Of a stretch of DNA of 64,000 nucleotides, positions 1 through 64,000 are shown piece by piece. The notes beneath the pieces were generated by a model. That model saw only the letters and a list, made by a program, of their open reading frames with translations. It did no database searches and was not told where the DNA came from. This DNA comes from Prevotella sp. (GTDB taxonomy: Bacteria > Bacteroidota > Bacteroidia > Bacteroidales > Bacteroidaceae). How positions within the stretch are numbered: the first letter of the stretch is position 1; every line of letters begins with the position of its first letter. The DNA lies in NCBI GenBank assembly GCA_017554145.1, contig JAFZIZ010000001.1, forward strand, positions 124,001-188,000, given 5' to 3'. The position numbers were made by a program, and so were the translations under genes.

Positions 1-3000
1 CCAATATTGGCACCAGGGTTGTCAATCCATTCTGTGCCATTGGTGTATGGATCTTTACCGTTACCACCACCGAACACTTCCTGTATTTCGTAAGCACCAC
101 GTACGAGGACATCCGTCTCGGGTACCTCAGCCGCATTACCGCCACCATAGACATCTCGGATACTGACATCACAGGTCTCGATTCTGACATATGTTTTCTT
201 GCCTGCTGCAGTATAGTCAGCCAAGTTACCACCGCCATAGACAGTAGCCACCTCATAGGTCGGAACTACATACCCTTCTTCAGTTTCATAAGTATCCGGG
301 TGGCTTTCCTTGAGAGCTTTATTACTCGTTATTGCATCTGAAGTTGTTCTCGTGATATTACCTGGGACTGTCTTATAGACCGTCACCCTCACGTCGCCCT
401 GTGGCGAACCCATCAGGTTGTTACAGCCAAACACACGGCCGCTCTTCACGATACCGACATGACCCGTGTCTGTATATTTAGTGACATGGAAAGCTGTCGC
501 AGATGAATTTGCAGCACTACTACCCAGATTCACACTGATGTCACCATAGACCACAGCAGCAAGGTCGCTTGTCGCACTATTGAAGCCCGTCTTCTGTCCT
601 AAGCCACCGCCATAGGCATCACCTTTGATAAGACCGCCCGTCAGGTTGACAGTAGTGGTGTAACGTGCATAATAATCGGTTTCTGCAACAGCTGTAGCAG
701 TTGTGCTTGTGATTTCAGTATAATTATCTCCATCCTTTGTATAATAGCCTGTTACTGGAGATACATCTGTTGTGAGTCCATAAACCTTCACATATTCTAA
801 CCGTTGATTGTTAACGGCATCCCAGTGTGAGGTATTCGTATTGGCAAGTGCGCCGCCACCATAGACGTCTTCGTTCACGGTACCGCCAGTCATATCAACC
901 TTCACACGACCTAAGGCAACACCTCTCTGACCACCACCATAGACAGAGCCATGGACCGTAGCACTGCCACCGATAGTCACTTCGGTATTGCTAGTTAATG
1001 CCAGCGTCTTCAGGAAGTCAAGATATTCGGTCTCACTAGTAAATCCAGGGTGAGTACCATCCATCATCCAATGTTCAGTTGCCTGTTCATAATCTGGCGT
1101 AACTCCCTTGCAGGCACCAAAGACTTCACCTGAACCATCTGAGCCGACGACAGCACTGCCTTGGATAGTGACTTTACATGTGCCTCCGCTTAACGGTTCT
1201 CTCGGTAATGACTCACGGACATTAAATCTGCCCACCGAAGCAGTCTCGCCTCCACCATAGACGCTACCTTTAATTTTGGCAATGCCCTGAACAGTGACTG
1301 TCGTATTGCCACGCAACAGTGCAGAGTAGCCATGTGTCACTAAGCCTGCGCCGGCACCGAAGACGTCGCCTTTGATATCAGGCTTGTTTCCTTCTCCGGA
1401 ATCAGTTGATCCTCCAATCGTCACCGTCGCATTATTTTCCACGCGACCTACCTGACCACCGCCATAGACGGAACCTTTAATTGTACCATCAGTGATGCTG
1501 ACATTCGTTTTATACACCATGGCTTTCTCACACCAATAGGTGTCTTCCAGTCCCTTGCCAGCTCCGAACACATGACCTGTGGTAGACACGTTATCGGTTC
1601 CTATGATACCGCCATTGATGGTAACATTGCAAACGCCAGTGTTATTGTAAGTATAGTTAGGATAAGTCGCATCAGGATTATTCGTCCACATATAATTGTA
1701 GTTCGTGGTATTCTTGACGATGGTACCCACATCGCCTAACTCACCACCACCATAGACATTACCATATGCAGTGCCATTATTGACGATGACATTGGTGCTG
1801 TCTTTCACTTTTCCTGCTTCTGCAAAATAATCAAGACCTTTTCCACCGCCAAAGATGTTGCCATACGAGCCTGACGTACCAATCGTACCATTCTGAACCA
1901 TTACGGTCGTATTATGCTGTACAAATCCACTCTCGCTACCGCCATAGACAGAGCCCTTGACGGCAGCCGAGCCGTTGATGGTCACATAGGTATTGGTGAC
2001 TAAGGCTAGAGTCTGAAGGAACTCTAAATACAGTTGTTCAGCAGTTTTTCCTGTAGTCTCGTCATCAGTAAAAGGAACCAGTTCATTACTGCTAATCATC
2101 TTTTTAGACGTGTTAGCATCATAATGAGGATTTACTCCCTTGCCAGCGCCAAAGACGTGTCCTGCGGTCCCTGTTGCTGCTCCTTCATTAGGTCCGATTA
2201 TTGCATTGCCTTGAACGGTGACTCTACATTTTCCACCACTCCGTTGCTGATAGGGCATTCCAACAGGCAAACCATCAGGAGCATCAGGTTTTGTTTCTCC
2301 AGTACAAGGAGTTGAATCAATACCTTTAACCCAATATCTACCCACCGTTGATTTCTCGCCGCCGCCATAAACATTCTTCAGCACTTTGGCACTACCCTGA
2401 ACGGTGACAGTACTGTTGCCACGCACCAATGCCGAGTAACCATGTGTCTCCAAGCCCTTACCAGCACCGAATACGTTACCTTTGATAATGGGTGCAAATG
2501 AGCCTTCTCCAGTTCCGACTCCTATCTTCACCTGCGTATTCCATTCCACACGGCCAATCTCACCGCCACCATAGACGTTACCTTCCACCGTACCGTTACT
2601 GATAGTGACGCTCGTTCCTTTATTGTTATTCGTATCTGAATCGGGATTTTCGCATGCGCCTGCGCCATCAACTCCCACCATAGCTTGCTCACAGGTGAAT
2701 AGGTCTTCCACACCCTTACCACCTCCAAAGACGTTGCCATGATCTGGATTATCAGAAGTACCATTACCAATGGTTCCTCCACTCATGGTCACTTCAGTAT
2801 TACCTTCTACGTTAGACTCTTCACCACCTCCATAGACATTGCCATTGACAGTGGTTGAACCTTCAATATTAAGTGTGATATCGCCTGTAACAGTACCGAG
2901 ATTATCTAATGAGTTCCATGTATAGCAATACCATTGGTCTCCTTTTTGATAGGTCGGATCTGCCTTTCTTTCATCTTCGCTCTTTCCATTTAAGTCATTG

Positions 3001-6000
3001 GTCCATTCGTACACTGTTGCTGCGTATGGTATATGACCTTCTGTGATGACACCTGCATCATTGATTGACGGGAACACCTTACCATCTTTGTACTGTACTT
3101 GGAACGTAGGAATAGCTGCAGAAAAACCAGCACCAAAGACGCTACCGTCCACTTGGGTATTGGTTAATGTCGAGGTGACATCGCCACTGACACTGGCAAG
3201 GTTGCCACCACCATAGAAATTACCCAACACTTTACAGTTTTCCAGTGTACTCTCAACAGTACCTGTGGATGTGATTCCGAACTGTATCCACTTGATAAAA
3301 CCGCGCTTGGTAACCTGATCTTCCAAACCGTTTGACTGGTTGAATACTTCAAATTCATATTCGGCATGGTAACCCTTGTTATCAGCGCCATCGTCCTTGA
3401 CACCTAAGGGGTTAAATCCATCCCAATTGTAAGAGGAACCAGTATCATTGCCTGGCTTATTAGGCCAATTGTCACCAATATACGAAGAGGCGAAATCACC
3501 ATCGCGTTGCAACTGCCTGTAGTAACTATTACCGCCATTGCCACCACCGTAGAACACACCGAAGGTTGTACCCTTAGCATCAGTTTTAACAGTTTTTCCT
3601 GCTGTCATCACTCCTACTTTTGGACCACCACAGTATTTGTCAACTTTGCTATTATTAATAGTGACATCAATGTTACCACTAACAGGATTAGAAGCATTGA
3701 TACCGCCACCATAGAACTCGCCTATCAATGAATGATTGATTTTAAATATGACGTCCTCGCCAGGACTTACTTTGTCATAGCCGGCCCCTGCCACAATGTC
3801 GAATTTACCACCATCGATATAACAACGAGGTGCTCCTCCGATTGTTGACGGATTATTCCCAGTTGTTATAGGAAGTTCAGGGCGATAAAGACCTGTAAGG
3901 TAAAGTTCCTTGACCTGACCACCAATCACATTCACAGGGAACAAATAAATATCAGGCTTATCTCCAGCATTAGGGTGAGCACCTGGTGCGAAACGATGTA
4001 CCCATGCGTTGCCTCCTAACAGGAAATAACTGGTACGGTCACGTTGAGCTTGAGTAGCGGTTCCACTCTGCTTCCTTTTGGTAAACATCTCGTGCTCACC
4101 ACCATTGATGATAACTGGAGATTTGCCAGTTCTGCTAACATTTGCATCATACTCAAACTGCGTAGTATGCATAAACGCCGTTTCCGTAATTTCGAAATGT
4201 CCCAATGGTATCATAATACCAATGGCGTATGCCTTTTTATTGGTGCGGATGGCAAGTCCTAACTCCGGCACAGGCAGGAAATCAAAACGGATGGGCTGGA
4301 CACCAGGACGGTCAATGTCATTACGGAATTGCAGCTCCAAGCAATTGTCTGGCTCATTGTCAAAATCAAGGTCTGCACTCATCAGAGTGAATGGCTTTGA
4401 ATTGTTCCCTGTTAAGTTAACAACATAACTATGATTCCTTACTTGAACATTACCTATCAATACGATGGCTTGATTATATACATCTTTACTATTATTACTA
4501 CCTTTGGCAGACAAATGACTGATAGCTTCTTGAATGGTTGTATAAACCGATTGGTTTTGGAATTCGTTAGATATAGTACCTGCTGGGGTAAATGCCGATC
4601 CATATTTTGCTACTTTAGCAGCAGTGCTATTTTGTGTTTCACTCTTTCCTGATGCCACATCCACTCGATCTATACTATAATCTTTGTTACACAAGTAAAC
4701 AGCATCAGCCCAATGGGCAGTGATAGAGATGGATGTCACTCCCTTTGGAACATAAAAATATCCACCTTGAGCAAATACTCGACCACTATAATTGTTACGG
4801 TCTGCAAAGTTGTAGTCTGTAGCATCACTACCTCCGGAAATATCCCATCCCGTCACTACGTGGGCGGTGTAGTTACCACCATATTTCGCTTCCCATGTGC
4901 CTCCATTGGGATTACCAAAGATTTCGTTATAATAAGGAAGTTGTATCTTTCCATAACAATAGTCATTGTATTCCGTGTCCATCGCCGTAATCTTGATGGG
5001 CTTACTGGTTGAACCCGAATGATAACTACCAGCATTAATAGTAACGTTGACTGTTCCGAGTATTTGTCCCTCCGTATCAGGTGCCATATCCTCACCCCAA
5101 TGATCAGAGGCATTAGCTCTATTAACCCATGTCTTAGTGGTAGGGTCAACACGTTTGTCTGGGTCCTGATTAATAACAGAAGGGTACTTACCCCATTTCT
5201 TTAGAATGGGATAAGGGGCAATGCTGAGGTCGAGCACCCATTTGGCAATGCCTACATCTTCTATGTCTGCGTCAGATGGTGCTGTACCGTTTGTTCCATT
5301 CACCCACCAAGTACATAGTTTCTTATTGCTATTAAGAATGCTACGATAGTATTCGAAGCGAGTAAGATACTTGGCATCTGCTGGCCATGAGCGGTGATAA
5401 TCGTCAATACTAAAATTATTATCGAAAGTAACATCATCCACATAGGTGTCTGTCGCTTTGTCATACCTGTTACGGCGATAATAATTATAATTGTTGACAC
5501 CCGTCTCACTGGCATTGTCTATCAGTTCTCCACCATATACAGGAGAGATGTTGGAACCAGTAATGTTGCCATAGAACATGCAGTTCATCACCATACCCGC
5601 CGTTTCGACAGTAGCCTGTGTCGTACCTACAGGATTGTAGCCCACGATACCAGCAGTATAGCTTCCGCCATTCACATTGGCAAAACTATAACAGTTGATG
5701 ACACGAGTATTTCCTGAGATACTACCCACAATACTACCTACATGACCACTGCCACTGATAGTACTGCTCGTCGTAGCAAGCACACCACAGTTATAGATAC
5801 GTGTAGCTCCTGTCGCTTCATTACAGATAGCACCAGTGTTTCCATTCTCATTACCACTGGTAATAGTTACATCGTCAAGAATCACGTTCTTAATTGTTGC
5901 CCCGTCGGCATAGGCTACCAAAGGATAACTGAGCGAACGAGTGATTAGTTCACCATCAACAGCGCCATCAATGGTGCCAGTGAAAGGATTATCTGAAGTT

Positions 6001-7592
6001 CCTATCGAGCCTGATGAAGTGAAGTTGCTGGCAAGAATATAGTTGCCGCTCATATTTGTTATCTGGCTTGAAGAAGATACTTCTGTGGGTGGGAGGACGG
6101 CTGCCTCATTGGAGTTTACATAACCTGCCTTTGTCGCAATGGCCCTGATAGCCGATATATTACCTTTTGCAAATGGGGCAGTATAAGTAGTCGATGAAGA
6201 AGTGGCAGGGCTTCCATCGGTTGTATAATGAATCGCAGCTCCTTCTGTAGCGCAGGTAATGGTCACATTACCACCACTAATGGTGATAACAGGCTTTGCG
6301 CATTGAGGAATCTCGTAAGTGGTCACGTCGGAAGATACTGCACCCAGATAGGCAATAGCCTTGATGATCGTGGCATCACCGAAAGAGAAGGCAGAAGAAT
6401 ACTCTGCGCTTGTATTGTCAGGAGTCTCTCCATTGGTGGTATAGTATATTGTAGCACCAGCGGTGGTTGTGCTCAGCGAAATGGTGCCGTCACCATTGTT
6501 GGTGACGGTAGGAGCCGCGATGACGGAGACAACTGTTTTGGAGGCCACCTCGGTCAGCACAATTCCGTAACGCACCACCACAGCTTTGACATTCATACCA
6601 CTTGTCACGTCAATGGGACCGGAATAGACGTTGCCAGTAGTGGCAGTAGGGGCATTTTGGGTGCCATCACCTGTGGTATAGCGTATAGTATAACCCGCAG
6701 GCAGACTGTTGGCATCGGTGATGGTAATGGTGTTGGAGGCACTTATGTCACTGATGGTTGGAGCAGCAAGGAGAGCGGTTTCAAATTTCCATTTTGAGTT
6801 AGAATCCAATTCATCTTTATTACTATCAAGACCATACAATCCCACAAGTCCATTCCAATAGTTACTAGCGCCTTGGCCTTGTCTGTTGTTTTTGTTTCCA
6901 TCAGCAATGTTCCAAAATATGTAAGGTGAGCCTTGACCCGGTGTTACATCTTTAAAAACTTTCGGTATAAAATAATATGCTCCATCCCTTTCCCCAATTA
7001 CGAATTTGGCATTTTCACCCGATGATGCCTGTAGGTGCATACACTTTCTTCGCCAATTGCCGCTACTAGAAGGACCATTATAGCCTGAATAGTAAGGATC
7101 ATAGACCACATATTTGTTTGTCTTGACATGTATGACGTAATAGAAAGTGCCATCATCATCCGTAACCTGTTGCAACACCCATACCGCCTCGTTGTCCTGA
7201 CCAATCTTATAGGTTGTAAGGAATGGGTCTTGTTCTCCAGTATTGTCATGGAAAACATCCGATTTGTTGGCTGCAGCAGCAGGCTCACATGTTGGCACAA
7301 GGTAGAAATTGTTAGCAGGCGTGCTACTATTATAGGTATAACCACCAGATTCTTTAGTATTACCACCGCTGGCAATATAATACACTCCCGAATAATCCGT
7401 TTGTCCCCACGTTTTTTCAGTTCCCAAAACAAGCATCAGGAACAAAAGGCTGAGGGTTCGCAGAAGTTCCCACGAAAGAAAAGAATTATTCCCACGTTGG
7501 GAATGAAATGTTCCCACGTTGGGAATGAAATGTTCCCACGTTGGGAATTTTTCATTAGTAGGCATGTATTGTGTCGTTGTCTTGTTGCTCAT
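1..7592 (-). CDS. Giant YGGG-repeat surface protein, C-terminus beyond the window
   Basis: Minus-strand frame open from an ATG at 7592 to the left edge (2530 codons, no stop). I checked the frame at about 7500, 4860, 3700, 2790, 950 and 80 and it is continuous, so no frameshift is needed. The N-terminus is odd: about 42 residues precede a hydrophobic core (residues 43-57, LLRTLSLLFLMLVLG), with a likely cleavage near TWGQ at 61-64. Residues about 66-260 look lectin-like (beta-trefoil-like, weak). Residues about 265-500 hold three chitobiase C-terminal-type repeats (for example ATIYYTTNG and AAIHYTTDG). Residues about 500-655 hold GLUG-like motifs (GSIVGSISG). From about residue 1290 to the edge, V-Y/F-G-G-G repeats every 30-60 residues suggest a beta-solenoid. 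It starts 18 bp after the stop of the other giant and is probably the next gene of the fimbrial operon. Function not known; a secreted or tip adhesin is inferred. Confidence 0.85.
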   Translation of the reverse strand, partial: MSNKTTTQYMPTNEKFPTWEHFIPNVGTFHSQRGNNSFLSWELLRTLSLLFLMLVLGTEKTWGQTDYSGVYYIASGGNTKESGGYTYNSSTPANNFYLVPTCEPAAAANKSDVFHDNTGEQDPFLTTYKIGQDNEAVWVLQQVTDDDGTFYYVIHVKTNKYVVYDPYYSGYNGPSSSGNWRRKCMHLQASSGENAKFVIGERDGAYYFIPKVFKDVTPGQGSPYIFWNIADGNKNNRQGQGASNYWNGLVGLYGLDSNKDELDSNSKWKFETALLAAPTISDISASNTITITDANSLPAGYTIRYTTGDGTQNAPTATTGNVYSGPIDVTSGMNVKAVVVRYGIVLTEVASKTVVSVIAAPTVTNNGDGTISLSTTTAGATIYYTTNGETPDNTSAEYSSAFSFGDATIIKAIAYLGAVSSDVTTYEIPQCAKPVITISGGNVTITCATEGAAIHYTTDGSPATSSSTTYTAPFAKGNISAIRAIATKAGYVNSNEAAVLPPTEVSSSSQITNMSGNYILASNFTSSGSIGTSDNPFTGTIDGAVDGELITRSLSYPLVAYADGATIKNVILDDVTITSGNENGNTGAICNEATGATRIYNCGVLATTSSTISGSGHVGSIVGSISGNTRVINCYSFANVNGGSYTAGIVGYNPVGTTQATVETAGMVMNCMFYGNITGSNISPVYGGELIDNASETGVNNYNYYRRNRYDKATDTYVDDVTFDNNFSIDDYHRSWPADAKYLTRFEYYRSILNSNKKLCTWWVNGTNGTAPSDADIEDVGIAKWVLDLSIAPYPILKKWGKYPSVINQDPDKRVDPTTKTWVNRANASDHWGEDMAPDTEGQILGTVNVTINAGSYHSGSTSKPIKITAMDTEYNDYCYGKIQLPYYNEIFGNPNGGTWEAKYGGNYTAHVVTGWDISGGSDATDYNFADRNNYSGRVFAQGGYFYVPKGVTSISITAHWADAVYLCNKDYSIDRVDVASGKSETQNSTAAKVAKYGSAFTPAGTISNEFQNQSVYTTIQEAISHLSAKGSNNSKDVYNQAIVLIGNVQVRNHSYVVNLTGNNSKPFTLMSADLDFDNEPDNCLELQFRNDIDRPGVQPIRFDFLPVPELGLAIRTNKKAYAIGIMIPLGHFEITETAFMHTTQFEYDANVSRTGKSPVIINGGEHEMFTKRKQSGTATQAQRDRTSYFLLGGNAWVHRFAPGAHPNAGDKPDIYLFPVNVIGGQVKELYLTGLYRPELPITTGNNPSTIGGAPRCYIDGGKFDIVAGAGYDKVSPGEDVIFKINHSLIGEFYGGGINASNPVSGNIDVTINNSKVDKYCGGPKVGVMTAGKTVKTDAKGTTFGVFYGGGNGGNSYYRQLQRDGDFASSYIGDNWPNKPGNDTGSSYNWDGFNPLGVKDDGADNKGYHAEYEFEVFNQSNGLEDQVTKRGFIKWIQFGITSTGTVESTLENCKVLGNFYGGGNLASVSGDVTSTLTNTQVDGSVFGAGFSAAIPTFQVQYKDGKVFPSINDAGVITEGHIPYAATVYEWTNDLNGKSEDERKADPTYQKGDQWYCYTWNSLDNLGTVTGDITLNIEGSTTVNGNVYGGGEESNVEGNTEVTMSGGTIGNGTSDNPDHGNVFGGGKGVEDLFTCEQAMVGVDGAGACENPDSDTNNNKGTSVTISNGTVEGNVYGGGEIGRVEWNTQVKIGVGTGEGSFAPIIKGNVFGAGKGLETHGYSALVRGNSTVTVQGSAKVLKNVYGGGEKSTVGRYWVKGIDSTPCTGETKPDAPDGLPVGMPYQQRSGGKCRVTVQGNAIIGPNEGAATGTAGHVFGAGKGVNPHYDANTSKKMISSNELVPFTDDETTGKTAEQLYLEFLQTLALVTNTYVTINGSAAVKGSVYGGSESGFVQHNTTVMVQNGTIGTSGSYGNIFGGGKGLDYFAEAGKVKDSTNVIVNNGTAYGNVYGGGELGDVGTIVKNTTNYNYMWTNNPDATYPNYTYNNTGVCNVTINGGIIGTDNVSTTGHVFGAGKGLEDTYWCEKAMVYKTNVSITDGTIKGSVYGGGQVGRVENNATVTIGGSTDSGEGNKPDIKGDVFGAGAGLVTHGYSALLRGNTTVTVQGIAKIKGSVYGGGETASVGRFNVRESLPREPLSGGTCKVTIQGSAVVGSDGSGEVFGACKGVTPDYEQATEHWMMDGTHPGFTSETEYLDFLKTLALTSNTEVTIGGSATVHGSVYGGGQRGVALGRVKVDMTGGTVNEDVYGGGALANTNTSHWDAVNNQRLEYVKVYGLTTDVSPVTGYYTKDGDNYTEITSTTATAVAETDYYARYTTTVNLTGGLIKGDAYGGGLGQKTGFNSATSDLAAVVYGDISVNLGSSAANSSATAFHVTKYTDTGHVGIVKSGRVFGCNNLMGSPQGDVRVTVYKTVPGNITRTTSDAITSNKALKESHPDTYETEEGYVVPTYEVATVYGGGNLADYTAAGKKTYVRIETCDVSIRDVYGGGNAAEVPETDVLVRGAYEIQEVFGGGNGKDPYTNGTEWIDNPGANI
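7467..7547. repeat. 22-bp tandem repeat with inverted-repeat core, inside coding sequence
   Basis: Three 15-nt cores TTCCCACGTTGGGAA start at 7489, 7511 and 7533, and a degenerate copy starts at 7467, giving an exact 22-bp period. Each core has 6-nt inverted arms (TTCCCA/TGGGAA) around a 3-nt centre. Because 22 is not a multiple of three, the giant gene translates the copies in three different frames (FPTWEHF, IPNVGTFH, SQRGNNS; residues 16-37). The array lies in the first 42 codons, before the hydrophobic core. Confidence 0.95.
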
Positions 7593-7610
7593 ATCTTGTA
7601 TCTTACTTGA

Positions 7611-10600
7611 TTACTTAACTGCGAGTTTCTTCTGATAGCGTCCACCTGCGGCACGAACGATATAAACACCGCCAACAGGAACGAAGGTTGTAACGGTTTC
7701 ACCTGGCTGGATAGTGTAGCTGGCAATGGCGACACCACTCACGTTGAAGATGCGGACATCTGTAGCGTTGCGGAGTGATGACGTGACGCTGACATCATGC
7801 TTATGGACAGAGATCAGCATCGACTCCTCACCAATCTCACCTTCTGACGGGTCTTTGTCACCAAAGGCAAATGATGAGCCGTCGGTATCGAAGATAATGT
7901 GCTGGGCAGCCTTACGAGAGCCTGATGAAGTATCTTTCACAAAGAACGGACGGAATGGAACGGTAGTCGTTGCCGTTGTCGTTACATCGAAACTGTCACC
8001 ATCCGTATTGAGCAGATAGTTGCCTGTCACTGCCTTGCTGATGTAGTTAGGCTTGAAGGCGTAGCCACCATCTGACGTGCCTGTATCATCGTCGCTTCTC
8101 TTAATCTGCAGAACGGGGAAGCCGTCTTCGTTGCTCGGATAAGAGGCGAAGGTGATGATTTGCTTTTCAAGTTGTGCAGGTGCAGGCTCGGCCGTATGCT
8201 TAGGCGTCCACTCACCACTGAGGTCGAACTCATAGAAGGTCTTGCTCGGGAAACCTACGATATACGGGGTGCCACCTGCCAGTAACGGATAGGCAGCGAG
8301 ACCACGTGGATCTTTATAATACGTCTGGTAGGTATCCTGATTGGCATCCTTCTGTTCGTTTGCACTATAGTAGTAGTCCCAAAGGAAGGTGTTATTTACT
8401 TCCTTGTAACCGTCTTTATTACTACCTGTCGGATAGTTGAAGGCGGCAATGAAGGTATCGCCAGAATCAGACTTCTTACCTATGTATTCACGGAGCCAGT
8501 ATTCATGACCCGTCTTGGTGCCATTCTTCTCGTCCACTGAACGGCTGCCACTGTAGAAGTGGGTAATCTCACCCTTCTGTTGCGTCGTGACAAGTTCAGC
8601 AGTGAACGGCAGACTGACTGTCTCCCATCCCTTGCTGGTATCGACGTAGCGATCAGGCGTACGCTGATACCACATGCGATAACCGTCATCGAAATTGTAA
8701 GCAATCGGACAGAAGAAGTCTCGCTTATCTACCAGCAGATGGTCAGTAGTTGCCTTGAGATTACCTTGTACCAGATGTCCATGGACGGACGATGCGGCTG
8801 ACGAAGCACTGGATACGCAGCGATAGTCGCCTCCCAAGTAATAATCGGTATAATCCGGATCAACGAAATAACCGGACAACACATTATAAGTCTTTTCATT
8901 GGCTTCTGCTGATGGAGCATAAACCAAGAGGTTAGGTGTCTCACCTTCGTTGGCGATATTCAACAGACCGTCTTCGTTGTCGAGCAATGGTGGATAGAAA
9001 CCGTCGGACACAGAACCAAGTGCCCACGTGTTGTCGTTATGTCCGGCAAAGTCGATAGCCGTCATATCAGGATAAGCATCTTTCAGATCCTTATCCGTAA
9101 TGGTCTTCGGGGCTGACTTAGCTGCCAGATATGCCCAGAGATTGAAGTGAGCCACATCCATATCAGAACTTTGATAGTAGGCTGGTGCACGATAGACACG
9201 GTTACTGAGTGCTGAATTAGTCAGTCGTCCACCACTCTTCATGATGCGTGTCGGCTGTTCGTCATGGGCACGCGTCTCGTCATAGCCGTATGTCAGGTTC
9301 TGTCCGAAGAAGAGATAGTCGTCTGGCCAGATAGGAGCATAGGTCGTACCTGTAGTGGTAGCCCTGAATCGGACGTCAAGTGATTCAGGTATCGAACCAC
9401 CGGCATAAATAAAGTCACCGTCGGCAAAACGTCCCTCCACATAACCCACATCGCCATACTGAGCATCAGGGCTTGAGGGATACTTACCCTTGCTCAACGA
9501 GTCGGGCAGGGTGCCGTCACTTTGGGCACGGAGGTAGTAGTACTCAGTGGGAGAACCAGTAGGTACCTTATTGTCGTAGTAGCGCTTGTTCAGATAGAAA
9601 TCGTTCAGGTTGTAAGCCACCGTACCGTTGTAGAACTCCGTGGAATCCTTCTGTATAGCAGGACCATTAGTTGCATAATACGGGGTTAATGTGACTATAT
9701 GACCTTCATTATCCTCCACTAACGGTGCTTCCGGATAATAGCTGTTGACGACATGGATCTTGTTATTAGCAGTCGTGTTGAATACAGGTATCACAGTACC
9801 GTCGAAGCCACTGGTGGCAGTACTCTTGATCCAACAGTTCTCTACATAGCCTCCATCCGCGTCATTCGCCAAAGTTCCGTCAGCGACACCAGCAGAAGTG
9901 AACGGACCTGTGACTCCGAGGTTATAGACATTACCGCAGAGGTGACCGAAGAGCGAGTGGTTAAGTCCGCTGATGGTATAGCCGTCGCCATGGAAATTAC
10001 CCTCGAAGCATTCATTCGTACCATTGGCAATAGGTGTCCAATTGCCTGTCTGCGTGATATCCGTCTGAAGGATGAACTCCAGATTTTCACCACCCCTCAC
10101 GTAGGAATCCAAAAGCGCATGACCTGCTGGCTTTGATGCATTGTTATAACTTAAGTCGATGAAACTCTTCAACTGGTTCAGTCCCTCTTCAGGATCCTTG
10201 ATATAGATCTTGCAAGGACGATCCAGTTTTGCAGGATCATAGTCCACATACATGTGATGCGCCGAATCAGCCATCACGTCAGCAATATCGTGATAGTTGG
10301 CAACGCTCAAAGGCACGCTGTTGGAGTAGGTCTTACCAAGATAGGTCTTCGAGTAGAATGCCACCCATACCTTCTGGTTCTGATACCAGTAGAGCGGTGT
10401 CTCGTTGTTCTGGAAAGGAATACCGTTACGATTGTTGTCGGCATCATCGGAGCTGGTGTACATCTCCCATCCATTGATCAGTACCTCATAGAGTCCCGGG
10501 TTGACGGAAGGAGCCTTCAGTGCAACGTTGTTGCCTGGCAGTACGGCAGGCGGTATGCTCAGCGGACCAATCTCCGGAACGCCGCTTTCCAACTGCAAGT

Positions 10601-13600
10601 GAATGTTGATGACATGCAACTCATTGGTCAGGCTGATACCTTCACCTTCATCGTCATCCTCATAGTAAGTGTACTGATAGACTACGGTGATGACCTTCTC
10701 TGAGGTTACATCCTTGGCATTCGACTCACGGGATACATACAGGGTGGTGGTCTCCGTAGGCTCCATACCTTGGATGGTGAATTTCTTCTGATAGTTCTTC
10801 AAACCTGAGAATGTATCGGAATTAATGATGGTACCCTTACCCTCGTCATGACCATCAGAGCCGTCATAGCAATAATATAGGACGACAGAAGATGTTCCGG
10901 CATTCTCAAACGCTACAGGATATGTCTTGGCCTTGTTCTTGTTGGAGAGAGCATTGTATTCCTTCAGGGTGAGATCCTGACCTTCGGCAAACGGTGTTCC
11001 GTTGTCAATGAAGTTCTCCCTGACAATGTATAGCGTCTGACCACCTGCTGCCACATCGACACGGGTATAATGGCGTTGCTCATTCTTAACCTGCTCAAAG
11101 TCTGCTCTCTCGAGGGTTCCACCATTGGATATGGAATGTGAGTTGCCATCTTCATCTTCGTATTGTAAAGTACCTGGTCCCAAATAGACGGCTTTATACT
11201 CTACTGCCTTCGTGTCGCAATAAGGACTCTTATAGACGCTGGTATATCCCTCACCTGGGAACAATGAGTCTACCAGCACGTCGAAGGCATCGTAGTTGAA
11301 CTCAAACTTGTCGCGGTCGTCAGAGAGGGCACACCAAGCCTTGAGAGCACTATAGTTCTTGCCCGTCTCGAAATACTGACCACCGTATTTACCCTCAGTC
11401 GTGCAGTAATAAGCTGTCGACAGGTGGGCATTGATAGAGTCGCGTGCCTGTGCCTCCGTAATCTGCTGCGATGCATTAGACTTTAACGAGTTATAATAAG
11501 TTCTGTATTTCGTCGCCATGTCATTCAGGTTCGTTGGAGTTGCCGATACGAGATCGCCCATGAGCACATACTCCTCCTTGCCCAACTGGATAGAATTGAT
11601 GCAGACCATTGCTGAATCGTAGTTAGTTTTGTCTGACAACTTACCATAATCCGTCGCCGAGATGGCACTGCCTTTCTGTACGGTGCCAACGTCTGCAAGG
11701 GCGACATAGGCACGCTCCACCTTTGCCTGACCAGTAGGTTTCGGGTTCATACTGCTGACTGTAGTCGTATAGTCCTGATAAACCTCTTGCGTAATGATTT
11801 CTCCTTCATTATACCAGCGTTGTCCATACAAGTCTGGATCCGAGGTGGATTTCAGCCTGAACGTCGGACCTTCCCTATAGGTTTTACTATCTGTTGCAGG
11901 ATTATAAGCCGCTTTCTTCTTTCTGTTGGTATCAATGCTATCGCCAATAACAGTATAAGTGCTGGTTCCTTGAATGAGGCTATACCAATCGTCCCAATCA
12001 CTTGGACTGTTCATATCCAAAGTGAGCACATAGCCCTTCTCATGACTGATATTGTTCGACGGACGGAACATATCACTGAATTCAGTCACTGTATTACCCC
12101 TCTTGTCGACTACTTTATCGGTATCAATATATTGTGTCTTGAATGACGTAGAGTCGTTTGGCAGCATCACATAAGTGCCCTTAGGATAAGATTGACCATT
12201 TACCGTACAAGTATCGACATTGACGTAGGTCTCTTTGACGAAACACTTCTGCTCATCGTCATTAAGCTGATGCCAATCCCACCAAGTGATGACATCGTTC
12301 AGATGATAAGTCATACTCTCGTTATCGACCTTCACGCCCTCTGAACCAATCTTATTACCTTCTTTGTCCTTATAGGCATAGAGGTTAGGCTGTACGTTGA
12401 GCAACGTCAGTCGTCCATTCGAGCCTGCAGTAATGGTAAGCGGTATCTTCACTTCCTTCGAGTAAGCAGATGCAGAGCCTGCGTATGCAGACACTACCTG
12501 ATCGTAGATATAGACATCACCCTTGATATACCAGTAGTGGGCAGGCGATGCTTCCGTTTTCACCTGGTCGCCATCCATGATGTCCTTATAGAGACCGTTA
12601 TTGGGATAACAGTCGTCAATGATACGCTTCTTCCTGTGGATAAAGTTACCAGAGGTCTGGAATTTAGCGTTATCCGTAGGAGCATAATATTTGTAGAACT
12701 TGTAGGTTCGTGCGGTATCACCGGCTATCATATTATAAGGAGAAAGAAGTTTGTTCTGATGAGAAACTTCATATCGCTCTCCATGCTCATTCTTGGCATA
12801 GACATAGCCACCACCCTCGATATCCTTCTTCACATTGATGAGGTCGAGTTCGATAACACCCGTGATGTAACCATAGTCCTTCTTCGTCTTCGTACTATTC
12901 TCCGTCGTCAACTCCAAGAAGACACCCGAAGCAAGAGCCACCTGGTTTTCACTGGTACCAATATTACGCTCCTTATCATTGGTCGTAGAATCTGTCTTCC
13001 AGTCGTAGTAACTTGTACCCTCCTGATATACTTGGCTGATTTCATTGCCTTGTGCATCTTTCGTGATAATCTTGCGATCATCATCATAGAAGTTCACGTC
13101 ACTGGTCAGGTTACCCAGATAGTTCACCACGCTATAGATACCGAAGTAGTTACCATGAACTACTGCATCGCTGCCAGGTGTAAAACGCTGTTTGTTCAAC
13201 GACAACTCACCGATACGGTTGATGGTATAGACAGTAGCATCACCCACATCAGCCACACGGTCCTTGGCACCTTGCAGTACCATACGACTGCCAAACACGC
13301 CACAGAAGTCTGCACGCTGAATGGTGTTCAGCAGACGACCGGCATAGATGGAACAGAAACCATACTGCTCCCAGTAAGGCTTCTCATCCAGAGGAAGGTC
13401 ATCATAATCTTCCTCCGAGATTCTACTTACACCCTTTGTGTAATGCTTGTTCCCTGATGATGTATAGTCGTGAGTACACAAATATTCCAACTTAAAGTAG
13501 GCACGCTCACGATTGCTCAATGTCCGATATTTCTCCAAAGAGATTTGCGAATCCAGTCCGTAATAGTCGGTACCATAGTTCGTGATATTCAACTCACGAT

Positions 13601-16600
13601 AGCCATCAACCACCGACAAGTTACCACCACCATAGATACCACCCGTATGTTCGGTACCCACTGTGATGAAGTCACGGTAGAAGACATCGTAGAGGGTGGC
13701 AGTGGAATTACCATACACTGTTGTTGCATTCGCATACGACTCACTGTTTGATGACACATTACCACCAGCAAACACAGCATTGTAGATATGTACACCACGT
13801 TCCTCTTCACCTTCTTCCTCACCTGTATAAAGATTGGTCCATGCGGAATTGTTCTTAGCAGCAGGTAAAGTGTTCAGGTATTCGGTCGGCACGTAGTCGT
13901 AAGGACCATAAGTTTTTGAATCATTACCTGTAAGTGGATAGGTGACAGGCGAGCCATTTTTCCTGATCTGCAGTCTGGGTGAAACGATTACACGACAGTC
14001 CTCTGACAGATTGCCGGCATCGTCATAATAATAGATATGGTGGGGGGAACCTGTAGGCTCTTTTTGACCTGTCTTTGTAGAATAAATACTGGGACTATAG
14101 ACATAACCGACATCACCACCGCCGAAGACGTTACCATCGCCATTAGCAACACCTGCTTCCGTACCTATCTCACCACCGTAGATATTGACATCTGTCTTAC
14201 CAAAGACATAACCATCGGTGTAGAACTGCTTCTTTCTTCCATAGCCTAAGACGTTGTAGCCCTTACCACCACCGAAGACATTGCGCTTGATCTTACCATT
14301 ATATATATAAAGATGTGTACCACCAGCCAGGTAGATATCTTTCAGGACTCGCTCTGAATTATCTACACCGCCCTCCATGGTCGCACCACGACCGATAGTG
14401 GCAATCTCACCGCCACCGAAAACACTGTTACGGATGACACCGTTCCACATCGTGATATTGGAAACATCCACACTACTATTGTCATCATAGCCGCCACCAT
14501 AAGCGTTACCACAGTCGGCAAGGCGACCATCGCCGGCATAGACACCCTTTTCATAATAGGTCTCGTCATCCAGTTTCTCTATATACTGCTTACTATTGGT
14601 ATCATAGGTATAACCGATATAGCCATTGTTGATAATCAGGTTGGCTGTACCAAAGACGGCACCACCCTCACCGCCTCCATAGACGTTACGCTGGATAGCG
14701 GGCACACCCATGTAGAAGCCATAGTCATTCAGTGTGGCATCTGCTTTTCTCTTCTGCAAAGCAGCAAGAAGAGTACTGTCCGGCTGGTCACCACGGACAC
14801 CGACAATCACGTTGGCAACACCAGGAATGTCACCACTGGCATCATGGGGATCAGCCTGTGTTCCTGTATGAAGACCTACGCTGCCTTCCCAGCTGCCACC
14901 AAAGACATTACGTGCCATACCTCCTTCAATATAGGCATTGGTAGTTGCTGTGAAGGTTTTCAACTTGAACAAGTCCATCACGGCACCACTGGTACCACCT
15001 GCATAGATATCCTTTTTGACAATACCACCCAGCAAACCAACATAGGTAGTACCGCAGACAGTTGCATCAGCACCAAGTCCGCCGGCATAGCAATAAGCGC
15101 CTACGTTTGCCCCCTTCTTGATATGGACATTGGTATTGCACTTCAAGTCCAATTCGTTCCTATTGACCAATACATTGGCAAAGCCATTGTCAAGATAGCC
15201 GGTTCCCAATGAGAGTTTAGTCTCAGCCTCATTCCCTATATACGCTGCGGCAGACTCCTTGTTGAGTACCATACCACCGAAGCCGCCACCGTATGCCTCA
15301 TACACGTCGGCACCCTCTTCAAGATACACATCGGTATATTGTGCCCAAGTATTCTTACCATAGCCGGCACCAAAGACTTTTGCAGTATAACCATTACTCT
15401 GATAGACTGGCGAATCGACATTCACACGGGCAAAAAGGGTACGACGATAACTGTTGTTACCACCATAGACACCACCTCCTGTTTGATATCCATCCTTATC
15501 AATGTCGGCGGGATCACCATCGGCTTTGGCTGTTGAACTGTGATAGTTTACATTAGACTCGAACACATCACAAGGATTGTCGTTGCTAATACCATAAGCA
15601 CCTCCGAAGATACGGTTGACATGAATCGTGGAACCTGTAGGCACATTGACAATGGTACGACGGGTAACGCCTTCTTTATAACTGGCACCGAAGACATCCT
15701 TCACGCGTCCACGCATCAAGTCGATAACAGCAGCAGCAGTGACACCATCGGCATTGGTCTTTGCAATGGTAGAGTCAAGGGCTGTCGTCAAGGGGGCTGC
15801 AGCTGCCTCACTGCGCATACCGACACCACTATAGTCACCTGCACCAAATACTTCCATTGCCTGATATTTGGTTACAGTATTAGGGATATCAATCAACACA
15901 TAACTACGGTCTTGCATGATATCACGGTCGGAATCACCAGAATATCCTTGTCCTGCACCATAAATCTTGCTAACTGCATTGCGTTGATGATTGTTAGGTC
16001 TGAAATTGACAAAGGCATTGTCCATACGAGGTTTGATGAAATCTCCTATAGCAATTCCATCTTCATCAGTATAGGCACTATAATGACGATCCTTATAGTC
16101 ATAATAACCATAGCAACCACCAAAGATGTAATCCACACGTCCCTGTTGATATTCCATATAGGCAGAAGCCTCTGTCACCTTTGGAGCAGGATTGTTACTG
16201 GTATCTTTAAGACCCGTCGGATTATATACCTTGTCGCGGATAGCAGACCTGACACGTCCGATGAAGTTCTGGGGACTCATATTCAAAATCCTACCACCTA
16301 AGTCATTGCCACCATAGATGTGGTCGCGAATCCAAGGATAGCCTCCTTCATCTGCATAAGTGCCGTCATCCAGCAACTGACGACCCACATAGGTCTCCGT
16401 ATGTCCTAAAATATCAGCATTACAACTACCGGCAAAGGTATTGAACACACGACCGTTACCCAAATTGATGATGGCGTTGCCTGCTATCGGAGCCTCAAAG
16501 GCACCACCATAGATAAACTCCGCTTCCGCCATGTCGTCGCTATCGTCAGTATGACCACGATAGACTCCTTCAACCTCGCCCCTTACGTTAACATGACAAC

Positions 16601-19115
16601 TGTAAGCGTCGTTGTATTTGAATTTCTTTCCGTTGAACGAGTAAGTACCCGTATTATCAGGCTGACCGACAACACCTTTCTCTCCACCACCGAAAATCTG
16701 GAACACATAGCCTGCTTTCACATTAATGGTGGTGCCACCCCATATCTCAGAGTCTTTACCATAACCTCCACCAAAGACGTTCAAAGCCCTACCCAATGGG
16801 TCCATACCTTGCTCATCAAGGATAACACCTGAGCGACGAGAAACAATATTATAGTTTTCATTGTTATACAGAATGGCTTCACCTTCGTTAATCTGAATAC
16901 TGTCAAATACGGCATATTGTCCTTTTCGGTCAACAACTGATTCGTTAATATTGATGACCACATTACCATTGACGTGACCACTATTATAACAACCACCATA
17001 GATATTGCCACCCTTCAAACGACGTTTAAGGTCAGTTGACGTACTCTGTCCACCTGCTGGCAGAGTAGTAGGTGCATCTACCTCATCGTCACCAATAAAG
17101 GTGTTCCACACCAGTTCCGTTCTGTTGGCATTCCATCGTTTGGGTTGTATTCTCAAACCTCCGAAGTTCAGTTCCAGTTTGTCGCCGATGGTTCCTGCAG
17201 GAGAACCAGGTATAGAATCCGGTCTGCCTAACATACCACCTAAATACTCGGCATTATAGTTTGTTGCAGCGACATTGGCATTGTTACAGCCACCTACCAC
17301 CTTATCGTAGATAATCACCTTATCTTCAAAATCGACAGTAATCTTTCCATCTACTAAGATGCTACCCACATTACCACCACAGAAGAACGAACCAAATTTG
17401 GTAGAATAGGGTACATAATCTATATTGTCACCATTGGCTCTGCTCTCAAATACGACACTGGGCTTCACTTTCATGGCACAACCTTCCATGTATTTGGCAA
17501 ACTGCTCAGAAATCGTCAGGTTCATCTTACTAAAGTCATAATTAGTCGAACCAACAGTCACATTTCCTGCATAGCGTTCCAAAATATCGTTGGTCACCAT
17601 GTTCTCACCATTGTTACCGAGGAACACATTGTCGATAGTCACATACGAACCAATTTTGATATGGGTCTGGCGATTGTTAACACTACTGGTTGAGGTCTGA
17701 TCTCGCAACGAAGCACTATTACCACCCACATAGAGTGAGCCGTCAACAACAACAGGCTTATCCTCTGTACCCCTAACGAGGATGGAAACCTTCTCGGCAT
17801 TGGGACGGAAGATATTGAGGGCCTCAGCAGATTCTAAACCCGTGAATGTGGTGCTACTCAAATTGAGAATGTCTTTTGGACTATAGTAGAAATCACTCCA
17901 TTGGGGATCATCCTTCAAATCTGCGTTGTCAGTATAAGCATACGAGCCATTGCCACCACCATAGACATTTCCATAGATATGAGTAAAGATACCGACTGTG
18001 TTACCGCCATAGACATTGCCCGAGATATCGTTACCGCCATAGACATTGTTGACATGTCCACCCAACACCCTCACACGGGCGGCATAGCCAGCAGGAATAT
18101 TATTGGGGTTATCGCTGGGATCCAGTTCGATATCTTCATCAGCCACTGGGGTCTCGTCATTATTGTTATATAACGGACGTACATCCGCCCTGCGGCAACC
18201 ACCAAAGACATTGTCAACTATCATCTCGGCACCCTTCTCGATTTGCAGAAGCAGGCCTTCAGGACTGGTCATGCGTCCCTCATTGCCGCCACCGTAAAGG
18301 TCGCGGATAAGTCCTCTCTTCAAATTCCATCTGGGGCGAATAGCCATATCTGCCTTGTTGTTACCGCCGAAGACACGCGCAAACTGGAACTCCGCACTGC
18401 TGGCATGTGTCTGCGTCGTATTCAGACCCATTTCTTTCAAACGAGTACCATTGGGATCTGCCAAGATATCTACTCCATTTGCATCCGTTATGTGTGTAAC
18501 TACCTTACTCGGGTTATTGATATAGATAGTAGTATTGTTTGTCACAGTAGCAGCATTACCGCCACCATAGACATGGGCAATAGTACCTCCCTTGATTTCA
18601 AGATAGGTCTTTGCTAAAACAGGACGATTCTTGCCAGAATAGGTTGTTGTATAATCGTAATCACCGTTACCACCACCATAGATTTGTCCTATAAAAATAC
18701 CCTTCGCATCAGTAGCCTCTTCATCTGCTGTCGTTGTCTTGGTAGAGGTACGTACAAAGGCGTTCCAAGTGTATTTGATTTTGTTTTCTGTTGTATCTGT
18801 CAGTTCTGTAGGAAGTGTTGTTGAGGAACCAATAGTACCTGCAATATCGTTACCGCCATACACTTTATTTATAAGAATGGAGTCAGAAGCATGTTCGCCA
18901 TCGACATGGACAAAGGCGCTGCCTGCAACATTTGCCATACGGGCACCGCCAAAAACAGCATTGATGTCGCCAGCATGCACAGTAACCTTCGTACTGCCTC
19001 CTGTGTCGCCAGCATTACCACCACCATAGACATTACCGTCAATAGTAATCTGTCCCTGCACTGCCGTAGCGGTGAGGAGTAACATCAGACTGATTATGGT
19101 AACTTTAACTCTCAA
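7611..19115 (-). CDS. Giant YGGG-repeat surface protein with T9SS-like C-terminal tail (3834 aa)
   Basis: Signal peptide at residues 1-22 (MRVKVTIISLMLLLTATAVQG). Residues about 25-1850 carry dozens of copies of a degenerate motif, V-Y/F-G-G-G-N followed by G.V.G.T.V.I.GG, typical of a parallel beta-helix. Residues about 1850-3000 are less regular and rich in Tyr, Asp and Lys. A GLUG-like segment (NFHGDGYTISGLNHSLFGH) lies near residue 3050. The last 80 residues (VRIFNVSGVAIASYTIQPG, then GGVYIVRAAGG and a basic end) resemble the type A T9SS sorting domain, so outer-membrane export with surface attachment is plausible. The start codon is TTG: a TAA stop lies two codons upstream in frame, and the next ATG (codon 11) would destroy the signal peptide. 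It lies 22 bp after a fimbrillin-type lipoprotein gene and 18 bp before the second giant. Exact role not known. Confidence 0.93.
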   Translation of the reverse strand: MRVKVTIISLMLLLTATAVQGQITIDGNVYGGGNAGDTGGSTKVTVHAGDINAVFGGARMANVAGSAFVHVDGEHASDSILINKVYGGNDIAGTIGSSTTLPTELTDTTENKIKYTWNAFVRTSTKTTTADEEATDAKGIFIGQIYGGGNGDYDYTTTYSGKNRPVLAKTYLEIKGGTIAHVYGGGNAATVTNNTTIYINNPSKVVTHITDANGVDILADPNGTRLKEMGLNTTQTHASSAEFQFARVFGGNNKADMAIRPRWNLKRGLIRDLYGGGNEGRMTSPEGLLLQIEKGAEMIVDNVFGGCRRADVRPLYNNNDETPVADEDIELDPSDNPNNIPAGYAARVRVLGGHVNNVYGGNDISGNVYGGNTVGIFTHIYGNVYGGGNGSYAYTDNADLKDDPQWSDFYYSPKDILNLSSTTFTGLESAEALNIFRPNAEKVSILVRGTEDKPVVVDGSLYVGGNSASLRDQTSTSSVNNRQTHIKIGSYVTIDNVFLGNNGENMVTNDILERYAGNVTVGSTNYDFSKMNLTISEQFAKYMEGCAMKVKPSVVFESRANGDNIDYVPYSTKFGSFFCGGNVGSILVDGKITVDFEDKVIIYDKVVGGCNNANVAATNYNAEYLGGMLGRPDSIPGSPAGTIGDKLELNFGGLRIQPKRWNANRTELVWNTFIGDDEVDAPTTLPAGGQSTSTDLKRRLKGGNIYGGCYNSGHVNGNVVININESVVDRKGQYAVFDSIQINEGEAILYNNENYNIVSRRSGVILDEQGMDPLGRALNVFGGGYGKDSEIWGGTTINVKAGYVFQIFGGGEKGVVGQPDNTGTYSFNGKKFKYNDAYSCHVNVRGEVEGVYRGHTDDSDDMAEAEFIYGGAFEAPIAGNAIINLGNGRVFNTFAGSCNADILGHTETYVGRQLLDDGTYADEGGYPWIRDHIYGGNDLGGRILNMSPQNFIGRVRSAIRDKVYNPTGLKDTSNNPAPKVTEASAYMEYQQGRVDYIFGGCYGYYDYKDRHYSAYTDEDGIAIGDFIKPRMDNAFVNFRPNNHQRNAVSKIYGAGQGYSGDSDRDIMQDRSYVLIDIPNTVTKYQAMEVFGAGDYSGVGMRSEAAAAPLTTALDSTIAKTNADGVTAAAVIDLMRGRVKDVFGASYKEGVTRRTIVNVPTGSTIHVNRIFGGAYGISNDNPCDVFESNVNYHSSTAKADGDPADIDKDGYQTGGGVYGGNNSYRRTLFARVNVDSPVYQSNGYTAKVFGAGYGKNTWAQYTDVYLEEGADVYEAYGGGFGGMVLNKESAAAYIGNEAETKLSLGTGYLDNGFANVLVNRNELDLKCNTNVHIKKGANVGAYCYAGGLGADATVCGTTYVGLLGGIVKKDIYAGGTSGAVMDLFKLKTFTATTNAYIEGGMARNVFGGSWEGSVGLHTGTQADPHDASGDIPGVANVIVGVRGDQPDSTLLAALQKRKADATLNDYGFYMGVPAIQRNVYGGGEGGAVFGTANLIINNGYIGYTYDTNSKQYIEKLDDETYYEKGVYAGDGRLADCGNAYGGGYDDNSSVDVSNITMWNGVIRNSVFGGGEIATIGRGATMEGGVDNSERVLKDIYLAGGTHLYIYNGKIKRNVFGGGKGYNVLGYGRKKQFYTDGYVFGKTDVNIYGGEIGTEAGVANGDGNVFGGGDVGYVYSPSIYSTKTGQKEPTGSPHHIYYYDDAGNLSEDCRVIVSPRLQIRKNGSPVTYPLTGNDSKTYGPYDYVPTEYLNTLPAAKNNSAWTNLYTGEEEGEEERGVHIYNAVFAGGNVSSNSESYANATTVYGNSTATLYDVFYRDFITVGTEHTGGIYGGGNLSVVDGYRELNITNYGTDYYGLDSQISLEKYRTLSNRERAYFKLEYLCTHDYTSSGNKHYTKGVSRISEEDYDDLPLDEKPYWEQYGFCSIYAGRLLNTIQRADFCGVFGSRMVLQGAKDRVADVGDATVYTINRIGELSLNKQRFTPGSDAVVHGNYFGIYSVVNYLGNLTSDVNFYDDDRKIITKDAQGNEISQVYQEGTSYYDWKTDSTTNDKERNIGTSENQVALASGVFLELTTENSTKTKKDYGYITGVIELDLINVKKDIEGGGYVYAKNEHGERYEVSHQNKLLSPYNMIAGDTARTYKFYKYYAPTDNAKFQTSGNFIHRKKRIIDDCYPNNGLYKDIMDGDQVKTEASPAHYWYIKGDVYIYDQVVSAYAGSASAYSKEVKIPLTITAGSNGRLTLLNVQPNLYAYKDKEGNKIGSEGVKVDNESMTYHLNDVITWWDWHQLNDDEQKCFVKETYVNVDTCTVNGQSYPKGTYVMLPNDSTSFKTQYIDTDKVVDKRGNTVTEFSDMFRPSNNISHEKGYVLTLDMNSPSDWDDWYSLIQGTSTYTVIGDSIDTNRKKKAAYNPATDSKTYREGPTFRLKSTSDPDLYGQRWYNEGEIITQEVYQDYTTTVSSMNPKPTGQAKVERAYVALADVGTVQKGSAISATDYGKLSDKTNYDSAMVCINSIQLGKEEYVLMGDLVSATPTNLNDMATKYRTYYNSLKSNASQQITEAQARDSINAHLSTAYYCTTEGKYGGQYFETGKNYSALKAWCALSDDRDKFEFNYDAFDVLVDSLFPGEGYTSVYKSPYCDTKAVEYKAVYLGPGTLQYEDEDGNSHSISNGGTLERADFEQVKNEQRHYTRVDVAAGGQTLYIVRENFIDNGTPFAEGQDLTLKEYNALSNKNKAKTYPVAFENAGTSSVVLYYCYDGSDGHDEGKGTIINSDTFSGLKNYQKKFTIQGMEPTETTTLYVSRESNAKDVTSEKVITVVYQYTYYEDDDEGEGISLTNELHVINIHLQLESGVPEIGPLSIPPAVLPGNNVALKAPSVNPGLYEVLINGWEMYTSSDDADNNRNGIPFQNNETPLYWYQNQKVWVAFYSKTYLGKTYSNSVPLSVANYHDIADVMADSAHHMYVDYDPAKLDRPCKIYIKDPEEGLNQLKSFIDLSYNNASKPAGHALLDSYVRGGENLEFILQTDITQTGNWTPIANGTNECFEGNFHGDGYTISGLNHSLFGHLCGNVYNLGVTGPFTSAGVADGTLANDADGGYVENCWIKSTATSGFDGTVIPVFNTTANNKIHVVNSYYPEAPLVEDNEGHIVTLTPYYATNGPAIQKDSTEFYNGTVAYNLNDFYLNKRYYDNKVPTGSPTEYYYLRAQSDGTLPDSLSKGKYPSSPDAQYGDVGYVEGRFADGDFIYAGGSIPESLDVRFRATTTGTTYAPIWPDDYLFFGQNLTYGYDETRAHDEQPTRIMKSGGRLTNSALSNRVYRAPAYYQSSDMDVAHFNLWAYLAAKSAPKTITDKDLKDAYPDMTAIDFAGHNDNTWALGSVSDGFYPPLLDNEDGLLNIANEGETPNLLVYAPSAEANEKTYNVLSGYFVDPDYTDYYLGGDYRCVSSASSAASSVHGHLVQGNLKATTDHLLVDKRDFFCPIAYNFDDGYRMWYQRTPDRYVDTSKGWETVSLPFTAELVTTQQKGEITHFYSGSRSVDEKNGTKTGHEYWLREYIGKKSDSGDTFIAAFNYPTGSNKDGYKEVNNTFLWDYYYSANEQKDANQDTYQTYYKDPRGLAAYPLLAGGTPYIVGFPSKTFYEFDLSGEWTPKHTAEPAPAQLEKQIITFASYPSNEDGFPVLQIKRSDDDTGTSDGGYAFKPNYISKAVTGNYLLNTDGDSFDVTTTATTTVPFRPFFVKDTSSGSRKAAQHIIFDTDGSSFAFGDKDPSEGEIGEESMLISVHKHDVSVTSSLRNATDVRIFNVSGVAIASYTIQPGETVTTFVPVGGVYIVRAAGGRYQKKLAVK

Positions 19116-19137
19116 TGCTTACACCTTATTATATATA

Positions 19138-20196
19138 TTAATTGACCGTGAATTCTGGAGAATCCAGATCCTTTTCTGACAACTGCCCTAAATAAGTGGG
19201 TGCCACATTCAGGTTGAGGGTCACAAGTTGTCCTCTGCTGGCACTTAGGTCAGGTAACACATTTGTCGCCGTACAGTTTTCTCGTATCTTATTGTCATAC
19301 CTGTCGTACACATCATAAGTGCAGACAAGGGTCAAGGCACTGCTCTGTTCAGGAGCGAAATAGCCAAAATAACCACCGATAGTCGCAGCATTCTCTGGTT
19401 TGAGTTCTATACCTGCCGTATTTTCGAAGAACGTGGCAGTCTGTGTTCCTTCATCCGCAGTTGTCAGCGTATAAGAGACGCTCTTCACAGGGTCTGCACC
19501 CGTTATATTTGGAGTCAATGTGATAGTTGCACTAACCGATGTGTTTGTGGTGGTTAACGCCATCCCCTTGAGTTTGATCTTACGCAGTGCACTGTATTCT
19601 TCATCCACTGTGAAATTGAGTTTGACTGCCGCAAAGAGGTGATCCATCAGCAATCGAACCTCGTTATCGGTAGGCGAATCTGTATCATGAAATGTATAAT
19701 TAAACTTACCCTGCAACAGATCACCATCTACATCCTTGACACCCGTGATAAAGCAGACGTCTTCGGCAATGACGGCAGGAATACCCGTCAGCGTCAATAT
19801 CACATCATCTCCACTCTGCGAGATAGTCGGCGTAATCGCATTGGTTTTGGGCATAAACCCATAGATGGTATATCCTTTTCCATCCTCTACGATAGCCTGT
19901 GAATGCCAAACGCCATTGCTATAACGGATTAATTTGAGATCATATTCAGAAGAAGGTAGATCATCAGGCTTTATGAAAAGGCCAATGGTAAAATCATGAT
20001 CGGGAGTATATGGTGAATAACCTTCCGAGTCAGCACGACGAGACAAAGCGCCATAGTTCTGATAGGCGGCGGTATAAGGCACAACCTGCAAGGTATTGAC
20101 TGTCCGCTGTTCATTCGTACTATCCGATGAACAGGCAGCCAATAGCCAACAGCCAACAGCCAACAGCCAAACGTATCTACCAGTTATACACCTCAT
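19138..20196 (-). CDS. Fimbrillin-family lipoprotein (352 aa)
   Basis: Lipoprotein signal peptide with the lipobox LLAAC at about residues 18-22, then a Ser/Asp-rich stretch. The body has the pattern of Mfa-like fimbrillin-family proteins: an early exposed strand (LQVVPYTAAY), a YTIYGFMPKT-type strand, and a two-domain beta-sandwich length. Its ATG lies 20 bp inside the end of the preceding lipoprotein gene, which suggests coupled translation. The signal-peptide codons are built from a 7-bp tandem repeat at 20134-20168, so replication slippage would shift the frame. A minor subunit or tip adaptor is the likeliest role, from family and context only. Confidence 0.8.
   Translation of the reverse strand: MRCITGRYVWLLAVGCWLLAACSSDSTNEQRTVNTLQVVPYTAAYQNYGALSRRADSEGYSPYTPDHDFTIGLFIKPDDLPSSEYDLKLIRYSNGVWHSQAIVEDGKGYTIYGFMPKTNAITPTISQSGDDVILTLTGIPAVIAEDVCFITGVKDVDGDLLQGKFNYTFHDTDSPTDNEVRLLMDHLFAAVKLNFTVDEEYSALRKIKLKGMALTTTNTSVSATITLTPNITGADPVKSVSYTLTTADEGTQTATFFENTAGIELKPENAATIGGYFGYFAPEQSSALTLVCTYDVYDRYDNKIRENCTATNVLPDLSASRGQLVTLNLNVAPTYLGQLSEKDLDSPEFTVN
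20134..20168. repeat. 7-bp tandem repeat in lipoprotein signal-peptide codons
   Basis: Five heptamers on the plus strand: ggcagcc, aatagcc, then aacagcc three times. On the coding (minus) strand they give the period-7 peptide WLLAVGC/WLLAACS. Gain or loss of one unit would shift the reading frame about 10-20 codons after the start. Confidence 0.92.
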
Positions 20197-21307
20197 AATC
20201 TACCGACTTGTTAGTCCAATCTTTAATATATAATGAATTGATCTCTAAGTAATCACCACCCGTATAGTAGGCATAGACTATCCACGAACGGTTGCGCACG
20301 AAGTCGCCTGCCGCCTCCATTTGAAACGTTGCGGGTGTTTTTGCTACATCATCCACTGAATAGGATATCGTACCAGCCAACCGTTGGTCTGACTCACGCA
20401 GGTAATAGGGACCTACTACCGTCAGTTCATTAGCAGCAACAGCCGCGTTGATACTATTTTCATACGCCTGTGCCGCCTGTCCGTCATAAATAAATTTGAG
20501 CGGATCGTCTGTTTTTTCCACCTCATCGATAGTTGAAGGCAATAGCGATACAGATGAAGTATTATAAGTCAACGTCTTATCCTGTGGAATCAAGTATTCC
20601 TCAGTAGGAATCATCTGCGCATTCAGCGAGATTCCCGTAATGCTCAATTTCTTTGCACTTTCATTCGTTATATTCTTATTGGCAAAGACAAAACGCACTT
20701 TCGACACTGCACGTTCCAATTTAACAGTGGCAATGTTGTTCTGTGTACCAATGCGCAATACAGGAGCATCTCCAAAAACTGGCTGATCGTTTAATACACC
20801 AACCATAGGCAAGACACCAGGAGGTTCTGTAGAGAAGAAAGACGTTGAGACAAGAGAAGATAGTCCGAAATGCGATTCGGTCAGTTTGGCATGATCCTTC
20901 AAATAATCGCGCGTACTATTCTCATTGAAAGCACAACCACAGTTGCTATTCATCACATTGGCAAGCACATAGATATCCACATTAGGCTTATAGCGTGCAA
21001 AATCATCATCGACCGCAATCTGGTAGGTGGCTCCTTCATTTGAATTCAGGGCATCAGTGGCTGTCGTATTAAGATAGCCTACCAAGTTTCCAGTACCTCT
21101 TTCGAATATCCACATCTGTAATTTATCGATCTTCGACTCTGCGGCTAAAGCATCAACGTCTCCAATAGCAGCACGAATCAGCATGGGATGTTCTGGAGAA
21201 TATACATAGACAGTCAGCATGGTGGGCTGCTTCTCTTCCGTTCCATCGGAAGAACTACAGCCAACAGCAAGCAGCAAAAGAGAAATGAGAAATGAAAAGG
21301 CTTTCAT
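20177..21307 (-). CDS. Fimbrial-type lipoprotein (376 aa)
   Basis: From the chosen ATG the protein begins MKAFSFLISLLLLAVGCSSS, a clear lipoprotein signal with the lipobox LAVGC. An ATG 39 bp upstream (21346) is in frame but would add 13 residues encoded by low-complexity spacer sequence, so I prefer 21307. The body resembles fimbrillin-family or FimB-operon minor subunits: LQMWIFERGTGNLVGYL in the first third, VDIYVLANVMNSNC, and a C-terminal YYTGGDYLEINSLYIKDW, a typical last-strand pattern. It probably incorporates into the fimbria as an accessory or tip component. The gene sits 40-80 bp after the second fimbrillin paralogue and overlaps the next lipoprotein gene by 20 bp. Confidence 0.78.
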   Translation of the reverse strand: MKAFSFLISLLLLAVGCSSSDGTEEKQPTMLTVYVYSPEHPMLIRAAIGDVDALAAESKIDKLQMWIFERGTGNLVGYLNTTATDALNSNEGATYQIAVDDDFARYKPNVDIYVLANVMNSNCGCAFNENSTRDYLKDHAKLTESHFGLSSLVSTSFFSTEPPGVLPMVGVLNDQPVFGDAPVLRIGTQNNIATVKLERAVSKVRFVFANKNITNESAKKLSITGISLNAQMIPTEEYLIPQDKTLTYNTSSVSLLPSTIDEVEKTDDPLKFIYDGQAAQAYENSINAAVAANELTVVGPYYLRESDQRLAGTISYSVDDVAKTPATFQMEAAGDFVRNRSWIVYAYYTGGDYLEINSLYIKDWTNKSVDYEVYNW

Positions 21308-21353
21308 TCCCTGCAGGGTACGATATGTCATTCCTTCATTTTTCATTTACATT

Positions 21354-21381
21354 TTTTCATTTCTCATTACTCATCACTCAT
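21354..21381. repeat. Heptamer tandem array (nnnnCAT units) in spacer
   Basis: Four 7-nt units on the plus strand: ttttcat, ttctcat, tactcat, cactcat. It fills the short spacer between the second fimbrillin-like gene and the next lipoprotein gene, and belongs to the same style of 7-nt array seen at 28426, 28524, 28702, 29177, 30304 and 32195. Confidence 0.8.
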
Positions 21382-21386
21382 TTATA

Positions 21387-23096
21387 TCATAGCTTCACCG
21401 CCGTCGGTGTTGACAGCACCCATTTTGTTTGTACCTGCACACCAATTTCAAGTCGTGGTGACAATAGGTCGGGCATGCATGAATAGGCATTTGCCAATGA
21501 GGTTATTGTCATCGTGACCTCCGTCGTATAGTCTTGTGTAAACACACGATTCGCACAGACACCTGTTCCCTGTCCTGCAGGGTTTATCTCACCAACAAGA
21601 TAGAACTTCGTATTCGGATAGATAATACCATCCTTGCCTGCAAACTTCTGACCAGTCTTGTTCGTCATTTCCAAGATGACAGGTACCTTTTCTCCGTCAT
21701 ACGACTGAAGCACCAATGTGTTCACTGTAATGGCAGCATTGTTTTCGTGGTTCCCCACTTGAGTATCATAGATAAAACGGGCATCTACATTACTCTGCTC
21801 CCCCATTGGTTTGAAATCGAAGCCTACCGTATGCTGGCCACCGATAATCACACCTGTCAGTTTAAAGCCATTTGTAGCACTATAAATGACATTAGCATTC
21901 TTCGAGTCTTTCAATGAACTTGCCGTTATTTCATTCAGTGTCATCTGCAAACGTCCTACACCATATTGCAATGGATCTACCACTGCAGCAGACTTGGTCG
22001 TCACAGCAACAGACTCCTCGTCATATTTCGCTAACAAGGTACTCCACTCCGATGTCCCTTGGTACACGGCCTCACCCACCTCCTTGTCAGAGGTTTTGAT
22101 AGTACTATTGACATAGTACCATAGTTCGGCAGGATAGGTATAACGATTGATACCGTTGATATTGTCGAGGGTGGTTGTCATCGTACGTACCAAGAAAGCA
22201 TCCTCACTGGCAATCCACCTCAAAGCAGCAGCGCCATCAGGAAGTCCTAAAGAATTTTCAGGATCCGAGGGATAACCGTTATTGACACATGAATCCTCAT
22301 TTTCCACATCACCTATACGTTCGATGATGGCATCGCAAAGATCCTTGGTTTCTTGAGGTACACCAGATGCCTTGATTTCCACCAACTGATCGTTGAGGGC
22401 AGAGGCATACGCCTTGACATGAGTAGCTGAACCAGCCATCAATCCTGTTCCCTCTGAGTCGGAATGAATAAAGTCCAAATAGAGAGCCTTTAACTGTGAA
22501 TCGTCCGTTGTACTCCATCCTGTCGTATGGGCAATGGCTGTGAGATAGTTGGCTAAATCCCAAGCAGGATCAAAGATGTCTTCCTCAGGATCGTTTTCCT
22601 CACAGATAGGCTGCAAACTGAACGTGATATCTGCGGGCACAATGATCTCCTCGCCAGCACGGGTCAGCAACTTTCCATTTTCAACAGATGACTCCTTGTT
22701 TATAATAGGCTTAGCCTGTCCATAGACCAATACTCGGTTGGTGCCCTGTTTCAAAGAACAACGTCCTATATAGTAGTAGTTTTGATCTTCCACTTTGTTG
22801 GCTTGTGTAGCTGTGGCAATGGAAAGCAGTGGGAAATCATTTACTGTCACTGCATCTGCCTCAGTGGTGCTAACAGTGGTCTCGAAAGGAATCACCCATA
22901 GTTTCTGCAAACCTCTGAATTCCTGTCCTTCAGTTTGAACCACATCATTTGCCATACGCATCCCATTCTGATGTCCCATGCTGAAGGCAAGGTCATACTG
23001 CTTAGGAGGAGTGACAATCACATCATCCCATGCCGAACACGATATCAACACCGCATTCAGTAGTAATAATCCTGAAATGATGTGAACTTTTTTCAC
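21387..23096 (-). CDS. Fimbrillin-like lipoprotein, paralogue of the gene at 24176-26149 (569 aa)
   Basis: Lipoprotein signal peptide with lipobox LISC at about residues 17-20. It shares several blocks in the same order with the 657-residue protein two genes upstream: GMRMANDVVQTEGQEFRGL against GMRMAAATVQETGNPFRGI; VQYGV/LQYGVGRL; GFKLTGVIIGGQHTVGFDF against GFTLTGVLIGGQNPVGWDF; and KFYLVGEIN against TFYLVGTLN. The two are therefore paralogues within one operon. Both are probably fimbrial shaft or accessory subunits, lipidated during export and then polymerised at the surface, as known for Mfa1/FimA-type fimbriae. It lies 40 bp after the Mfa2/FimB-like gene. Which paralogue is the major subunit cannot be told from sequence alone. 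Confidence 0.8.
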   Translation of the reverse strand: MKKVHIISGLLLLNAVLISCSAWDDVIVTPPKQYDLAFSMGHQNGMRMANDVVQTEGQEFRGLQKLWVIPFETTVSTTEADAVTVNDFPLLSIATATQANKVEDQNYYYIGRCSLKQGTNRVLVYGQAKPIINKESSVENGKLLTRAGEEIIVPADITFSLQPICEENDPEEDIFDPAWDLANYLTAIAHTTGWSTTDDSQLKALYLDFIHSDSEGTGLMAGSATHVKAYASALNDQLVEIKASGVPQETKDLCDAIIERIGDVENEDSCVNNGYPSDPENSLGLPDGAAALRWIASEDAFLVRTMTTTLDNINGINRYTYPAELWYYVNSTIKTSDKEVGEAVYQGTSEWSTLLAKYDEESVAVTTKSAAVVDPLQYGVGRLQMTLNEITASSLKDSKNANVIYSATNGFKLTGVIIGGQHTVGFDFKPMGEQSNVDARFIYDTQVGNHENNAAITVNTLVLQSYDGEKVPVILEMTNKTGQKFAGKDGIIYPNTKFYLVGEINPAGQGTGVCANRVFTQDYTTEVTMTITSLANAYSCMPDLLSPRLEIGVQVQTKWVLSTPTAVKL

Positions 23097-23136
23097 AGCT
23101 TAACGTCTCTTTTTACACCTTATAAATAATGGAGTA

Positions 23137-24165
23137 TTAGATACCAATGTCGTGTTTGCCACCTTCTTGCCAGTCGAGTGTCACCGTGACTCCTACTTCC
23201 GTATTATCAGTGAAGATATCACCTTTATCACCCATAAAGCCATTGATGATTATCAACTCACCAGCACTTAGTTTTTTCCTAATACTCAGTTTCGTCTCCG
23301 TCACTGTTCCGTCTTCGAGAGTCACATAGACCAAGAACTGCCAGTACGTCTTATCAGACGCTCCGTCATCGAAATCTGTCTCTACAACTGTACGCATCCC
23401 TTCTTCTGACGAGGGGAAGTTGACAGCACAGAAACACAGATTGCCGCCCTGCGTATCCAGTTGCTGAGTACGGACAATAGGCGACTTCTCGGAGAAGGAG
23501 TAAATACTGTCGTTGATATTAAACTGAGTGGCAAAGCCTGTGGCATAGACCTTGATATCCTTGTACTTCTGTCCTCGCGGATTAATCACGAGCGCTTCCG
23601 CACAATTCGCCATATAGAGCTGTACATGGAACGTCTGATCGACACCTTCCAGCACCTTCATAGACTGACGTGCCGTAAAGAGTCCTGTGGTGTGCGAGTC
23701 GATGATGTCATCACCCGTCGAAACTATGGCAAGTCGTGAAGTCGGGCAACGGTCGTCACCTGTTAAGTTTACCACGGAATTGTCCTTGATATTGGCAACA
23801 GCCAGATGCATGTATTCGCGCATCGGGAGATAGAGTGTATAACTCTTCTCACTGGCGTTCATCACGTGCTGATCGTGACTCAGTCGATCCTGAGGTTTTT
23901 CGGTGTCATAGAACGAGAGATCGATATCACGGGCATAATCGGTGAAGATCTCTTCCAAATGAGAACGCAGGGCATTGGCGACGTTGACGTCAGCGGCAGT
24001 ACTGAGTTGGGTATTCAACTCGGTGGTGATATTAGTCACCAACCGCATCTCATAATCCAACTCAAAGTCGTTGTCGCAATCGCTCAAGTCATCGTCAATC
24101 GTCGAACATGCTGTCGGCAGCAATACTGCCAACAGCATGACGACATATCTCCACGTGCTCTTCAT
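23137..24165 (-). CDS. Mfa2/FimB-family fimbrial anchor lipoprotein (342 aa)
   Basis: Lipoprotein signal MKSTWRYVVMLLAVLLPTAC followed by STIDDDLSDC. The C-x(4-5)-D-D-L-S-D-C start is characteristic of the Mfa2/FimB fimbrial anchor and assembly family. Later features also fit: YLPMREYMHLAVANIKDN, a central LYMANCAEALVINP, and a C-terminal SAGELIIINGFMGDKGD segment before the last strand. Known members cap the cell-proximal end of the fimbria, anchor it in the outer membrane and limit its length. It lies between the two fimbrillin paralogues (10 bp after the first, 40 bp before the second). The codons of its signal peptide contain a 14-bp inverted repeat (24107-24139). Confidence 0.87.
   Translation of the reverse strand: MKSTWRYVVMLLAVLLPTACSTIDDDLSDCDNDFELDYEMRLVTNITTELNTQLSTAADVNVANALRSHLEEIFTDYARDIDLSFYDTEKPQDRLSHDQHVMNASEKSYTLYLPMREYMHLAVANIKDNSVVNLTGDDRCPTSRLAIVSTGDDIIDSHTTGLFTARQSMKVLEGVDQTFHVQLYMANCAEALVINPRGQKYKDIKVYATGFATQFNINDSIYSFSEKSPIVRTQQLDTQGGNLCFCAVNFPSSEEGMRTVVETDFDDGASDKTYWQFLVYVTLEDGTVTETKLSIRKKLSAGELIIINGFMGDKGDIFTDNTEVGVTVTLDWQEGGKHDIGI
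24107..24139. repeat. Inverted repeat in the 5' end of the anchor gene
   Basis: Arms at 24107-24120 and 24126-24139 (14 nt, one mismatch) around a 5-nt loop, in codons about 10-20 of the Mfa2/FimB-like gene. In mRNA this would be a strong hairpin close to the start codon. Part of the symmetry could come simply from Leu/Ala codons of the signal peptide. Confidence 0.8.
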
Positions 24166-24175
24166 GTGCTAAAGT

Positions 24176-26149
24176 TTAAAAATCAACCGTAAACTGCAGA
24201 CCTGGCTGCCACTGGAGATTGACAGAGAGTCCTAATTCCATCCATGGGGTACGCAGGTCGGGAAGTCCCTTTGTAGCGGTACCAAGACCTTCCTCATCAC
24301 CAGCGGCTGATCCATTATTGTTTGTACCCAGTTTGATAGAGAATGTAGCAATGGTCGTACAATCCTGCGTGAAGATGCGTTTGGTAACATCATCACTGGC
24401 TCCCTCTTGCTTAGTACCATTTGCAGCATTCAAGGTACCCACCAGATAGAAGGTTGCACCATGATGGATGACCTCTCCATTTGCTCCAACAAAATCAGCA
24501 CAGTTATTAACGAACTCCAAAGCGACATTGATAGTCTTATCTGTAGTTTCCTCACCTGTTTGCAGCACCAAAGTATAGTTCGTAACAGCAATTCCTGGAG
24601 TTGCCTCTGTTGCTCTAACAACCTTAGCATCTGCTCCTCCTGGTATTGTATTATCGTAAATTGTATAAATTGCATCACCCTTCTTCTTGAAGTCCCAACC
24701 TACAGGGTTCTGACCACCGATAAGGACACCCGTCAGTGTAAAGCCACTGGTCACATCGACTTCGTCACCATTATAGTCTTTATATTTATTTGTGGTAGCA
24801 TTCGACAAGAGTTCTTTTACATTAGCATCCAGACGGGCTACACCATATTGAACCTGATTCGTAATAGCGACAGAACGAGTATCAGCAGTTACAGCAGTAC
24901 CATTAGTATAAAGATCCAAAACGCCACCTTCGCCACTCCATGCTTTGGTTCCATAGTTAGGTGATTGTACGTCATCAGATACTTTTACAGGGCTGTTTAC
25001 GAAATACTGCAGGTTGGCAGGATAAATATACCTGTTTAGATAAGCAACATTCATACTTGAAGCATACGTTACATCGGTAGCAGCTACGAACGCACCCTCT
25101 TCATAAGTTACACGAGCAGCACCGTCAGGCAAATTAATATTGGCAGGATAACCTGTAATTTCGGCAGCAAGACCAGTCTTCAATGTTACTGATGTCGTGT
25201 TGGTACCATTAATAGCAGTTGTAACAGTTCCATTTTCTTTAATAACACAGTATTTTGCAATCTCATTCCTAATACCTAATGCCATCTTATAAGCGTTAGG
25301 AGCAGTGATCTTTGCTGCATCGGTTACCATACCGTCCAATCTCATGTAAAGGTCGGAGAAAAGAAACTCTACATTGTTGGAGGAACCTGTTTTCAGACTG
25401 CTGAATCGAGTAAATAACTCGTGAATAGAATGACTCTGTTCTTCGGTCACATTCCTGAACTCAGTAGCTGCACTTTCACCAGTCAAATTAGCATTTATAA
25501 GATTATCACCATCATACTCTTTCGGTGTTGCTTGAGCCACGGCATTCAGGGCTGCAATCAGATTGGTACCAATTGCATCAACGTCTTCACTTGAATAGAT
25601 AGGCACTGGGGTGAACGACACTTCATTCAAGGTTGGCTGTCCACTAAGACCTGCATCGTTCAGTGTACCAAACTTGAACTTATCTGCTGCAGTTTCTATT
25701 GCCGTTCCTGCCGTGTTATCGATAGCCTTTCCATAGAATAGGAAATTACTTGTTCCTACTAACAGGCTGACATCGGCATAAACTTTCGAATTGCTTTGAG
25801 TATGATCAAAAGCTGAGAGAGGTGACAGAGAAATCAGATTAGCATTAGCTGTTTCAGTACCTTGCACACCATCTTCTGCATCAGCACCTAAAGAATAAGG
25901 CACCAACTTAATGTTGTCAATACCACGGAAAGGATTTCCAGTTTCTTGCACAGTAGCTGCAGCCATGCGCATACCAGAAATGGCTTCCGGCAATGAAATG
26001 GTGAACTGTGTCTTAACACTCTCACCATCATACGTTGGATTCGGTTTCGGATCAAGGGCTGTATCATCACTGGATGAACAAGCTGTGAATCCTACTACGC
26101 TCAGCAGTGCTATCGCACCGACATAAGCAAAATTCTTGAACTTTTTCAT
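24176..26149 (-). CDS. Fimbrillin-like lipoprotein (657 aa), likely major subunit
   Basis: Lipoprotein signal with lipobox GFTAC at about residues 21-25, followed by SSSDD. The N-terminal block (QFTISLPEAISGMRMAA, then GNPFRGIDNIKLVPY) and the C-terminal block (TGVLIGGQNPVGWDF, ATFYLVGTLN, RIFTQDCTTIATFSI) are shared with the 569-residue protein at 21387-23096. As the first fimbrillin-type gene of the operon, directly after the OmpA-like gene and before the anchor, it occupies the place usually held by the major fimbrial subunit. The length is greater than classical FimA or Mfa1 proteins. Role inferred from family resemblance and gene order. Confidence 0.8.
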   Translation of the reverse strand: MKKFKNFAYVGAIALLSVVGFTACSSSDDTALDPKPNPTYDGESVKTQFTISLPEAISGMRMAAATVQETGNPFRGIDNIKLVPYSLGADAEDGVQGTETANANLISLSPLSAFDHTQSNSKVYADVSLLVGTSNFLFYGKAIDNTAGTAIETAADKFKFGTLNDAGLSGQPTLNEVSFTPVPIYSSEDVDAIGTNLIAALNAVAQATPKEYDGDNLINANLTGESAATEFRNVTEEQSHSIHELFTRFSSLKTGSSNNVEFLFSDLYMRLDGMVTDAAKITAPNAYKMALGIRNEIAKYCVIKENGTVTTAINGTNTTSVTLKTGLAAEITGYPANINLPDGAARVTYEEGAFVAATDVTYASSMNVAYLNRYIYPANLQYFVNSPVKVSDDVQSPNYGTKAWSGEGGVLDLYTNGTAVTADTRSVAITNQVQYGVARLDANVKELLSNATTNKYKDYNGDEVDVTSGFTLTGVLIGGQNPVGWDFKKKGDAIYTIYDNTIPGGADAKVVRATEATPGIAVTNYTLVLQTGEETTDKTINVALEFVNNCADFVGANGEVIHHGATFYLVGTLNAANGTKQEGASDDVTKRIFTQDCTTIATFSIKLGTNNNGSAAGDEEGLGTATKGLPDLRTPWMELGLSVNLQWQPGLQFTVDF

Positions 26150-26195
26150 AATCGATTATGTTTTTAAATTTATTATATGTATTTCCAAAAACGGA

Positions 26196-27545
26196 TTAAT
26201 TATCTACATAGTCAAAGTAAACACGCAGATAGCCTGCATTACGCTGGTCTGTCAAGTGGTGTTTCTTGAGGTACTCATACGTACGACCGCCTCTCAACTT
26301 ACGAATCTTCTGCTCACGACGACCAAGGTTCGGTTCGGTATCGATGATGTCAAGCACTTGTTGCAACTGCTTGGCGAGAGCAGTCTGCTTAGCATCGCCA
26401 CTGAGACCATCCACCTCTTCCTGAAGTTGGTCACGGAAGTCTGCCCAGTCCTCACCGCCGAAGTTCAACTCAAACATATCGTCGCCCAGCGGCATGCGCT
26501 CCTGAATGTATTTCTTCAGTGAGTATGCACGCTCCTTGGCTACACGCTCATTGAACGACTGATATCCATCCCATGAGGCAAGACCCACAATCTGAATCTT
26601 ACAGATCTTACTGTCCTTGTCTGCCATCATCTTCTCCGTTACGTCCATGATGCGGTCAAGCGTCTGCTTGTTGTCACGCCAGTCGGGCAAAATCTCGCTC
26701 TTCGACATGGGGAAGTAGACGAACAAGGCAGCCTTATCACGACGTAACACCTGACTGCGATCATAGGGCTTATAGTCAGAGATATGTGCCAATATCGGCT
26801 CTGTACGAAGCAAGATGTCAATATTACGCTCCTTGGGAGGTGCCGGAACAGTATCCACAGGAACCGTCTCTATGATTGGCGGCTGCACCGTCTGAATAGT
26901 ATCGATAATAGGCGGTATTACTACCTGTGGGACTTTCTTCGCTGGACGTCCAGGAATGTTATAGACAATATTGATTCCTGCCTGAGGTAATACAAACCAC
27001 CTATTGTCATCACCAATCTTCGTACCACACTTGCCACAAGCGTAACGATCGTATTTGGCATATCCAACAACAGCACCAATCAATGCCTCGAGATTCCAGT
27101 GGCGTCCCAATGGCCAAGAATAACCGTAGAAAGCACCCAAGGCTCCGAGGTCACCCTCGCGACGCTCATGGCGGAAACCTTTATACAATCCGAACGGGAA
27201 CTTCAGATTAGCCAGATTATAATGACTGTAAATCAGGTTGACACCAAAGAAATGATGCACATTCACCGAGTCCGTCCAATAGCGCACGTCGGGTGATACC
27301 AACAGATGGCGCCATTTAGTGGAAACATTATCCGAGGTGGGCCAGGGGCGATAGCCTCCAGTCACTCCCATCGACCAATGAGGTGATAAGCGCAAGCCTA
27401 CTCGAAGATTCGGAGTGAGTAGTGCGTCATATAAGAGATTGTTACTGACGGTCACTTGCTGCGCCTTCACAGAGGGCGTCATCAGCAACATCATTGCCAA
27501 TAACATACTTGTCAAGAATCCCTTTTCTTTTGTTCCAATCGTCAT
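26196..27545 (-). CDS. DUF3575 / OmpA-like outer-membrane protein (449 aa)
   Basis: From the chosen ATG the signal peptide is MTIGTKEKGFLTSMLLAMML, ending near VKAQQ. Residues about 28-210 match the DUF3575 beta-barrel pattern (NNLLYDALLTPNLRVGLRL, then YGYSWPLGRHWNLE) and contain a CGKCG pair. A Pro/Val/Thr-rich linker follows at about 215-245. The C-terminal part (about 270-449) is OmpA-like, with ICKIQIVGLASWDGYQSFN and the arginine-rich RVAKERAYSLKKYI, a peptidoglycan-binding pattern. An in-frame upstream start at 27740 would add 65 residues without a signal peptide and is rejected. Members of this family commonly head fimbrial operons in Bacteroidales; here it is first, 46 bp before the first fimbrillin gene. 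It could link the appendage to the cell wall (inference). Confidence 0.85.
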   Translation of the reverse strand: MTIGTKEKGFLTSMLLAMMLLMTPSVKAQQVTVSNNLLYDALLTPNLRVGLRLSPHWSMGVTGGYRPWPTSDNVSTKWRHLLVSPDVRYWTDSVNVHHFFGVNLIYSHYNLANLKFPFGLYKGFRHERREGDLGALGAFYGYSWPLGRHWNLEALIGAVVGYAKYDRYACGKCGTKIGDDNRWFVLPQAGINIVYNIPGRPAKKVPQVVIPPIIDTIQTVQPPIIETVPVDTVPAPPKERNIDILLRTEPILAHISDYKPYDRSQVLRRDKAALFVYFPMSKSEILPDWRDNKQTLDRIMDVTEKMMADKDSKICKIQIVGLASWDGYQSFNERVAKERAYSLKKYIQERMPLGDDMFELNFGGEDWADFRDQLQEEVDGLSGDAKQTALAKQLQQVLDIIDTEPNLGRREQKIRKLRGGRTYEYLKKHHLTDQRNAGYLRVYFDYVDN

Positions 27546-27588
27546 GTTTATGTAACTAAACGTTAAATTTTTGTTGTAAAAACTACTG

Positions 27589-27596
27589 CAAATATA
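27589..27596 (-). promoter_or_regulatory. Candidate -7 box, fimbrial operon (proximal)
   Basis: TATATTTG on the minus strand fits TAnnTTTG and lies about 43 nt before the ATG of the OmpA-like gene. A -33 TTG is not evident; the palindrome at 27609-27618 covers that position. Confidence 0.45.
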
Positions 27597-27799
27597 TATA
27601 TAAATACGCGTACGTACGATAGAATTAACATATTTTTTGATAATTAACGCAAAATTCAAGTATTTTTGCAGTTTTAGAGTCCTATTTAGGGCTTTGTACG
27701 TAATTTTCCGAAATCGAGTAAAAAGTGAAGATATATTCATTGAAGTAATAATTTTAAGTTTATAGTTTAATCTTAAAGCTTTAGCTTTGTATCCGAGGA

Positions 27800-27807
27800 C
27801 AAAGATA
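27800..27807 (-). promoter_or_regulatory. Candidate -7 box, fimbrial operon (distal)
   Basis: TATCTTTG on the minus strand is a perfect TAnnTTTG. If used, it would give a leader of about 250 nt before the OmpA-like gene. No clear -33 TTG at the usual spacing. Confidence 0.4.
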
Positions 27808-27900
27808 CAAAAAGTAATTCAGAAAACCATAAAAACAGGCTTTCTTTCGAGTGAAAATATGTTAAAACGGGGGGGGTAATGTACGCAATTTTCGGAGATA

Positions 27901-27942
27901 ATCTTACAATCTTACTTAACTGTAAGTGTAAGACTGTAAGAT
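27901..27942. terminator. Inverted repeat after the CYTH gene, possible terminator
   Basis: Arms at 27901-27915 and 27928-27942 (15 nt, one mismatch), 12-nt loop, beginning one base beyond the stop codon of the CYTH gene. There is no U-run after it in the minus direction, so intrinsic termination is uncertain. It separates the CYTH unit from the fimbrial operon. Confidence 0.5.
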
Positions 27943-27943
27943 A

Positions 27944-28417
27944 TTACTCCCAAGTCGTATAGGGATGTGCACAAAGTTGACTATTATAATATCGGCGGTC
28001 GCCAGTGACTTCTTTTCCGATGAAATCGGGGATTTTTGGAGTTTCATCGGGTGTTTTCAACTCCACTTCTGCCATCACAAGACCCTCGTTTTCACCCAAA
28101 AACTCATCGACTTCAAAGGTATGTTGACCGCTTTTTACCAACCATCGCACCTTATCAATGGTGCCTGAGCCGCATAATTCCATGAGTTTTTGACCATCTT
28201 CAAGGGGAATTTCCTGCTCAAACTCATAGCGAACGAGTCCTTTTTGATCGCTTGGACCCTTAATCGTGATATATGCACGGTCATCACGGATGCGAATTCT
28301 GACCGTTTTACCACGCTCTCTACAGATATATCCCTGTTGAATATGGCTATGACTGAACGATTCCCGTTTATAGGAGTCGTTCAGTACCAAGAATTTACGC
28401 TCAATTTCCAGTGCCAT
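27944..28417 (-). CDS. CYTH-domain protein (157 aa)
   Basis: Starts with the signature EIERKFLV (residues 4-11) of the CYTH superfamily (class IV adenylate cyclases, thiamine and inorganic triphosphatases). Further alternating charged strands fit the triphosphate tunnel: KTVRIRIRDDRAYITIKGP, LVRYEFEQEIP, HTFEVDEFLGENEGLVMAEVEL. Length is standard for the single-domain bacterial form. The substrate is most likely tripolyphosphate or another triphosphate, by family; cyclase activity is less likely. It is the last gene of the minus-strand series that starts with the acyl-CoA synthetase, with repeat-filled spacers on its upstream side. Confidence 0.85.
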   Translation of the reverse strand: MALEIERKFLVLNDSYKRESFSHSHIQQGYICRERGKTVRIRIRDDRAYITIKGPSDQKGLVRYEFEQEIPLEDGQKLMELCGSGTIDKVRWLVKSGQHTFEVDEFLGENEGLVMAEVELKTPDETPKIPDFIGKEVTGDRRYYNSQLCAHPYTTWE

Positions 28418-28425
28418 AATACGAA

Positions 28426-28558
28426 TGTTGAATGAAGAATGTGGAATGTGGAATTATTCTCGCTTCGCTGCGATGTATGAATGTAGAATAATCAATTTTT
28501 CATTGATCATCGCCGTAGGCGACCATTCAACACTCAACATTTCTCATTCCACACTTCA
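28426..28558. repeat. Composite repeat: opposed heptamer arrays with GC hairpins
   Basis: Left array 28426-28453: ATGTTGA, ATGAAGA, ATGTGGA twice. Right array 28524-28558 in the opposite orientation: CATTCAA, CACTCAA, CATTTCT, CATTCCA, CACTTCA. Between them lie GC hairpins at 28461-28474 (TCGC..GCGA) and 28510-28522 (TCGCC-GTA-GGCGA) and an AT hairpin at 28492-28507 (ATCAAT..ATTGAT). The whole is roughly symmetric and fills the spacer between the CYTH gene and the 46-residue protein gene. Confidence 0.85.
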
Positions 28559-28559
28559 T

Positions 28560-28700
28560 TTACGCCATCATTGCGAAAGTCCAGATCAGATAGATCACAG
28601 CCAGGATAATCAGTCCTCCGAAAATCCATGCTACAACTTTCTTACCCTTCTCTTCCTGTTTCTTAGCGTATGCCTCACGCTTTGCATTTCCTTTTTTCAT
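28560..28700 (-). CDS. Small membrane protein (46 aa)
   Basis: Begins MKKGNAKREAYAKKQEEKGK, a very basic and charged N-terminal helix, followed by one transmembrane segment (about residues 22-42, VAWIFGGLIILAVIYLIWTF). An upstream in-frame start at 28754 would add 18 residues encoded by the heptamer array and the hairpin, so it is rejected. The basic N-terminus predicts N-in topology. No function recognised. It lies between the CYTH gene and the four-helix-bundle gene, with repeat elements on both sides. Confidence 0.7.
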   Translation of the reverse strand: MKKGNAKREAYAKKQEEKGKKVVAWIFGGLIILAVIYLIWTFAMMA

Positions 28701-28701
28701 A

Positions 28702-28747
28702 ATGTTGAATTTTGAATGTGGAATGTGGAATGATCGGCTTAGCCGAT
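28702..28747. repeat. Heptamer array plus GC hairpin
   Basis: Heptamers ATGTTGA, ATTTTGA, ATGTGGA, ATGTGGA at 28702-28729, then the perfect hairpin ATCGGCT-T-AGCCGAT at 28733-28747. The array begins one base before the start codon of the 46-residue protein, so it forms that gene's translation initiation region. Confidence 0.85.
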
Positions 28748-28771
28748 TTTCCAATTATTAATTTATAATGA

Positions 28772-29146
28772 TTATTGTTCGTTTTCCAAATGTGTCTTAG
28801 AGGTTTTTGTAATAGAGACCAAAAGACGTTTCAGTTCTTGACAGTCATCATAAACAGACTCATATTGCTTAACGGACAGAAAGCCCGTCTTATTTAGCAA
28901 TGATAACCAAAATAAGCATTCATTGCTCTCTTTTAAAGAGATATATACTTTTGAAGTAAAATCTTTCTTACTAATAGCACATTGCGCTTCGGCCATATTT
29001 GCACCAATACTTGTGCCGCAACGGAACAGCTGGTCTGAAATTCTGTATTCACGTTTTTCATCAGTTAGAAATTTGCACAAATTCGTAATACGAATTGCAA
29101 AATTCATGCATTTCTCTTCCATTATTTTGCCAAAGTCACTCATCAT
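28772..29146 (-). CDS. Four-helix-bundle protein (S23/IVP family, 124 aa)
   Basis: The pattern is that of the four-helix-bundle family first found in 23S rRNA intervening sequences: FAIRITNLCKFL, then DQLFRCGTSIGANMAEAQ, then KDFTSKVYISLKESNECLFWL, then a last helix with DCQELKRLLVSITKT. Here it is a free-standing gene, not inside an rRNA gene. Starts at 29146 and 29143 (ATG ATG) are equivalent. Such proteins form pentameric bundles of unknown cellular role. It is bordered on both sides by heptamer/hairpin elements, which may mean gene and repeats moved together (inference). Confidence 0.85.
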   Translation of the reverse strand: MMSDFGKIMEEKCMNFAIRITNLCKFLTDEKREYRISDQLFRCGTSIGANMAEAQCAISKKDFTSKVYISLKESNECLFWLSLLNKTGFLSVKQYESVYDDCQELKRLLVSITKTSKTHLENEQ

Positions 29147-29160
29147 TCTTCATTTTGACA

Positions 29161-29211
29161 TTGCGCAAAGCGCAACCATTCAACATTCCACATTCTCCAT
29201 TCCAAATTCCA
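29161..29211. repeat. GC hairpin plus heptamer array overlapping the prfB 3' end
   Basis: Hairpin TTGCGC-AAA-GCGCAA at 29161-29175, then heptamers CATTCAA, CATTCCA, CATTCTC, CATTCCA, AATTCCA at 29177-29211. The array supplies the prfB stop codon (29180-29182) and its last residues (EFGMENVEC). Confidence 0.85.
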
Positions 29212-30304
29212 TCAGGTAAGCCTTGATGAAATCGTCGATTTTGCCATCCATCACGCCATCGACATCCGAGGTCTGATAGTTGGTGCGATGGTCTTTCACA
29301 CGGCGGTCGTCGAAGACATACGAGCGGATCTGTGAGCCCCACTCGATTTTCTTCTTGCCAGCCTCAATCTTCGCCTGTGCCTCCAAGCGTTTCTTCATCG
29401 CACGGTCGTAGAGTTGTGAACGAAGCAATGCCATCGCACGCTCTTTGTTCTTCGGCTGGTCGCGTGTTTCCGTATTCTCAATGAGGATTTCCTCTTCGAC
29501 ACCCGTATCTGGGTCGGTATACCAATAACGCAGGCGGACACCCGACTCCACCTTATTGACATTCTGACCACCGGCACCACTCGAGCGGAACGTGTCCCAC
29601 GAGAGTTTGGCAGGGTCGACATAGACCTCGATAGTATCGTCAACCAACGGAGTGACAAAAACGGAGGCGAAGGACGTCATACGCTTGCCCTGGGCATTGA
29701 AAGGGGATACACGCACCAAACGGTGTACGCCGTTCTCACTCTTCAGATAGCCATAGGCATACTCGCCACCCTCTATCTGCATGGTAACGCTCTTGATACC
29801 TGCCTCATCACCGTCTTGCAGGTTGGAGATGCTCACCTTATAGCCATGAGCCTCTGCCCAACGCTGATACATACGCATGAGCATCGAAGCCCAGTCCTGA
29901 CTCTCCGTACCACCGGCACCCGAGTTGATTTTCAGCACACACTCCATCGGGTCTTCCTTCTGGCGGAGCATGTTTTTTAACTCCAAGCCTTCAATGAGTT
30001 CGATTGCCTTGCGATAATCTTCGTCCACCTCGTCCTCGGTGACCATCTCTTCCTTGTAGAAATCGAAAGCCAGTTGGAGTTCGTCGGCAGCATGACGTAC
30101 GTCGTTATAGCCGTCAATCCATTTCTTAATGGCCTTCACCTTCTTCATTTGCTCCTCGGCACGTTTCTGGTCTTCCCAGAAGTCAGGAGCCTGTGTACGA
30201 AGATCTTCCTCCTCGTATTCTATCTTCTTCTCGTCAATCTTCAGATACTTGTAGAGTGCATCGGCACGATCAAGTACATCCTTCAATTGGTCTTGAGTAA
30301 TCAT
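29180..30304 (-). CDS. prfB: Peptide chain release factor 2
   Basis: Class I release factor reading UAA and UGA. The RF2-specific tripeptide SPF is at residues 200-202 and the catalytic GGQ at 245-247 (SSGAGGQNVNK). The N-terminal coiled coil and the 374-residue length fit the family. The gene is one open frame: the usual +1 frameshift site near codon 25 (CUU UGA after an SD-like run) is replaced by TAT CTG AAG with no in-frame stop, so RF2 autoregulation by frameshifting is absent. The C-terminal residues GMENVEC come from a heptamer repeat array that runs into the gene. Upstream, another heptamer array abuts the start codon and carries AGGA 6 nt before the ATG. Probably co-transcribed with the acyl-CoA synthetase 37 bp upstream. 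Confidence 0.96.
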   Translation of the reverse strand: MITQDQLKDVLDRADALYKYLKIDEKKIEYEEEDLRTQAPDFWEDQKRAEEQMKKVKAIKKWIDGYNDVRHAADELQLAFDFYKEEMVTEDEVDEDYRKAIELIEGLELKNMLRQKEDPMECVLKINSGAGGTESQDWASMLMRMYQRWAEAHGYKVSISNLQDGDEAGIKSVTMQIEGGEYAYGYLKSENGVHRLVRVSPFNAQGKRMTSFASVFVTPLVDDTIEVYVDPAKLSWDTFRSSGAGGQNVNKVESGVRLRYWYTDPDTGVEEEILIENTETRDQPKNKERAMALLRSQLYDRAMKKRLEAQAKIEAGKKKIEWGSQIRSYVFDDRRVKDHRTNYQTSDVDGVMDGKIDDFIKAYLMEFGMENVEC

Positions 30305-30338
30305 AATTCCTAATTACTAATTCCTAATTCCTCATTTG
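30304..30338. repeat. Heptamer array directly before prfB
   Basis: Plus-strand units taattcc, taattac, taattcc, taattcc, tcatttg fill the whole spacer between prfB and the acyl-CoA synthetase gene. On the mRNA strand they read GGAATTA repeated, so each unit offers a purine-rich ribosome-binding-like core ahead of the prfB ATG. Confidence 0.88.
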
Positions 30339-30341
30339 GAA

Positions 30342-32150
30342 CTAATCGACATACATCATGTCGATTTGTTCCTTATAGTTTTCGTAGAGCACACGACGAC
30401 GGATTTTAAGGGTATTGGTAAGTTCGCCCTTCTCCATAGAGAGGTGGTGAGGCAACAGGGTGAAACGTTTCACTTGCTCATAATGGGCTAACTGCTGCTG
30501 CAACGTGTCGATACGCTCCTTCATCATCTCCATAATCTCTGGGGCAGAACAGAGTTGCTCGCGACCTTCAAACGGGATATGATGGGCACGAGCATACTCC
30601 TCTAATAATGAATAGACAGGAACTATCAAGGCAGACACGAACTTACGCTCGTCGGCAATCACTGCAATCTGGTCGATATACTTGTCTACCAACAACTTAG
30701 ACTCAATCATCTGAGGAGCAATATACTTGCCATTGCTGGTCTTGAAGAGGTCTTTGATACGCTCCGTCAGGAACAACTCGCCATCTTTCAGATAACCAGC
30801 ATCGCCCGTCTTGAAATAACCATCCTCCGTAAAGGCAGCCTTCGTCAAGTCCTCACGGTTATAATAGCCTGGTGTAATCGTCGGGCCCTTCAACAGAATC
30901 TCACCCTCATCGCTGATCTTGATATCGATACCCTCAATGGGGATACCTACACTACCTACCGTATAAGGATCGCCTAAATGGTTGCAACTGACGGTTGCCA
31001 AAGACTCGGTCAAGCCATAGCCCACAATCATATTAATGCCGATGGAATGGACGAATTCTTCCACATGAGCACTTACGGCAGCACCTGCCGTCGGGAAGAA
31101 ATGGGCATTCTCCAAACCCAGTTCCTTACGAACGAGCGAGAACACGGTACGGTTGAGCATCTCGTATTCCAGATGAAGTGCCACAGGTGGTTTTTTACCC
31201 AACGAGAGATACTCGATGTTATGTTTACGACCTACGGCGAGGGCATGCTTGAAGAGTTTACGCTGCACGGCACTGGCATGGTCAATCTTATCCATCACGC
31301 CCATATACACCTTCTCCCAGAAACGGGGCACACTCGACATACAGGTGGGATGGGTATCACGCATCGACTGCTGAACCTCCTGCGGATGGGTGTTCACAAT
31401 CATCGTGGCACCTTTGGTCAAAGAGAAGAGAGCCCATCCACGCTCAAAGATATGCGTATAGGGCAGGAAATTCATCACACGGTCTTTCTCATTGACAGGT
31501 ACACACTTTCCGTTGGCAATGAAAGCGGCATGGAACTGAGAATGAGGTAGGATGACACCCTTCGACTCTCCCGTCGTACCACTCGTATAAAGGATATTAG
31601 CGATATCATCGAAAGAGGCTTCCTGTTGACGAGCCTCTACCTCCGTCTGACGTGGAAGATTCTCGCCCAGTTTCAAAAAGTCGCTGAAATAGAGAGCATT
31701 AGGGTCATGTGAGGAAATCTGCACCAAGGGGTCGAAAACAATGATACGCTCTAAGGTCGGACATAAAGACACCACCCTACGGGCCCGATCATACTGATCT
31801 TGTTCACCCACAAACAGGAAACGAATCTTCGCATCGTTAATCATGAACTGAATCTGCTGCTCAGAACTGGTGGCATAGAAAGGAATCGTCACGGCGCGAA
31901 CACCCCATGCACCAAAGTCACAACACAGATACTGGACGGAATTTTGCGAGAAGATACCGATATTCTCCTGCACCTTCACACCCATATTCAACAAGGCGTT
32001 GCTGACCTTCTTGACGGTCTGCGACACCTGATTCCATGACAACGACTTCCACTCCTTGCCGCCAAAATCCTGATAGACGAGCATCTCACGGTCGCCATAC
32101 TGTTTGGCTAAGTCGTGTATCAACACTGACATGTGGCTGTTTATCTGCAT
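30342..32150 (-). CDS. Long-chain acyl-CoA synthetase (AMP-forming, 602 aa)
   Basis: AMP-binding enzyme that activates fatty acids with ATP and CoA. The P-loop-like A3 motif YTSGTTGESKG is at about residues 188-198; GYGLTES and the lower motif YFKTGDAGYLKDGELFLTERIKDLFKTSNGKYIAP match the FadD15-type long-chain family. The start at 32150 is chosen because AGGAGAG lies 4 nt before it and because a possible TTG start at 32180 falls inside the -7 promoter box. First gene of the unit that continues into prfB. Soluble or peripherally membrane-bound. Confidence 0.93.
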   Translation of the reverse strand: MQINSHMSVLIHDLAKQYGDREMLVYQDFGGKEWKSLSWNQVSQTVKKVSNALLNMGVKVQENIGIFSQNSVQYLCCDFGAWGVRAVTIPFYATSSEQQIQFMINDAKIRFLFVGEQDQYDRARRVVSLCPTLERIIVFDPLVQISSHDPNALYFSDFLKLGENLPRQTEVEARQQEASFDDIANILYTSGTTGESKGVILPHSQFHAAFIANGKCVPVNEKDRVMNFLPYTHIFERGWALFSLTKGATMIVNTHPQEVQQSMRDTHPTCMSSVPRFWEKVYMGVMDKIDHASAVQRKLFKHALAVGRKHNIEYLSLGKKPPVALHLEYEMLNRTVFSLVRKELGLENAHFFPTAGAAVSAHVEEFVHSIGINMIVGYGLTESLATVSCNHLGDPYTVGSVGIPIEGIDIKISDEGEILLKGPTITPGYYNREDLTKAAFTEDGYFKTGDAGYLKDGELFLTERIKDLFKTSNGKYIAPQMIESKLLVDKYIDQIAVIADERKFVSALIVPVYSLLEEYARAHHIPFEGREQLCSAPEIMEMMKERIDTLQQQLAHYEQVKRFTLLPHHLSMEKGELTNTLKIRRRVLYENYKEQIDMMYVD

Positions 32151-32177
32151 AAGCTCTCCTATATTATTAATTAGGTG

Positions 32178-32185
32178 CAAAGATA
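32178..32185 (-). promoter_or_regulatory. -7 box of the acyl-CoA synthetase / prfB unit
   Basis: TATCTTTG on the minus strand, about 27 nt before the ATG at 32150. The -33 position falls in the ATGAGAA heptamer array. Confidence 0.65.
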
Positions 32186-32194
32186 CTGAAAAAA

Positions 32195-32222
32195 ATGAGA
32201 AATGAGAAATGAGAAATGAGAA
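32195..32222. repeat. Heptamer array ATGAGAA x4 between divergent promoters
   Basis: Four perfect copies of ATGAGAA. The array lies 9-37 nt upstream of the minus-strand -7 box at 32178-32185 and 28-56 nt upstream of the plus-strand -7 box at 32251-32258, so unit number sets the distance between the two promoters. Confidence 0.95.
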
Positions 32223-32250
32223 ATTTATAAGAGAAATAAGAATTTATTAT

Positions 32251-32258
32251 TATCTTTG
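32251..32258 (+). promoter_or_regulatory. -7 box of the M20 peptidase gene
   Basis: TATCTTTG ends 8 nt before the ATG at 32267, predicting a very short 5' leader. Confidence 0.65.
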
Positions 32259-32266
32259 CATCGAAT

Positions 32267-33319
32267 ATGAATTACAAAAGATATACCGAAGAGGCTGTAG
32301 CGCTGTTGAAAGAACTCATCAGCACACCATCTGTCAGTCGTGACGAGAAGGCTGCCGCTGATGTCCTGCAACGTCATATCAAGGCTTGGGGACTGCCCTG
32401 TAAACGAGTGGGCAACAACCTCATCGTTGCCAAGCGACTCAGCAAGCGGAAGCCTACTCTATTGCTCAACGCCCATATCGACACGGTAAAGCCTGTTGCT
32501 ACCTGGACGCGCGATCCTTTCCAGCCAGTAGAGGAAGATGGCAGACTCTACGGTCTCGGTTCCAACGACTGCGGAGGCGGACTGGTCAGTCTACTACAAG
32601 TATATCGCATCATGACTCAGGAAAACAATTGTCCCTATAACCTGATCTATGTGGCTTCCTGCGAGGAAGAGGTCAGTGGACAGGGCGGTTTCTCTTTGGT
32701 ATTACCAGAACTTCCGAAGATTGATGTTGCCATCGTAGGTGAGCCTACGGGTATGCAACCTGCTATTGCCGAGAAAGGATTGATGGTGATTGACGGTGTG
32801 GCACATGGAAAGAGCGGACATGCGGCACGTAACGAAGGTATCAACGCCATCTATGAGGCCCTGGACGACCTGCAATGGCTGCGCGACTACCAATTCCGCA
32901 AGGTGAGTCCATTGTTAGGCGAGACCAAGGCAACGGTAACGGTAGTTCATGCCGGCACACAACATAATGTCATCCCCGATAAACTGGAATTCGTCATTGA
33001 TGTACGCACCAATGAATACTATCAGAACGAGTATCTGTTTGCTTTCTTACAGAAACACATGAAGAGCGAGTTGAAGGCACGTTCCTTCCGCTTGTCTTCC
33101 TCGTCGATACCCAAAGACCATCCGTTGGTGAAGAAATGCATCAGAATGCGGATGAAACCGTTTGGTTCTCCTACCCTTTCCGATCAGGCACTGATGCCTT
33201 TCCCCTCTTTCAAATTGGGACCTGGAGAGTCAAGTCGCAGTCATTCGGCAGATGAGTACATCTGCATCGACGAAATCAGTAAGGCAATCAGAACTTACGT
33301 CAAACTGCTATCTGCCTAA
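32267..33319 (+). CDS. M20-family metallohydrolase, ArgE/DapE type (350 aa)
   Basis: Zinc-dependent amidohydrolase of the ArgE/DapE/ACY1/CPG2 family. Metal and catalytic residues are visible: H70 and D72 in NAHIDTVKP, D101 in GSNDCGGG, the paired glutamates E133/E134 in SCEEEVSG, GEPTGM near residue 158, and the C-terminal histidine in SRSHSADEY. In Bacteroidetes, close relatives act as N-acetyl- or N-succinyl-ornithine deacylases in arginine synthesis; that role is likely but the genes around it do not confirm it. Its 3' end overlaps the convergent EnvC-like gene by 12 bp. Confidence 0.85.
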   Translation: MNYKRYTEEAVALLKELISTPSVSRDEKAAADVLQRHIKAWGLPCKRVGNNLIVAKRLSKRKPTLLLNAHIDTVKPVATWTRDPFQPVEEDGRLYGLGSNDCGGGLVSLLQVYRIMTQENNCPYNLIYVASCEEEVSGQGGFSLVLPELPKIDVAIVGEPTGMQPAIAEKGLMVIDGVAHGKSGHAARNEGINAIYEALDDLQWLRDYQFRKVSPLLGETKATVTVVHAGTQHNVIPDKLEFVIDVRTNEYYQNEYLFAFLQKHMKSELKARSFRLSSSSIPKDHPLVKKCIRMRMKPFGSPTLSDQALMPFPSFKLGPGESSRSHSADEYICIDEISKAIRTYVKLLSA

Positions 33320-34924
33320 CCAAGACTCAGGATTGAGTTTTGCCGTTTCCCTACGTAACTGGAACTGAAGAATGTCATCTTGTCCGACACGTCCTAATGC
33401 TTGACGGGTGCTTACCTTCTGTCCTTTGTGCACACTGACGGAAGCCAGGTTACAATAAACAGAGATGTAACTACCATGACGAACCATCACAACCATCGTA
33501 CCTCCGAAACTGAATACGGCACTGACCTCACCATCGAAGATAGAACGGGCTTGAGCACCTGGTTGTCCCTTGATATTGATACCCTTATTATCGAGTGTTA
33601 CATTGCTCAGACCCTCTACGTTATATTGTCCGAAATGGCTCACAATACGATAAGAACCCGTAATTGGCATAGGCAGTCTACCACGGTTGCTCTCAAAATC
33701 ACCACTCAGACGACGGTCTTCTGAACTCATCGAATAGTCAACCTCCGTATTCTTCTTGGCTTCGGCAACCTCCTTAGCGTGCTCACGAGCCTCTTTCTCA
33801 GCACGACGCTCGGCTTCCAAACGGGCTTGCTCAGCCTCCTTCGCCTGACGTTCTGCTAACTCACGGGCTTTCTTATCACGAGCAGCACGAGCATCTGCTT
33901 TCGCCTTTTCTTCCTTTGCCTTTGCCTCAGCAATACGACGGGCATTCTCCTTGGCAGCCGCCTCTGCTGCTGCTTTCTTTCGAGCCAGTTCGGCAGCACG
34001 CTTCTTAGCCGCCTCTGCCTCCGCCTTTCGCTTTGCCTCGGCAGCTGCACGGGCTTTCTGACGGGCTACCTCCTCCGCAATCAATCGGTCGATCTGCGCA
34101 TTCAACGCAGCATCTTTCTTCTTCTGCTGAGCAATAATACCCTGAATCTCTTTCTGTTGCTTCTGTAGAGTAGATACTACATTCTTCTGCTCCGTTTGCT
34201 TACCCTCCAACGAACGTCGTTCACTCTCGCCACGTGCCAATAACTTCGACTTGTTATCACGGGCAGCCAAGAGTTCTACTTGCTTGGCATTGATTTCTGC
34301 CTGCTTCACCTTCACATCCTCACCTTGAGAACGCTGATAGGAAGCGTATTCGCGCATAAAACGCAGGCGTCGGTACATCTGGGTAAAACTACTGGCACTG
34401 AAGATAAACATCAACTTGCTCTGAATAGACTGGTTTCGGTGCATATATCGCATCGACTTCACGTATTTCTGTTTGCACTCCGCCAGTTCTTTCTTCAGAA
34501 TTTCCAACTCGGTGTTGAGCATCTCTATATCCACATCCAATTGAGAGAGGTCCTTACGGATGGTATCGATGGTACGACGCTTCATGGCAATCTCACTGTT
34601 GATTATCATGAGATTCTCCAAGCGTTTCTTCACATCACGCTCATTAGTACGTAAGCGCTGCTCTTGTTCCTTGATCTGTTGTTGGATTTTCTGTCGCTGG
34701 TTCTGCAGACTCTGTACAGACTCAGGCTGACGGGTAGTTGTCGTTTTCTTAGTACCTGTCTTCTTCGTGGCAGTCTTTTTGGTCGTCGCCTTTTTAGCTG
34801 TCGTCGTTTTCTTCTTTGCAACAACGCCACTCTTCGCCTTACCCTTTGTCACTGTACGCTTCTGCTGGGCATAAGGACAGAGGGCAAACGCCATCAACAA
34901 TAATCCAACAAATATTCGCTTCAT
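33308..34924 (-). CDS. EnvC-like murein hydrolase activator (degenerate M23, 538 aa)
   Basis: Signal peptide (MKRIFVGLLLMAFALCPYAQ), a Lys/Thr/Ala-rich segment (about 22-65), long coiled coils (about 68-270), an Ala/Lys/Glu/Arg-rich helix (about 280-395) and a C-terminal LytM domain (about 420-538). The LytM zinc ligands are lost: the usual H-x-G-x-D region reads NKGINIKG and the HxH region reads LQFQLRR. It is therefore expected to activate amidases rather than cut peptidoglycan itself, like EnvC in septum splitting. It follows the DUF4292 lipoprotein gene by 6 bp in the dut / TPR / DUF4292 / EnvC unit. Confidence 0.9.
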   Translation of the reverse strand: MKRIFVGLLLMAFALCPYAQQKRTVTKGKAKSGVVAKKKTTTAKKATTKKTATKKTGTKKTTTTRQPESVQSLQNQRQKIQQQIKEQEQRLRTNERDVKKRLENLMIINSEIAMKRRTIDTIRKDLSQLDVDIEMLNTELEILKKELAECKQKYVKSMRYMHRNQSIQSKLMFIFSASSFTQMYRRLRFMREYASYQRSQGEDVKVKQAEINAKQVELLAARDNKSKLLARGESERRSLEGKQTEQKNVVSTLQKQQKEIQGIIAQQKKKDAALNAQIDRLIAEEVARQKARAAAEAKRKAEAEAAKKRAAELARKKAAAEAAAKENARRIAEAKAKEEKAKADARAARDKKARELAERQAKEAEQARLEAERRAEKEAREHAKEVAEAKKNTEVDYSMSSEDRRLSGDFESNRGRLPMPITGSYRIVSHFGQYNVEGLSNVTLDNKGINIKGQPGAQARSIFDGEVSAVFSFGGTMVVMVRHGSYISVYCNLASVSVHKGQKVSTRQALGRVGQDDILQFQLRRETAKLNPESWLGR

Positions 34925-34930
34925 CTACTA

Positions 34931-35776
34931 TTACAAAGCCATAAAGCGACGAAGAATCTCGTCAATAGTCACCTCACGATATTTTCCAGAAATCTCCGTG
35001 CGAGTTTCCCAAGAATCTTCATTACCAATATAATTGAGGTTCATGCCGAGTTTTACTTCTTTGGTCGGGGCAGTGAACAAGATATGATGCTCGTAGGGGA
35101 AATACTTCTTTCCAGTCGCTCTGAAGTCCTCATAATCCCAGTTCAACTGATAGTTGCCACGGATTTTATCCTCATACATAATGTTTGCCATCTTGATCTG
35201 GGCAGCATCCTTATCAGCCAACCAACGATAAGAGAGTTTGCCATCTTCCATAGAGATGATAGCATCCTCGCCAATCAGGTCTGTGTTATAGTTACGCAGC
35301 AATTCGTCAGACATCTTCGTCTTACCAGGCTGGAACAATTCATTCCAGAACAAAGACTGAAGAGAATAGAAGTTCAGACCACTGTTACGCATGAACTCCA
35401 ACTGGTTGTAGTTGGCCTTGATGAACTGCTTGTTGATACGGTCCATAATCAAGACATACTCTTTGGTAAACTCCAAACGACCAGCCTCAACAAAGCCAAA
35501 TGCCATCAACTGCAGACGAATGACATCGTCGCGCTTCATTTTCAGATTACCTGTCAATGTCAACTGCTGATTGCCCACCTCCACAGAGAACTTAATCTTT
35601 GAGGTAATGAACCTGGTAAACTGTGCGTTGTCGCTAACCTTTTGCAAGAACTGCTGTCCAGTCATTGAAGGAGCAGTCGTCGTTGTCTCTTTTACAGCCT
35701 TACGCTGCGAGCCACAGGCTACTAAAACCAATGGTAATGCCAATGCGGCAAGTTTCAAAATACGTGATAGTTTCAT
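34931..35776 (-). CDS. DUF4292 lipoprotein (281 aa)
   Basis: Lipoprotein signal with lipobox LVAC at about residue 21. The body matches the DUF4292 pattern found across Bacteroidetes: TLTGNLKMKRDDVIRLQLM, FGFVEAGRLEFTKEYVLIMDR, and a C-terminal segment with EVKLGMNLNYIGNEDSWETR. The fold is expected to be LolA/LolB-like, binding lipid or lipoprotein, but no function is established. Its ATG overlaps the TPR gene stop (ATGA, 4 bp), so the two are translationally coupled. Confidence 0.85.
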   Translation of the reverse strand: MKLSRILKLAALALPLVLVACGSQRKAVKETTTTAPSMTGQQFLQKVSDNAQFTRFITSKIKFSVEVGNQQLTLTGNLKMKRDDVIRLQLMAFGFVEAGRLEFTKEYVLIMDRINKQFIKANYNQLEFMRNSGLNFYSLQSLFWNELFQPGKTKMSDELLRNYNTDLIGEDAIISMEDGKLSYRWLADKDAAQIKMANIMYEDKIRGNYQLNWDYEDFRATGKKYFPYEHHILFTAPTKEVKLGMNLNYIGNEDSWETRTEISGKYREVTIDEILRRFMAL

Positions 35777-37503
35777 TCTTTTAGATATTTTTTGAGTTTT
35801 ATTTTACGTGTAAGAATTGCTTTTCTGTCATCTTTCGGATCTTCCTTTTCCGTGGTTCGAACCAACGCCTGTTGCCAATAGGTCAATGCCTGATCCCGTT
35901 GACCTGCATGATAATAGATATCACCAGCATGTTCCAACAATACTGCTGAGGTATCGGAATCACATTGCAGGGTTTGGTCGATATATATCTTAGCTTCTGA
36001 ATAACGCCCTTGCTTAAAGAGTATCCAAGCATAGGTATCTAAGAATGTCGCATTCTTCGGTTCCGCCTTAATAGCACGATATGACATCTGTTCTGCCTTA
36101 TCCAACTGAACACCCTGCTCACTCAGGTAATAAGCATAGTTGTTCAAACATCCGTAATTATCGTCTTTCCATTGTAGGCAAGAGTCATAGGCGGCATATG
36201 CCTCCTTATCGAGACCTTTCTGATGAAGGATATCACCCATCACAGCATAGAAATCGCTCACAATATCAGGATCACTCTGCTGGGTAATCACGCCAATACC
36301 ATTCTGGAAGGCATTGAGTGCCAAATCCAACTCCTCCTGTTTATAATAAGCGATGCCTTGATAGTAATAAAACGCCATTTCATCAGGATTATACTGACGG
36401 GCATCCTGACAAAGGGAAATGATACGGGGCATATCCTCGGCTTGCCAAGCGTAACTAACTAACTGAAGACGGGCAGCAGCATTATCTGGAGCGATATCAA
36501 GCACCTTTTCCAACACAGCACTGATAGAATCATTGGGCATCTTCTTCAGATTCATATAGGTGGCGCAAAGGATGGCTACGTCTGCATCCATCTGTGGTTG
36601 TGCCAACATACGGCGGAACAGGTTCAATACACGGGTGGAATCACCTCCTTCCTGTTCACTTTGCCCAATCTCCTGACGCATCAGAAGAATTTTGTCTTGT
36701 GAAGTCGTATTCTTACCTGTCAAAATTCGCTCTGTCAACGCCTCTGCCTTATCCGGATTACCTTCGTCTTTCTCATAGGCGAGCAATGCCATGAGGGCAT
36801 TACGGTTTTCCGGCTCTATCTTCAAGACATCCTCATAAATCGCCAATGCCTTCTTTTTCTGTCCGTTCAAAAAGAGTGTATTGGCATAAAGACAGCGATA
36901 ATTCTGGTCGTTAGGATACTGGTCGGCAAGCATCTTCATCTCAGCAATAGCGGCTTTCTTGTCTCCCAATTGAGTATAGAAATTACTTTTCGCATACGAC
37001 AAACGCTCACTCTTACCCTCTAACGTCTCTAACTTCGTTAATGCCTTAATTGCTGATTCATACTCATGCTGCTCTTCATACAACTGAATCAATACGCCAA
37101 GAACATCATCGCGATCATGATGTTCGTCATACAAACGCTCCAAGACTTGGGCTGCCTCATCATACTGACGCATATTGATATACGCATTTGCCAAAGTCTC
37201 CTGATAAGTGGAATTAGATGGCTCAAGGGCTGCCGCCTTCTGAATACAAGCAATAGCTTGTTCTTTCTGTTTTAAACCACCATAATATTGGGAAAGATAA
37301 TAGTATGCCTCGGATTTCGTAGAGTCAATTTCCACACAACGACGTAACAAATCGAAAGCGGCATCATGATTACCTTTGGCTCGTTCACAGATAGCTTCCA
37401 AAAAGAATGCATCATAGCGACGGGATGGAGATATAAGAGATTGGGCTAAGCTTGTCATCGCCCAACCAGTCATTACCAACATTAATATTTGTCGCTTATA
37501 CAT
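35773..37503 (-). CDS. TPR-repeat protein, exported (576 aa)
   Basis: Signal peptide (MYKRQILMLVMTGWAMTSLAQ) followed by about twelve tetratricopeptide repeats from residue 30 to 560 (for example EAYYYLSQYYGGLKQKEQAI, LANAYINMRQYDEAAQVLE, YAWILFKQGRYSEAKIYIDQ). A periplasmic scaffold role is likely; no partner can be named from sequence. The ATG at 37503 is preferred over the adjacent in-frame GTG at 37506. It follows dut by a few bases and overlaps the DUF4292 lipoprotein gene by 4 bp. Confidence 0.88.
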   Translation of the reverse strand: MYKRQILMLVMTGWAMTSLAQSLISPSRRYDAFFLEAICERAKGNHDAAFDLLRRCVEIDSTKSEAYYYLSQYYGGLKQKEQAIACIQKAAALEPSNSTYQETLANAYINMRQYDEAAQVLERLYDEHHDRDDVLGVLIQLYEEQHEYESAIKALTKLETLEGKSERLSYAKSNFYTQLGDKKAAIAEMKMLADQYPNDQNYRCLYANTLFLNGQKKKALAIYEDVLKIEPENRNALMALLAYEKDEGNPDKAEALTERILTGKNTTSQDKILLMRQEIGQSEQEGGDSTRVLNLFRRMLAQPQMDADVAILCATYMNLKKMPNDSISAVLEKVLDIAPDNAAARLQLVSYAWQAEDMPRIISLCQDARQYNPDEMAFYYYQGIAYYKQEELDLALNAFQNGIGVITQQSDPDIVSDFYAVMGDILHQKGLDKEAYAAYDSCLQWKDDNYGCLNNYAYYLSEQGVQLDKAEQMSYRAIKAEPKNATFLDTYAWILFKQGRYSEAKIYIDQTLQCDSDTSAVLLEHAGDIYYHAGQRDQALTYWQQALVRTTEKEDPKDDRKAILTRKIKLKKYLKE

Positions 37504-37509
37504 CACTCT

Positions 37510-37947
37510 TTATTTCACTCCTGTATGTCCATAACCACCCTCGCCACGCTCTGTCTGATCAAGCTCCTCAACGACCACAAAGTCAGCCTGTTCATGACGG
37601 GCAATAATCATCTGGGCAATACGTTCTCCATCGTTGATAATAAAATCCTGTTGAGATAGGTTAATCAACAAAACACCGATCTCACCACGATAATCTGCAT
37701 CTATCGTACCTGGTGAATTCAATACTGTCAGCCCATGTTTCAAAGCAAGACCACTGCGAGGACGAATCTGCGCCTCATATCCTTCTGGCAAAGCAATATG
37801 CAGACCTGTCGGTATCAAACGACGCTCCATCGGATGAAGGGTAATAGGCTCATCAATGTTCGCACGAAGATCCATGCCGGCACTTTGTGGCGTGGCATAA
37901 ACGGGCAGTTGTTGATGCCCTCGATTCACTACTTTTATTGCTATCAT
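37510..37947 (-). CDS. dut: dUTP diphosphatase
   Basis: Trimeric dUTPase that hydrolyses dUTP to dUMP and pyrophosphate. All five motifs are present: AGMDLRA (23-29), RSGLA (64-68), [11 protein letters not shown] (80-90, with the catalytic Asp and the uracil-pocket Tyr), GERIAQ (107-112) and the C-terminal P-loop-like [10 protein letters not shown] (134-143). Length 145 is typical. First gene of a four-gene unit, divergent from dgt, so two enzymes that remove unwanted deoxynucleotides share one promoter region. Confidence 0.97.
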
Positions 37948-37973
37948 TTCGAAATGCTACTATTTATAATGTG

Positions 37974-37981
37974 CAAATTTA
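37974..37981 (-). promoter_or_regulatory. -7 box of the dut unit
   Basis: TAAATTTG on the minus strand, 26 nt before the dut ATG. Confidence 0.6.
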
Positions 37982-38065
37982 GTCATTTCTCTTTAATTAT
38001 CCACATTTTTCAACGGAAAATGTTGTTTTTTACTTAAAAAACACTACTTTTCGACTACTTCTTTG

Positions 38066-38073
38066 TATCTTTG
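38066..38073 (+). promoter_or_regulatory. -7 box of dgt
   Basis: TATCTTTG ends only 4 nt before the dgt ATG at 38078, so the transcript is predicted to be leaderless or nearly so. Confidence 0.6.
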
Positions 38074-38077
38074 CACC

Positions 38078-39421
38078 ATGATGGACTGGAAAAAACTCAT
38101 TTCAAACAAACGTTTAGGTCAAGAATATCGTCACACAGAACGACATGACGATCGTACAGAATTCAAACGCGATTACGACCGACTTATCTTCTCGGCACCG
38201 TTTCGTCGTCTACAAAACAAGACACAGGTTTTCCCCTTACCTGGCAGCGTCTTTGTTCATAACAGACTAACGCACTCTTTGGAAGTGGCAAGTGTCGGAA
38301 TGTCATTAGGCAATGATGTTGCCCAAGGTCTTATTCGTGAAAAGCATCCAGAACTGAAAGATACCATGTTCGAACAAATCGGGCAAATTGTCAGTACAGC
38401 ATGCCTTGCTCACGATTTGGGTAATCCTCCTTTCGGACATAGTGGCGAAAAGGCCATCCAGACTTTCTTTACAGAAGGTTCAGGTAGTTTCTTGAAAGAC
38501 AAGGTTGATCCCGTTTTTTGGGATGACATCACCCATTTCGAAGGAAATGCCAATGCTTTCAGACTGCTGACCCATCAGTTTAAGGGACGTCGGCCAGGTG
38601 GTTTTGTGATGACATATAGTACGCTGGCAAGTATCGTAAAGTATCCTTTTGCGTCTTCCGCCGCAGGTGAAAAAGGTAAATTCGGCTTCTTCCATTCAGA
38701 AGAGAGCTTCTATCAGAGAATTGCCGATGAAATGGGTATTATTCGTCTTTCAAAAGAAGGAGAACCCTTACAATATGTTCGGCATCCGTTAGTGTATTTA
38801 GTAGAAGCAGCCGATGATATCTGTTATGAAATTATGGACATTGAAGACGCTCATAAGTTGAAGATCCTTTCTTATGAAGAAACGGAGAAACTGCTATTGG
38901 GATTTTTTGACCAAGAGAACCAAGAAAAAATACTTAGCCGTATTTCGGACGAAGGTTTATTGGATGCAAATGAGAAGGTGGTTTATATGCGCGCCTGTGT
39001 TATTGGCAAACTGGAAAACGAATGTGTCAAGACCTTTATAGATCATGAGGAAGAGATATTGGCTGGCACTTTCTCTGGCAGTTTGATTGAACATATCAAC
39101 ACCTTACAGAGAGAGGCTTATCATCGATGCGCAGAATTATCCATGAAGCGAATCTATCGCAGTCGACCTGTACTCGACGTAGAACTGTCTGGTTACAAAA
39201 TCATGGCAACACTGATGAAACAGATGGTAGATGCCGTCATGCATCCTGATAGATTCTATTCAAAACAATTGATAGACCATGTTTCCAGCCAATACAGCAT
39301 TGACGCCCCTGACTTAGAGAACCGTATCATGGCTGTCATTGACTATATCGCTGGAATGACAGATGTGTATGCCCTTGACATCTATCAGAAGATCAACGGC
39401 ATCTCACTTCCTATCGTATAA
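38078..39421 (+). CDS. dgt: dGTP triphosphohydrolase (HD family)
   Basis: Hydrolyses dNTPs (dGTP preferred) to nucleoside and triphosphate. The HD-domain residues are visible: RLTHSLEVASVG (H66) and CLAHDLGNPPFGHSGE (H112, D113), and the N-terminal arginine-rich segment KRDYDRLIFSAPFRRLQNKTQVF (split across residues 30-52) is typical of Dgt type. Length 447. Two adjacent ATGs (38078, 38081) are possible; an in-frame TTG at 38063 lies upstream of the expected transcription start and is rejected. The gene converges on glsB with a 20-bp gap. Confidence 0.93.
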   Translation: MMDWKKLISNKRLGQEYRHTERHDDRTEFKRDYDRLIFSAPFRRLQNKTQVFPLPGSVFVHNRLTHSLEVASVGMSLGNDVAQGLIREKHPELKDTMFEQIGQIVSTACLAHDLGNPPFGHSGEKAIQTFFTEGSGSFLKDKVDPVFWDDITHFEGNANAFRLLTHQFKGRRPGGFVMTYSTLASIVKYPFASSAAGEKGKFGFFHSEESFYQRIADEMGIIRLSKEGEPLQYVRHPLVYLVEAADDICYEIMDIEDAHKLKILSYEETEKLLLGFFDQENQEKILSRISDEGLLDANEKVVYMRACVIGKLENECVKTFIDHEEEILAGTFSGSLIEHINTLQREAYHRCAELSMKRIYRSRPVLDVELSGYKIMATLMKQMVDAVMHPDRFYSKQLIDHVSSQYSIDAPDLENRIMAVIDYIAGMTDVYALDIYQKINGISLPIV

Positions 39422-39441
39422 AGAATTCGCAGGAAATAATC

Positions 39442-40431
39442 TTATTTGTTCTTGGTAATAATCTTATTGGCTCCAGACGTGAGTCTCAATTCATCATGAT
39501 GCTCACGAATAAAGGTGTCAATATGTCGTTTTCGTTTTTCTTCGAAGATTTCGTCAACGGCAATCAGAATACCCGTCTCTTCAACATCACCAAAACCATA
39601 ATTGATGGCGGTACCAAATAGTTTCATCGTAGGTGAAAGTCCCATATATGCATTCACCAATGGCGGAATACTATACCCCATCTTACGAATCTCTCGGTTC
39701 AGGATCAGATAATCTTCCTTAAAATTATTTCCGCAGAACAATCTCTCCAGTTCAGCGGGGTCAGCTTCTAATTCAAGCGGTTTCATCGGGATAATCAGGT
39801 TCTCTTTATCGTCAAAATACTTCTTCAGGAAATAGAGAATCATATCACGTCCCTTGCGAATATACGAGGGATACATGGTCATCTTGCCAAAATAGTATTT
39901 CACGCTTGGACGTACAACCGTCAATGCACCTAATCCATCCCACAGATTATCAAGAGCAAAGAGACTTTTGGCTCCCATTCGGGAAGACTGATAAGGTAAC
40001 GAAACGAAAGAACGACCCAATTCAACGGTATTTGGCGCATATTCTTTCAGGAACTTCTCGGAGAAATGGAACATGTGACTGGTGGCAAGAATCGGTTGAC
40101 CTTTGTCATCATAATCCCAATCAGTACCCAACAAATAACGATAACCACCGATAATCTCTTTTTCTTCAGGATTCCATACAATCAACTGCTTGTAGCAATT
40201 ATCACACGTGTCAAACTCGTCAAGATCCATATCCTTACCCGTTCCGCCCCCTGCTTCACGGAAAGCAATCTCACGCAGTCGCCCAATCTCCTTCAGCACA
40301 TTGGGTGCATTATGTGCAGTCACAATATATATCTCATTATGACTCTTGTTCGTCATACGCAACTGCTTGTCGGGAGTCAACTCGCTAATCAGCAGATCTT
40401 TGTCTATCGGTTGGATGATTTCCTGTTCCAT
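39442..40431 (-). CDS. glsB: GNAT-like N-acyltransferase, GlsB type (329 aa)
   Basis: OlsB/hemolysin-like acyltransferase of the GNAT superfamily: IYIVTAHNAPNVLKEIGRLR, REIAFREAGGGTGKD, then VELGRSFVSLPYQSSRMGAK. In Bacteroides the pair glsB-glsA makes glycine lipids: GlsB N-acylates glycine with a 3-hydroxy fatty acid and GlsA adds the second acyl chain by O-acylation. The same pairing is seen here, 17 bp apart with a PlsC-type gene upstream, which supports the assignment. Membrane-associated, using acyl-ACP. Symbol given on family and pairing; a different amine acceptor cannot be excluded. Confidence 0.78.
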   Translation of the reverse strand: MEQEIIQPIDKDLLISELTPDKQLRMTNKSHNEIYIVTAHNAPNVLKEIGRLREIAFREAGGGTGKDMDLDEFDTCDNCYKQLIVWNPEEKEIIGGYRYLLGTDWDYDDKGQPILATSHMFHFSEKFLKEYAPNTVELGRSFVSLPYQSSRMGAKSLFALDNLWDGLGALTVVRPSVKYYFGKMTMYPSYIRKGRDMILYFLKKYFDDKENLIIPMKPLELEADPAELERLFCGNNFKEDYLILNREIRKMGYSIPPLVNAYMGLSPTMKLFGTAINYGFGDVEETGILIAVDEIFEEKRKRHIDTFIREHHDELRLTSGANKIITKNK

Positions 40432-40448
40432 CTTTTGGTTATTGGTTA

Positions 40449-41276
40449 TTATAGTTCGTAAACTTTATCTTGTACAAATTGTGCCCATTCCAACGGAGTT
40501 TTACTCTTATCAAACGTCTGCCAGGGTATCGGTTTCCCTATCTTTACTTCGAAAGTCTTATCTACGTTCTTGTACATTTCATCGACGAGAAAGAGCATCG
40601 CTAAATTAAACTTCAAATGCTTGTCACTGAAATTGGCAAGCCTGTAAAAGAATTTAGAATTGCAACCACTGAAGTGAATAGGTACAACATCACGCTGATA
40701 TTCCACACTCTTGACAATGAATGTCTTTGACCAAGGGATATCTCGAATACTACCGTCTTTCTGTTTGCGTGAGCAAATACCTGCTGGATACATCAGCATG
40801 TGATTATTACTCTCAAAACCTGCTTTTACCATAGCTGGGAAATTTCGCCCCTGCTTACCCGTCTTGTTAATAGGGATACATAGTGGTGCAAGTCCTGGAA
40901 GATTCATCAATAAATCATTCACCAAATAACGGAAACGACTATCATAATGCCTTCCGATAATAGCGCCAAGGGCTACGCCGTCTTCTCCTCCTAATGGATG
41001 GTTCGAGACAAAAGTATAAAGTCGCCCGTCATTCTTATCTGGCAAATTCTCTTTTCCTTCAATTTTAAGAGTCATTCGAAGATATTCTACGCAGGCCTCC
41101 AACCATTCCGTGCCTGTCTTCTCTCGACTTTTCCAAAGGAAAGCGTTCACTTCATCCTGATGAACAATTCGTTTGAGCCATGAGACAAGTATACCCGGAA
41201 TCCATTTTGCCTTGGACCCCATCTTACTCTTCAGAATCACATCGATGTCTATCGTCTTTTCTGTAACCTGTTCCAT
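40449..41276 (-). CDS. glsA: PlsC-like O-acyltransferase, GlsA type (275 aa)
   Basis: Lysophospholipid-acyltransferase fold: the motif SNHPLGGEDG replaces the usual H-x4-D block, and LMYPAGICSRK corresponds to the glycine-rich EGTR-like motif. Paired with the GNAT-like gene downstream, it probably performs the O-acylation step of glycine-lipid synthesis. The start at 41276 (MEQVTEKT) is preferred; an upstream in-frame start at 41360 would add 28 hydrophobic residues that overlap the -7 promoter box. Confidence 0.78.
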   Translation of the reverse strand: MEQVTEKTIDIDVILKSKMGSKAKWIPGILVSWLKRIVHQDEVNAFLWKSREKTGTEWLEACVEYLRMTLKIEGKENLPDKNDGRLYTFVSNHPLGGEDGVALGAIIGRHYDSRFRYLVNDLLMNLPGLAPLCIPINKTGKQGRNFPAMVKAGFESNNHMLMYPAGICSRKQKDGSIRDIPWSKTFIVKSVEYQRDVVPIHFSGCNSKFFYRLANFSDKHLKFNLAMLFLVDEMYKNVDKTFEVKIGKPIPWQTFDKSKTPLEWAQFVQDKVYEL

Positions 41277-41306
41277 TTCTCTTCCGAACGACACACTAAC
41301 AGGTTG

Positions 41307-41314
41307 CAAAAATA
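41307..41314 (-). promoter_or_regulatory. -7 box of the glsA-glsB unit
   Basis: TATTTTTG on the minus strand, about 30 nt before the chosen glsA ATG. Confidence 0.5.
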
Positions 41315-41504
41315 ACAAATAAGTTTGTAAAAAATGCACCTTTGCGAAAAAAATGTGCAAAAAACGATGATAAACACGTAAACTAGGAGATTTGGCCTAT
41401 AAATATCTAAAGATTCCCCCACCTTTTAACTATTTGATAAAAGACTGATATTCAATAATATAACATCTATTAGACAAAATTTAAAGAATATTCACTAAAA
41501 TATT

Positions 41505-41534
41505 GTGGAGGAAAGTGGGGGATTGTGGAGGAAA
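41505..41534 (+). promoter_or_regulatory. MraZ operator (three direct repeats)
   Basis: GTGGAGGAAA, GTGGGGGATT, GTGGAGGAAA at 41505, 41515 and 41525: three TGGRG cores spaced exactly 10 bp, ending 6 bp before the mraZ -7 box. MraZ is known to bind three or four TGGGN repeats spaced by 5 nt (10-bp period) and to repress its own operon, so the match in spacing and place is strong. Confidence 0.8.
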
Positions 41535-41539
41535 TTGTT

Positions 41540-41547
41540 TAATTTTG
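41540..41547 (+). promoter_or_regulatory. -7 box of the dcw cluster
   Basis: TAATTTTG, 30 nt before the mraZ ATG and directly after the MraZ operator. Confidence 0.65.
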
Positions 41548-41576
41548 CATCCGATAATCATTATAAAGAAGTACGC

Positions 41577-42032
41577 ATGCGATTTTTAGGTAATATTGAA
41601 GCAAAGACCGATGCTAAAGGACGTGCTTTTCTACCTGCCATCTTCCGCAAGATTCTGCAAGCAGGTGGAGAAGAACGACTGGTGCTCCGCAAGGATGTGT
41701 TCCAGTCTTGCTTAGTCCTATACCCCGAATCCGTCTGGAATGAACAGATGGATGCCATGCGACAGCGACTCAACCGTTGGAACAAACAGCATCAACAGGT
41801 ATTCCGTCAGTTCGTCAGCGAGGTAGAACTTATTAGTCTTGATGGAAATGGGCGATTCCTTATTCCCAAGAGATATCAACGGATGGCGGCTATTGAGCAG
41901 GACATCAAGTTTATTGGTATGGGCGATACGATAGAAATCTGGAGCAGTCAGCAAGCTGAAGAACAGCAAATGACTCCAGAGAATTTCGGAGATGCCCTTG
42001 AAGAACTCATGGGAAACGATAGTAAAGAGTAA
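41577..42032 (+). CDS. mraZ: Transcriptional regulator MraZ
   Basis: Two AbrB-like domains: residues 1-70 (MRFLGNIEAKTDAKGRAFLP) and about 80-140 (ELISLDGNGRFLIPKRYQ). MraZ forms a ring-shaped oligomer and represses the dcw cluster by binding direct repeats upstream of itself; such repeats are present at 41505-41534. Length 151 is normal for Bacteroidetes. The start at 41577 is chosen because it gives the conserved N-terminus; a GTG-like upstream start would lie inside the operator. Two bases separate it from rsmH. Confidence 0.95.
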   Translation: MRFLGNIEAKTDAKGRAFLPAIFRKILQAGGEERLVLRKDVFQSCLVLYPESVWNEQMDAMRQRLNRWNKQHQQVFRQFVSEVELISLDGNGRFLIPKRYQRMAAIEQDIKFIGMGDTIEIWSSQQAEEQQMTPENFGDALEELMGNDSKE

Positions 42033-42034
42033 AT

Positions 42035-42949
42035 ATGGTAACGACCGCAGAGACATATCACGTACCAGTGCTCTTGAAAGAGAGTGTAGACGGACTTAAC
42101 ATCAAGCCCGACGGTATTTATGTGGATGTCACCTTCGGAGGGGGCGGTCATAGTCGGGAAATCCTCTCCTGGCTTGGAAAGAAAGGTCATCTGTATAGTT
42201 TCGATCAAGACGCCGATGCTGAGAAAAATATCATGAACGATGACCGTTTCACTTTCGTACGAAGCAATTTCAGATATCTCCGTAATTGGATGCGCTATTA
42301 CGAAGTGGAACAAATTGATGGTCTTCTGGCGGATTTGGGAGTATCATCCCATCATTTTGACGATGAGACACGTGGATTCTCCTTCCGTTTTGATGCTCCT
42401 CTTGACATGAGGATGAATAAACGGGCCGGCAAGACTGCGGCAGAGGTCATTAATGAATATAGTGAAGAAGCGCTGGCAGATGTATTTTATCTCTATGGAG
42501 AAATGAAAAATGCCAGACGTATAGCAGCATCCATCTGTTCCTACCGTCAAGAGCATCGCATTGAGACAACATCCAACCTCATGGCCGCAATAGAGAAGAT
42601 GATACGCTCGGAGAAAGAGAAAAAAGACTTGGCAAGAATCTTTCAGGCATTACGCATCGAGGTCAACCACGAGATGGATGCCTTGCGTGACATGTTGGCA
42701 GGCGCCGTTCAACTGCTTTCATCAGGGGGAAGGCTCTGTGTGATCACTTATCACTCGTTGGAAGACCGCATTGCCAAAAATATCATGAAGGCAGGTAATG
42801 CAGAAGGAAAGGTCGAGCAGGATTTCTTCGGTCGTATTTCAAGTCCTCTTCGACCCGTTACTAACAAAGTAACTATCCCTTCTGAAGAAGAACTTCAAAC
42901 GAATCCTCGGAGTAGAAGTGCTAAACTCAGAATCGCTGAAAAAATCTAG
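42035..42949 (+). CDS. rsmH: 16S rRNA (cytosine-1402-N4)-methyltransferase
   Basis: SAM-dependent methyltransferase of 16S rRNA C1402 (formerly MraW). SAM-binding motif YVDVTFGGGGHSREIL at residues 28-43, HVPVLLKE near the N-terminus, DLGVSSHHFD and the C-terminal ITYHSLEDR are all present. Length 304 is standard. It is the usual second gene of the cluster. Confidence 0.97.
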   Translation: MVTTAETYHVPVLLKESVDGLNIKPDGIYVDVTFGGGGHSREILSWLGKKGHLYSFDQDADAEKNIMNDDRFTFVRSNFRYLRNWMRYYEVEQIDGLLADLGVSSHHFDDETRGFSFRFDAPLDMRMNKRAGKTAAEVINEYSEEALADVFYLYGEMKNARRIAASICSYRQEHRIETTSNLMAAIEKMIRSEKEKKDLARIFQALRIEVNHEMDALRDMLAGAVQLLSSGGRLCVITYHSLEDRIAKNIMKAGNAEGKVEQDFFGRISSPLRPVTNKVTIPSEEELQTNPRSRSAKLRIAEKI

Positions 42950-42953
42950 AAAC

Positions 42954-43436
42954 ATGGAAAAAGACGAGATATTAGAAGACCTGGGAAAAATCGAGGTTAA
43001 CACAGAACCAAAAGAAGCGCCTGTTGAGAAAGAGACAGACCCAGATGACGAGGTGCTGAAAGAAACCTTGAAAAAAATCAAGGAGACGGCAAGCGAAGAA
43101 GACCCGAGACCGTCTCAGCAAGTCAACCTCCGAACAATTCTCGGTGGAGACATTCTCACTGCTGAGATGGTGCGCTCACAAATCTGGTTGTTTGTCCTCA
43201 TCGTGGCCTTCAGCATTGTATACGTGGCTTTTCGTTATCAATGTCAACAGGATATGCAGACTATTGATCGTTTAGAGACACAACTAAAGGACGCCAAAAA
43301 CAAAGCACTTGCTGCTTCCAGCACGCTAACAGAAAAATGTCGTGAGAGCCATGTGCTTGAGATTTTAAAGCAGAATAAGGATTCGCTCCTGCATATAGCA
43401 GATCAGCCGCCTTATATTATACAAATACCAGAATAA
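42954..43436 (+). CDS. ftsL: FtsL-like division protein (160 aa)
   Basis: Bitopic membrane protein: acidic cytoplasmic N-terminus of about 75 residues, one transmembrane segment (77-94, IWLFVLIVAFSIVYVAFR), then a short periplasmic coiled coil (100-140). This topology, its size and its place between rsmH and ftsI identify it as the FtsL component of the FtsQLB-type complex. The N-terminal extension is longer than in E. coli, as usual for this phylum. The ATG at 42954 lies 4 nt after the rsmH stop; an in-frame GTG at 42918 inside rsmH is less likely. Confidence 0.85.
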   Translation: MEKDEILEDLGKIEVNTEPKEAPVEKETDPDDEVLKETLKKIKETASEEDPRPSQQVNLRTILGGDILTAEMVRSQIWLFVLIVAFSIVYVAFRYQCQQDMQTIDRLETQLKDAKNKALAASSTLTEKCRESHVLEILKQNKDSLLHIADQPPYIIQIPE

Positions 43437-43444
43437 AGAGTGCC

Positions 43445-45592
43445 ATGAGTAAATTTGACAATGATAAAGTGATGCCACGGTATATGGTGATAGCCGTTGT
43501 GCTGACTCTCATAGGAATTGCTGTTATCAGCAAAGCCTTCTACATCATGACGGCAAAGAAACAATACTGGACAGAAGTGGCAGACCGTCTAAAGAGGGAC
43601 AGTGTCAGCGTGAAACCCAAACGCGGTAATATCCTTAGTAGCGACGGACAACTCATGGCAAGTTCTATTCCTGAATATAAAATCTATATGGACTTTATGG
43701 CTGGAGGAGAAGAAAAAGACTCTCTCTGGCAAGAAAAATTAGATTCTATTTGTATCGGACTCCATGAGAATTTCCCACAGAAATCCGTGGAGGAATTCAG
43801 GAAGCATTTAGAGGAGGGACACCAGAAAATGTCGCGACACTGGGCTATATGGCCTAGACGTATAGATTATAATACCTATACCGAAGTCAAACAGTTACCA
43901 CTCTTCCGCTTGCCCAAATTCAAGAGTGGTTTCCATGAAGAAGAGTACAACGCACGCCGTCGCCCATTTGGCTCTTTAGGTGAGCGCACCATTGGTTCTA
44001 TGTATGGTGCTAAAGACAGCGCCCGACAAGGACTTGAACTTGCCTATGACTCTATTTTACGTGGCACACCAGGTTTAACCAACCGACGTAAAATCCTGAA
44101 CAAATACATGAATATTCCCGTCACATTGCCTATTGACGGTTGTGATATCGTAACCACTATTGATGTCAAAATGCAAGACCTGGCAGAACGTGCCGTTATT
44201 GATGAATTGAAACTAATTGGCGGCGATCTCGGTGTCGCCATTCTGATGGAAGTAGAGACTGGTGACATCAAAGCCATCGTGAATATGACACGATGTGCTG
44301 ATGGGGAATACCGTGAAGTGAAGAACAATGCCGTATCAGATTTGCGTGAACCTGGTTCTGTATTCAAAACAGCTTCCATCCTTGTTGCCCTTGATGACGG
44401 AGTAGTAGACACTACCTATCAGGTAAACACAGGATGTGGCGTATATCCCATGCACGGCAGAGAGATGAAAGACCACAACTGGCGACGTGGAGGCTATGGT
44501 ACCATCTCACTACCTCGTATTCTAGAAGTTAGTTCCAATATCGGTGTCAGCCGCATCATTGACGATAAATATGGTAATAAACCAGAGAAATATATCGAAG
44601 GTATTTACCGTACAGGACTCGCTGCTGACTTAAAACTACCTATCAAGGGTTATGCTCGTCCTCATATCCGTATGCCTCAGAAGGATAAATATGGACATTG
44701 GACGAATTGGAGTAAAACAGCACTGCCTTGGATGTCTATCGGTTATGAGACACAAATTCCACCTATTTCAACTGTGACTTTCTATAATGCCATTGCCAAC
44801 GACGGTGTGATGATGCGTCCTCGATTTGTCAAGAGTGTCATGAAAGACGGAAAGGTGATTGCAGAGTTCCCACCAGAGAAGGTGATGGAGCGTCGTATTG
44901 CCAAGCCACAGACGATCAAGACCATGCAAACCATTCTGGAACATGTTGTCAGCCAAGGACTTGGAAGAAAAGCAGGTTCACGAATGTTCAAGGTTGCAGG
45001 TAAGACAGGTACGGCACAAATTGCAGAAGGTGGTGGATATAAGACTGGTATCGTGAAATACTGGTTGTCGTTTGCTGGTTATTTTCCTGCAGACAATCCA
45101 CGCTACACTTGTATTGTCTGCCTGAAGAAAACTGGCCTTCCCGCATCTGGAGGCGGTATGAGCGGTGTTGTTTTCCATCACATTGCAGAGGGTGTCATGG
45201 CACATAATCTGAAACTGAGTGTGAAAGATGCACACGACACGACTTCAATTGTTATCCCAGATGTCAAGAACGGAGATCTTATCGAGGCAAATTATGTACT
45301 AAAGCATTTGGGAATCAAAACCAACTCATCATGGGATGGCTCTTATGCCAACGGCAATCCTATTTGGGGCAAAGCAGAGAGACAATCTTCACAGGTAGCA
45401 TTGCATCAAGTACAACCCAACAAGAGTACTGTTCCTGATGTGACGGGTATGGGTGCCAAAGATGCCGTATATCTCTTGGAGAATTGCGGTTTGAAGGTAA
45501 AACTACACGGCAGGGGTAAGGTGAAATCACAAAGTTATCCTGCAGGAAAACAAGCCATGAAGGGTAGCGAATGTTTGTTAGTATTAAATTAA
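43445..45592 (+). CDS. ftsI: Septal peptidoglycan transpeptidase FtsI (PBP3) with PASTA domains
   Basis: Class B penicillin-binding protein. N-terminal transmembrane helix (about 12-34), PBP dimerisation domain (about 55-220), then the transpeptidase with S305-V-F-K308, S363-S-N365 and K520-T-G522. Two C-terminal PASTA-like segments (about 602-635 and 660-715, [20 protein letters not shown]) may sense cell wall. It crosslinks septal peptidoglycan with FtsW as partner. Confidence 0.96.
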
Positions 45593-45603
45593 AACCTATG
45601 TAT

Positions 45604-47058
45604 ATGAAACTAAACGAATTGCTCAAGTATGTAAAACCTCTTTGTATCATTGGTGATACAGACAAAGAGATCATGGGCGTGAACATTGACTCGCGGAAAA
45701 TTGAGAAGGGGCATTTGTTCGTCGCTATCAAAGGAACACAAACAGACGGGCACCAGTTCATTTCCAAAGCTCAGGAACTCGGTGCAACAGCCATTCTGTG
45801 TGAGAACATACCTGAGAAAAAAACTGAAGGCATTACCTACATACAGGTAGCATCTACCGAGAAGTCTGTAGGGCCTGTGGCTACCGTTTTCTTCGGAGAA
45901 CCTTCTAAGAAATTGAAACTGGTCGGCGTGACGGGAACAAACGGAAAAACGACTATCGCCACCTTATTATATAATATGTTCCGTAAGTTCGGACATAAAT
46001 GCGGTTTGCTTTCAACAGTTTGCAACTACATTGAAGGTGAAGCTATCCCTGCTGACCATACCACCCCTGACCCCATCGAACTGAATCATCTGCTTCACCA
46101 GATGGTGGAGGCTGGTTGTGAATATGCCTTCATGGAGTGTTCCAGTCATGCGATTGCTCAACAACGTATTGGTGGTTTGAAATTTGCAGGTGGTCTCTTT
46201 ACCAACCTGACTCGTGACCATCTTGATTATCACAAAACCTTCGAGAACTACCGTGATGCCAAGAAAGCCTTTTTTGACAGTCTTCCCAAAGATGCATTTG
46301 CTATTACCAATGCAGATGACAAGAACGGCAGTGTGATGGTTCAAAACTGTAAGGCAAAGATAAAGACCTATTCTACTCGTACAATGGCTGACTTCCGTGC
46401 TCGCATCATTGAATGCCATTTCGAAGGAATGTACCTTGATATCAACGGACATGAGGTAGGAGTTCAATTTATCGGAAAATTCAATGTCAGCAACCTACTT
46501 GCCGTCTATGGAGCCGCTATCATGTTGGGCAAGAAACCAGAGGACATTCTAGTTATATTAAGCACCCTTAAGAGTGTAGCAGGACGTTTGGAACCTATTC
46601 GTTCCAAAGAAGGCGTTACCGCAATCGTCGACTATGCCCATACTCCCGACGCTCTGGAAAATGTGCTCAACGCCATTCATGAGGTACTGGAAGGCAAAAG
46701 CGGACAGATTATCACGGTATGTGGTGCAGGTGGAAACAGAGATAAAGGTAAGCGTCCACTGATGGCACAAGAAGCAGCCAAACAAAGCGACCGTGTTATC
46801 ATCACCAGTGATAATCCCCGTTTCGAAGAGCCACAGGATATTATCAATGACATGCTGGCTGGTTTGAATGCCCAGCAAATGAAAAAGACCATCAGCATCA
46901 CTGACAGAAAAGAAGCCATCCGTACTGCATGTATGATGGCACAAAAAGGAGATGTTATCCTCATTGCAGGTAAAGGACATGAAGACTATCAAGAAATCAA
47001 AGGTGTGAAACATCATTTTGATGACCGTGAAGTAGTGAGAGAAATTTTCTCGGAGTAA
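45604..47058 (+). CDS. murE: UDP-MurNAc-tripeptide synthetase (meso-DAP adding)
   Basis: ATP-dependent Mur ligase. P-loop GTNGKTT at 111-117, the lysine-carbamylation region and C-terminal ligase domain in order. D403-N-P-R406 ([12 protein letters not shown]) is the motif of enzymes that add meso-diaminopimelate rather than lysine, so the wall is DAP-type. The start MKLNELLKY at 45604 is preferred; an ATG at 45598 two codons earlier is equally possible. 11 bp after ftsI. Confidence 0.95.
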
Positions 47059-47078
47059 TCAGAATAATCGGAATTATT

Positions 47079-48353
47079 ATGTTATACTATCTTTTCAGAT
47101 TCTTAGAGCAATTCAATATCCCAGGTGCCCATATCTGGTCGTATATCTCTTTCCGTGCATTGTTGGCACTGATTCTGTCATTGATCATCTCAGCATGGTT
47201 CGGTGAGAAGTTCATCAAATGGATGAAACGCCGTAATATCTCTGAGACGGCAAGAGACATAGAGATTGATCCGTTTGGTGAGACAAAGAAAGGTGTACCC
47301 ACCATGGGAGGTATTATCATCATCGTATCAATCCTTATCCCAGTATTGTTATTGGGACGTATGCGTAATATCTACCTCATATTGATGATTGTCACGACTG
47401 TATGGTTGGGGTTCCTTGGCTTTATGGACGACTACATCAAAATCTTCAGGAAAAATAAGGAGGGCTTGAAAGGAAAATACAAAATTGTGGGACAGGTATC
47501 TATCGGTTTTATCGTAGGACTGGTCTTATGGTTGAGCCCTGATGCCGTTGTCCGTGAGAATATGTCCATACCACAGAAAAACCAACAGGAAATCGTGGTA
47601 AAACACCAGACAGAGCCCGTGAAGTCTCTTCAGACAACGATTCCGTTTATCAAAAACCATAATCTGAATTATTCCGATGTGATGGCTTTCTGTGGAAAAT
47701 ATAAGGTCGCAGCAGGATGGATACTCTTTGTCATCATGACTATCTTCGTTGTAACAGCCGTCAGTAATGGTGCCAATTTGAACGATGGAATGGATGGTAT
47801 GTGTGCCGGCAACTCCGCTATTGTCGGTGTTGCCTTGCTGATTTTTGCTTATGTGTCTTCTCATATTGTCTATGCCGCCTATTTCGACATCATGTACATC
47901 CCCGGCTCACAAGAATTAGTTGTGTTCCTTAGTGCTTTCATTGGTGCCATGATCGGATTCCTTTGGTATAATGCTTTCCCCGCTCAGGTATTTATGGGCG
48001 ATACAGGTTCACTGACCATCGGAGGTATCATCGGTGTATGTGCAGTGATTATTCACAAAGAATTGCTACTTCCAATCCTGTGCGGTATTTTCTTCATCGA
48101 AAGCCTCAGTGTTATTATTCAGACACAATGGTTTAAGATTCAGAAGCGCAAAGGAAAGCGAGTACGCGTGTTCCGTTCAACACCTATTCATGATACTTTC
48201 CGACGTCTTGACTCACAACTCGACCCAACTAGTACTTATCTTTTGAAAGGCTGGCCACATCGTCCGTTCCATGAGTCAAAGATCACCATTCGTTTTTGGA
48301 TTACCACCATTATATTAGCAGCAATAACGATTATAACATTAAAGGTAAGATGA
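47079..48353 (+). CDS. mraY: Phospho-MurNAc-pentapeptide transferase MraY
   Basis: Polytopic membrane enzyme that makes lipid I from UDP-MurNAc-pentapeptide and undecaprenyl phosphate. Catalytic D117-D118-Y119 (GFMDDYIKI), N233-x2-D236 in GANLNDGMDG, and the C-terminal HDTFRRLD region. Length 424 exceeds the E. coli form (about 360): an extra segment of about 50 residues lies at 155-205, typical of Bacteroidetes. Its stop overlaps the murD start (ATGA). Confidence 0.96.
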   Translation: MLYYLFRFLEQFNIPGAHIWSYISFRALLALILSLIISAWFGEKFIKWMKRRNISETARDIEIDPFGETKKGVPTMGGIIIIVSILIPVLLLGRMRNIYLILMIVTTVWLGFLGFMDDYIKIFRKNKEGLKGKYKIVGQVSIGFIVGLVLWLSPDAVVRENMSIPQKNQQEIVVKHQTEPVKSLQTTIPFIKNHNLNYSDVMAFCGKYKVAAGWILFVIMTIFVVTAVSNGANLNDGMDGMCAGNSAIVGVALLIFAYVSSHIVYAAYFDIMYIPGSQELVVFLSAFIGAMIGFLWYNAFPAQVFMGDTGSLTIGGIIGVCAVIIHKELLLPILCGIFFIESLSVIIQTQWFKIQKRKGKRVRVFRSTPIHDTFRRLDSQLDPTSTYLLKGWPHRPFHESKITIRFWITTIILAAITIITLKVR

Positions 48354-49681
48354 GTAAAATCGTGATATTAGGAGCAGGTGAGAGTGGTGCAGGTGCCGCT
48401 GTACTCGCCAAGAAAAAGGGTTTCGACGTGTTTGTCAGTGATATGTCGAACATCAATGAAAAGTACAAGAAATTGATGGATGACCATCAGATAAGATGGG
48501 AAGAAGGACATCATTCTGAGAATCTGATATTGGATGCTGACGAGATTATTAAAAGCCCTGGTATTCCTGATACGGCTCCAATGATTGTGAAGATTAAGGA
48601 GAAAGGTATTCATATCATCAGTGAAATTGAGTTCGCTGGTCGCTATACCAACTCTAAGATGATCTGTATCACTGGTTCTAATGGTAAGACTACCACTACA
48701 AGCCTCATCTATCATATCTTCAAAGAAGCAGGATATGATGCCGGACTTGCTGGCAATATCGGCAATTCTCTGGCTTTACAAGTGGCAGAGGATCCACACG
48801 AGTACTATATCATTGAACTGAGTTCATTCCAGCTGGACAATATGTATGATTTCCGTGCTAATATTGCCATTCTGTTGAATATCACACCTGATCATCTGGA
48901 TCGCTATGATTTCAAGATGCAGAACTATGTAGATGCCAAGATGCGTATCATCCAGAATCAGACACCACAGGATGCCTTTATCTACTGGAATGACGATCCA
49001 ATTATCAAGAAAGAACTGGAGAAATACAACATCCTCTCTATCCAATATCCATTCTCTGAACTGAAAGAGAAAGGCAGTATTGGTTATATTGAGGAAGGGC
49101 AATATAAGATAGAACAGCCCGAACCGTTCAATATGGAACAGGAATCTCTCAGTTTAACAGGAAAACATAACATCTACAACTCCCTTGCTGCTGGTATTGC
49201 TTCTAACATTGCCGGTATCAAGAAAGAAATTATTCGTAAGTCTCTAAGTGACTTCCCAGGAGTGGAACACCGACTGGAGAAGGTCTGCACGGTGCGTGGT
49301 GTGCAATATATCAACGATTCAAAAGCGACTAATGTCGATGCGTGTTGGTATGCTTTGGAAAGCATGAAAACCAAAACCATCTTGATTATCGGCGGTAAAG
49401 ATAAAGGTAACGACTACGATCCTATTAAGCCATTGGTTAAGGAGAAATGTGCAGGACTGGTTTACCTCGGCGTTGACAATCAAAAGTTACACGATAATTT
49501 CGATGCATTAGGCATTCCTGTACGTGACACCCATTCCATGAAAGAATGCATAGAAGCATGCTACGAGTTAGCAGAACCTGGAATGACGGTACTGCTGAGC
49601 CCGTGCTGCGCTTCTTTCGATCTCTTTAAGAACATGGAAGACCGTGGTGAACAATTTAAAGAACTGGCAAGAAATCTATAA
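48350..49681 (+). CDS. murD: UDP-MurNAc-L-alanine:D-glutamate ligase
   Basis: Mur ligase adding D-Glu. Rossmann-type N-terminus (VILGAGESGAGAAVLAKK), P-loop ITGSNGKTTTTSL, central LNITPDHLDRYDF and C-terminal LLSPCCASFDLF, the last a MurD signature. 443 residues. The start at 48350 overlaps the mraY stop by 4 bp, which decides against an in-frame upstream start at 48296. Confidence 0.96.
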   Translation: MSKIVILGAGESGAGAAVLAKKKGFDVFVSDMSNINEKYKKLMDDHQIRWEEGHHSENLILDADEIIKSPGIPDTAPMIVKIKEKGIHIISEIEFAGRYTNSKMICITGSNGKTTTTSLIYHIFKEAGYDAGLAGNIGNSLALQVAEDPHEYYIIELSSFQLDNMYDFRANIAILLNITPDHLDRYDFKMQNYVDAKMRIIQNQTPQDAFIYWNDDPIIKKELEKYNILSIQYPFSELKEKGSIGYIEEGQYKIEQPEPFNMEQESLSLTGKHNIYNSLAAGIASNIAGIKKEIIRKSLSDFPGVEHRLEKVCTVRGVQYINDSKATNVDACWYALESMKTKTILIIGGKDKGNDYDPIKPLVKEKCAGLVYLGVDNQKLHDNFDALGIPVRDTHSMKECIEACYELAEPGMTVLLSPCCASFDLFKNMEDRGEQFKELARNL

Positions 49682-49686
49682 AGAGC

Positions 49687-50955
49687 ATGAATAAAAAGAT
49701 AGGCAACATTTTCAAGGGCGACAAGGTCATCTGGATGGTGTTCTTCTTCCTCTGTATGATCAGTATTGTAGAGGTATTCTCTGCTTCAAGTAACTTGACT
49801 TACAAGAGCCAAAACTACATCGGTCCTATTATCTACCATGCCGGAACAATCTTCTTTGGTGTCCTTGTGGCTGTCATTACGCTGAATATCCCTTGTCGGT
49901 ATTTTAAATTGATGACACCTTTCTTGTTGTTTATCACTGCTTTAACGCTCCTTTGGGTACTCATTGGCGGACAGACCATCAATGGTGCCAATCGTGTCAT
50001 CTCTCTCATCGGATTCACTTTCCAACCTTCAGAAATAGCTAAAGGTACTATTGTCTTGGCAACAGCACAGATTCTCAGTGCTATGCAACGGGAAAACGGA
50101 GCCGATAAAAAAGCCTTTAAATGGATTCTGTGGATTACAATACCTACTTGTGTACTAATTGGCCTTGAGAATCTCTCAACAGCCGCCTTACTTTTCGCTG
50201 TTGTTATCCTGATGATGTTTATTGGGCTTGTTCCTTTAAAACAATTAGGAAAATTGGTGGGCGTCATTGGAATTTTTGCTTTCATTGCTATTTCTATGGT
50301 GATGCTTGTTGGTCGTGATACGACACAACAAGAGCAAGAACTATCTAAAACGGAGAAGATTGAACAACCCAAGAAAAAGAATACTCTGGAGAAGATGCTT
50401 CACCGTGCCGATACGTGGAAGGGACGTATCCTGAAATTCGGAGAAGATGATGTAACACCACAAAAATACGACCTTGATAAAGACGCACAAGTTGCACATG
50501 CCAATATTGCTATCGTATCGAGTAATATCATTGGCAAGGGACCAGGACAAAGTGTTGAACGCGACTTCCTTTCTCAGGCTTTCTCTGATTTTATTTTTGC
50601 CATTGTCATTGAAGAACTTGGAATCATCGGAGCTGTGTTCGTGGTATTTCTATACATCATTCTCCTATATCGAGCGGCACGTATCGCTGGACGATGTGAA
50701 AACAACTTCCCTGCCTTTTTGGTCATGGGACTTGCCCTTCTTTTGGTTGTGCAAGCTGCATTCAACATGATGGTGGCAGTCGGACTCGCCCCCGTAACAG
50801 GTCAGCCTCTGCCATTAATCTCCAAAGGAGGTACCTCTACCATCATCAATTGCGCCTATATTGGTACTATCCTCAGCGTCAGTCGTTCGGCAAAAATGAA
50901 AAAAGAGGCCGTCAGCACAAAAAATATGGAGGAAGATTCGCCAAAAAGAAATTAA
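49687..50955 (+). CDS. ftsW: Septal peptidoglycan polymerase FtsW (SEDS family)
   Basis: Multi-pass SEDS glycosyltransferase. Signature motifs: NGANRVI and FQPSEIAKG in the first half and VTGQPLPLISKGGTSTI near the C-terminus. An insert of about 60 charged residues at about 210-275 (EQPKKKNTLEKM) forms a long loop. It polymerises septal glycan with FtsI. Confidence 0.95.
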   Translation: MNKKIGNIFKGDKVIWMVFFFLCMISIVEVFSASSNLTYKSQNYIGPIIYHAGTIFFGVLVAVITLNIPCRYFKLMTPFLLFITALTLLWVLIGGQTINGANRVISLIGFTFQPSEIAKGTIVLATAQILSAMQRENGADKKAFKWILWITIPTCVLIGLENLSTAALLFAVVILMMFIGLVPLKQLGKLVGVIGIFAFIAISMVMLVGRDTTQQEQELSKTEKIEQPKKKNTLEKMLHRADTWKGRILKFGEDDVTPQKYDLDKDAQVAHANIAIVSSNIIGKGPGQSVERDFLSQAFSDFIFAIVIEELGIIGAVFVVFLYIILLYRAARIAGRCENNFPAFLVMGLALLLVVQAAFNMMVAVGLAPVTGQPLPLISKGGTSTIINCAYIGTILSVSRSAKMKKEAVSTKNMEEDSPKRN

Positions 50956-50960
50956 ATTCG

Positions 50961-50968
50961 TAATTTTG
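50961..50968 (+). promoter_or_regulatory. Possible internal promoter before murG
   Basis: TAATTTTG in the 35-bp ftsW-murG gap, the widest gap of the cluster, 22 nt before the murG ATG. Confidence 0.45.
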
Positions 50969-50990
50969 CAGGATACTATATATAAGGTAT

Positions 50991-52100
50991 ATGAGTGACG
51001 AATTAAGAGTAATTATAAGTGGTGGAGGTACAGGAGGACATATCTTCCCTGCCATCTCTATTGCCAATGCTGTCAAGGCTTTACACCCAGATGCCAAGAT
51101 ATTATTCGTAGGTGCTTTGGGACGTATGGAAATGCAACGTGTTCCTGCTGCTGGTTATGAGATAAAAGGTCTTCCCATTTGTGGATTTGATCGCAAGAAC
51201 CTGCTGAAAAATGTCAAAGTGCTCTATAAGATATGGAAGAGTCAGCGGATGGCAAAGCAAATCATCAAGGACTTTAAGCCACAGGTTGCAGTCGGTGTAG
51301 GTGGTTATGCCAGTGGACCTACCCTCAACAAAGCTGCTGCTATGGGTATTCCTTGTCTTATTCAAGAGCAAAACTCATATGCTGGAGTTACTAATAAGTT
51401 ACTGGCAAAGAAAGCAGAAAAGATCTGTGTTGCCTATGATGGTATGGAACGTTTCTTCCCTGCAGACAAGATTATCAAGACTGGAAATCCTGTCCGTCAA
51501 TCCTTGCTGGATACTAATATTTCACATGAAGATGCTATTCGCTCCTTCAACCTTGACCCTGACAAAAAAACTATTCTATTAGTGGGCGGAAGTTTAGGAG
51601 CCCGCACCATCAATGAAAGCGTCATGCAGCATCTTGACCTCATCCGCGAGAGTGGTGTACAGTTTATCTGGCAGACAGGAAAATATTATCATGAACAAAT
51701 CTTGGAGCAACTCAAGATAGAAGGAAAGCCCGAGAACCTTATTGTCACAGATTTTATCAGTGATATGGGAGTGGCTTATAAAGCTGCTGATCTGGTCATT
51801 AGTCGTGCTGGTGCCAGCAGTATCTCTGAGTTCTGTCTTATCGGAAAGCCCGTTATCTTGGTACCAAGTCCTAACGTTGCCGAAGATCATCAGACCAAGA
51901 ATGCGATGGCACTTGTCACTGTAGATGCCGCCCTCTATGTAAAAGACAGTGAGGCCTCAAAGATTCTTATATCTTTGGCTATAGATACTGTCAAGGATGA
52001 CGCAAAACTAGCATCATTAAAAGAGAACATTCTGAAACTGGCATTACCTGACTCAGCAGAGATCATTGCCAAAGAAGTCATTCAATTAGCAAGTAAATGA
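50991..52100 (+). CDS. murG: UDP-GlcNAc:lipid I GlcNAc transferase
   Basis: GT28 glycosyltransferase converting lipid I to lipid II at the inner face of the membrane. N-terminal G-loop SGGGTGGHIFPAISIA (residues 9-24), second G-loop LVGGSLGARTINE, and the UDP-GlcNAc site SRAGASSISEFC. Length 369. Confidence 0.96.
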   Translation: MSDELRVIISGGGTGGHIFPAISIANAVKALHPDAKILFVGALGRMEMQRVPAAGYEIKGLPICGFDRKNLLKNVKVLYKIWKSQRMAKQIIKDFKPQVAVGVGGYASGPTLNKAAAMGIPCLIQEQNSYAGVTNKLLAKKAEKICVAYDGMERFFPADKIIKTGNPVRQSLLDTNISHEDAIRSFNLDPDKKTILLVGGSLGARTINESVMQHLDLIRESGVQFIWQTGKYYHEQILEQLKIEGKPENLIVTDFISDMGVAYKAADLVISRAGASSISEFCLIGKPVILVPSPNVAEDHQTKNAMALVTVDAALYVKDSEASKILISLAIDTVKDDAKLASLKENILKLALPDSAEIIAKEVIQLASK

Positions 52101-52101
52101 A

Positions 52102-53472
52102 ATGAAAGATATTAAAGCAGTATATTTCGTAGGAGCAGGCGGTATTGGCATGAGTGCCATTGCCCGCTATTTCCTTGGAAGAGGTGTTGTCGTTGCCGGA
52201 TATGATAAGACACCCAGCGACCTTACCCGCCAATTGGAGAAAGAGGGTATGCTCATTCACTATGAGGAGGATGTCAACAAGATACCTGAGGCATGTAAAC
52301 AGGCAGACTCTTGTTTGGTCGTCTACACCCCTGCTATTCCTGCCGATCATCAGGAACTGCAATATTTCCGTAATAACGGTTTTGAAATACAGAAGCGTGC
52401 TCAGGTTTTAGGGACACTGACACGTCAACATAAGGGTCTGTGTGTTGCTGGAACACATGGTAAGACAACCACCTCTACGATGTGTGCCCATATCATGCAC
52501 CAAAGTCATTTGGACTGTAATGCTTTCCTCGGAGGAATCTCTAAGAACTATGGAACAAACTACATTCTTTCCAACTCAGACTTTGTAGTGATAGAGGCTG
52601 ATGAATTCGACCGTTCTTTCCACTGGCTTAGTCCTTGGATGACAGTGATTACCTCTACCGATCCCGACCATTTGGATATCTATGGCACCAAAGAAGCCTA
52701 TCTGGAGAGTTTCCGCCACTATACAGAACTCATCCAACCCGGTGGTGCTCTGATTATCCATAGAGGTCTGGAGATGAAGGAAAACCTTCAAAATGGAGTC
52801 ACTCGATACGATTATGCGCTGAATGAGGGAGATTTCCACGCAGAGAATATCCAGATTGAGAATGGTGAGATTACGTTTGATTTCATCTCACCTATTGAGA
52901 ATGTATCTGGTGTTCAACTGGGTCAACCCATACCTATCAATATTGAAAACGGTATTGCTGCAATGGCGATGGCACAGTTGGCTGGATGTACTGCTGACGA
53001 GTTACGCAATGGGCTACGTACCTATGGAGGTGTCGACCGTCGCTTTGATTTCAAATTGAAGAACGACAAAATTGTGTTCCTCAGCGACTATGCCCACCAT
53101 CCAAAAGAGATTTACCAGAGTGCCAAGAGTATTCGTGAACTCTATCGAGACAGGAAGATCTCTGCTATCTTCCAGCCTCATCTATATACACGCACCCGAG
53201 ACTTCTATAAAGACTTCGCGGATGCACTCAGTCAACTGGACGAAGTGATCCTTACGGAGATTTATCCAGCACGTGAACAACCTATTGAGGGTGTTACATC
53301 CAAACTCATCTATAACAACCTGCGTCCTGGGGTGGAGAAACAGATCATCCAAAAAGCCAATGTCCTTGATTTTGTCAAGAACCATGATTTCGATGTTCTC
53401 ATCGTTTTGGGTGCAGGTGACTTAGACAATATGGTACCACAGATTACAAAAATCTTACAAGAAAAGGTATGA
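52102..53472 (+). CDS. murC: UDP-MurNAc:L-alanine ligase
   Basis: First amino-acid ligase of the pathway. N-terminal FVGAGGIGMSAIARY (8-22), P-loop GTHGKTTTSTM, DEFDRSFHWLSP and SDYAHHPKEI are MurC signatures. 456 residues. Its stop overlaps the ftsQ start by 4 bp, and it follows murG by a single base. Confidence 0.96.
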   Translation: MKDIKAVYFVGAGGIGMSAIARYFLGRGVVVAGYDKTPSDLTRQLEKEGMLIHYEEDVNKIPEACKQADSCLVVYTPAIPADHQELQYFRNNGFEIQKRAQVLGTLTRQHKGLCVAGTHGKTTTSTMCAHIMHQSHLDCNAFLGGISKNYGTNYILSNSDFVVIEADEFDRSFHWLSPWMTVITSTDPDHLDIYGTKEAYLESFRHYTELIQPGGALIIHRGLEMKENLQNGVTRYDYALNEGDFHAENIQIENGEITFDFISPIENVSGVQLGQPIPINIENGIAAMAMAQLAGCTADELRNGLRTYGGVDRRFDFKLKNDKIVFLSDYAHHPKEIYQSAKSIRELYRDRKISAIFQPHLYTRTRDFYKDFADALSQLDEVILTEIYPAREQPIEGVTSKLIYNNLRPGVEKQIIQKANVLDFVKNHDFDVLIVLGAGDLDNMVPQITKILQEKV

Positions 53473-54212
53473 CATTCAACTGGAAGAAATCAATCATCAT
53501 TCTGACAGATATCGCACTCGCTGTCTATCTGCTGCTGGCAATCACCGCCTTCAATAAGCCGGATGATCAGAAAGCAGTATGTACACAGGTGGATGTAGAT
53601 ATCCAAGAAGGAACGGTTGATGGATTTTTAGGAGATATGGAAATCAAGGAGCAGTTGCAACGAGCCAAGATTTATCCACAAGGCCAACCCATGAAAGAAA
53701 TTGATATCCGTAAGATAGAGGAGACCTTGAAGCAAAATCCTTTCGTCGAGACTGCCGAATGCTTTAAGACGCAAGGTGGGCATGTGAATATCAAACTTCT
53801 GCAAAGACTGCCTGTTGTACGTGTCAAGGCTGAGAACGGAGAAGATTACTATATTGACGCTCACGGCAGTATCATGCCTAACACACACTATACCAGTGAT
53901 CTGGTTGTTGCCACAGGACATATTAATCACAAATACGCCCAGAAGATTCTCGCTCGGATAGGAACCTTCATCATTCAAGATGCTTTCTGGCATAGTCAGA
54001 TAGAACAACTTCATGTTCTTACCGACGGTTCTCTGGAAATGGTACCTCGCGTAGGAGATCATATCATCTACCTTGGTCAGCCTTCAAATACCCAACAGAA
54101 GTTGGCCAGATTGGAGAAATTCTATCGTTACGGACTGAGCGAAGCAGGCTGGAACAAATACTCGTATATCAGTCTGGAATTTGATAACCAGATTATTTGT
54201 AAGAAACGATAA
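53469..54212 (+). CDS. ftsQ: Cell division protein FtsQ/DivIB
   Basis: Short cytoplasmic N-terminus, one transmembrane helix (about 8-28, IIILTDIALAVYLLLAI), POTRA-like segment (about 40-110, IEETLKQNPFVETAECFK) and a beta domain (LPVVRVKAENGEDYYIDAHG). Linked with FtsL in the divisome. 247 residues. Confidence 0.9.
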   Translation: MTFNWKKSIIILTDIALAVYLLLAITAFNKPDDQKAVCTQVDVDIQEGTVDGFLGDMEIKEQLQRAKIYPQGQPMKEIDIRKIEETLKQNPFVETAECFKTQGGHVNIKLLQRLPVVRVKAENGEDYYIDAHGSIMPNTHYTSDLVVATGHINHKYAQKILARIGTFIIQDAFWHSQIEQLHVLTDGSLEMVPRVGDHIIYLGQPSNTQQKLARLEKFYRYGLSEAGWNKYSYISLEFDNQIICKKR

Positions 54213-54233
54213 TAAGAAAAAACAGATATAAAG

Positions 54234-55679
54234 ATGCCTAAAGAATTTATTGTAGCAATCGAACTGGGGTCATCCAAGATGACCGGTATCGCAGGAAAGA
54301 AGAACCTTGATGGCAGTATCCAGGTACTTGCCGTGGTGAAAGAAGAATCCTCCTCATTCATCCGAAAAGGGTATGTGTACAACATCGACAAGACTGCCCA
54401 ATGTCTAACCAACATTGTCAACAAGTTGGAGAAACAACTCAAGACATCTATCACTCAGGTATATGTCGGAGTGGGCGGACAGTCTATTCGCTCTATTCGC
54501 AATGTCATTACCAAGGAACTTCCTGCTGATACTGTCGTCACTCAGGATATGGTCATAGAACTGATGGATAACAACCGTAATATGAAGTATCCTGACCAGG
54601 AAATCCTTGATGCGGCAGTACAAGAGTATAAGGTTGATTCACAATATCAACTGGATCCAGTAGGTATTCAGTGTGAGCATATTGAGGGCAACTTCCTGAA
54701 CATCCTTCAGCGTAAGGCTTTCTACAAGAACCTCAATCTCTGCTTTGAGGCTGCAGGTATCAATGTGGCAGAGATGTACCTTGCTCCTCTCGCACTTGCC
54801 GACAGTGTCCTTACTGAAACGGAGAAGCGTTCTGGTTGTGTGCTGGTAGACCTCGGTGCAGACACCACGACCGTCAGTGTCTATTCAAAGAATGTGCTGC
54901 GCCACCTTGCTGTTATTCCATTGGGTAGTAATAACATCACTAAGGATATTGCTTCCTTGCAGATGGAAGAAAGCGATGCGGAGCAGATGAAACTGAAATA
55001 CGCCTCTGCCTTCACTGACAACAACGATATCGATAATAACCTGAAATACTCAATTGATCAGGACCGTCAGGTAGAGAGTCGTAAGTTCGTCGAGATTGTC
55101 GAGGGACGTCTTGAAGAGATTATCGCCAACGTATGGTGTCAGGTTCCTGAAGAGTATTGTGATAAACTCTTAGGTGGAATCATTCTGACTGGTGGCGGTG
55201 CCAACATGAAAGATATTGAGAAAGCCTTCATCAATTACACCCATATTGACAAAGTCCGTATCTCTAAGTTCGTCACACCGACTATCATCTCCAACCTACC
55301 AGAAATTACTGCGAAGGATGGTAGAATGAATACAGTATTAGGACTGCTTATCAAAGGCGACATCAATTGCGCTGGACAGGAGTTGGATCCTAACGGAGAC
55401 CTGTTCGCCACCAAACAGCCTCAACAGGAGACTGCAGAGCAACGTAGAGCCCGTCAGGCAACAGAGACACCTGCAGGTGTTGTCCGTACGGCAGACGAGA
55501 TTCGTCGTGCAGAGGAAGAGGCTCGTCTGAAACGCGAGGAAGAGGAGCGTATCGCCCGTGAGAAAGCGGAGGAAGAGGCTCGTATCGAGGCTCAACGTCG
55601 CAAGGAGAACAGTCCGTGGAGCAAACTGGGACGCTGGATCAAGAAGGCAGCCGACGAGATTGTCAAAGAAGAAGAATAA
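54234..55679 (+). CDS. ftsA: Cell division protein FtsA
   Basis: Actin-like ATPase that ties FtsZ to the membrane. Phosphate-1 motif AIELGSSKMTGIAG (6-19), phosphate-2 LVDLGADTTTVSVYS, adenosine motif ILTGGGANMKDIE. After about residue 400 there is an extension rich in Glu, Arg and Ala, ending in the amphipathic helix WSKLGRWIKKAADEIVK, which fits the membrane-targeting sequence. Confidence 0.95.
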   Translation: MPKEFIVAIELGSSKMTGIAGKKNLDGSIQVLAVVKEESSSFIRKGYVYNIDKTAQCLTNIVNKLEKQLKTSITQVYVGVGGQSIRSIRNVITKELPADTVVTQDMVIELMDNNRNMKYPDQEILDAAVQEYKVDSQYQLDPVGIQCEHIEGNFLNILQRKAFYKNLNLCFEAAGINVAEMYLAPLALADSVLTETEKRSGCVLVDLGADTTTVSVYSKNVLRHLAVIPLGSNNITKDIASLQMEESDAEQMKLKYASAFTDNNDIDNNLKYSIDQDRQVESRKFVEIVEGRLEEIIANVWCQVPEEYCDKLLGGIILTGGGANMKDIEKAFINYTHIDKVRISKFVTPTIISNLPEITAKDGRMNTVLGLLIKGDINCAGQELDPNGDLFATKQPQQETAEQRRARQATETPAGVVRTADEIRRAEEEARLKREEEERIAREKAEEEARIEAQRRKENSPWSKLGRWIKKAADEIVKEEE

Positions 55680-55710
55680 ATCCCTAACCCTATAACATCC
55701 TATTAGAATT

Positions 55711-57027
55711 ATGGCAGACAATATATTATTAGATTTCGGTGAGCCCGAAAAAGAGAATAGCATCATTAAAGTGATTGGTGTAGGAGGTGGCGGCGGCAAT
55801 GCTGTCAACCACATGTATCGCGAAGGAATCCACGACGTGACCTTCGTGCTCTGTAACACCGATAATCAGGCACTCAACGACTCTCCCGTCCCTGTTCATC
55901 TGCAACTGGGTAAAGAAGGACTTGGCGCTGGTAACAAGCCCGAGAAGGCACGTGCCGCTGCTGAGGAAAGCATTGAGGATATTAAGAATATGCTGAGTGA
56001 CGGTACCCGTATGGCTTTCATCACTGCTGGTATGGGTGGCGGTACAGGAACTGGTGCAGCCCCTGTCATTGCCCGTGTATCCAAGGAGATGGGTATCCTG
56101 ACAGTAGGTATCGTAACGATTCCTTTCCGCTTTGAGGGCGACCGTAAGATTGACCAGGCATTGGATGGCGTGGAAGAGATGTCCAAACATGTGGATGCCC
56201 TTCTCGTCATCAATAATGAGCGCCTGCGCGAGATTTATCCTGAACTCTCTGTGCTCGATGCTTTCGGCAAAGCTGACGACACCCTTTCCGTTGCCGCCAA
56301 GTCTATTGCAGAGATTATCACCGTTCACGGACTCATCAACCTTGACTTCAATGATGTGAAAACAGTCTTGAAGGATGGTGGTGTCGCCATCATGTCGACT
56401 GGCTATGGTGAAGGTGAAGGTCGTGTGAAGAAAGCCATTGACGATGCCTTGAACTCACCTCTGCTGAACGATAACGACGTCTTTAATTCAAAGAAGATCC
56501 TTCTCAGCATCTCTTTTGCCGGTAGTAAAGACGGTAAGGATTCCCTGATGATGGAGGAGATGAACGATGTCAATGAGTTCATGGCGAAGTTTGGTGACTT
56601 CGAGATCAAATGGGGATTGGCTACCGATCCCGACCTGGGTAAGAAGGTAAAGGTTACTATCCTTGCCACTGGTTTCGGCATCGAGAATGTCGATGGTATG
56701 GACGGCCACCTGAAACGTCACACACAGGAAGAGGCTACCCGTATCGCTGCTGAACAGGAGAAGGAAGCAGAGCGTCAGGATCGTCGTAACCGTTACTATG
56801 GTGATGGGGCTAATACCAAGCGCTACAAGCGTCGTCCACACATCTATCTGTTCCGTCCCGATGATCTCGACAACGATGATGTCATCTCTGCCGTAGAGCA
56901 GACACCCACCTACAAGCGTACACGTGAGATCTTAGATAGTATCTATACACAAGCAACAGGAGAGGAGCCTCAGCAACAGAACGAGGCACCACAGGAGCCT
57001 ATTCAGGGAACTATCGTCTTCTCTTAA
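55711..57027 (+). CDS. ftsZ: Cell division GTPase FtsZ
   Basis: Tubulin homologue forming the Z ring. GTP-binding VIGVGGGGGNAVNHM (21-35) and tubulin signature GGGTGTG (109-115); FRFEGDRK and NLDFNDVK match the T6/T7 loops. A charged linker follows residue 340 and the end is short (GTIVFS). 438 residues. Last gene of the cluster; it converges on recO with 8 bp between stops. Confidence 0.98.
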   Translation: MADNILLDFGEPEKENSIIKVIGVGGGGGNAVNHMYREGIHDVTFVLCNTDNQALNDSPVPVHLQLGKEGLGAGNKPEKARAAAEESIEDIKNMLSDGTRMAFITAGMGGGTGTGAAPVIARVSKEMGILTVGIVTIPFRFEGDRKIDQALDGVEEMSKHVDALLVINNERLREIYPELSVLDAFGKADDTLSVAAKSIAEIITVHGLINLDFNDVKTVLKDGGVAIMSTGYGEGEGRVKKAIDDALNSPLLNDNDVFNSKKILLSISFAGSKDGKDSLMMEEMNDVNEFMAKFGDFEIKWGLATDPDLGKKVKVTILATGFGIENVDGMDGHLKRHTQEEATRIAAEQEKEAERQDRRNRYYGDGANTKRYKRRPHIYLFRPDDLDNDDVISAVEQTPTYKRTREILDSIYTQATGEEPQQQNEAPQEPIQGTIVFS

Positions 57028-57035
57028 TTGATTCT

Positions 57036-57761
57036 TTAGGAGAAGAGTTCCTGTAATACGGCAAGACTCTTCAGTTCTGGAAATTTTGGTATGTGCAGTC
57101 TGTAGTAATGTAACAAGACTGCACATATTCTATTTCTCTCTTGATGGGAGAGACGGAAGAGGTGCATGGTGGGATAGTCCATACGCATCAGCAAGTGAAT
57201 CTTCTGGGCATCGGCAGGCGATAGGAAATCACGATGGGTAGGTACCTGCATGGAAAAGCAACTGCCTCGCAGGTCAAACACACAACCCTCGGTATAGTCA
57301 TCCAAATTAGGATAGAAGCCTAAAAAACGCGACAGGCGCATCAGGAACGTGAGATGGAAATTGACATACTCTGTTTCTGCTGCATCCAACCACAGCATCG
57401 AGTCGTCGATATAGTCGAATAAAAGGTCGTTCCGCTGTTCAAGACGAAGACCATGATAAAGGAACTCTGCGATGAACAGCGATATGGCCAATTTATCAGG
57501 CATAAACGGTATCGAGGCATAAGGAGCCAACAGACGGGCATCCATCAGTTTCTGCAACTGTACTCGTGGACGATAGTCACATTCTATCTGCAACAGCGTC
57601 ATCGGCTGAAAATACTGCTTCTTCAGACGTCCTTTCTGGGTCTTTGGAACATTGACGACAAACGACACCCTTCCCCACTCTCGTGTGAACATGTCAACGA
57701 TCATTTTTTGCTCACCATACTTAAAAGAATGGAGCACAATACCTTCCGTTTTTGTCATCAT
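57036..57761 (-). CDS. recO: DNA repair protein RecO
   Basis: RecF-pathway mediator that loads RecA with RecR. N-terminal OB fold (TEGIVLHSFKYGEQKMIVDMF split over residues 4-24; GRVSFVVN), then a helical domain. It lacks the usual four-cysteine zinc motif of many RecO proteins (only isolated Cys in CVFDLRGSCF). Length 241 from the first of two adjacent ATGs (57761, 57758); a longer frame to 57860 runs through the tRNA promoter and is rejected. Confidence 0.88.
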   Translation of the reverse strand: MMTKTEGIVLHSFKYGEQKMIVDMFTREWGRVSFVVNVPKTQKGRLKKQYFQPMTLLQIECDYRPRVQLQKLMDARLLAPYASIPFMPDKLAISLFIAEFLYHGLRLEQRNDLLFDYIDDSMLWLDAAETEYVNFHLTFLMRLSRFLGFYPNLDDYTEGCVFDLRGSCFSMQVPTHRDFLSPADAQKIHLLMRMDYPTMHLFRLSHQERNRICAVLLHYYRLHIPKFPELKSLAVLQELFS

Positions 57762-57816
57762 GAGGGCGAAATTACACAAAAAATACGAGAAAAATGCATT
57801 TTTCGCAAAGAAAATT

Positions 57817-57846
57817 TTGTGGGACGAAAAAAATGCAGTACCTTTG
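57817..57846 (+). promoter_or_regulatory. Promoter of tRNA-Glu / rpsT
   Basis: -33 element TTTTG (TTG at 57817-57819) and -7 element TACCTTTG (57839-57846) separated by 19 bp: a textbook Bacteroidetes promoter, 21 nt before the mature tRNA. Confidence 0.8.
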
Positions 57847-57867
57847 CAGCCGCATTTCAAGCACCTT

Positions 57868-57939
57868 GGTCCCTTCGTCTATCGGCTAGGACGAGAGATT
57901 TTCATTCTCTAAAGAGGAGTTCGACTCTCCTAGGGACTA
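57868..57939 (+). tRNA. tRNA-Glu (anticodon TTC)
   Basis: Cloverleaf by eye: acceptor GGTCCCT/AGGGACT (one G-T pair), D arm GTC..GAC, anticodon stem AGAGA/TCTCT with loop TTTTCAT (anticodon TTC), T arm AGGAG-TTCGACT-CTCCT, discriminator A. CCA is not encoded. It probably shares a transcript with rpsT. Confidence 0.97.
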
Positions 57940-58079
57940 CATTAAATCCGTCATCTGCACAGCCAAGTGCTACTCGCAAGGGAAACGGTGGCGGAGGGTG
58001 TCAAAAGCACCCGCTCAGGGCAGTCTTTAAGACGCAAGACCCATAAGCTTTATATTAATCATCAAAATTAAAAGAAAAA
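57940..58079 (+). ncRNA. Structured leader between tRNA-Glu and rpsT
   Basis: 140 nt without a gene but with strong pairing: GGGTGT-CAAAA-GCACCC (about 57996-58012), GGG..GTCTT with AAGACCC (about 58017-58043), and GCCA..TGGC flanking a CGCAAGGGAAACGG stretch (about 57961-57993). It lies directly upstream of a ribosomal protein gene, so an S20-binding autoregulatory leader or a tRNA-processing spacer is plausible. I cannot assign it to a known family. Confidence 0.45.
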
Positions 58080-58334
58080 ATGGCAAATCACAAATCATCC
58101 CTGAAGAGAATCCGTCAGGAAAAGAAAAGAGCAGAGCACAACCACTACTATGCAAAGACTATGCGTAATGCAGTCCGCAAGTTGCGTGCTATGACCAACA
58201 AGGACGAGGCTGTTGCTCTCTATCCCAAAGTACAGAAGATGTTGGATAAGTTGGCTAAGACCAATATCATCCACAAGAACAAGGCCGCTAACATCAAGTC
58301 AAGCCTTGCACAGCACATCAACCAGCTGGGATAA
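58080..58334 (+). CDS. rpsT: 30S ribosomal protein S20
   Basis: 84 residues, basic, starting [20 protein letters not shown], with NAVRKLRAM and an [20 protein letters not shown] end, typical of S20, which binds 16S rRNA early in 30S assembly. An A-rich stretch precedes the ATG. It has its own terminator at 58353 and probably shares the tRNA-Glu promoter. Confidence 0.97.
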
Positions 58335-58352
58335 TCGCTCAAAAAGCATCAT

Positions 58353-58390
58353 AAAGACCGCACCTGCAAAGGTTGCGGTCTTTCTTTTTT
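58353..58390 (+). terminator. Intrinsic terminator after rpsT
   Basis: AAAGACCGCA-CCT, short loop, AGG-TTGCGGTCTTT, followed by CTTTTTT. Strong GC stem with a U tract. Confidence 0.93.
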
Positions 58391-58465
58391 CACTCACTTT
58401 TCAAAAGACTTAAAATTATTAATATTTTTACACACAAAACATTCGTTTAAGTCATTGTTTTTTCG

Positions 58466-58473
58466 TATCTTTG
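58466..58473 (+). promoter_or_regulatory. -7 box of gyrB
   Basis: TATCTTTG, 27 nt before the gyrB ATG. An in-frame TTG start at 58471 would overlap this box and is rejected. Confidence 0.65.
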
Positions 58474-58500
58474 CAACCTATTAAGGACTTATTTGAAACA

Positions 58501-60474
58501 ATGGCAGAAGAACTTAACAAAGAAAACAATTATTCCGCGAGTAATATTCAGGTGCTCGAGGGTTTGGAGGCTGTTCGCAAGCGTCCCGCCATGTATATTG
58601 GCGACATCAGCGAAAAGGGTTTACATCACTTGGTAAATGAGACCGTCGACAACTCTATCGACGAGGCGATGGCAGGTTTCTGTACCCACATTGAGGTAAC
58701 CATCAATGAAGACAATTCAATTACAGTATTAGATAATGGTCGTGGTATTCCCGTCGACGAGCATGAGAAGATGCACAAGAGTGCACTCGAGGTCGTCATG
58801 ACGGTGCTACACGCCGGTGGTAAGTTCGACAAGGGCTCTTACAAGGTCTCTGGCGGTTTGCACGGTGTGGGTGTCAGTTGTGTGAACGCCCTTTCTACCC
58901 ACATGCTGTCGCAGGTATTCCGCAACGGACATATCTACCAGCAGGAATACGAGAAGGGAAAGCCCCTTTACGACGTGAAGATTGTCGGCGATACCGACAA
59001 GACAGGTACGCGTCAGCAGTTCTGGCCCGATGGTACTATCTTCACCACCACCGAATACAAGTACGACATCATTGCCCGTCGTATGCGTGAACTCGCCTAT
59101 CTGAATGCAGGTATCACCATCACGCTCACCGATCTCCGTCCCAATGAGGATGGTAAACTCAGAGAGCCCGAGGTATTCCATGCTAAGGAAGGATTGAAGG
59201 AGTTTGTGCGCTACGTGGATCGCCATCGTACCCACTTGGTTGACGATGTCATCTACCTGAAGACGGAGAAGCAGGGTATTCCCATTGAGGTGGCAGTGAT
59301 GTATAACACCGATTATAGCGAGAATATCCACTCTTACGTAAACAATATCAACACTATCGAAGGTGGTACCCACCTCGCTGGTTTCCGCGCTGCCCTTACT
59401 CGTACGCTGAAGAAATATGCCGATACCGATCCGCAGATTTCCAAGCAGATTGAGAAGGCAAAGATTGAGATTGCCCCAGAGGACTTCCGCGAAGGACTGA
59501 CAGCAGTTATCAGCATCAAGGTAGCAGAGCCACAGTTTGAGGGACAGACCAAGACGAAACTCGGTAACTCTGAGGTGGCTGGTGCTGTTCAGCAGGCAGT
59601 AGGCGAGGCTCTTGCCAACTACTTGGAGGAGCATCCGAAAGAGGCGAAGATGATTTGCGACAAGGTGGTATTGGCTGCTACTGCTCGTATCGCTGCCCGT
59701 AAGGCACGTGAGAGTGTACAGCGTAAGAACCCGATGACGGGTGGTGGTCTGCCTGGTAAACTTGCTGACTGCTCAGAGAAAGACCCGAAAGTCTGTGAGA
59801 TATTCCTCGTCGAGGGTGACTCCGCAGGTGGTTCTGCCAAGCAAGGTCGTGACCGTCACTTCCAGGCTATTCTGCCACTGCGTGGTAAGATTCTGAATGT
59901 TGAGAAGGTACAGTGGCATCGCGTCTTCGAAGCCGAGTCAGTCATGAACATCATCCAGTCGATTGGCGTCCGCTTCGGTGTTGACGGAGAAGGCGACCGT
60001 GAGGCAAATATCGATAAACTGCGTTACGATAAGATTATCATCATGACCGATGCCGACGTCGATGGTTCTCACATCGACACGCTCATCATGACACTTTTCT
60101 ATCGCTTCATGCCACAGGTTATTCAGGGTGGACATCTCTACATTGCCACACCCCCACTCTACAAGTGTACCTATAAGAAGTTCTCAGAATACTGCTATAC
60201 AGAGCAGCAGCGTCAGGCATTCATCGACAAGTATGTAGAAGGTCGTGACGACGATAAGGCACTGCACACACAGCGTTACAAAGGTCTTGGTGAAATGAAC
60301 CCCGAGCAACTCTGGGAGACCACCATGAATCCTGAGAACCGTCTGTTGAAACAGGTCACTATCGAGAATGCTGCCGAGGCTGACGAAATCTTCTCTATGC
60401 TCATGGGCGACGACGTAGAGCCCCGTCGTGAGTTCATCGAGAAGAACGCTACCTACGCAAATATCGACGCATAA
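58501..60474 (+). CDS. gyrB: DNA gyrase subunit B
   Basis: ATPase subunit of type II topoisomerase. GHKL ATPase motifs: ETVDNSIDEA, VLDNGRGIPV and the Gly-rich KVSGGLHGVG. TOPRIM domain: EGDSAGGSAKQGRDR near residue 436 and MTDADVDGSHI near 514. C-terminal QRYKGLGEMNPEQLWETTM binds GyrA. 657 residues, standard for Bacteroidetes. Confidence 0.98.
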   Translation: MAEELNKENNYSASNIQVLEGLEAVRKRPAMYIGDISEKGLHHLVNETVDNSIDEAMAGFCTHIEVTINEDNSITVLDNGRGIPVDEHEKMHKSALEVVMTVLHAGGKFDKGSYKVSGGLHGVGVSCVNALSTHMLSQVFRNGHIYQQEYEKGKPLYDVKIVGDTDKTGTRQQFWPDGTIFTTTEYKYDIIARRMRELAYLNAGITITLTDLRPNEDGKLREPEVFHAKEGLKEFVRYVDRHRTHLVDDVIYLKTEKQGIPIEVAVMYNTDYSENIHSYVNNINTIEGGTHLAGFRAALTRTLKKYADTDPQISKQIEKAKIEIAPEDFREGLTAVISIKVAEPQFEGQTKTKLGNSEVAGAVQQAVGEALANYLEEHPKEAKMICDKVVLAATARIAARKARESVQRKNPMTGGGLPGKLADCSEKDPKVCEIFLVEGDSAGGSAKQGRDRHFQAILPLRGKILNVEKVQWHRVFEAESVMNIIQSIGVRFGVDGEGDREANIDKLRYDKIIIMTDADVDGSHIDTLIMTLFYRFMPQVIQGGHLYIATPPLYKCTYKKFSEYCYTEQQRQAFIDKYVEGRDDDKALHTQRYKGLGEMNPEQLWETTMNPENRLLKQVTIENAAEADEIFSMLMGDDVEPRREFIEKNATYANIDA

Positions 60475-60497
60475 GCAAATACTTCTTTAATATATGG

Positions 60498-60534
60498 TTT
60501 AGCCCTCGTAAGTATATCAGTTACGGGGGCTAAA
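60498..60534 (+). terminator. Hairpin terminator after gyrB
   Basis: Arms 60498-60511 and 60521-60534 (14 nt, one G-T pair), loop of 9 nt, beginning 23 nt after the gyrB stop. The U tract is weak. Confidence 0.72.
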
Positions 60535-60550
60535 TTTATACTTTCCTTTA

Positions 60551-60657
60551 AGCCCTGAGTTAGGTGCCGCCTATCGGGTCGATACCCCCAAGCAAACGGG
60601 TCGATAGGTACGGGCTATCCATGCGAAAGGTGCCGCCTATCTCATAGAAAAGTCAGG
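60551..60657. repeat. Intergenic repeat element with nested direct repeats
   Basis: Between gyrB and the dehydrogenase gene. AGGTGCCGCCTATC occurs at 60562-60575 and 60628-60641; GGGTCGATA at 60576-60584 and 60598-60606; outer inverted ends AGCCCTGA near 60551 and TCAGGG near 60653. No reading frame or known family recognised. Confidence 0.7.
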
Positions 60658-60675
60658 GTTTCTCAATTAATGCCG

Positions 60676-61383
60676 TTACAATTTCATTCTTCGCCAAAGG
60701 AAGCGAGGGATGCGACGCCAGAAGGCGGTAAGGAGGCGATAGCGCCAATCGATGACACGGATATGCTGGTGGCGGTTGATGGCACGGACAATCTCTTGCG
60801 CTACCTTCTGGGGCTTGAGCATCATGGGATAATGGAAATCGCCTGCCAACAATGCGGTATCAACAAATCCGGGGCGGATATCCGTAAAGTGAATCTTCAG
60901 ACCTCTGGCATTGGCTTGTTGCTCTAATGCCTGCAAATAGACATTCTGCATCGCCTTGGTGGCAGAATATGAGGGGGAAGGACCAAGTCCTTTGGTGCCT
61001 GCTATCGAGGTGATGGCTGCAATATGTCCCTTACCTTGTGTGGCGAAATAGCGATAAGCCTCGCCTATCATCCGAGTAAAACCTACCCCATTCGTGTTCA
61101 TGGTGGCGAGTTCAATGTCTTCCTTTAACTCACGATTCTGTTTGCCAATACCTGAGGCATAGAAAAAGAGGTCCATGCCTCCTACTTTCTGTATCAGGTC
61201 GCGCAGTCGCTCCGTAGCATCCTCTGAGGTCACGTCAATCTGTGCCACTTCCACATCGCCTATCGATTGCAAAAGTTCTACACGACGTGCTGCCACGCCC
61301 AATGTCCACCCTTGCTGAAGCAAGAGACGGGCGACTTCGAGACCTATGCCTGAGGAGGCTCCTATGACTATTGCTCTTTTCAT
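60676..61383 (-). CDS. Short-chain dehydrogenase/reductase (235 aa)
   Basis: Classical SDR. Cofactor motif GASSGIG (residues 8-14), active-site S126, Y139 and K143 (YSATK), structural ASGIG. Ala-Arg-Arg after the second strand suggests NADP(H). The C-terminus is very basic (RIPRFLWRRMKL). It follows the GH67 gene by 8 bp and probably ends the xylan unit, where a sugar or sugar-acid carbonyl is a possible substrate (inference only). Confidence 0.85.
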   Translation of the reverse strand: MKRAIVIGASSGIGLEVARLLLQQGWTLGVAARRVELLQSIGDVEVAQIDVTSEDATERLRDLIQKVGGMDLFFYASGIGKQNRELKEDIELATMNTNGVGFTRMIGEAYRYFATQGKGHIAAITSIAGTKGLGPSPSYSATKAMQNVYLQALEQQANARGLKIHFTDIRPGFVDTALLAGDFHYPMMLKPQKVAQEIVRAINRHQHIRVIDWRYRLLTAFWRRIPRFLWRRMKL

Positions 61384-61391
61384 TTAGTGCT

Positions 61392-63293
61392 TCAGGGAGT
61401 GTTGACTGATAATTTGTTTTTTTCTGCAAACTGACCGAAGTATTTTAGACAGACATCACGCCATTCCTTGGCATTCTCTACTTGTATCTGTAGTCGCTCG
61501 TCCACTTCACGCCAACGTTGCTCGTCAACATACGCCTTCATCTTGGTGTGCCAAAGGTTCTGATAAGTCTCTGTCATAATCACACCTTGGTTATAGTGAT
61601 ATTGCAAGGACTCCCAAAGCGTAGAACCGTCTTTCATCTTATAGTCCCAAGGCAGATGATGGAACCACAATAGCAGATTCTCAGGACAGGTCTCTAACTT
61701 ATCATACATGCTGGCATAAGGCTCGCGATACTGGCTAACGGCATTCGTACCCGTTGAAGAACGATTGAAACCCACACCATTGGCATCTGCCTTATGATAA
61801 TAGACAGGACACCACTCCAAAGGATAGTTTGCCTTGAAGCCATCGGGCTCGGGACCATAGTGATGGTCGAACTTGAAGATGTGATGCAAGCCTAATGGCA
61901 TCATATAACTGACACATGCCTCACGACTCTCTTCCATGACGGTAGACATCAGGAACACGAAGTTTTCATCCGTCGTAAAGGTCTGTTCCAACCATTCCTT
62001 GGCAATCTCCTCAGAAGAGAGATTCGGATTCCAAGCCAGACGTCCGAAGGCATACCAGTTGGCTTGTGAGAAATGATGTCCGCACCAGTTGGTGTCCTTT
62101 CCGATATTGGCGACACCTGCAATACCAGCGAGCCAGTCGGGTTCTACATACTGGAAGAACTCCTTCCACATAGGGGCAAGATAAACCAAGTGTTTCGACT
62201 GTCCGAGGTATTCCTGCGTAATCTGTAACTCTACCATATTCGGTGTTTCACGAATCTGATCAAAGATAGGACTATACGGCTCCCTTGGTTGGAAGTCAAG
62301 AGGACCGTTCTTTGTCTGTAGTATTACGTTCTTACGGAACTTACCATCTAAAGGTTTGAACTCTGAGACGGCTTGTTTGACACGGTCTTCCCCTTTATGG
62401 TTGGCACCATATACGAAGCAACGCCACATCACAATACCCTTATAGGGTGCCAAGGCATCAGCCAGCATGTTGGCTCCGTCGGCATGGGAACGCTTATAGT
62501 CGCCAGGGCCTGGCTGTCCTTCACTATTGGCTTTCACCAGAAACCCACCGAAGTCGGGTATGAGGCGATAGATCTCTCGCGCTTTGTTTTTCCACCATCT
62601 GCGTACCTTACGGTCTTTCGGATCAGCAGTGGCTGTCTGTTTCAACGCCATCGGTGAGGCAAAATTGATGGAGAGATACACACGTAAGCCATAAGGACGA
62701 AGAATATCTGCAATCTTCTTCACCTCACGAAGATATTCCTTAGTCAGCATCTTCGGAGAGGCATTGACGTTATTAAGCACAGCACCGTTGATACCGATAG
62801 ACGCATTGGCACGGGCATATTCGCGGATGAGTTCCTCATTGAGGTTAAACCATTCGAAGATACTCTCTCCCGCATAGCCTCGCTCTATCGAACCGTCGAG
62901 GTTGTCCCAGTGGTTCAGTAGGCGCAGTTTGAACTTCGGATGCTGTGTCTGATCCGTAATATGACAGTCGGTAGCCTGTAAGCGTAATACCTCATATGCT
63001 CCATAAAGCAATCCGATATCATGGCGTGCCGTAATCACCACCTCGTTGTCATTGCCACTGATGGTAAAACCATCATCGTCAGGCATCGAGGGATCGATGC
63101 GCAACATGGCACGTTCACCCATAAAGTAATTCTGCAACTCACCCTTGGCAATACTAATCGTAGGTGACCCGGCAGGTCCTTCTACCTGTGCCGTACTCGA
63201 TAAATTATAACGAAGCCACAAACGATGACCATCCTCCGCGTTGCAGCAGAGGATGGAGAGGGCAGTGATAACAGTCAGAAAAAGGCTTTTCAT
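61392..63293 (-). CDS. Alpha-glucuronidase, GH67 family (633 aa)
   Basis: Removes 4-O-methyl-glucuronic acid from xylo-oligosaccharides. Export signal MKSLFLTVITALSILCCNA. Family residues: E258 (KANSEGQPGPG, the catalytic acid), and D333 (NGPLDFQPREP) with E361 (ITQEYLG), matching the Asp/Glu pair that activates water in GH67. HWDNLDGSIERGYAG and GLHHIFKFDHHYGPEPDG are typical. Length is short of 700, as in Bacteroidetes forms. Its start overlaps the GH3 stop by 4 bp. Confidence 0.95.
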   Translation of the reverse strand: MKSLFLTVITALSILCCNAEDGHRLWLRYNLSSTAQVEGPAGSPTISIAKGELQNYFMGERAMLRIDPSMPDDDGFTISGNDNEVVITARHDIGLLYGAYEVLRLQATDCHITDQTQHPKFKLRLLNHWDNLDGSIERGYAGESIFEWFNLNEELIREYARANASIGINGAVLNNVNASPKMLTKEYLREVKKIADILRPYGLRVYLSINFASPMALKQTATADPKDRKVRRWWKNKAREIYRLIPDFGGFLVKANSEGQPGPGDYKRSHADGANMLADALAPYKGIVMWRCFVYGANHKGEDRVKQAVSEFKPLDGKFRKNVILQTKNGPLDFQPREPYSPIFDQIRETPNMVELQITQEYLGQSKHLVYLAPMWKEFFQYVEPDWLAGIAGVANIGKDTNWCGHHFSQANWYAFGRLAWNPNLSSEEIAKEWLEQTFTTDENFVFLMSTVMEESREACVSYMMPLGLHHIFKFDHHYGPEPDGFKANYPLEWCPVYYHKADANGVGFNRSSTGTNAVSQYREPYASMYDKLETCPENLLLWFHHLPWDYKMKDGSTLWESLQYHYNQGVIMTETYQNLWHTKMKAYVDEQRWREVDERLQIQVENAKEWRDVCLKYFGQFAEKNKLSVNTP

Positions 63294-64000
63294 TGTTTCA
63301 GCAGATTCAACTTTTGTTTAGGAGCCAGCACGTTGCTGACTGGTTCTGTGTATTCCTTCAGCTGCATATTGGTGGTCAGCCTGATGTCGCGACTATTGGC
63401 ACCAATCTCAAAGGTATAGTCGCCAGCCTCTTTAATCCAGCGGCTGTTGGCTTCGTCGAAGGATGCCAGTTCACGCTGCAGAATCTTAATCGTCAGCGTT
63501 TGGCGTTCACCTGGTTTCAGTTCCTTGGTCTTGGCAAAGCCTTTCAGTTCGTGGTTAGGCTTCTCTATCTTTCCCTTCGGAGCAGCAACATAGACCTGTG
63601 CGACCTCCTTACCAGCCACCTTACCCTTGTTCTTGACGGTGAAACTGACATAGACATCGCCGTTATCAACCAAAATGGTAGGATCACTATATTCAAAGGT
63701 GGTGTAACTGAGTCCGAAGCCGAAAGGATAAGCGACGTTCTTGTTGAAAGTGTCGAAGTAACGATAGCCTACGTAGATATCCTCTTCATGGTTGGTATAG
63801 GCATGACCAGGAATAGGTGTATTGTTGCCTACCATCATTTTGAAGGTATAGTCATCGATATTACCAGGGAAGTTCTTCGTAGAAGGATGGTCGGTGGCAG
63901 CAATAGGCCATGTCATAGTCAATTTACCAGAAGGATTTACCTTACCTGTCAACAGGTCGGCGATAGAGTTTCCACCTTCCATACCTGGTTGCCAAGCACA
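63290..64000 (-). CDS. GH3 beta-glycosidase, C-terminal part (cut by right edge)
   Basis: 236 residues visible; the N-terminal part with the catalytic Asp lies beyond the window. AWQPGMEGGNSIADLLTGKV and NPSGKLTMTWP are the end of the GH3 (alpha/beta)6 sandwich domain. YPFGFGLSYTTFEYSD leads into a C-terminal fibronectin III-like domain (about the last 110 residues). Next to GH67, beta-xylosidase on xylo-oligosaccharides is likelier than beta-glucosidase, but the specificity part is not visible. Confidence 0.9.
   Translation of the reverse strand, partial: CAWQPGMEGGNSIADLLTGKVNPSGKLTMTWPIAATDHPSTKNFPGNIDDYTFKMMVGNNTPIPGHAYTNHEEDIYVGYRYFDTFNKNVAYPFGFGLSYTTFEYSDPTILVDNGDVYVSFTVKNKGKVAGKEVAQVYVAAPKGKIEKPNHELKGFAKTKELKPGERQTLTIKILQRELASFDEANSRWIKEAGDYTFEIGANSRDIRLTTNMQLKEYTEPVSNVLAPKQKLNLLKQ

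Follow-up and report, generated by a model that had tools for sequence, protein, structure and literature searches.

A conserved fimbrial gene block followed by giant YGGG-repeat proteins in Prevotella suggests a type V-like fimbria with a very long adhesive tip

Type V (Fim/Mfa) fimbriae are built from shaft subunits with a two-beta-sandwich pilin fold, which polymerise by donor-strand exchange once a protease has removed the first strand, and to our knowledge their tip proteins are known mainly from P. gingivalis. What kind of structure, then, is encoded where fimbrial-type lipoproteins lead directly into two giant repeat proteins? Such a gene run lies at the beginning of the window, the whole 64,000-nucleotide stretch of Prevotella DNA that was analysed. 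The preliminary description counted seven complete genes and one partial gene on one strand with tight gaps, and this is borne out by the open reading frames and their coordinates, as successive genes on the minus strand, from the base gene to the second giant (G2), are separated by 46, 10, 40, 40, -20, 22 and 18 bp. The sizes given for the giants, 3834 and at least 2530 residues, hold as well; G2 is cut by the window edge and measures 4899 aa in full (C7:116893-131592, of which C7:116893-124000 lies beyond the edge). Overall, what had been observed is confirmed, while the interpretation is supported in part, through the fimbrial context, the linkage, the tail of the first giant (G1), SprA and a model of part of G2.

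The block opens with the base gene (26196..27545, minus strand), in which a DUF3575 domain (PF12099, 3.3e-51) is combined with an OmpA-like domain (0.0072 in the Pfam scan), in agreement with its earlier assignment as an OmpA-like base. Its longest open reading frame extends to 27740, and the end originally assigned coincides with an in-frame ATG at 27545, right after which a signal-peptide-like stretch is visible by eye. Five lipoproteins follow on the same strand, each with a lipobox-like Cys and signal sequence by eye (4/5 caught by pattern search); lipoprotein subunits, a mark of type V fimbriae, are present in the window. Two of them, the 657-aa putative shaft pilin fim1 (24176..26149) and the 569-aa fim2 (21387..23096), had been described as fimbrillin paralogues. 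Their paralogy stands (profile-profile probability 100%, E 7e-75), but 0/13 members scanned matched a fimbrial Pfam family at E<=0.1, with no Pfam match at all in six fim1 members and no fimbrial one in seven fim2 members. By sequence, neither has a solved relative except for chance antibody matches (fim1 with antibody chains, E 0.021 and 0.073), and a fold model of fim1 from two window sequences was uninformative (pLDDT 28). Between them lies a putative Mfa2/FimB-like anchor lipoprotein of 342 aa (23137..24165), an assignment that 2/7 aligned members support by matching PF08842 (Mfa2; best 7.8e-8), while the window copy itself has no Pfam match. The 389-aa slot 5 protein (20177..21346; C-terminus ..YNW) provides the fimbrillin-family subunit typical of type V systems, as it matches PF06321 (FimA) with 26.9 bits over a cut-off of 21.4, and 7/9 members match at E<=0.1. 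Directly 5' of G1, the fimbrillin-like slot 6 protein (19138..20196; 352 aa) reaches 22 bits for PF13149 (Mfa_like_1), under the cut-off of 27, with 1/10 members matching, and nothing credible among solved relatives (BF1861 fimbrial protein, E 0.94). These member counts derive from alignments A3-A7 (6, 7, 7, 9 and 10 rows), which were drawn from at most 10 clusters and from genes lying whole inside one sequence piece, those of fim1, fim2 and the anchor covering one lineage type; across six alignments, sequence searches for solved relatives gave nothing credible.

With two main lipoproteins that lack a fimbrial Pfam match, the block could in principle encode not a fimbria but some other surface-lipoprotein array, such as a coat, together with the giants. 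This is very improbable given the FimA match of slot 5 above its cut-off, the two of seven anchors that match Mfa2, the DUF3575 base and the parallel offered by a neighbouring operon. This second operon (operon B) starts 58 bp past G2 and runs DUF3575, DUF3868, Fimbrillin_C, Mfa2, Fimbrillin_C, FimA and a third giant, a canonical Mfa-type order; because of it, the giants of the first operon (operon A) are not the last genes on the strand here. As in the canonical mfa operon of Bacteroidota, a DUF3575 gene comes first, lipoprotein subunits are present and, in operon B, the last gene is large. Operon A departs from that plan, as OmpA is fused to DUF3575 (514 aa), a separate DUF3868 gene is missing, the main lipoproteins are different and two repeat-built giants are added. 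In B. thetaiotaomicron, this canonical kind is represented by BT4233-36, which are DUF3575/DUF3868 genes, and by BT4227, a gene of the Mfa1 type (PMC10434189).

G1 (7611..19115, minus strand; 3834 aa) carries a signal peptide by eye, a YGGG repeat at its mature N-terminus and a T9SS type A-like tail. It contains 31 [YF]GG motifs, against a mean of 5.2 and a maximum of 13 in 200 residue shuffles (G2: 59, against 9.8 and 18), and shares 44-62% identity with nine relatives across its length. That the giants are chance low-complexity reading frames is ruled out, since long open frames of the same order recur in 16 clusters, although some G2 frames are truncated by the sequence piece examined and the frames in G170, L054 and L066 seem to be split or broken. 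The tail noticed on G1 is real but weak, scoring 15.9 bits in the whole protein and 24.3 bits when isolated, with a cut-off of 23; TIGR04183 (T9SS type A) matched all ten G1 tails scanned at E<=1 (best 4.5e-6). A signal peptide and a conserved C-terminal domain, the two features of T9SS cargo, are both found in G1, and the T9SS translocon gene SprA is present in the genome (2600.9 bits). Among solved structures, nothing credible resembled the tail (alanine racemase, E 0.63). The Mfa5 family is characterized by a vWF domain with MIDAS and by Ig-like domains. In G1, no Pfam match was obtained at E<=1, and therefore no vWF domain of the Mfa5 kind.

In P. gingivalis, Mfa5 is described as a large, T9SS-dependent protein of 1228 aa at the fimbrial tip (PMC7835359). 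The present locus resembles the Mfa1 fimbriae (mfa1-mfa5) of that organism in that fimbrial lipoproteins, an anchor and ancillary genes lead up to a large protein that bears a C-terminal domain of the T9SS kind, in a genome that has SprA. It differs in the size of this protein (3834 aa vs 1228 aa), which consists mostly of YGGG repeats without a vWF match, in the second giant without a T9SS tail that comes next, and in main lipoproteins without a Pfam fimbrillin match. By its slot and its T9SS-type tail, which form the whole basis of the comparison, G1 may work like Mfa5.

A fimbrial block followed by giants is conserved in rumen-type Prevotella relatives. In each of 16 clusters, a DUF3575/OmpA-type gene, lipoproteins, slot 5 and slot 6 all precede G1; a base-gene relative (DUF3575 and/or OmpA part) is always first, relatives of slot 5 and of slot 6 are always found, and the gap between slot 6 and G1 is always between -4 and 58 bp. 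Variation is concentrated upstream. The first gene of G160 and G176 is a DUF3575 gene without the OmpA part, and in genus g24, where three clusters were read, DUF3575 is absent and the lipoproteins differ, with slot 5, slot 6 and G1 together. A separate anchor relative occurs in 10/16 clusters, including the window's own; in the other six no separate Mfa2-like anchor gene was found, the anchor query matching only the OmpA-type gene (G166, G184, genus g24) or nothing (G182). In 6/16 clusters, the next giant lies 0.5-5.9 kb from G1, mostly with extra ORFs in between. An assembly artefact is unlikely because the same order is present on a single-contig 3.55-Mb chromosome (G283).

Wider counts point the same way. 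When two or more hits in one frame are taken as one place, DUF3575 is upstream on the same strand at 43/71 G1 places, and upstream at 17/19 plus-strand places whose start lies past base 32,000 of the contig; one place has it downstream, and at 27 the contig shows none within 60 kb. Of these 27, 14 belong to genus g24, and others sit on short contigs or close to the end of a contig. For G2, DUF3575 is upstream on the same strand at 33/50 places, on the other strand at one, and not on the contig at 16. The G2 profile occurs in 18/150 family genomes besides the window's own, all 18 carrying G1, and in 0/128 genomes without G1 (Fisher p 9e-20), although in G010 and G147 the profile hits, and in G133 the best one, fall in G1-length frames and may be G1. 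From the 80 best among 170 stretches, 64 loci were retained, and 50 of them were used in two later steps; alignment A8 comprised 44 segments picked from 50 loci. Some of G151-G200 duplicate family assemblies (G158/G141, G185/G021 and G189/G104, with identical coordinates; G157/G300, G180/G305 and G194/G385, by DUF3575 places), so that the 50-genome count and the 65-genome count are partly based on shared assemblies. The comparison of gene order that had been proposed as a check thus upholds the fimbria-to-giant linkage: giants lying mostly away from fimbrial genes, the outcome that would have spoken against it, are ruled out by the adjoining of slot 6 and G1 in all 16 clusters and by the G1 and G2 place counts.

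An Mfa5-like export tag on a giant that follows a fimbrial block suggests a fimbria with a very long, repeat-built adhesive tip. The reading favored here, with a probability of roughly 0.6, is a type V-like fimbria in which a repeat adhesin of ~4000 aa, exported by T9SS, takes the position of Mfa5, accompanied by a second, length-variable giant. The lipoprotein subunits would form and anchor the fibre, as in P. gingivalis, and G1, by means of its C-terminal domain, would be exported across the outer membrane by T9SS and serve as a very large tip or tip-associated adhesin that may bind plant fibre, the host or other cells. Weighing against this reading are the missing fimbrial Pfam matches and solved relatives of fim1 and fim2, the six clusters in which no separate anchor gene was found, the lack of a recognised outer-membrane export signal in G2 and of a vWF domain in G1, the G1 and G2 places at which DUF3575 is not upstream, the wider spacing of the giants in 6/16 clusters and the terminator-like palindromes at the G1-G2 junction. 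Proteins exported by T9SS are commonly either fixed to the cell surface or released, and the giants could accordingly be free-standing T9SS-type surface adhesins that only share a transcript with the fimbrial genes without ever joining the fibre, a view to which the size of G1, far larger than Mfa5, and the changing first part of the operon in g24 beside an unchanged slot 5-slot 6-G1 unit lend some weight. It is nevertheless rather unlikely, as the FimA-type slot 5 and slot 6 are kept directly before G1 in all 16 clusters, which fits a physical partnership. Many rumen Prevotella-type genomes hold a conserved operon in which a T9SS-type protein of ~4000 aa fills the Mfa5 slot, with a second giant behind it that can reach 11,862 aa, and the operon represents a testable system for the cooperation of fimbriae with T9SS, for the export of very long chains and for how rumen bacteria may hold fibre or partners. 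Among the titles and abstract openings listed, none dealt with giants of the YGGG kind or with fimbrial operons that carry giants, in a source that leaves subscription journals mostly uncovered.

The Mfa5 parallel does not extend to G2 because G2 has no T9SS tail. Its window part (1..7592, minus strand) encodes the N-terminal 2530 residues, with Fn3_assoc/CHB_HEX_C domains ahead of a long YGGG repeat, and its N-terminus is signal-peptide-like by eye. At E<=1, the T9SS domain TIGR04183 was found in 0/32 picked C-termini and no outer-membrane export signal was recognised, which rules out that both giants are Mfa5 equivalents. The same combination of a signal-peptide-like start and no T9SS domain would suit a periplasmic G2, for example one that scaffolds the assembly of the fibre or acts as its length ruler; this is distinctly improbable, since a very variable length and, in the copy studied here, Fn3_assoc and CHB_HEX_C domains are more like an exposed filament. 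Among complete frames, length ranges from about 1.4 to 11.9 thousand residues, the longest giant (11,862 aa) having 217 motifs. G2 would then be a second repeat-built filament, probably at the surface, whose length is changed by repeat expansion.

The beta-solenoid-like nature expected of the giants is supported, for part of G2, by a confident prediction: residues 1580-2260 (681 aa) were modelled as a regular all-beta repeat structure with pLDDT 89.5 and pTM 0.92. Against the PDB, Foldseek, which is weak on repeats, gave 69 matches at E<=10 and none at E<=0.001; among the matches listed, TM is at most 0.21 when query-normalised and at most 0.39 when target-normalised, the latter for 3pet, the putative adhesin BF0245 of B. 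fragilis. A viral fold library likewise yielded no match at E<=0.001. The repeat may be of a beta-solenoid type that lacks a close solved relative. A repetitive all-beta structure, as predicted here, is shared with large autotransporter and two-partner beta-helical adhesins (pertactin, Ag43, IgA1 protease passengers), which are among the weak Foldseek matches; the giants are set apart from these by the lack of a match at E<=0.001 and by the T9SS tail of G1 in place of a beta-barrel.

Whether the giants have promoters or terminators of their own, which had been named as a point against the operon, has a divided answer on thin evidence. No full Bacteroidota-type promoter motif was found on the minus strand at the G1 or G2 junction, nor before the first gene, and the four found are near chance (1.45 expected). 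Upstream of the first gene, TATCTTTG (27800..27807, minus strand) matches what we take to be the Bacteroidota -7 element, whose 46 matches in the window are near chance frequency (38.6 expected); sigma-70-type promoters equal the shuffles (38 vs 37.6). Terminator-like sites number 17 over 7300-27000 against 12.6 expected, with four in 1 kb around the G1-G2 junction against 0.7 expected, where three 15-bp palindromes TTCCCAACGTGGGAA with a spacing of 22 bp (7489..7547) lie just inside the 5' end of the G2 ORF. These palindromes slightly favour the view that G2 is transcribed separately or at a reduced level.

Because a bare coil forms the end of G2 and also the start of mature G1, the two could conceivably form one continuous two-chain solenoid, with G2 stacked end to end on G1 and both exported and held by the T9SS domain of G1, although this is quite unlikely. 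The G1 repeat starts directly past the signal peptide in 14/16 clusters (cleavage by eye), and the last coil, GxxIxGNVYGGGxxxxVxxxxxVxIG, is at or near the C-terminus in 32/32 picked G2 ends (set A11). The set consists of the G2 of the window plus 31 out of 39 complete giants that were named, seven being left out for other or broken ends (L044, L050, L054, L060, L066, L068, L077) and L082 as a duplicate of L081. If such stacking were true, the fimbria would carry a spear measuring from tens of nm to more than 100 nm, its reach set by the G2 repeat number. At a rise of 0.48 nm per coil, ~31 coils of G1 would span ~15 nm, ~59 coils of G2 ~28 nm, and the 217 motifs of the longest giant ~100 nm.

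Operon A is genuine and conserved, and represents an unusual version of the Mfa-type fimbrial operon. Its proposed gene series was confirmed on the minus strand of the window (G000:C7:124001-188000, from a 2.80-Mb assembly of 38 contigs, 83.5% complete): a DUF3575/OmpA base gene, the main lipoprotein gene fim1, a putative Mfa2/FimB-like anchor, the fim1 paralogue fim2, two further lipoproteins (slots 5 and 6), and the giants G1 (3834 aa, window 7611..19115) and G2, separated by gaps of 46, 10, 40, 40, -20, 22 and 18 bp. G2 extends beyond the window edge to a full length of 4899 aa. The first gene carries DUF3575 and a weak OmpA match, slot 5 scores above the FimA cut-off, and slot 6 resembles a fimbrillin-like family at a score under the cut-off; for the window copies of the other three lipoproteins, Pfam gave nothing at E<=0.1. 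Among relatives, seven of nine slot 5 proteins match FimA, two of seven anchors match Mfa2 and one of ten slot 6 proteins matches Mfa_like_1; the six fim1 and seven fim2 members match no fimbrial family. G1 contains 31 copies of the [YF]GG motif and G2 contains 59, where shuffled sequences average 5.2 and 9.8. No Pfam family matches G1 at E<=1; the window part of G2 contains Fn3_assoc and CHB_HEX_C domains and, near its N-terminus, a sub-threshold Peptidase_M26_N match.

Conservation of gene order, a check proposed in the preliminary description, was borne out when 16 clusters were read gene by gene and cross-checked between clusters by tblastn. In all 16, a DUF3575/OmpA-type gene, lipoproteins, slot 5, slot 6 and G1 follow in that order, with -4 to 58 bp between slot 6 and G1; a separate anchor gene was found in ten. 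A G2-type giant, or the apparent first part of one, lies within 61 bp after G1 in 10 clusters, and the other six have 0.5-5.9 kb before the next giant, mostly holding extra ORFs, which in G160 (L121) and G184 (L131) include small ones that we take by eye to be of toxin-antitoxin or ORF6N type. G1 measures 3777-4444 aa in these clusters and is conserved along its whole length (44-62% identity, nine relatives). The G2-type frame varies widely: it has 2453 aa in the congener G283, 4899 aa in the window genome and 11,862 aa, with 217 [YF]GG motifs, in the related genome G104 (C104, L145-L147).

The linkage was also counted across the family. The G1 profile matches 65 of 399 family genomes, the window genome included, and a DUF3575 gene lies within 60 kb upstream on the same strand at 43 of 71 G1 places (42 of the 65 genomes), and at 17 of the 19 places on the plus strand past base 32,000 of their contig. 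With four internal blocks of G2 as queries, a scan found 170 relatives; the top 80 represent 64 named loci, all in assemblies of Prevotella, Prevotellaceae, Bacteroidaceae or Bacteroidales, many of them ruminant-named. Of 50 of these genomes examined for DUF3575, 33 have DUF3575 upstream on the same contig and strand (25.5-55.6 kb), 16 have none on the contig and one has it on the opposite strand. Among 150 other family genomes, all 18 with the G2 profile, up to three of which may be matches inside G1 itself, also have G1; four have G1 only and 128 neither. Within its own genus G1 is rare, the only other match being G283 (a 3.55-Mb single-contig chromosome); fim1 relatives occur in 7 of the 39 other genomes of the genus.

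The preliminary description likened the last place in the operon to that of Mfa5. In Porphyromonas gingivalis, Mfa5 (1228 aa) is located at the fimbrial tip and is the only fimbrial protein of that species with a T9SS signal (PMC7835359). The window genome encodes SprA, and the T9SS type A domain TIGR04183 was found at E<=1 in all ten G1 tails scanned, from 10 of the 16 clusters (best 4.5e-6); G1 therefore holds the Mfa5 slot with an Mfa5 type of signal, although it differs from Mfa5 in having no vWF match. By this comparison G1 is likely a tip protein. TIGR04183 matched none of the 32 picked G2 C-terminal ends at E<=1.

A model of G2 residues 1580-2260, predicted from 44 sequences (pLDDT 89.5, pTM 0.92), is nearly all beta: each of 16 motifs has a strand at its VY/VF, flanked in most repeats by further short strands. 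From this regular pattern we infer a solenoid. Foldseek returned no PDB match at E<=0.001; many of the weak PDB matches are beta-helical proteins, with query-normalised TM of at most 0.21. Viral models likewise gave no match at E<=0.001.

Gene spacing suggests that operon A is one transcription unit. The Bacteroidota-type promoter motif TTTG-N-TANNTTTG, scanned for on the minus strand, is absent from the slot 6-G1 and G1-G2 junctions, a negative that says little because it is also missing upstream of the first gene. Three palindromes of TTCCCANNNTGGGAA (window 7489-7547) lie within the G2 ORF, at its 5' end, and are terminator-like by score, with four terminator-like sites in 1 kb versus 0.7 in shuffles and poor T runs; they could reduce G2 expression or precede the true G2 start. 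The element, of which shuffles predict none in the window, occurs as one, two or three copies with a spacing of 22 bp, in 23 places in 8 groups across the genome, the others being at C5:3807, C7:80018, C13:706, C18:154245, C35:5174, C36:86158 and C38:25660. It lies directly 3' of G1 in the window and in two related loci, L038:3562 (= L125:5790) and L027:2343 (= L118:18398), and about 1.6 kb past the G1 end in L075 (3880).

A second, complete Mfa-type operon, operon B (G000:C7:98956-116834; L003, L004, L006), starts outside the window 58 bp 3' of G2 and encodes, in order, DUF3575, DUF3868, a Fimbrillin_C protein, Mfa2, a second Fimbrillin_C protein, a FimA-type protein and a third giant (3143 aa) that lacks [YF]GG and has a sub-threshold T9SS match in its tail. 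The two operons hold the only two DUF3575 genes of the assembly at E<=0.001; operon B has the canonical layout and operon A is the divergent one.

A protein with a thioredoxin-like CxxC motif, recognised by eye, follows the third giant. An exported protein of about 255 aa with such a motif, also noted by eye, lies 3' of G2 in G283 (L135/L134), G014 (L138) and G158 (L115); unlike these, the window genome has none directly after G2. Upstream of operon A on the minus strand are presumably a CYTH-like protein (27944-28417) and a small four-helix-bundle-like protein (28772-29146), and the plus strand carries a cluster of cell division and cell wall genes at 42035-57027 (MraW, PBP, Mur ligases, FtsW, MurG-type, FtsA and FtsZ).
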